The notes under the pieces: generated by a model
What the model was told of the DNA's origin: nothing
Seen by the model: the letters and a program-made list of their open reading frames with translations, nothing else
Databases searched by the model: none
DNA from: a bacterium
GTDB lineage: Bacteria; UBA9089; CG2-30-40-21; SBAY01
Length of the DNA: 26,837 bases
NCBI GenBank assembly: GCA_040757115.1
Contig: JBFLYA010000029.1
Coordinates: forward strand, 1 to 26,837
Direction: 5' to 3'
Part shown: piece after piece, positions 1-26,837 of the stretch
How the letters are laid out: each line of letters opens with the position of its first letter
Position numbering within the stretch: the first letter of the stretch is position 1
Program-made: the position numbers and the translations under genes

Positions 1-10
1 ATAGTGAGTG

Positions 11-85
11 AATTACAAAATTCCAAATCACAAATTCCAAATTACAAATAAATTCCAATGACCAAAAATCAAAATTCCAAACAAA
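11..85. repeat. AT-rich dispersed-type repeat, left arm of an inverted pair
   Basis: This is a tandem-like series of variants of AAATTCCAAATT and CAAATAAATTCCAA. The 14-mer at 45-58 is the exact reverse complement of 264-277 in the right arm. Similar sequences recur between genes in many uncultivated bacterial genomes (general knowledge, not checked here). No protein-coding character is seen. Confidence 0.75.
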
Positions 86-137
86 AGAAGGAGAAGTGCT
101 TTTCAATGAGGCAATAGAATTAAAGAAGAGTTATATT

Positions 138-153
138 CCCCTCTTGAGAGGGG
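138..153. repeat. GC-rich hairpin CCCCTC-TTGA-GAGGGG
   Basis: A perfect 6-bp stem (CCCCTC/GAGGGG) with a TTGA loop stands out in AT-rich surroundings. No T-run follows it on either strand, so it is not a classical terminator. The downstream GTTAGAGGTGTGTCC resembles a widespread intergenic repeat of the type CCCTCTTGAGAGGGGTTAGGGG (from memory). It sits between the two arms of the AT-rich inverted repeat. Confidence 0.6.
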
Positions 154-247
154 TTAGAGGTGTGTCCTTCAATTATTGAAAAACCTAAATCTGACATTAT
201 TGAGCAAAATATTCAACTCCCTTTAACAAAATTGATAAAGCAATAGG

Positions 248-326
248 TTTTGGAATTTGGTGTTTGGAATTTATTTGGAATTTGGTGCTTATTTGAGATT
301 TGGTGCTTGGGATTTGGGATTTTTTA
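248..326. repeat. AT-rich dispersed-type repeat, right arm of an inverted pair
   Basis: Variants of TTTGGAATTTGG, TTTGGTGCTTGG and TTTGGGATTTTT follow one another. The segment at 264-277 is the exact reverse complement of 45-58 in the left arm; the rest matches imperfectly. A 60-codon plus-strand open frame overlapping it reads as low-complexity Phe/Trp/Gly/Leu, an artefact of the repeat. Confidence 0.75.
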
Positions 327-410
327 CTTATTCACCCTGAGTAAAATTTTGACTAATAACTGCTATATCTCACGCAGAATACAAACACGGCTACCATCTA
401 TCTCTCTTCT

Positions 411-445
411 GTCTATAGTCTATGGTCTATAGTCTTTGGTCTTAC
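411..445. repeat. Five-copy 7-bp tandem repeat (GTCTATA-like)
   Basis: The plus strand reads GTCTATA, GTCTATG, GTCTATA, GTCTTTG, GTCTTAC without gaps. The last unit ends one base before the TAA stop (446-448, minus strand) of the PorV-like gene, so the gene's 3' untranslated region begins inside this microsatellite. Confidence 0.9.
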
Positions 446-1402
446 TTAAAACTTAGCCGATAATGAGAAGCGATGGTTGTATCTTTCTGACCCAGAGATG
501 TTATCTTTGAAGTCAGAAAATCTATCGGGGCCAAATGAGTAGTCTAATTGAAGATTAATTGTTTTTGCAGGAAAGATAAAACCTAAGCCGCCGGTAACAT
601 AACTATCAAATACTCCAGCTCTTATCCCTAAATTCTCTTTCATCCAATATTCTAACCCTGCGTATATCTTTGTCTTATGATTATCTTCAACCTGGCTTAA
701 ATCTGTAGCTATAATTAATTTATTCCCAAAAAACTTTCCACTCACACCTAATTTCACCGCTATGGGTAATCTATCTGTATGGTCAGTCTCCCATTTAAGG
801 TAACTGCGGACATCCTGTAACATTAATCCTGCTTTAAATTTATCTGAAATATCATATAACGCTCCGATATCTAAACCTAATCCACTTGCCTTACTTCTCC
901 CTTTTGGATTTGCCTGCGATGGATTCATCTGTTGAGTTAGATATTTCAGGTTAACGCCAAGGGATAATTTATCAGTCTTTTCCCAGGCACAAGAAAACAT
1001 AAATGTATTCTCTCTATCATCAAATCTACCTAATTCTATGTCCTGGTTATTTTTTTTAACAATCTCCCGTAAATCTTCTACACCAAAGTTTATCACGGAA
1101 ATACCTATAGTTTGATTTTCAAGCGGGACTACATAATTCAAGAAATTATACTTACGGTCAAGGGACATTAAAGAGGTCATTGAGGTCATTTCGCGTTGAG
1201 ATAGTTGCACCAATCCTGCGGGATTCCAGTAAGTTGCAGAGGCATCATCACAAACCGCGACATAAGCTCCGCCCATACCAAGTGCCCTTGCCCCTACGCC
1301 TATCCGTAGATACCGTGCCGCCTGGCCTGCATCTCCAGTTTCTGCATAAATAACACACGGTAAACAACAAATTATGATTAAAGTTATAAGTAACCGTTTC
1401 AT
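446..1402 (-). CDS. PorV/PorQ-family outer-membrane beta-barrel protein
   Basis: Predicted 318-residue outer-membrane barrel of the PorV/PorQ (UPF0164-like) group. In Bacteroidota, PorV is the shuttle protein of type IX secretion that delivers cargo to the attachment complex. Residues 1-20 form a signal peptide (Lys-Arg start, hydrophobic core, CVIYA before the cleavage site). The family's N-terminal signature follows: GARALGMGGAYVA at about 37-49 and YWNPAGL at 58-64. The remainder alternates amphipathic strands with polar turns and ends in an aromatic residue (SLSAKF), as outer-membrane barrels do. I chose the ATG at 1402, not the in-frame GTG at 1411, because AAGGTGAT at 1407-1414 is a strong Shine-Dalgarno sequence that overlaps that GTG and lies at normal distance from the ATG. 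The gene is codirectional with the giant repeat gene, two genes downstream. Whether it is true PorV or a PorQ/UPF0164 relative is not certain. Confidence 0.86.
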   Translation of the reverse strand: MKRLLITLIIICCLPCVIYAETGDAGQAARYLRIGVGARALGMGGAYVAVCDDASATYWNPAGLVQLSQREMTSMTSLMSLDRKYNFLNYVVPLENQTIGISVINFGVEDLREIVKKNNQDIELGRFDDRENTFMFSCAWEKTDKLSLGVNLKYLTQQMNPSQANPKGRSKASGLGLDIGALYDISDKFKAGLMLQDVRSYLKWETDHTDRLPIAVKLGVSGKFFGNKLIIATDLSQVEDNHKTKIYAGLEYWMKENLGIRAGVFDSYVTGGLGFIFPAKTINLQLDYSFGPDRFSDFKDNISGSERYNHRFSLSAKF

Positions 1403-1406
1403 TTTA

Positions 1407-1414
1407 ATCACCTT
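1407..1414 (-). promoter_or_regulatory. Ribosome binding site deciding the start of the PorV-like gene
   Basis: AAGGTGAT on the minus strand matches the anti-Shine-Dalgarno consensus AAGGAGGTGAT in its 3' portion. It ends 4 bases before the ATG at 1400-1402. Starting at the upstream GTG would put this element inside the coding sequence. Confidence 0.7.
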
Positions 1415-1422
1415 CTTTTTTT

Positions 1423-1450
1423 AACCACGAATTGCACGAATTTTACGAAT
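1423..1450. repeat. 9-mer array, left inverted arm of the GxxExxY cassette
   Basis: The plus strand reads AACCACGAATTGCACGAATT and continues TTACGAAT, that is three degenerate CACGAATTN units. Its reverse complement matches 1999-2026 at 26 of 28 positions, so the two segments are inverted arms around the GxxExxY gene. Confidence 0.9.
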
Positions 1451-1575
1451 TTTTTTATATATCACTCATCCTTCTGAAAAAACATATCTTTCATTACTCT
1501 GCATAGTGCACTAAATCTCTCACTCCCGATTGCTCACCACTGAACACTACAATTACTTTCCCTCCCTTCATTTTT

Positions 1576-1608
1576 AATTCGCTTAATTCGTGTAATACGA
1601 ATTTTTTT
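1576..1608. repeat. Internal 9-mer array with hairpin at the 3' end of the GxxExxY gene
   Basis: The plus strand reads TAATTCGCT, TAATTCGTG, TAAT, in the same orientation as the right arm. It contains the hairpin AATTCGT-GTAAT-ACGAATT (1585-1603) followed by T residues to 1608. It also shares TACGAATTTTTTTAT with the left arm region (1444-1458). The hairpin plus T-run resembles a weak terminator for plus-strand transcripts; in the gene's own direction it has no T-run. Confidence 0.75.
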
Positions 1609-1990
1609 ATTTTATAATCCGTTTATATTCTAATGATGGTAATCCATAATTTATTATTATTCCCAATCTTAATCCTGTTGCTTTTAAATAATTATGCACT
1701 TGAGCCTCATCAATTTCTGTAATACCTTTATTAGTTGCTTTATTTTCTACAAGAATCTCTTTTTCTATAAGATAATCGGCTCTAAATTGTTTTTCTAATT
1801 TTTTCCCTTTATAAAATATTGGTAATTCTTTTTGATATTCAAAATACAGACCACTTCTCTCTAATTCAATACCAAAGGCTTCATCATACACTGATTCAAG
1901 GAATCCATAACCTAACTCCCTATGTACTTCCATCGCTGACCCAACTACTTTATAAGAAAGTTCCCTATAGATTATTTTTTCTTCCTTCAT
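1607..1990 (-). CDS. GxxExxY protein (PD-(D/E)xK nuclease-like fold)
   Basis: Complete 127-residue member of the GxxExxY family, whose biochemical role is not established; profile comparisons place it in the PD-(D/E)xK nuclease superfamily. The naming motif is G29-F-L-E32-S-V-Y35. A nuclease-like core follows with D72, then E82-N-K84 (spacing D-x9-ExK) in the ADYLIEKEILVENKA stretch. The conserved C-terminal segment EAQVHNYLKATGLRLGIIINYG covers about 95-116. The length is normal for the family. The ATG at 1990 is preceded directly by AAAGAAG, a weak and very close ribosome site; the next in-frame Met (residue 20) would remove the first conserved helix, so 1990 is preferred. The gene lies 38 bases after the giant gene's stop and is bracketed by inverted 9-mer arrays, which suggests independent arrival between the giant gene and the PorV-like gene. 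I see no reason to link it functionally to secretion. Confidence 0.93.
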   Translation of the reverse strand: MKEEKIIYRELSYKVVGSAMEVHRELGYGFLESVYDEAFGIELERSGLYFEYQKELPIFYKGKKLEKQFRADYLIEKEILVENKATNKGITEIDEAQVHNYLKATGLRLGIIINYGLPSLEYKRIIK

Positions 1991-1998
1991 CTTCTTTA

Positions 1999-2026
1999 AT
2001 TCGTATAATTCGTGTAATTCGTGGTT
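1999..2026. repeat. 9-mer array, right inverted arm of the GxxExxY cassette
   Basis: On the minus strand this reads AACCACGAATTACACGAATT then ATACGAAT, with CACGAATTA, CACGAATTA, TACGAATTA as consecutive 9-bp units. It begins 2 bases after the giant gene's TAA and ends 8 bases before the ATG of the GxxExxY gene. It is inverted relative to 1423-1450 (26 of 28 identical). Confidence 0.9.
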
Positions 2027-2028
2027 CT

Positions 2029-2390
2029 TTATCGAATCACGGCAATCTTACCAAGTTTCGACATCGTCTTACCTTCGTTGTTGGAGATTATCATTCTAAA
2101 GATATAGACGCCATTAGCTACTTCTTTACCAACATCGTTTCTACCCTTCCATTCAATCTCAACTACCTGTTTAACTCCCTGAACAGTATTTCTTGAAGTA
2201 GAGGCTATGCCTGCTTTTTCCTCAGTCCACACCAGATCACCAGCAATATCATAAATATTCACGATTACTCTTAATCCGACGACTTGGGCGGTTGCATCTA
2301 ATACACCAACTATATCTGTTATACCATCATAAGTTGGGTTTGGACAGTTATAAGCATCGATTAAGTTAAAGTCTGTTGTCGTCCCATTCA
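2029..2390 (-). other. C-terminal FlgD-Ig / type IX sorting-like domain of the giant protein
   Basis: About the last 118 residues carry the hallmarks of the C-terminal domain that directs proteins to type IX secretion, related to the FlgD Ig-like fold: NCPNPTYDG at the start, VNIYDIAGDLVWTEE in the middle, then EWKGRNDVGKEVANGVYIFR, and a final GKIAVIR strand. The usual pattern is PNP...IYD..G.LV...W.G.ND.G..V.NGVY.Y.....G......K....R, and all parts are present in order. It follows a Pro-rich linker (SPAPPITPPLNG). Assignment as an actual secretion signal is inference, supported by the PorV-like gene nearby. Confidence 0.82.
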
Positions 2391-5300
2391 GAGGTGGAGT
2401 AATTGGCGGTGCAGGACTACCTTGTATGACGACAATAGGTCCTGTCATCGTCCCTCCTGTTGCTGAACCAACACACATCATCCCATCTTTTCCAATTGCA
2501 TTAAATAGATATGTATATGTGCCCGGTTCTGTAAAGCAAGGGAACACAATTCTATAATAACCATCCCATTTAGGTCCACTACCCGGAACTAAACTTAATG
2601 GGAAGGGACTACCAGCCATACGAACACCATCTTTATATAGCCAGAGATGGATATATTGAGGTTCATCACCATCTATATCATAATATCGAACTTTATAAGT
2701 AAATGAAGTTACATTTACTGTTCCATAATCAGGGTCAACTCCATCAGATGTAAATCCAGACTCACCTGTCCAGGTAAGTATTGGAGCATTGGTTACAGCA
2801 GGTCCAGTCTTATCTCCAGTAGCAGGTAATTTCACATCTAGATTAGCCGGATCATAAGCATTAATCCAATATTTATAACTTCCCGTCTGTAAAGTCGTAG
2901 TTGCCATATAAATTCCACAACTTTGCGTTCCAATTCCATCATTAAACCAGGTCATAGTTAAAGTAGCCACCTCATCACCATTCTTTTTAACATGCAATAG
3001 TGGATAGCCAGGTTTTGGCAGGTCATTATTCAAATCACGATATCTAACTTTGAAGGTAAAGATAGTTCCCGTTGTCCCCATTTCCGGGTCTAATCCATCA
3101 GATACATAACCACCTGTCCCTACCCATGATAATTCTGGTCTCCAATTACCTCCACCAGTAACTACAGGACCATAATTAGTAGAAGTAGGTGTTGCCATCT
3201 TCCGATATATATCCATTGCTTCAAAATAGTAGGAATAATTTGAGTTATTATATGGTAGTATTATTAGAGGATTAGAATATACCCTACCAGAACTAATATT
3301 TCCTCCATCATGATAAGGTAGTATCATTGGACTCCCTGGAATATCTACTCCACCAATTAATATATGAACCTTCGGATAGCCAGAATAAGGCACATTCCCT
3401 TCTGAATCTTGATATTTAACTGAGAAAGTATACCTGGTGCTTACATTACCACTAGGTGGATTCACATCACCATTAGATAATACTGGTGCACTATTAACAG
3501 CAGGTGCTATCTTCACTTGAATCCCTGCACCACCAGCTGTCAATCCTGTTATATCTTTTGCTTCAAATTGATAGGTATAGATACCTGTAGGTGCAGGTAA
3601 AGTAGTCCTTGTTTCATATAGGACACCCGCCGCATAAGTAACCGTTGCGGGACTTACTCTGGTTAACGGTAAGATTGTCTCAGCTCCTCCTGTAGTCTTG
3701 ATTTTTACCCGTGGATATCCGGCTAATGGTGCCTCATTATTCCCATCACTATATTTTACTCTATAGGTAAATATAGTGCTATCAGGCTCACCTTGTTCTG
3801 GGTCTAACCCATCATACAGATAGTTCCTTTCACCTGTCCATAACAAGAGCGGTGCGACAGGAGCATCAACCCCGGTCAATATAGGCCCAATATATTCTTG
3901 AGTTGGTGTTCCAAGAGCTAATACTCCATTTCTATCTTTTGCCGCAAAACGATATGTGTATGTCCCCGAATAAAGTAAACTGATAACAGTATAATATTCT
4001 ACTCCATTAACATAATCAATAGGAACTTTATACATCATCGGATAACCTATACCCTCATAAGGATACCCCGCTCCATTTCGACGGATATATACTTTTACAC
4101 CATCGGTAGGCGACGGAGGATCTCCATCAGTATCTTGATATATCACTTTAAAGGTAACTACTTTGGGTTTTGCACCAGTTTGAATATCCACCCCGCTTGT
4201 GCCATTATAAGGTGTTTGTGAAATAAAACTTAATACAGGTGGATTACTTATTTTAGGTCCTGTCTTTGTTCCCATTGGCTGAGATTGAGGATAAACTGAT
4301 GAAACTCCCTTTATATCCTTTACCTCAAATCTATATTTATAGTCTGTGCCCGTTAAGTATAATGGTAATTCTTTCTTATATAACTTACCATCTGTATAAG
4401 TTATATCTAATGGGTCATTATGGTCCATCACATAAGGGCTACCGGGCACGGGTTCATTATCACCTCTAAAAACATACAGTAATGGATAGCCACCTAATGG
4501 TGGGTCATTATCAGCATCGGTATATTTTACCAGATAAGTAAATGTATCTCCAGATTTACCTGTTTCTGGTTCAATACCATCATACAGATAATCAGTAATT
4601 CCTGCCCAGCTTAATACTGGTGGCTTACTAATTATTGGTCCAACCATCAAAGTCCAGGTTGGTGTGCCTTCAGCTGAAACTCCATTTATATTCTTTGCCT
4701 CAAATATATATGTATAAATACCCTGTAGAGTCAGTGGATATATCAGTGAATGTATCTGACCAGTCAGAGGGTTACCGGAAACATAGTACATTGGAAGTGT
4801 ATAGAGTAAGCTTCCCTCTCTATAAACCTTTACCCATACCCTATTGCCATATGGCAGGTTACCTGCGGAATCTTGATATTTTATCCGATAAGTATAAAGA
4901 TTATATGGAGAAGTACTTATCGGATAAACTCCACCTTCTTGGTAGTTAGGTTCACCCGTCCAACTCAAAATAGGTGGCAGACTAATCTTTGGACCTAAAT
5001 ATTGATATACTGGTGCACCAGCGGCATTACCACCCCAGCAATCTTTAGCCTCCATGCTATAGTAATAATTCCCTGTTGTTATCAATGTATTAGTTGCATA
5101 CACATAAACCGCACCACCTATCCAATCACCATCACCTGACTCTAATGTCATCGTCACCGTCGCCAATAAGGTTCTATCCGATTTATAAATATTTAATTGC
5201 GGATAACCTGGCATAGGATAATCATTATTAAAATCTTTATACAGCACTTTATAAGTAATTGTCGTTTCTGGTTTGGCAGAATTTGGATTAACACCATCAG

Positions 5301-8300
5301 TCCGATAACCATCCTGTTGTACCCAGCTCAATGATGGTATTCTATTTTGAGTTTGTTGATTTCCAACAGCAGGTCCTATTTGTCTCATTGTCGGACTACC
5401 AATGGCTATTCTACCGCCCTGATTCATTGCTTCAAATTTATGCGTATATGTGCCCGCTAAAGCTAATATTATTGTCTTTATCTGATAAACTTTACCATCA
5501 GTATAATCAGTATCACCTAGTGTTTCTTCGTAAAGTCCAGTAGTCACAAACAATTGATTTCCTAAATAGACATATAGCTTGGGATAACCTGGTGCTGGTC
5601 TTATATTCTCATAGTCAAAATATGTCACTTTGAAGGTAATATAAGAACCTACTATAGGATTCACGGGCAGTATCTCAGTTCCTGTAAGACAAGTTAGTCC
5701 AGGAAGAATTATAGGACCAGAGAATAGATTAGTAGGAGTCCCAATAGCTACCATTCCATAAATATCCGCCGCGGCAAATCTATATGTCCATGTCCCTTCT
5801 CCTAAACCTGTCATAGTACCTATATAAATACCATCAGATAATGTTCCACTACTTAACTGTAAATTAAGTGTTCCCGGATTACCACCTGGAGAAGTATATT
5901 GTGCCACTATATACGCTGGCATATTACCATCAGCATCAGAATATCTAATTCTGTAGGTAAATATCGTTTCATTATTACCATAAGTTGGTTCTAATCCTGG
6001 AGAGGCAAATGCAAGAACTGGAGCACGATTAATAAATGGTCCGTTCTGCCATAAAGTCGGGGTGCCACCTACTGGTTGACCATATGCTCTCGCTTCAATT
6101 CTGTAAGAATTCATCCCACCATAGTTAATACTCAATCTTGTTGTAAATGTAACTCCATATTCCCAATTTTCGCTATCTTGTATCATTTCATAATAAGTAG
6201 TTGTTCCACTTTGACTCATAAGATATAGTCGTATCAATTCAGGTCCAGTAGAACCTGTATATCTCACCTTAAATTCGAACATATCTCCTATCTGTCCAGT
6301 ATCGGGTTCTACGCCATCATCCGTATATCCTGGTGCTCCTAACCAACTAAGATATGGAAGGGTTACCACTGTTGGTCCTGAATTGATTAATGTTGGCGTT
6401 CCTTGTGCTTCTATAAATGTATCCGTTCCTATGGCTATTTGTACTTTAAATCTATGTGTATATGAACCTCTTACCAGAGAAGTCTCGGTACCATAAATCA
6501 CACCATCTCGATAAGGAGTTGCAGTTCCTCCCAGCAAGGAAATAGTACCCAGAGTATAAGTGGCATAGGGTAATCCATCTTTTTCTATAATCACTATTGG
6601 GCTATTTGTCCCAAATACTGGTGGCCGATTACTTGAATCTCGATACACTACCCGATAATTAAATAGCGTTCCCTCAGAGCCAACTTTTGGAGATACACCC
6701 GTATTGATATAGTCAGGTGCGCCTACCCAGCTAAGTGTTGGGAATTGTCCTACTCTTGGTCCCTCACGCCATACTCCTGAGACACCATTGGCTGGCGCTC
6801 CCCATTTATCATACGCCACAATATAATAGGAGTACATTCCATCTGGAAGGGTTGTTTGCTTTTCATATCGTGGAGCTGACCTCGGTAGATAACTATCTAT
6901 CTTTGTCATAGTCAATGAAGCATAAACATTAGCACCTTTATAAATAATCACCTTTGGATAGCCAGGTAATGGGTCATCATTATCAAAATCGTAATATCTT
7001 ATACGGTAAGTATAAATTGTAGTATTTAGACCCTCTTCTGGATTAAGTCCATCCTGTGTATAACCAGACTCTCCTGTCCATCGTAACTGAGGTGGTGAAG
7101 TTCGATAATAGACATTTTCAAATCTATATGTCCATGAACCGATATTTTCCTTATTCTGAACAATATCTGCCGCATAATACCCTGCCTGGTTAAATTGTGA
7201 CAGAGCAACTGTAACTGAGAATGTTCCCACATCAGATACAACCACTTCTGGATGTTCAGTCGGATTGCCACCTACCTTAATACTATTCATTAGTATAGTC
7301 GTTCCACCTGTCGTCCCATAGAATCCTGAACCTGTTATAGTACTTGTATTACCCGTTTGACCACTACCTGCACATGGATTCATTATAATCCACGGGACAA
7401 CCCTATAACTATCTGCAAATACAAATTCCTCGCCTGAGACTATCATATGAACCGTATAAGTTCCCCACGGCATCGCTGGTAATGTCAAAGTAGTTGTTGG
7501 TAAAATACCTCCTGGTTGAATAGTTATTGTGGCATGTTGTGCGGTAAATGCACCATTGAATTTAATAGAATTAGCACTTACGGTTGCTCCTTCCATAAAT
7601 CCTCTACCTGAAATCTGAGTAGTAGCACCTTCTTGTCCATGACCACCATCTGGATTTAAGAATATTCTGACCAGCGTAAAGGTAGTAGATGCTACTTCAC
7701 CTGTTATCAAACCACTGGCACTAATTACCACCGGACCAGGTATCTGAACATCAGCCATAAATTGCGTTGAGAATGTCCCATTATCAGAAGTTGTTGCACA
7801 AGATATGGTTGGATTACCACCAAAAGCTACCGTGATGAATTCACTCGCTCCAAAACCTGTTCCATACAAAATAACTTGAGTTGCCACAATACCGCTTCTC
7901 GGCGATACCACCACCCCACCTCTTATCTTAAATAGATTAATCATCTGCGAATTATCACTAATTACTGTAATTGTCTTTGTTCCAAAAGTTTGAGTATCAA
8001 CGGTAAATATCGCCGTAAAACTACCTTCCACTGCGGCTGCGGTTGAACAAATAGTTAGCGTCTGACCAAAGTGTATTGAGATATTCTCTCCTGACTTATA
8101 TCCTTGACCGGTAACGGTTATCAATCGTCCTACGGTCCCTTGTTGTGGTGTAACATAAGTCATCGGATTTATAAAGAAGTAGTCATAATCTTGACCTGAC
8201 TTTAATCCTAAAGCAATTATCGTGGTTGACCCATAAGGTTGCGTATCAACGGTAAAGGTTGTAGTAAAGGTACCATTTATCTTAGAAATAGTTATTGTAA

Positions 8301-11300
8301 TCGTCTGAGTTATCCCAAAGTGAATATAAATCTCCTCTGTTCCGGCATAACCAGTCCCTTTAACTGTAACAATGGTTCCTACCGTACCTTGACCTGGACT
8401 CACATAGATAACATCGGGTAATATCTTGAAGTAATTAATTGCCTGACAACCTGTAGCAATTATCGTTGTTGACCCATAAGGTTGTGTATTAACCGTGAAG
8501 GTAGTAGTAAAGGTGCCTTCGATGGTTGAAGTAGTAGTCGTAATAGTCTTAGTAGTCCCAAAGTGGATATAAATCACTTTGTTGGCACCATAACCTGTTC
8601 CGCTAATGGTAACTATTGTCCCTACCGTTCCTTCAGTTGGAGTAACCATAAATATCTCTGGTAGAATTCTGAAGTAATTCTGTGCTTGCGAAGAAGTTAA
8701 TCCAATCCCAATAATTGTCGTTGTGCCATAAGGTTGCGTATTAATCGTAAATGTTGTTGTGAAACTACCTTGAATATCTGACATAGTAGTTGTTATTGTC
8801 TTTGTCGTCCCAAAGTCCACATAAATATCTTCTCCCCCGGCATAACCTGTGCCACGAATAGTAATTATTGTCCCAACGGTGCCCTCTGTTGGTGTAACAA
8901 GACATACATCTGGAATTATCTTGAAGTAATTTGTCCCTTTGCCAAATGAACCTTGTGCAATTATCGTAGTCGTGCCATAAGGTTGAGTATCTATAGTAAA
9001 TGTAGTAGCAAATGTTCCTGATTCACTTGAAGTAATAACCGTAATACTCGGTGTTGTGCCAAAATCTACCCTTATCTCTTCATTAGATCTATAACCACTA
9101 CCTTTAATGGTAACTATTGTTCCTACTGTGCCTTTAGTTGGAGTTACAGCATATATCTCTGGTAGTATCGCAAAGTAGTTAATGGCAAAACCTGATTTAT
9201 CGGCTATCGCCGTAATCGTTGTGCTCCCACAAGGTTGCATATTTACTGTAAATTTCGTCGTCCAGCTACCTTGTATAGCTACTTGAGTGGTTGTAATGGT
9301 AAGCGTTGTCCCAAAGTGGATATAGACTGTTTCTTGATAGGCATAACCTGTCCCACGAATAGTAACGATTGTTCCTACTGTCCCTTCTGATGGATTAACT
9401 TGCCACAGGTCGGGTAGAATGGTAAAGTAAGTTGTGGCTGAACCTGTATCTGAACTTATCGTTCTAACGGTAGTGGTGCCATAAGGTTGTGTATCAATGG
9501 TAAAGGTCACGGTAAATGTTCCGGCTTCAGTAGCGATAACTTTCGTAATTGAAGGTGTTGTGCCAAAATTAATCCTTATCTCTTCACTTGCCGCATATCC
9601 TGTTCCAAATACCGTCACTATTGACCCCACCGTGCCAGATGTCGGCGATACCTCAACTCCACCAATAATCACAAAATAGTTAATATTGGTTTCCTGATTA
9701 ATACCTGTGGCTCTAATCGTTGTCTTACCTAATATTTGCGTATTTACGGTAAATGTCGTGGTGAAACTTCCCTCTATTTCTGCTTGAGTAAGGGTGATAG
9801 ATTCTGTCGTGCCAAAGTTTATTCGCACCTCACCTGGCGTATAACCAGTTCCACGAATAGTTAGAATTGTTCCTATTGTTCCTTTTGTTGGAGTTACAAA
9901 CCACAACTCTGGTGTAATCTTAAAGTAGTTAATTGACTCACTACAACTACCAACGCCAGTGATAGTTGTTGCCCCATAAGGTTGTGTATCCACTGTAAAT
10001 GTTGTGGTAAAGCTTCCCTGTATCTCTGAGATAACCGTGGTAATCGTCCTGGTTGTGCCAAAGTGGATATAAATCTCTTCTGTCCCAATATAACCATTAC
10101 CTTTTATTGTTACTTTTGTGCCTACAGTCCCTTCTGTTGGACTGACCATAAACAATGCCGGTAATATCTTAAAGTAATTAATGGCAACTGCGGACTTCAA
10201 GCCCAATGCTACCACAGTTGTAGTTCCATAAGGTTGAGTATCAATGGTAAAGGTAGTTGTCACACTTCCTTCGATGCCTGAAACAGTAGTGGTAATAGTA
10301 TTGCGTATTCCAAAGTGGATATAAACTGTCTCACTGCTGGCATAACCTGTTCCACAAATAGTTATTATTGTTCCTATTGTTCCCTCTGTTGGTGTTACTG
10401 AAACTAATTGTGGAGTTATCTTCAGGTAATTAATTGCCTCAGCAGACTTCAATCCTCCTGCGAGAATCGTTGTCGTGCCATACGGTTGTGTATCAATGGT
10501 AAATGTTGTTGTAATACTTCCTTCTATGGCGGAAACAGTAGTAGTAATCGTCTTATTCGTGCCAAAGTGGATATAGACATCCTCTGTCCCGGCATAACCT
10601 GTGCCACGAATGGTAATTATTGTTCCTACTGTCGCTGAAGTCGGTGTAACATCCCAAATTTGAGGTGTTATCTTAAAGTAGGAAATATCCTCTCCAGAAC
10701 CAAATCCTACCCCAGTAATTGTTGTTGAACCATAAGGTTGTGTATCAATAGTAAATGTTGTCGTGAAACTACCTTCAATTGCGGCTGAGGTCGTCGTAAT
10801 TGTCTTTGTCGTGCCAAAATGGACATACAACTCTTCTAATCCGGCATAACCAGTCCCACGAATGGTAACGATTGTCCCCACGGTCCCAATTGATGGACTC
10901 ACCATAATTACATCTGGTATTATCTTAAAGTAATTAATACCTTCTATGGCTGATGAGAGACCAGTGGCAATAATTGTTGTTGACCCATAAACCTGCGTAT
11001 CAATTGTAAATGTAAGGATAAAGACGCCTGTGTCTATTACATGACCTGTAGTTATCGTCGTCTTGTTACCAAAACTTATCTGGACAGTCTCACTGGGTTG
11101 ATATCCTGTTCCACTAATGGTTACTATCGTCCCCACGGTCCCTTCCTTCGGTGAAACTAAGTATAACTCGCCTAACACTTTGAAGTAAGCAATATTTGAA
11201 TCTGACCGTAATCCAAGCGCAGTAATAGTTGTTGAGCCATAAGCCTGTGGGTTAATCGTAAATGTTGTTGTCCAGCTACCAGCGATATCTGAAACCGTAG

Positions 11301-14300
11301 TCGTAATCGTCTTCGTTGTTCCAAAGTGGATATAGACTTCTTCTGTCCCGGCATAACCTGTCCCACTAATTGTTACTATTGTTCCCACTGTGCCTTGAGT
11401 TGGCGTAACCATAATTATTTCTGGTGTAATCTTAAAGTAATTAATCGCCTGCGGTGTAGTCTCTCCCACAGAAATAATTGTCGTCGTCCCATACGGTTGT
11501 GTATCAATAGTAAATGTTGTAGTCCAGCTGCCTTCTATATCGGTAATAGTCCTGGTAATCGTTTGTGTCGTGCCGAAGTGGATGAAGACATCTTCGCCAT
11601 TTCCATATCCTGTCCCACGAATCGTAATTATTGTTCCAACTGTTCCTGTATCTGGTGTAACCTGAATAATCTGTGGTATAATCTTAAAGTAATTAATAGC
11701 TGAACTGGAATTTAAGCCTAATCCCGTAATGGTCGTGCTGCCATACGGTTGTGTATTAATGGTAAATGTCGTCGTGAAACTGCCTTCAATAGCTGAGGTA
11801 GTAATGGTAATCGTCTGCGTTGTGCCAAAGTGGATATAAACATCTTCTCTCCCGGCATAACCTGTCCCACGAATAGTAATTACTGTTCCCACTGTTCCTG
11901 TATCTGGACTGACCATAAATAGTTCTGGTGTAATGAAGAAAGTAGTGCTTACAGAACCTGCCTTTGGGCCGGTAACAATGATAGTTGTTGTTCCATAAGG
12001 TTGTGTCGTTACGGTAAAGGTTACCGTAAATGAACCTATATTATCAGTTGTTGTTATGGCTAATGTTGGCGTTGTCCCAAAATCAACACAGATTTGTTCT
12101 GTTGCCGCATAACCATTACCAAACACGGTTACTATCGTTCCTACTGAACCCGTAGTTGGCGATATTCTAATGCCACCAGTAATCGTGAAGAAGTTAATAT
12201 TCCTTTCAGCATTAGCACCAGTTGCCGCAATAGTTGTTATACCTAATGGTTGCGTATCTATGGTAAATGTTGTCGTCAAGCTACCTGTATTATCTGCCTG
12301 AGTAGTAGTAATAGTTTGAGTTGTGCCAAAGTCTATTCGCACCTCACCAGGGGTATAACCTGTGCCTTTAATCGTAACAATTGTTCCTACTGTGCCTTGT
12401 TGTGGATTGACATACCACAAATCAGGAGTTATCCTATAATAATTAATCGCCTCTCCTGAACCTAATCCTACCGCAATAATTGTTGTTGTGCCATAAGCTT
12501 GTGTATCCACAGTAAATGTCGTGGTGAAGCTACCTTCTTGAGCAGAAACCGTAGTTATAATCGTCTTTGTTGTGCCAAAATGGACATAGACCTCTTCTGA
12601 AGCCGCATAGCCTGTTCCACGAACCGTCACAATACTTCCCACAGTCCCTGATGTAGGCGTAACATACCAAACATCTGGTAATATCTTAAAGTAGTTAATT
12701 GCCGAACAACCTGTAGCAACAATAGTCGTTGTGCCATAAGGTTGCGTATCCACAGTAAATGTTGCGGTAAATGAACCAATTATATCTGAACTCGCCGTAG
12801 TAATGGTATTTGTTATTCCAAAGTGCACATTAATTGTCTTATTTGCACCATATCCTGTCCCACAAATAGTAACTATTGTTCCCACTGTTCCTTCTTTCGG
12901 ACTAACACTGAATACCTCCGGCAGGACTCTGAAGTAATTAATCGCCTCTCCTAAATTCAATCCTGAGGCAACAATGGTCGTTGTGCCATAAGGTTGTGTA
13001 TCTATAGTAAATGTTGTTGTGAAACTACCTTCAATAACTGAAGATACCGTTGTTATCGTCTTTGTTGTTCCAAAGTGGATATAAACTGTCTCATTCGCCG
13101 CATAGCCTGTCCCTCTTATCGTTACTATCTTGCCTACTGTTCCTTCTGCTGGATTAACGAACCATAATTCTGGCAGTATCTTGAAGTCATTTATGGCACT
13201 ACCTGAATTCAAGCCTACTGCTGTTATCGTCGTCGAACCATACGGTTGTGTATCAATGGTAAATGTCGTCGTGAAACTACCTTCAATTGCGGCTGAGGTC
13301 GTCGTGATTGTCTTTGTTGTGCCAAAGTGAATGTAAACTAACTCATTCCCTGCATAGCCTGTGCCTCGGATTGTGACGATTGTCCCTACTATCCCTTCGG
13401 CTAATACCACTGACCATAACTCTGGCAGTATCTTGAAGTAATTAATCCCTTCTCCACCACTTGTTAATCCTGTTGCCTTGATTGTAGTTCTATCATAAGG
13501 TTGTGTATTGATGGTAAATGTCGCCGTCCAGCTACCTGTTTCATCTGCCTGTGTTGTGGTAATACTTGATGTTGTGCCAAAGTCTATCCTTATCCCTTCA
13601 TTGGCTTTATACCCTGTGCCTTTAATCGTAATTATTGTTCCTACTGTGCCCTCTGTTGGTGTTACTGAATATAACTCAACAGTTATCTTGAAGTAATTTA
13701 TCGCACTGTTAGAATTCAATCCTACGGCGGTTATTGTCGTCGAGCCAAATCCTTGTATATCAACAGTGAATGTTGTCGTGAAACTACCTTCGATTGCGGC
13801 TGAGGTCGTTGTAATTGTCTTTGTTGTGCCCAAGTGAATGTAAATTAACTCATTCGCCGCATAGCCTGTGCCTCGGATTGTAACGATTGTCCCAACTGTT
13901 CCTTCTTTTGGTGTTACAGACCATAATTCTGGTAATATCTTAAAGTCATTTATGGCACTACCTGAATTCAAGCCTACTGCTGTTATTGTCGTCGAACCAT
14001 AAGGTTGTGTATCAATAGTAAATGTCGTCGTGAAACTACCTTCAATTGCGGCTGAGGTCGTTGTAATCGTCTTTGTTGTGCCAAAGTGGATATAAACTGT
14101 TTCATTCGCCGCATAGCCTGTGCCTCGGATTGTAACGATTGTCCCTACTGTCTCTTCTTTTGGTGTTACAAACCATAATTCTGGTAATATCTTGAAGTTA
14201 TTTATGGCACTACCTGAATTCAAGCCTACTGCTGTTATCGTCGTCGAACCATAAGGTTGTGTATCAATAGTAAATGTCGTCGTGAAACTACCTTCAATTG

Positions 14301-17300
14301 CGGCTGAGGTCGTCGTAATCGTCTTTGTTGTGCCAAAGTGAATGTAAACTGTTTCATTTCCTGCATAGCCTGTGCCTCGGATCGTTACGATTGTCCCTAC
14401 TGTCCCTTCACCTAACACCACTGACCATAATTCTGGCAGTATCTTGAAGTTATTGCTTGCCTGACCTGAACTCAAACCTAACGCTGTTATGGTCGTAGAA
14501 CCATACGGTTGTGTATCAATAGTAAATGTCGTTGTGAAACTACCTTCAATTGCGACTGAGGTCGTCGTGATTGTCTTTGTTGTGCCAAAGTGGATATAAA
14601 CTAATTCATTCGCCGCATAGCCGGTGCCTCGGATTGTTACGATTGTTCCTACTATCCCTTCACCTAACACCACTGACCATAATTCTGGCAGTATCTTGAA
14701 GTCATTGCTTGCCTGACCTGAACTCAAACCTAACGCTGTTATGGTCGTAGAACCATACGGTTGTGTATCAATAGTAAATGTCGTTGTGAAACTACCTTCA
14801 ATTGCGGCTGAAGTCGTCGTGATTGTATTTGTTGTCCCAAAGTGGATGTAAATTAATTCCTGTGCCGCATAGCCTGTGCCTCGTATCGTAACAACTGTTC
14901 CTACTGTCCCTTCCGCAAGTACCACTGACCATAACTCTGGCAGTATCTTGAAGTCATTTATTGCCTTATCTGAACTCAAACCTAACGCTGTTATGGTTGT
15001 AGAACCATAAGGTTGTGTATCTATGGTAAATGTTGTGGTAAAGCTACCCTGTATATCTGAAGATATAGTTGTTATCGTATTAGTTGTGCCAAAGTGGATA
15101 TAGACTAACTCATTCGCCGCATAGCCTGTCCCTCGAATCGTTACTACCTGACCAACTGTCCCTTCTGCTGGACCGACATACCACAATTCTGGCAGTATCT
15201 TGAAGTAGTTAATCCCTTCTCCCTGAGATATTAATCCAGTAGCTTTAATGGTAGTGTTACCATAGGCCTGGGTATCTATGGTAAAGGTAACTGTCCAACT
15301 ACCTATGCCATCTGCTTGTGTTGTCGTTATCGTTGATTTAACTCCAAAGTCTATCCTTATTTGCTCACTGGCTAAATACCCTGTTCCTCTAATCGTAACA
15401 ATAGTTCCTACCGTTCCTTCTGTCGGTGTAACTGAATATAATTCTGCCATTATCTTGAAGTAATTGATAGCTGAACCTGAACTCAACCCTACGGCTGTAA
15501 TAGTTGTAGAGCCACAAGATTGTGTATCTATAGTAAAGGTTGTAGTCCAGATACCCTGTCCATCTGCAGATGTTGTCGTTATGGTATTTGTTGTCCCAAA
15601 GTGGATATAGACTAACTCATTCGCCGCATAGCCTGTCCCTCGAATTGTTACTATCTTACCTACTGTTCCTTCTGTTGGACTGACAGACCATAATTCTGGC
15701 AGTATCTTGAAGTCATTTATTGCCTTGTCTGAACTCAAACCTAATGCTGTTATAGTTGTAGAGCCATAAGGTTGTGTATCTACGGTAAATGTTGTGGTGA
15801 AGCTACCTTCTATGGCTGACGAGGTAGTCGTTATGGTGTAAGTTGTGCCAAAGTGAATATAAACTAATTCATTCGCCGCATATCCTGTCCCTCGAATTGT
15901 TACTATCTTACCTACCGTTCCTTCTGCTGGATTTACATACCACAACTCTGGTAGTATCTTGAAGTAGTTAATTGCCTTCGAACCCAATGCGGTTATCGTT
16001 GTCGCTCCATAAGGCTGTGTATCTATAGTGAATGTTGTAGTAAATGAACCTGCTATATTCGACATAGTAGTTGTAATCGTATTAGTTGTGCCAAAATGTA
16101 TGGTTATATCTTTATTCGCACCATATCCCATTCCACTGATGGTAACTACTGTCCCTACTGTCCCTTCAGTCGGTGTAACCTCATAAACTGAAGATAATAT
16201 CATAAAGTAATTAGTTGCCTTATCTGAACTCAAACCTAATGCTGTTATCGTTGTAGAGCCATAAGATTGGGTATCTATGGTAAATGTTGTGGTGAAGCTA
16301 CCTTCTATGGCTGAAGAAGTAGTTGTTATGGTATTAGTTGTGCCAAAGTGGATATAGACTAACTCATTCGCCGCATAGCCTGTCCCTCGAATTGTTACTA
16401 TACTCCCTACTGTTCCTTCTGCTGGATTGACATACCATAACTCTGGTAATATCTTGAAGTCATTGCTTGCCTGACCTGAACTCAAACCTAACGCTGTTAT
16501 CGTTGTAGAGCCATAAGGTTGTGTATCTATGGTGAATGTTGTGGTCCAGCTACCTTCTACATCTACAGAGGTAGTCGTTATCGTATTAGTCGTGCCAAAG
16601 TGGATATAAACTAATTCATTCGCCGCATAGCCGGTGCCTCGGATCGTTACGATTGTTCCTACTGTCCCTTCCGCAAGCACCACTGACCATAACTCTGGCA
16701 GTATCTTGAAGTCATTTATTGCCTTATCTGAACTCAAACCTAATGCTGTTATGGTTGTAGAACCATAAGGTTGTGTATCAATAGTAAATGTCGTCGTGAA
16801 ACTACCTTCAATTGCGGCTGAGGTCGTCGTGATTGTCTTTGTTGTGCCAAAGTGGATATAAACTAACTCATTCGCCGCATAGCCTCTCCCGCGAATTGTT
16901 ACCATACTTCCTACTGTTCCTTCTGCTGGATTGACATACCATAACTCGGGTAGTATCTTGAAGTCATTTGTCGCTTGCCCTGAATTCAACCCTAACGCTG
17001 TTATAGTTGTGCTACCATAAGGTTGCGTATCCACTGTAAATGTTGTGGTAAAGCTACCTTGTATATCCGATGAAACAGTAGTTATCGTATTGGTTGTACC
17101 AAAGTGAATGTAAATTCTCTCATTCGCCGCATAGCCTGTCCCTCGAATCATTACTACTTGACCCACTGTCCCTTCGGCTGGATTGACATACCATAATTCT
17201 GGCAGTATCTTGAAGTCATTTGTCGCTTGCCCTGAATTCAACCCTAACGCTGTTATAGTTGTGCTACGATAAGGTTGCGTATCCACTGTAAATGTTGTGG

Positions 17301-20300
17301 TAAAGCTACCTTCTATGGCTGCAGATGTAGTTGTTATAGTGTTGGTTGTGCCAAAGTGGATGTAAATTCTCTCATTCGCCGCATAGCCTGTCCCTCTTAT
17401 CGTTACTATCTTACCTACTGTCCCTTCTGCCGGATTGACATACCATAATTCTGGTAATATCTTGAAGTCATTGCTTGCCTGACCTGAACTTAAACCTAAC
17501 GCTGTTATAGTTGTAGAACCATAAGGTTGTGTATCTATGGTAAATGTAGTGGTGAAGCTACCCTGTATGTCTGCAGATGTTGTCGTTATCGTATTAGTCG
17601 TGCCAAAGTGGACATAAACTAACTCATTCGCCGCATAGCCTGTCCCTCGAATCGTTATTACCTTTCCTACTGTCCCTTCTGCTGGATTGACATACCAAAC
17701 TTGAGGCAGTATCTTGAAGTAGTTAATTGCCTTAGAACCTAATGCGGTTATCGTTGTCGTCCCATAAGGTTGTGTATCTACGGTAAAGGTAGTAGTAAAC
17801 GAACCGGCTATATTCGAAGAAGTAGTGGTAATCGTATTTGTTGTGCCAAAATGTATAGTTATATCTTTAAACGCCCCATATCCCATCCCACTGATGGTAA
17901 CGATTGTCCCTACCGTCCCTTCAGTCGGTGTAACCTCGTAAACTGAAGATAATACCATAAAGTAGTTAATAGCCTTATCTGAACTCAACCCAACGGCAGT
18001 AATAGTTGTAGAGCCATAAGATTGGGTATCTACGGTAAAGGTAGTGCTAAAGCTACCCTGTATGTCTGCAGATGTAGTTGTTATCGTCTTTGTTGTCCCA
18101 AAGTGGATATAAACTAACTCATTGGCTTCATACCCTGTCCCTCTTATCATCACGGTGCTGCCAACTGTTCCCTTTGGTGGAATGACATACCAGACGGCTG
18201 GCATTATCTTATAATCATTAATAGCCTGCCCTGAACTTAATCCCAAAGCTGTTATGGTTGTAGAGCCATAATTCTGCGTATCAATTGTAAATGTCGTGGT
18301 GAAACTACCCTGAATATCTGAAGATGTAGTTGTTATGGTGTTAGTTGTGCCAAAGTGGATATAAACTAACTCATTCGCCGCATAGCCTGTGCCACGAATC
18401 GTTACTATACTCCCTACTGTCCCTTCTGCTGGATTGACATACCAAACTTGAGGTAGTATCTTGAAGTAGTTAATTGCCTTCGAACCTAAAGCGGTTATCG
18501 TTGTCGTGCCATAAGGTTGTGTATCTATGGTAAAGGTAGTAGTAAATGAACCTGCTATATTTGACACAGTGGTTGTAATCGTATTAGTCGTGCCAAAATG
18601 TATAGTTATATCTTTATTTGCACCATAACCCATTCCACTGATGGTAACTATTGTTCCTACCGTCCCTTCAGTCGGCGTAACCTGATAAACTGAAGATAAT
18701 ATCATAAAGTAGTTACTGGCTTTATCTGAACTTAACCCTACGGCTGTAATCGTTGTAGAGCCATAAGATTGGGTATCTATGGTAAAGGTTGTTGTCCAGC
18801 TACCCTGTCCATCTGAAGATGTAGTTGTTATGGTATTAGTTGTGCCAAAGTGAATGTAAATTCTCTCATTTGCCGCATACCCTGTCCCTCTTATCGTTAC
18901 TATCATACCTACTGTTCCTTCTACTGGATTGACAGACCAAACTTGAGGCAGTATCTTGAAGTCATTGCTTGCCTGTCCTGAACTCAAACCTAATGCTGTT
19001 ATCGTGGTAAAGCCATAAGGTTGTGTATCTATGGTAAATGTTGTTGTGAAGCTTCCCTGTGTATCTACAGATGTAGTCATTATGGTATTAATTGTGCCAA
19101 AGTGGATATAGACTAACTCATTTGCCGCATAGCCTGTCCCTCTTATTGTTATTACCTTGCCTACTGTCCCTTCTGCTGGACTGACATACCATAATTCTGG
19201 TAATATCTTGAAGTCATTGCTTGCCTGACCTGAACTTAAACCTAACGCTGTTATCGTTGTAGAGCCATAAGGTTGAGTATCTATGGTAAAGGTAGTGGTG
19301 AAGCTACCCTGTATATCTACAGATGTAGTCGTTATCGTGTTAGTTGTGCCAAAGTGGATATAGACTAATTCATTCGCCGCATATCCTGTCCCTCGAATCG
19401 TTACGATATTTCCTCCTGTTCCTTCTGCTGGCTCAACATACCATAATTCTGGCAGTATCTTGAAGTCATTACTTGCCTTATCTGAATTTAAGCCTAACGC
19501 TGTTATGGTTGTAAAGCCATAAGGTTGTGTATCTATGGTGAATGTAGTAGTAAAGCTACCTTCATTGGCTGAAGATGTAGTCGTTATCGTCTTTGTCGTT
19601 CCAAAGTGGATATAAACTAACTCATTAGCCGCATAGCCTGTCCCTCGAATCGTTACTATGCTCCCTACTGTCCCTTCTGCTGGATTGACAGACCACAATT
19701 CTGGCAGTATCTTGAAGTCATTTGTCGCTTGCCCTGAATTCAACCCTAACGCTGTTATAGTTGTGCTACCATAAGGTTGCGTATCCACTGTAAATGTTGT
19801 GGTAAAGCTACCTTGTATATCGGATGAAACAATAGTTATGGTATTAGTTGTACCAAAGTGGATGTAAATTCTCTCATTCGCCGCATAGCCGGTGCCTCTT
19901 ATCGTTACTACCTTCCCTACTGTTCCTTCTGCTGGATTAACAGACCATAATTCTGGTAGTATCTTGAAGTCATTGCTTGCCTGACCTGAATTCAACCCTA
20001 CTGAAGTTATGGTTGTAGAACCATAAGGTTGTGTATCTATGGTAAATGTAGTTGTGAATCTACCCTGTATGTCTGCAGATGTTGTCGTTATCGTATTAGT
20101 CGTGCCAAAGTGGATATAGACTAATTCATTTGCCGCATATCCTGTCCCTCGAATCGTTACTACCTTGCCTACCGTTCCTTCTGCTGGATTTACATACCAC
20201 AACTCTGACAGTATCTTGAAGTAGTTAATTGCCTTAGAACCTATAGCGGTTATCGTTGTCGTCCCATAAGGTTGTGTATCTACGGTAAAGGTAGTAGTAA

Positions 20301-23300
20301 ACGAACCTGCTATATTCGAAGAAGTAGTGGTAATCGTATTTGTTGTGCCAAAATGTATAGTTATATCTTTAAACGCCCCATATCCCATCCCACTGATGGT
20401 AACTATCGTCCCTACCGTCCCTTCAGTCGGTGTAACCTCGTAAACTGAAGATAATACCATAAAGTAGTTAATAGCCTTATCTGAACTCAACCCAACGGCA
20501 GTAATAGTTGTAGAGCCATAAGATTGGGTATCTACGGTAAAGGTAGTGCTAAAGCTACCCTGTATGTCTGCAGATGTAGTCGTTATCGTGTTAGTTGTGC
20601 CAAACTGGATATAGACTAACTCATTCGCCGCATATCCTGTCCCTCGAATCGTTACTATCTTACCTACTGTCCCTTCTGCTGGATTGACAGACCAAACTTG
20701 AGGCAGTATCTTGAAGTCGTTGCTTGCCTGACCGGAATTTAACCCTACTGAAGTTATCGTTGTAGAACCATAAGGTTGTGTATCTATGGTAAATGTAGTC
20801 GTAAAGCTACCCTGTCCATCTACAGATGTTGTCGTTATCGTATTAGTCGTGCCCAAGTGAATATAGACTAACTCATTCGCCGCATAACCTGTCCCTCGAA
20901 TCGTTACTACCTTCCCTACTGTCCCTTCTGCTGGATTAACATACCACAACTCTGGCAGTATCTTGAAGTGGTTAATTGCCAGAGAACCTAATGCCGTTAT
21001 CGTTGTCGTCCCATAAGGTTGTGTATCTATGGTAAAGGTAGTGGTAAATGAACCGGCTATGTTCGATAAAGTAGTAGCAATGGTGTTTGTCGTGCCAAAA
21101 TGTATGGTTATGTCTTTGAACGCACCATAACCCGCGGCACTTATCGTAACTATTGTTCCTACTGTCCCTTCTGTCGGTGTAACTTGATAAACTGAAGATA
21201 ATATCTTAAAGTAGTTACTTGCCTTATCTGAACTCAAACCTAATGCTGTAATCGTTGTAGAACCATAAGGTTCTGTATCTATGGTAAATGTAGTGGTGAA
21301 ACTACCTTCATTGGCTGAAGAAGTAGTTCTTATCGTGTTAGTCGTGCCAAAGTGGATATAAACTAACTCATTCGCCGCATAGCCTGTCCCTCGAATCGTT
21401 ACTATACTCCCTACTGTTCCTTCAACTGGACTGACATACCATAATTCTGGCAGTATCTTGAAGTCATTGCTTGCCTGACCTGAATTCAAGCCTACTGCAG
21501 TTATCGTTGTAGAACCATAAGGTTGAGTATCTATGGTGAATGTCGTTGTCCAGCTACCTTCTATATCTACAGATGTTGTCGTTATGGTGTTGGTCGTGCC
21601 AAAGTGGATATAGACTAATTCCTGTGCCGTATATCCTGTCCCTCGAATCGTTACTACCTTACCTACCGTCCCTTCTGCTGGATTGACATACCACAACTCT
21701 GGCAGTATCTTGAAGTAGTTAATTGCCACAGAACCTAATGCCGTTATCGTTGTCGTGCCATAAGGTTGTGTATCTACGGTAAATGTTGTAGTCCATGAAC
21801 CTGCGATATTCGTAGAAGTAGTCGTAATGGTATTAGTTGTTCCAAAATGTATGGTTATGTCTTTGAACGCCCCATATCCCATTCCACTGATGGTAACGAT
21901 TGTTCCTACCGTTCCTTCAATCGGTGTAACCTGATAAACTGAAGATAATATCTTAAAGTAGTTGCTTGCCTTATCTGAACTTAATCCTGAGGCTGTAATC
22001 GTTGTAGAGCCATAAGGTTGTGTATCTATGGTAAATGTTGTTGTGAAACTACCTTCTATACCTGCAGATGTAGTCGTTATGGTGTTAGTTGTGCCAAAGT
22101 GGATATAAACTAATTCCTGCCCTTCATATCCTGTCCCTTTTATCGTTACTATAGTTCCTACTGTCCCTTCGGTTGGAGTTACAAACCAAAGTTCTGGCAG
22201 TATCTTGAAGTAGCTAACCGCCTGCCGTAAATCTGAATCTGATGCTGTTATTGTTGTAGAGCCATAATTCTGGGTATCAATTGTAAAGGTAGTGGTAAAG
22301 CTGCCTTCGGCACAGGTAGAAGTCAATTGAATTGTTTGTGTTGTCCCAAAATCTATTCTTATCGTATCTGATGCCCTGAATCCATTTCCTCTCACGGTTA
22401 TTACTGTTCCCACTGTTCCAGAATCTGGTGTAACCAGAACAATATTCGATGACACAGTTAATGTCCCTTCTGCGAATATTCCGTTTCCATAGGCAATAAT
22501 GGTTGTTATACCCGCCTGTTGTGTATCTATGGTAAATGTGGTGGTGAAACTTCCCTCTGCGTAGGTAGAGATTATCTGTATTGTTGGCGTAGTCCCAAAT
22601 TCTACCCTGATTGTCTCTGATGCTCGATAACCATTTCCTCTTAATGTTACTATCGTTCCTACTGTCCCTGAATTTGGTGTAATCAGAATAATATTAGGTA
22701 ATATGGTCAATGTGCCTGCAGATAATATTCCATTTCCATGACTAACAATAGTTGTTCTGCCATAAGGTTGTGTATCTATAGTAAAGGTGGTGGTGAAACT
22801 ACCTTCGGCATAGGTAGAAGTTAGTTGTATTGTAGGCGTAGTCCCAAATTCTACCCTTATTATCTCTGATGCTCCATAACCATTCCCTCGAACTGTGATT
22901 ATCGTTCCTACTGTCCCTGAACTCGGTGTAATCAAAATGGTATTAGGTAATATGGTTAATGTGCCTGCGGATAATATCCCGTTTCCATGAGCAATAATAG
23001 TGGTTATACCATAAGGTTGTGTATCTATGGTAAATGTAGTAGTCCAACTCCCTTCTGCATAAGTAGAGGTTAGTTGTATAGTTGGCGTAGTCCCAAATTC
23101 TACCCTGATTATTTCGAATGCCCAATATCCATTCCCTCTTAAGGTTATTATCGTTCCTACGGTTCCTGAAGTTGGTGTAACAAGAATGATATTGGGTTGA
23201 ATACTAATAGTCCCTTGAGCCGAAATGCCTTGTGCATCTCCATGAGCAACAATCGTTGTTATGCCATATTGTTGTGTATCTATGGTAAATGTGGTAGTGA

Positions 23301-26300
23301 AGCTACCATATACTTCTGTTGAAACTAATTGAATTGTTGGAGTAATACCAAATGCTATTCTTACCGTATCCGATGCGGCATAGCCATTTCCACTCACAGT
23401 TATTATCATTCCCACTGTCCCTGAACTCGGTGTAATCAGAATGATATTAGGTAAGATGGTAAATGTTCCTGATGCATCCTCACTTCCATGTGTGGTAATA
23501 GTCGTAATACCATAAGGTTGAGTATCAATTGTCCAGGTAGTGGTAAAGCTGCCTTCGGCATAGGTAGAGGTAATTTGAATAGTAGATGTCGTTCCAAAGT
23601 CTATGCTTAAAGTCTTGGATGCCCCAAATCCATTACCTTGTAATGTTACTACCGTGCCCACAGTTCCACTATTGGGTGTAATGTTAATTATATTTGGAAT
23701 AATGAAGAAGTAGCCTTCTGCCGAACTCATATTGGTAGCAATAATCGTTGTTGTTCCATATCTCTGGGTATCTATCGTAAAGGTAGCAGTAAATGACCCT
23801 ATTTCATCCGTAGAAGTAGTCGTTATAGTTGGATGTGTTCCAAAACTAATGGTTATTGTCTCTGACGCCCCATAACCATTACCGGCTACGGTTATTATCG
23901 TTCCCACAGTTCCAATAGAAGGCGTAACGGTAATGATATTAGGTATAATAGAGAGGTCATCAACAGCATAACTTGAGTCTAATCCTCTGGCAATAATAGT
24001 TGTAGAACCATATTTCTGGGTATCAATAGTAAAGGTTGTAGTAAATGAACCGATGTTATCACTTGAAGTGGTAGTAATAGTAGAATAATTACCAAAGTCA
24101 ATTTGGACTTTTTCATTCGCCTTGTATCCATTTCCTTTCAAAGTAACTATTGTGCCTACACTACCTCTATCAGGTGAAACGACAATAATATTTGGTATGA
24201 TAAATACCTGGGTTATTTCCTCTTCACCAGAAGTTAGACCTTTAATTACCACAGTGGTATTTCCATAAGGTTGTGTATCAATGGTAAAGATAGCGGTATA
24301 AGTTCCTACCGCATTTGAAGTCGCTGTTCCGATAGTCGTAGTTGTTCCAAAACTAATCCGTATTGTCTCGGTAGCTCCATACCCATCACCTTGCACGGTA
24401 ATAGTTGTGCCCACAGTTCCAATGATAGGAGTAGTATAGGTAATTCTGCCAATAATATCAAATATTCTATCTTCAAAGTCTAAAGTCAGCACATCTTGAA
24501 CCATGACAGTAGTTGAACCTGCAGGTTGCGTATCAACCGTAAAGGTAGTAGCAAATCTTCCTCCTGTATCAGCAGTTAGGACAACAATACTTCTCGTTGT
24601 GCCAAAATCTATTCTTATTTCATTTCCTACACCAAAACCACTTCCTTTAATATCAACGATGGTTCCAATAGTCCCAAAGACAGGTGATATAAATGAGATA
24701 CCAGGTATAACGGTAAATGTAGCTACCCCTTGTGCACCCGTTGTAAGACCTGTAGCAGTTACTGTTTGATTTGCAGATACCTCAGGCACAGTAAAGATTG
24801 ATGTAAATTGCCCATTTCGTTGAGAAGTAACATAAGTTAATGTCGGTTTGTCGCTAAAATCAATCCGGACAGATTCTGAGGCGCCAAATCCATCACCATA
24901 AACTGTAATTTCAAGTCCAATAGCACCTTTAGGTGGCACTATCTTAACAATTCTACTCTTCATATCGAAGAAATTACTTGCCTGATGTGCATTTTGTTGT
25001 CCTACTGCTGTGATAGTAGTAGTCGCATAAGGTTGAGCATTGGCAGTAAATGTTGTTGTCCAACTACCCTCTATATCAGAAACAACCGTAGTAATGGTAT
25101 TAGTTATACCGAAGTGGATATAAACCACCTCTGTCCCACAATAGCCCGTGCCTCTTATCGTAATAGTCGTGCCTACTGTCCCGGAAGTTGGAGTTACAGA
25201 CCACAACTCTGGTAATATCTTGAAGTCATTTATCGCCTCGCCTAAATTCAGACCTACCGCAGTAATTGTTGTTGAACCATACGGTTGTGTATTAACAGTA
25301 AATGTTGTAGTCCAGCTCCCTTCGATTGCCGCTGATGTCGTGGTAATCGTCTTTGTTGTCCCAAAGTGGATATAAATTAACTCATTCGCCGCATAGCCGG
25401 TGCCTCGGATTGTTACGATTGTTCCCACTGTCCCTTCGGCTAACACCACTGACCATAATTCTGGCAGTATCTTGAAGTCATTTATGGCACTACCTGAACT
25501 CAGACCTACCGCAGTGATTGTCATCGAACCATACGGTTGTGTATCAATAGTAAATGTCGTTGTGAAACTACCTTCGATTACGGCTGAGGTCGTCGTAATC
25601 GTCTTTGTTGTGCCAAAGTGAATGTAAATTAACTCATTTGCCGCATAACCGGTGCCTCGGATTGTTACGATTGTCCCTACTGTCCCTTCCGCAAGCACCA
25701 CTGACCATAATTCTGGCAATATCTTGAAGTTATTTATGGCACTACCTGAATTCAAGCCAACTGCTGTTATCGTTGTCGAACCATAAGGTTGCGTATCAAT
25801 GGTAAATGTTGTTGTGAAACTACCTTCGATTGCGGCTGAGGTCGTTGTAATTGTCTTTGTTGTCCCAAAGTGAATGTAAACTAACTCATTCGCCGCATAG
25901 CCGGTCCCTCGTATCGTAACAATTGTCCCAACTGTCCCTTCTGCAAGCACCACTGACCATAACTCTGGCAATATCTTGAAGTAATTAATCCCTTCTCCAC
26001 CACTTGTTAATCCTGTTGCCTTGATTGTGGTTCTATCATAAGGTTGTGTATCGATGGTAAAGGTAACTGTCCAGCTACCTGTTCCATCTGCCTGTGTTGT
26101 GGTAATACTTGATGTTGTGCCAAAGTCTATTCTTACTTCTTCATTGGCTTTATAACCTGTGCCTTTAATCGTAACAATTGTTCCTACTGTGCCCTCTGTT
26201 GGTGTTACTGAATATAACTCAACAGTTATCTTGAAGTAATTTATCGCACTGTTAGAATTCAATCCTACAGCGGTTATTGTCGTCGAGCCAAATCCTTGTG

Positions 26301-26837
26301 TATCAACAGTGAATGTTGTCGTGAAACTACCTTCGATTGCGGCTGAGGTCGTCGTGATTGTCTTTGTTGTGCCAAAATGAATGTAAATTAACTCATTCGC
26401 CGCATAGCCTGTGCCTCGTATCGTCACGATTGTTCCAACTGTTCCTTCTTTTGGCGTTACAGACCATAATTCCGGTAATATCTTGAAGTCATTTATGGCA
26501 CTACCTGAATTCAAGCCAACCGCTGTTATCGTCGTCGAACCATAAGGTTGTGTATCAATAGTAAATATCGTTGTGAAACTACCTTCGATTGCGGCTGAGG
26601 TCGTTGTGATTGTCTTTGTTGTGCCAAAGTGAATGTAAACTAACTCATTCGCCGCATAACCGGTGCCTCGGATTGTTACGATTGTCCCTACTGTCCCTTC
26701 GGCTAACACCACTGACCATAACTCTGGCAGTATCTTGAAGTCATTTATGGCACTACCTGAATTCAATCCAACCGCTGTTATCGTCGTCGAACCATAAGGT
26801 TGCGTATCAATGGTAAATGTTGTTGTGAAACTACCTT
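2029..26837 (-). CDS. Giant IPT/TIG- and Ig-like repeat surface protein (5'-partial, at least 8,268 aa)
   Basis: The frame stays open from the TAA at 2029-2031 to the window edge; the real start lies outside, and the Met at 26766 sits inside a repeat and is not a start. In order it contains a partial repeat, about 76 IPT/TIG-like repeats of 82-85 residues (consensus core EGTVGTIVTIRGTGY, then VYIHFGTTNTITTT, GSFTTTFTIDTQPYGSTTIT and INYFKI), two degenerate IPT-like domains, 13 Ig-like repeats of about 120 residues, and a C-terminal FlgD/type IX sorting-like domain. The protein is very rich in Thr, Gly, Ile and Val, poor in Cys, and shows no membrane segment or enzyme motif. Such architecture is typical of secreted adhesins or fibres. 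A size above 8,000 residues is exceptional. The PorV-like gene two genes downstream suggests type IX-like export (inference). The ligand, the anchor and the N-terminal domain cannot be told from this window. Confidence 0.97.
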   Translation of the reverse strand, partial: GSFTTTFTIDTQPYGSTTITAVGLNSGSAINDFKILPELWSVVLAEGTVGTIVTIRGTGYAANELVYIHFGTTKTITTTSAAIEGSFTTIFTIDTQPYGSTTITAVGLNSGSAINDFKILPELWSVTPKEGTVGTIVTIRGTGYAANELIYIHFGTTKTITTTSAAIEGSFTTTFTVDTQGFGSTTITAVGLNSNSAINYFKITVELYSVTPTEGTVGTIVTIKGTGYKANEEVRIDFGTTSSITTTQADGTGSWTVTFTIDTQPYDRTTIKATGLTSGGEGINYFKILPELWSVVLAEGTVGTIVTIRGTGYAANELVYIHFGTTKTITTTSAAIEGSFTTTFTIDTQPYGSTTITAVGLNSGSAINNFKILPELWSVVLAEGTVGTIVTIRGTGYAANELIYIHFGTTKTITTTSAVIEGSFTTTFTIDTQPYGSMTITAVGLSSGSAINDFKILPELWSVVLAEGTVGTIVTIRGTGYAANELIYIHFGTTKTITTTSAAIEGSWTTTFTVNTQPYGSTTITAVGLNLGEAINDFKILPELWSVTPTSGTVGTTITIRGTGYCGTEVVYIHFGITNTITTVVSDIEGSWTTTFTANAQPYATTTITAVGQQNAHQASNFFDMKSRIVKIVPPKGAIGLEITVYGDGFGASESVRIDFSDKPTLTYVTSQRNGQFTSIFTVPEVSANQTVTATGLTTGAQGVATFTVIPGISFISPVFGTIGTIVDIKGSGFGVGNEIRIDFGTTRSIVVLTADTGGRFATTFTVDTQPAGSTTVMVQDVLTLDFEDRIFDIIGRITYTTPIIGTVGTTITVQGDGYGATETIRISFGTTTTIGTATSNAVGTYTAIFTIDTQPYGNTTVVIKGLTSGEEEITQVFIIPNIIVVSPDRGSVGTIVTLKGNGYKANEKVQIDFGNYSTITTTSSDNIGSFTTTFTIDTQKYGSTTIIARGLDSSYAVDDLSIIPNIITVTPSIGTVGTIITVAGNGYGASETITISFGTHPTITTTSTDEIGSFTATFTIDTQRYGTTTIIATNMSSAEGYFFIIPNIINITPNSGTVGTVVTLQGNGFGASKTLSIDFGTTSTIQITSTYAEGSFTTTWTIDTQPYGITTITTHGSEDASGTFTILPNIILITPSSGTVGMIITVSGNGYAASDTVRIAFGITPTIQLVSTEVYGSFTTTFTIDTQQYGITTIVAHGDAQGISAQGTISIQPNIILVTPTSGTVGTIITLRGNGYWAFEIIRVEFGTTPTIQLTSTYAEGSWTTTFTIDTQPYGITTIIAHGNGILSAGTLTILPNTILITPSSGTVGTIITVRGNGYGASEIIRVEFGTTPTIQLTSTYAEGSFTTTFTIDTQPYGRTTIVSHGNGILSAGTLTILPNIILITPNSGTVGTIVTLRGNGYRASETIRVEFGTTPTIQIISTYAEGSFTTTFTIDTQQAGITTIIAYGNGIFAEGTLTVSSNIVLVTPDSGTVGTVITVRGNGFRASDTIRIDFGTTQTIQLTSTCAEGSFTTTFTIDTQNYGSTTITASDSDLRQAVSYFKILPELWFVTPTEGTVGTIVTIKGTGYEGQELVYIHFGTTNTITTTSAGIEGSFTTTFTIDTQPYGSTTITASGLSSDKASNYFKILSSVYQVTPIEGTVGTIVTISGMGYGAFKDITIHFGTTNTITTTSTNIAGSWTTTFTVDTQPYGTTTITALGSVAINYFKILPELWYVNPAEGTVGKVVTIRGTGYTAQELVYIHFGTTNTITTTSVDIEGSWTTTFTIDTQPYGSTTITAVGLNSGQASNDFKILPELWYVSPVEGTVGSIVTIRGTGYAANELVYIHFGTTNTIRTTSSANEGSFTTTFTIDTEPYGSTTITALGLSSDKASNYFKILSSVYQVTPTEGTVGTIVTISAAGYGAFKDITIHFGTTNTIATTLSNIAGSFTTTFTIDTQPYGTTTITALGSLAINHFKILPELWYVNPAEGTVGKVVTIRGTGYAANELVYIHLGTTNTITTTSVDGQGSFTTTFTIDTQPYGSTTITSVGLNSGQASNDFKILPQVWSVNPAEGTVGKIVTIRGTGYAANELVYIQFGTTNTITTTSADIQGSFSTTFTVDTQSYGSTTITAVGLSSDKAINYFMVLSSVYEVTPTEGTVGTIVTISGMGYGAFKDITIHFGTTNTITTTSSNIAGSFTTTFTVDTQPYGTTTITAIGSKAINYFKILSELWYVNPAEGTVGKVVTIRGTGYAANELVYIHFGTTNTITTTSADIQGRFTTTFTIDTQPYGSTTITSVGLNSGQASNDFKILPELWSVNPAEGTVGKVVTIRGTGYAANERIYIHFGTTNTITIVSSDIQGSFTTTFTVDTQPYGSTTITALGLNSGQATNDFKILPELWSVNPAEGTVGSIVTIRGTGYAANELVYIHFGTTKTITTTSSANEGSFTTTFTIDTQPYGFTTITALGLNSDKASNDFKILPELWYVEPAEGTGGNIVTIRGTGYAANELVYIHFGTTNTITTTSVDIQGSFTTTFTIDTQPYGSTTITALGLSSGQASNDFKILPELWYVSPAEGTVGKVITIRGTGYAANELVYIHFGTINTIMTTSVDTQGSFTTTFTIDTQPYGFTTITALGLSSGQASNDFKILPQVWSVNPVEGTVGMIVTIRGTGYAANERIYIHFGTTNTITTTSSDGQGSWTTTFTIDTQSYGSTTITAVGLSSDKASNYFMILSSVYQVTPTEGTVGTIVTISGMGYGANKDITIHFGTTNTITTTVSNIAGSFTTTFTIDTQPYGTTTITALGSKAINYFKILPQVWYVNPAEGTVGSIVTIRGTGYAANELVYIHFGTTNTITTTSSDIQGSFTTTFTIDTQNYGSTTITALGLSSGQAINDYKIMPAVWYVIPPKGTVGSTVMIRGTGYEANELVYIHFGTTKTITTTSADIQGSFSTTFTVDTQSYGSTTITAVGLSSDKAINYFMVLSSVYEVTPTEGTVGTIVTISGMGYGAFKDITIHFGTTNTITTTSSNIAGSFTTTFTVDTQPYGTTTITALGSKAINYFKILPQVWYVNPAEGTVGKVITIRGTGYAANELVYVHFGTTNTITTTSADIQGSFTTTFTIDTQPYGSTTITALGLSSGQASNDFKILPELWYVNPAEGTVGKIVTIRGTGYAANERIYIHFGTTNTITTTSAAIEGSFTTTFTVDTQPYRSTTITALGLNSGQATNDFKILPELWYVNPAEGTVGQVVMIRGTGYAANERIYIHFGTTNTITTVSSDIQGSFTTTFTVDTQPYGSTTITALGLNSGQATNDFKILPELWYVNPAEGTVGSMVTIRGRGYAANELVYIHFGTTKTITTTSAAIEGSFTTTFTIDTQPYGSTTITALGLSSDKAINDFKILPELWSVVLAEGTVGTIVTIRGTGYAANELVYIHFGTTNTITTTSVDVEGSWTTTFTIDTQPYGSTTITALGLSSGQASNDFKILPELWYVNPAEGTVGSIVTIRGTGYAANELVYIHFGTTNTITTTSSAIEGSFTTTFTIDTQSYGSTTITALGLSSDKATNYFMILSSVYEVTPTEGTVGTVVTISGMGYGANKDITIHFGTTNTITTTMSNIAGSFTTTFTIDTQPYGATTITALGSKAINYFKILPELWYVNPAEGTVGKIVTIRGTGYAANELVYIHFGTTYTITTTSSAIEGSFTTTFTVDTQPYGSTTITALGLSSDKAINDFKILPELWSVSPTEGTVGKIVTIRGTGYAANELVYIHFGTTNTITTTSADGQGIWTTTFTIDTQSCGSTTITAVGLSSGSAINYFKIMAELYSVTPTEGTVGTIVTIRGTGYLASEQIRIDFGVKSTITTTQADGIGSWTVTFTIDTQAYGNTTIKATGLISQGEGINYFKILPELWYVGPAEGTVGQVVTIRGTGYAANELVYIHFGTTNTITTISSDIQGSFTTTFTIDTQPYGSTTITALGLSSDKAINDFKILPELWSVVLAEGTVGTVVTIRGTGYAAQELIYIHFGTTNTITTTSAAIEGSFTTTFTIDTQPYGSTTITALGLSSGQASNDFKILPELWSVVLGEGIVGTIVTIRGTGYAANELVYIHFGTTKTITTTSVAIEGSFTTTFTIDTQPYGSTTITALGLSSGQASNNFKILPELWSVVLGEGTVGTIVTIRGTGYAGNETVYIHFGTTKTITTTSAAIEGSFTTTFTIDTQPYGSTTITAVGLNSGSAINNFKILPELWFVTPKEETVGTIVTIRGTGYAANETVYIHFGTTKTITTTSAAIEGSFTTTFTIDTQPYGSTTITAVGLNSGSAINDFKILPELWSVTPKEGTVGTIVTIRGTGYAANELIYIHLGTTKTITTTSAAIEGSFTTTFTVDIQGFGSTTITAVGLNSNSAINYFKITVELYSVTPTEGTVGTIITIKGTGYKANEGIRIDFGTTSSITTTQADETGSWTATFTINTQPYDRTTIKATGLTSGGEGINYFKILPELWSVVLAEGIVGTIVTIRGTGYAGNELVYIHFGTTKTITTTSAAIEGSFTTTFTIDTQPYGSTTITAVGLNSGSAINDFKILPELWFVNPAEGTVGKIVTIRGTGYAANETVYIHFGTTKTITTVSSVIEGSFTTTFTIDTQPYGTTTIVASGLNLGEAINYFRVLPEVFSVSPKEGTVGTIVTICGTGYGANKTINVHFGITNTITTASSDIIGSFTATFTVDTQPYGTTTIVATGCSAINYFKILPDVWYVTPTSGTVGSIVTVRGTGYAASEEVYVHFGTTKTIITTVSAQEGSFTTTFTVDTQAYGTTTIIAVGLGSGEAINYYRITPDLWYVNPQQGTVGTIVTIKGTGYTPGEVRIDFGTTQTITTTQADNTGSLTTTFTIDTQPLGITTIAATGANAERNINFFTITGGIRISPTTGSVGTIVTVFGNGYAATEQICVDFGTTPTLAITTTDNIGSFTVTFTVTTQPYGTTTIIVTGPKAGSVSTTFFITPELFMVSPDTGTVGTVITIRGTGYAGREDVYIHFGTTQTITITTSAIEGSFTTTFTINTQPYGSTTITGLGLNSSSAINYFKIIPQIIQVTPDTGTVGTIITIRGTGYGNGEDVFIHFGTTQTITRTITDIEGSWTTTFTIDTQPYGTTTIISVGETTPQAINYFKITPEIIMVTPTQGTVGTIVTISGTGYAGTEEVYIHFGTTKTITTTVSDIAGSWTTTFTINPQAYGSTTITALGLRSDSNIAYFKVLGELYLVSPKEGTVGTIVTISGTGYQPSETVQISFGNKTTITTGHVIDTGVFILTFTIDTQVYGSTTIIATGLSSAIEGINYFKIIPDVIMVSPSIGTVGTIVTIRGTGYAGLEELYVHFGTTKTITTTSAAIEGSFTTTFTIDTQPYGSTTITGVGFGSGEDISYFKITPQIWDVTPTSATVGTIITIRGTGYAGTEDVYIHFGTNKTITTTVSAIEGSITTTFTIDTQPYGTTTILAGGLKSAEAINYLKITPQLVSVTPTEGTIGTIITICGTGYASSETVYIHFGIRNTITTTVSGIEGSVTTTFTIDTQPYGTTTVVALGLKSAVAINYFKILPALFMVSPTEGTVGTKVTIKGNGYIGTEEIYIHFGTTRTITTVISEIQGSFTTTFTVDTQPYGATTITGVGSCSESINYFKITPELWFVTPTKGTIGTILTIRGTGYTPGEVRINFGTTESITLTQAEIEGSFTTTFTVNTQILGKTTIRATGINQETNINYFVIIGGVEVSPTSGTVGSIVTVFGTGYAASEEIRINFGTTPSITKVIATEAGTFTVTFTIDTQPYGTTTVRTISSDTGSATTYFTILPDLWQVNPSEGTVGTIVTIRGTGYAYQETVYIHFGTTLTITTTQVAIQGSWTTKFTVNMQPCGSTTITAIADKSGFAINYFAILPEIYAVTPTKGTVGTIVTIKGSGYRSNEEIRVDFGTTPSITVITSSESGTFATTFTIDTQPYGTTTIIAQGSFGKGTNYFKIIPDVCLVTPTEGTVGTIITIRGTGYAGGEDIYVDFGTTKTITTTMSDIQGSFTTTFTINTQPYGTTTIIGIGLTSSQAQNYFRILPEIFMVTPTEGTVGTIVTISGTGYGANKVIYIHFGTTKTITTTTSTIEGTFTTTFTVNTQPYGSTTIIATGCQAINYFKILPDVIYVSPGQGTVGTIVTVKGTGYAGTEEIYIHFGITQTITITISKINGTFTTTFTVDTQPYGSTTIIALGLKSGQDYDYFFINPMTYVTPQQGTVGRLITVTGQGYKSGENISIHFGQTLTICSTAAAVEGSFTAIFTVDTQTFGTKTITVISDNSQMINLFKIRGGVVVSPRSGIVATQVILYGTGFGASEFITVAFGGNPTISCATTSDNGTFSTQFMADVQIPGPVVISASGLITGEVASTTFTLVRIFLNPDGGHGQEGATTQISGRGFMEGATVSANSIKFNGAFTAQHATITIQPGGILPTTTLTLPAMPWGTYTVHMIVSGEEFVFADSYRVVPWIIMNPCAGSGQTGNTSTITGSGFYGTTGGTTILMNSIKVGGNPTEHPEVVVSDVGTFSVTVALSQFNQAGYYAADIVQNKENIGSWTYRFENVYYRTSPPQLRWTGESGYTQDGLNPEEGLNTTIYTYRIRYYDFDNDDPLPGYPKVIIYKGANVYASLTMTKIDSYLPRSAPRYEKQTTLPDGMYSYYIVAYDKWGAPANGVSGVWREGPRVGQFPTLSWVGAPDYINTGVSPKVGSEGTLFNYRVVYRDSSNRPPVFGTNSPIVIIEKDGLPYATYTLGTISLLGGTATPYRDGVIYGTETSLVRGSYTHRFKVQIAIGTDTFIEAQGTPTLINSGPTVVTLPYLSWLGAPGYTDDGVEPDTGQIGDMFEFKVRYTGSTGPELIRLYLMSQSGTTTYYEMIQDSENWEYGVTFTTRLSINYGGMNSYRIEARAYGQPVGGTPTLWQNGPFINRAPVLAFASPGLEPTYGNNETIFTYRIRYSDADGNMPAYIVAQYTSPGGNPGTLNLQLSSGTLSDGIYIGTMTGLGEGTWTYRFAAADIYGMVAIGTPTNLFSGPIILPGLTCLTGTEILPVNPIVGSYITFKVTYFDYENIRPAPGYPKLYVYLGNQLFVTTGLYEETLGDTDYTDGKVYQIKTIILALAGTYTHKFEAMNQGGRIAIGSPTMRQIGPAVGNQQTQNRIPSLSWVQQDGYRTDGVNPNSAKPETTITYKVLYKDFNNDYPMPGYPQLNIYKSDRTLLATVTMTLESGDGDWIGGAVYVYATNTLITTGNYYYSMEAKDCWGGNAAGAPVYQYLGPKISLPPILSWTGEPNYQEGGVYPISTSPYNLYTYRIKYQDSAGNLPYGNRVWVKVYREGSLLYTLPMYYVSGNPLTGQIHSLIYPLTLQGIYTYIFEAKNINGVSAEGTPTWTLMVGPIISKPPVLSWAGITDYLYDGIEPETGKSGDTFTYLVKYTDADNDPPLGGYPLLYVFRGDNEPVPGSPYVMDHNDPLDITYTDGKLYKKELPLYLTGTDYKYRFEVKDIKGVSSVYPQSQPMGTKTGPKISNPPVLSFISQTPYNGTSGVDIQTGAKPKVVTFKVIYQDTDGDPPSPTDGVKVYIRRNGAGYPYEGIGYPMMYKVPIDYVNGVEYYTVISLLYSGTYTYRFAAKDRNGVLALGTPTQEYIGPILTGVDAPVAPLLLWTGERNYLYDGLDPEQGEPDSTIFTYRVKYSDGNNEAPLAGYPRVKIKTTGGAETILPLTRVSPATVTYAAGVLYETRTTLPAPTGIYTYQFEAKDITGLTAGGAGIQVKIAPAVNSAPVLSNGDVNPPSGNVSTRYTFSVKYQDSEGNVPYSGYPKVHILIGGVDIPGSPMILPYHDGGNISSGRVYSNPLIILPYNNSNYSYYFEAMDIYRKMATPTSTNYGPVVTGGGNWRPELSWVGTGGYVSDGLDPEMGTTGTIFTFKVRYRDLNNDLPKPGYPLLHVKKNGDEVATLTMTWFNDGIGTQSCGIYMATTTLQTGSYKYWINAYDPANLDVKLPATGDKTGPAVTNAPILTWTGESGFTSDGVDPDYGTVNVTSFTYKVRYYDIDGDEPQYIHLWLYKDGVRMAGSPFPLSLVPGSGPKWDGYYRIVFPCFTEPGTYTYLFNAIGKDGMMCVGSATGGTMTGPIVVIQGSPAPPITPPLNGTTTDFNLIDAYNCPNPTYDGITDIVGVLDATAQVVGLRVIVNIYDIAGDLVWTEEKAGIASTSRNTVQGVKQVVEIEWKGRNDVGKEVANGVYIFRMIISNNEGKTMSKLGKIAVIR
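2391..7095 (-). repeat. 13 tandem Ig-like repeats (LSWTGE-type, about 120 aa) in the giant protein
   Basis: Thirteen modules begin near 7095, 6744, 6360, 6026, 5706, 5341, 4977, 4623, 4234, 3857, 3496, 3148 and 2794. The pattern is P-x-LSW-x-G-x-x-x-Y-x-x-DG-x-x-PE-x-G, then FTYRVKY-x-D-x-[DN]-[GN]-[DN]-x-P-x-x-GYP, a strand such as VYIYKG, an exposed DG-x-Y region, GTYTYRFEAKD, and finally GTPT-x-x-x-GP-x-I. They are far more diverged from one another than the IPT repeats, so they are older. The fold is inferred to be an Ig/fibronectin-like sandwich; I cannot give a family name. The acidic D-x-[DN]-x-[DN] loop could bind calcium. Confidence 0.85.
7096..7671 (-). repeat. Two degenerate IPT-like domains linking the two repeat types
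   Basis: Two modules of about 95 residues begin near 7671 (IFLNPDGGHGQEGATTQISG) and near 7404 (IIMNPCAGSGQTGNTSTITG). They retain the N-terminal IPT signature P-x-x-G-x-x-G-x-x-x-x-I-x-G-x-G-F but have insertions (SANSIKFNG, MNSIKVGG) and lack the HFGTT and DTQPYG motifs. They form the junction between the 84-residue array and the Ig-like array. Confidence 0.75.
7672..12924 (-). repeat. IPT/TIG repeats 56-76: diverging C-terminal section
   Basis: Twenty-one copies averaging 250 bp. All keep GT(V/I)GTIVTI-x-G-x-GY and the DTQPYG turn, but strand and loop residues vary much more than in the central array. Some copies have the shortened TPGEVRI loop, others the short C-SAINYFKI ending. A recurrent 3-4 repeat module occurs at 11932-12924, 9418-10164 and 7672-8664. 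The numbering counts complete repeats in protein order from 26730. Confidence 0.88.
17727..18080 (-). repeat. Copy A of a nearly identical ~355-bp segment (partner 2,502 bp away)
   Basis: This stretch aligns with 20229-20582 at a constant offset of 2,502 bases, with only a handful of differences by eye; identity drops beyond both ends. It covers most of repeats 35 and 36, whose partners are repeats 25 and 26. The offset equals ten repeat units. Confidence 0.8.
20229..20582 (-). repeat. Copy B of the nearly identical ~355-bp segment
   Basis: Partner of 17727-18080. The run from TAAACTGAAG at 20441 to the GTCTGCAGATGTAGT region near 20580 appears identical to the run starting at 17939. Neighbouring repeats at the same offset are clearly less similar, which points to recent duplication or local gene conversion. 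Confidence 0.8.
22201..24960 (-). repeat. IPT/TIG repeats 8-18: divergent island
   Basis: Eleven copies averaging 251 bp that differ strongly from the arrays on both sides. Repeats 8-10 are the most diverged (KIVPPKGAIGLEITVYG, ISFISPVFGTIGTIVDI). Repeats 13-18 form their own subfamily: IILITPSSGTVGTIIT then RGNGYGASEIIRVEFGTTPT and IQLTSTYAEGSF, ending AGTLTI instead of INYFKI. The island separates two homogeneous arrays that resemble one another. Confidence 0.88.
24961..26837 (-). repeat. IPT/TIG repeats 1-7 plus a partial repeat at the window edge
   Basis: Seven complete copies from 26730 downward, preceded by the last ~35 codons of another copy reaching the edge. Repeats 1-6 carry LPELWSVVLAEG or TPKEG starts and the IHFGTTKTITTTSAAIEGSF form, and closely resemble repeats 48-55 about 12.5 kb away rather than the adjacent divergent island. 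Repeat 7 (GTGYCGTEVVYIHFG) is transitional. The array evidently continues outside the window. Confidence 0.9.

Follow-up and report, generated by a model that had tools for sequence, protein, structure and literature searches.

A stop-free frame of 8,268 codons as the C-terminal part of a giant gene encoding tandem IPT-like units and a type-IX-like tail

An open frame at the end of a contig and its neighbours

The window, by which we mean the whole 26,837-nucleotide stretch of DNA that was analysed, is the complete contig C29 of the genome G000 (4.32 Mb in 462 contigs, 99.9% complete). Most of it is taken up by one minus-strand frame (2029..26835, -), which runs from position 26835 down to 2029 through 8,268 codons without a stop and closes on a stop codon at 2029-2031. 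Translation and orthology to two contigs of a second genome of the same genus (G001 C2 and C323) identify this frame as the C-terminal part of a giant gene, the 5′ end of which lies past the contig edge. Fifty nucleotide shuffles of the 8,268-codon frame gave a mean of 540 stops and a minimum of 490, against zero in the real frame, and there are 698 and 576 stops in the remaining two sense frames of the window and 400-825 in the antisense frames. A preliminary description of this DNA had proposed a single open frame for a product larger than 8,268 residues, which holds, the same-genus orthologue being ~45,769 aa long.

The encoded product is almost entirely repetitive. Residues 1-6390 (7666..26835, -) consist of 77 tandem IPT-like units of 81-85 aa each, arranged without linkers and found using an HMM trained on repeats of the window itself, the first unit being cut by the contig edge. 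Two degenerate IPT-like units follow (residues ~6391-6574; 7114..7665, -), which were recognized by eye in the translation only, as the unit HMM gave no match to residues 6391-6574. Thereafter come 13 tandem Ig-like units (residues 6575-8131; 2443..7113, -; profile search, each E ≤ 4e-17) and a last domain of ~114 aa, separate from the Ig-like units and akin by profile and structure matches to the type-IX-like tails of PorU and PorZ (residues 8155-8268; 2032..2373, -). The counts put forward earlier from the letters (~76 IPT-like, two degenerate and 13 Ig-like repeats) were thus essentially exact, and Tandem Repeats Finder independently reported periods of 243-252 bp in the window.

Downstream of the giant gene lies a gene for a PorV/PorQ-family outer-membrane protein (446..1411, -; NF033709 131.7 bits against a cut-off of 90, PF19572 37.7 against 27), and a PorV-family gene occupies the syntenic position downstream of the giant in G001 too. 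A GxxExxY-family protein (PDDEXK_3) is encoded at window positions 1607-1990 (-; TIGR04256 132.7 bits against 35), in the interval that separates the giant from the PorV-family gene; no counterpart was seen at the matching site of G001 C323, pointing to an insertion. Short intergenic tandem repeats, for example AAATTCCAAATCAC, occur at window positions 18-49, 271-308 and 411-442, downstream of the PorV-family gene.

The gene in two species and its relatives

The largest contig found in G000, C1 (85,129 bp), is one stop-free frame from end to end, encoding 28,375 aa with 306 IPT-like units from residue 1,745 onward, and the other two frames of the same strand contain 2,155 and 2,216 stops. Its longest exact internal repeat is 44 bp, so that its assembly is not ambiguous on that ground. 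In G001, the end of contig C1 equals the start of C2 in an exact 127-bp overlap and the frame continues across the join, giving 44,836 continuous amino acids, well over 30,000 in a single frame, from an ATG at C1:64259 without a stop once a 100-N scaffold gap is closed; this gap lies near the 5′ end of the gene, and the sequence across it matches a second downstream copy. The last 665 aa of the orthologue are on C323. We assembled a G001-based composite by closing the 100-N gap and filling 268 aa between C2 and C323 from the window sequence. It amounts to 45,769 aa and 4.83 MDa without a stop, with 19% Thr and 0.3% Cys; the pI, calculated for the first 20,000 residues, is ~5.4. Its 488 IPT-like units form one array, in which uncovered stretches are at most 130 aa long. 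The start and the signal peptide, which the preliminary description had expected upstream of the contig, were both found in the G001 orthologue, where the order is signal peptide, ~2,000 residues of other N-terminal repeats, IPT-like array, 13 Ig-like units and tail.

Compared in 600-base steps, G000 C1 is collinear with the G001 gene over ~26.7-104 kb, and the window aligns with ~134-160 kb of that gene, followed by C323; the orthologous steps are mostly 80-98% identical and paralogous units ~70%. Since G001 C2 alone carries counterparts of both the end of G000 C1 and the window, C1 and C29 belong to one gene; two separate genes were considered and ruled out, because both orthologous parts lie in one frame on G001 C2. 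The two assemblies also bridge each other's breaks, as G000 C1 crosses the G001 C1/C2 join and G001 C2 spans the gap in G000. One-to-one order is lost in G000 C1 at 51-57 kb and over window coding positions 0-13.8 kb, and the sequences indicate that repeat blocks there have been gained, lost or reshuffled in frame. For 20 kb in the middle of the gene (G001 C2:20-40 kb) the G000 bin yielded no orthologue, only paralogous units at 65-68% identity, and the giant's N terminus was not found in that bin either; these parts are either unbinned or absent, which makes 36,643 aa in two pieces (28,375 + 8,268) a lower bound for G000. Contigs C122, C274 and C152, tried as missing pieces, did not match the giant. 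Exact repeats of 186 bp in G001 and 173 bp in the window leave the local copy number uncertain. All giant lengths given here, except a 9,685-aa frame in G046 mentioned below, come from direct translation, which was used because the frame-length column of the search gives differing values for matches that share a contig and a frame (G002 C222, G003 C55). The protein is among the largest predicted so far and is not a size record.

Long IPT frames extend beyond the genus. In the same order but another family, G004 (Yes70-11) has IPT frames of 19,075 and 11,115 aa, open at both ends, and a C-terminal contig that aligns at 38% identity with the window's end along practically the whole 2,056 aa; G005, from that other family too, has an 18,588-aa IPT frame. 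The relatives are the MAGs Yes70-11, Yes70-31, Yes70-25, DeMMO4_10 and Bin_21_1, several of them deep-subsurface by isolate label. Smaller IPT proteins were seen as well: several of 1,300-4,400 aa with similar tails on G000 contigs C13, C122, C6, C43, C152 and C12 (L026-L034), and one of 645 aa upstream of the giant in G001, which may resemble the giant's progenitor. Contig C112 of G046, from another phylum, likewise carries a long IPT frame with a reported length of 9,685 aa, and long IPT arrays may accordingly have more than one origin.

Predicted fold, export route and divergence

Four single units of the window passed the PF01833 (IPT/TIG) cut-off of 20.9 bits, at 21.6-23.8 bits, and the same profile gave 71 matches at E ≤ 0.001 in G000, mostly in C1. 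Most single units score under the cut-off, yet they tile with the four that pass, and we regard them as IPT-like from their similarity to those four and from their predicted fold. An AlphaFold2 model of two consecutive units (pLDDT 96) was all beta, with seven strands per unit and almost no linker, in keeping with the earlier expectation that the repeats fold as beta-sandwiches. Structures matching the unit model included tandem adhesin extenders (6xi3, Z 10.3), invasin and Bap, a stretch of CGTase and the IPT domains of Met and plexin (Z 8.3-9.5). An S-layer protein and RbmA were among the fold matches too. Because Z values of ~8-10 are common among sandwiches, these matches support the Ig-like/E-set class, and this predicted fold agrees with the units that exceed the IPT/TIG cut-off. 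The model of the Ig-like units plus tail was of middling confidence (pLDDT 74). The last Ig-like unit (residues 218-341 of the piece 2032-3441, -) matches one module of a xanthanase structure (6fhj residues 818-921; Z 12.3, rmsd 2.0, 22% identity), which we note as a lead towards possible polysaccharide binding by this unit. Weak Pfam hits to Gal-bind_lectin, SKICH, Filamin, MG4 and DUF5077 were summed weak repeat matches or below cut-off and were left unused, and a match to an enediyne chromoprotein (28.5 bits against a cut-off of 86) was taken as general sandwich likeness.

The terminal domain is related to the very end of PorU (profile E 3.3e-10; structure Z 11.5, 25% identity) and to the PorZ structure (32% identity), and NF033707 matches it locally at 40.5 bits. 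It scores under the curated type IX cut-offs, at 16.7 against 23 for TIGR04183 (type A) and 20.6 against 27 for CHU_C (PF13585); the earlier suggestion of a type IX-like tail is borne out by the kinship to the C-terminal domains of PorU and PorZ. Matches of the tail profile to CD59 had only a Cys/Asn/Pro-rich motif in common and were taken as chance. Elsewhere, G000 encodes a SprA-like protein of 2,011 aa (193.3 bits against a cut-off of 200; SprA structures E 6e-20), a relative of which was present in all 19 genomes searched in the phylum, as well as several C25-family proteases, among its C25-family proteins being one with a CHU_C-like tail and a PorU-like match of 86.5 against 420. Taken together, the PorU/PorZ-like tail, the PorV-family neighbour and the SprA-like and C25 proteins make export by a type-IX-like route likely on sequence grounds. 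At the other end, the G001 orthologue begins with an extended signal region ending FVIGTVVFCFEGLAKA, and this N-terminal signal peptide is the only hydrophobic, membrane-like segment of the composite. An unusually long region before the signal-peptide core is shared by the giant and two small neighbouring proteins (L068 3252-4259, -, and neighbours upstream on G001 C1) (METESSKPNQHNNLFITRF..., MNTESSKPNQHNLFITR... and METESSRPNQYNLFITR...), which resembles the extended signal peptides of autotransporters.

To characterize divergence, the G000 sequences were compared with their G001 counterparts. All 95 of the 95 strong orthologous matches begin in the same frame, and differences concentrate at third codon positions (2,965, against 914 at first and 848 at second positions). 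The dN/dS was 0.21 across C1 and 0.16 across the window's IPT part (some pairs being paralogous), and 0.25-0.34 in one-to-one IPT blocks; the PorV-family neighbour had 0.13. The preliminary description had taken the stop-free frame as proof of selection for the full-length product. Selection on that product is indeed supported, by the dN/dS of 0.16-0.34 in the IPT array together with the shared frame, although the absence of stops is by itself insufficient. The Ig array and tail (2032-7113, -) behaved differently, with a dN/dS of 0.83 (1.06 in the first 760 codons) at similar dS, differing from one IPT block at Fisher p 2e-5; relative to synonymous change, amino acids here change ~3x faster than in the IPT array. 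This may reflect relaxed selection, diversifying selection or recombination, as seen in a comparison of two sequences. Set against the conserved spacer, the fast evolution of the Ig array hints at where binding specificity may reside, and the array could be a binding region under diversifying selection.

Proposed function and comparison with known systems

We read the window as the C-terminal end of a single gene encoding a secreted, multi-megadalton surface protein, which is probably exported by a type-IX-like route as an ultralong tether or filament. The chain would cross the inner membrane by Sec; at the outer membrane, its C-terminal domain and the PorV-like partner would direct it through the SprA-like translocon, after which it would stay at the cell surface as a tether or filament of ~2 micrometres. 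Ig-type domains span roughly 4 nm per unit, and at ~4 nm each the ~490 IPT-like units, the 13 Ig-like units and the N-terminal units give this stretched length of ~2 micrometres. The IPT array would serve as a mechanically stable spacer that lengthens or shortens as repeat blocks are added or removed in frame. Binding or anchoring would fall to the N-terminal region and to the Ig array, which evolves faster; we infer the surface tether or filament function from the architecture alone. An artefact or pseudogene is strongly disfavoured by the purifying selection, the 95/95 same-frame segments and the confident all-beta model. As far as the sequence permits, the stops, frameshifts, chimeric joins and non-sandwich repeats that would speak against the first description were searched for, and none was met.

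The main rival to the tether or filament reading is a matrix or coat protein, shed or packed on the surface, that would act in many copies as a sheath or biofilm matrix instead of as single-chain tethers. This reading is unlikely. In its favour, a Thr-rich chain almost devoid of Cys would fit a coat that is abundant and perhaps glycosylated, Bap, an S-layer protein and RbmA are among the fold matches, and a coat has been proposed for the giant of Velamenicoccus (PMC10066038). Against it, likeness in Ig-type sandwich fold says little about function, and no self-assembly element was recognised in the sequence. We consider it distinctly improbable that the protein is a predatory weapon degrading the wall or polysaccharides of other cells, although predation is the published reading of giants in Omnitrophota and relatives (PMC12057145, PMC10066038) and the last Ig-like unit resembles the 6fhj module. 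The window's Ig-like units and tail and the N-terminal parts that were searched yielded no enzyme family, an array with no uncovered stretch above 130 aa has no room for an enzyme, and the chain has a single membrane-like segment, not many.

That the giant is an assembly product, with repeats of several smaller IPT genes concatenated and no single giant gene behind them, is very improbable. The array is repetitive, with exact repeats of up to 173-186 bp in places, several smaller IPT frames exist in G000, and C29 ends within the array; yet G000 C1 has no exact repeat above 44 bp, the other G000 IPT contigs do not match the giant, the giant frames contain zero stops, and two separately assembled species are collinear at 80-98% identity while spanning each other's breaks. 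Hardly credible, finally, is a precursor cut after export into many small sandwich proteins, an idea to which the close likeness of the units and the several C25-family proteases of the genome lend something: sequence and two-unit model alike show the units abutting without a linker, which leaves no obvious recurring cleavage site.

Returning to the ultralong tether or filament, its fullest form would be a polypeptide of ~46,000 residues and 500 tandem sandwiches that leaves the cell intact by type-IX-like export and stands on the surface as a single-molecule filament of ~2 micrometres, its length evolving by in-frame turnover of repeat blocks. We offer this as a tentative and somewhat doubtful possibility; were it true, the array would to our knowledge be the longest uninterrupted one of a single domain type. 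Most giants have been described as poorly annotated and poorly conserved, whereas here the whole architecture of a giant gene is readable and comparable in two species. This makes it testable whether proteins of nearly 5 MDa are made, exported and kept by bacteria, whether a type-IX-like system can carry them, and how such arrays grow.

Among known systems, titin (~35,000 aa) is likewise one chain of hundreds of Ig-type sandwiches, with no homology implied; the protein here is bacterial, predicted to be extracellular and built on one homogeneous array, and has no kinase domain. The adhesins SiiE and Bap and those of RTX type (with extender repeats such as 6xi3) also have a cell anchor and a binding region that are separated by long arrays of Ig-type sandwiches; they are far smaller, and SiiE and the RTX adhesins use type I secretion, in contrast to the signal peptide, type-IX-like tail and IPT-like array found here. 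Type IX substrates (PorU, PorZ, gingipain-like) share a related C-terminal domain with the giant, which adjoins a PorV-family gene, but the tail falls below the type A and CHU_C cut-offs and the host is not known as Bacteroidota.

In the same size class are the giant ORFs of Omnitrophota and PVC bacteria, which likewise come from uncultured, subsurface-type organisms and are presumed to act extracellularly at the surface. Published examples agree with the earlier statement that very large proteins are known from some candidate phyla: the giant of Velamenicoccus archaeovorus LiM has 39,678 aa and 42 predicted transmembrane helices (PMC10066038), giant genes of up to ~85,800 aa in PVC clades are attributed to West-Roberts 2023 as cited (PMC12057145), and proteins of more than 5,000 aa have already been surveyed (PMC11573180). 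A literature search found no paper linking IPT arrays with giant proteins, the West-Roberts gene list lying outside that search. Many transmembrane helices and few annotated, poorly conserved domains characterize the Omnitrophota and PVC giants; multiple helices of this kind are absent from the 45,769-aa composite, which has one hydrophobic segment, and the protein instead combines one signal peptide with a near-pure single-domain array, a type-IX-like tail and a conserved orthologue. Giant bacterial genes are already established, and what sets this one apart is the almost pure one-domain array, the type-IX-like tail and the close orthologue.
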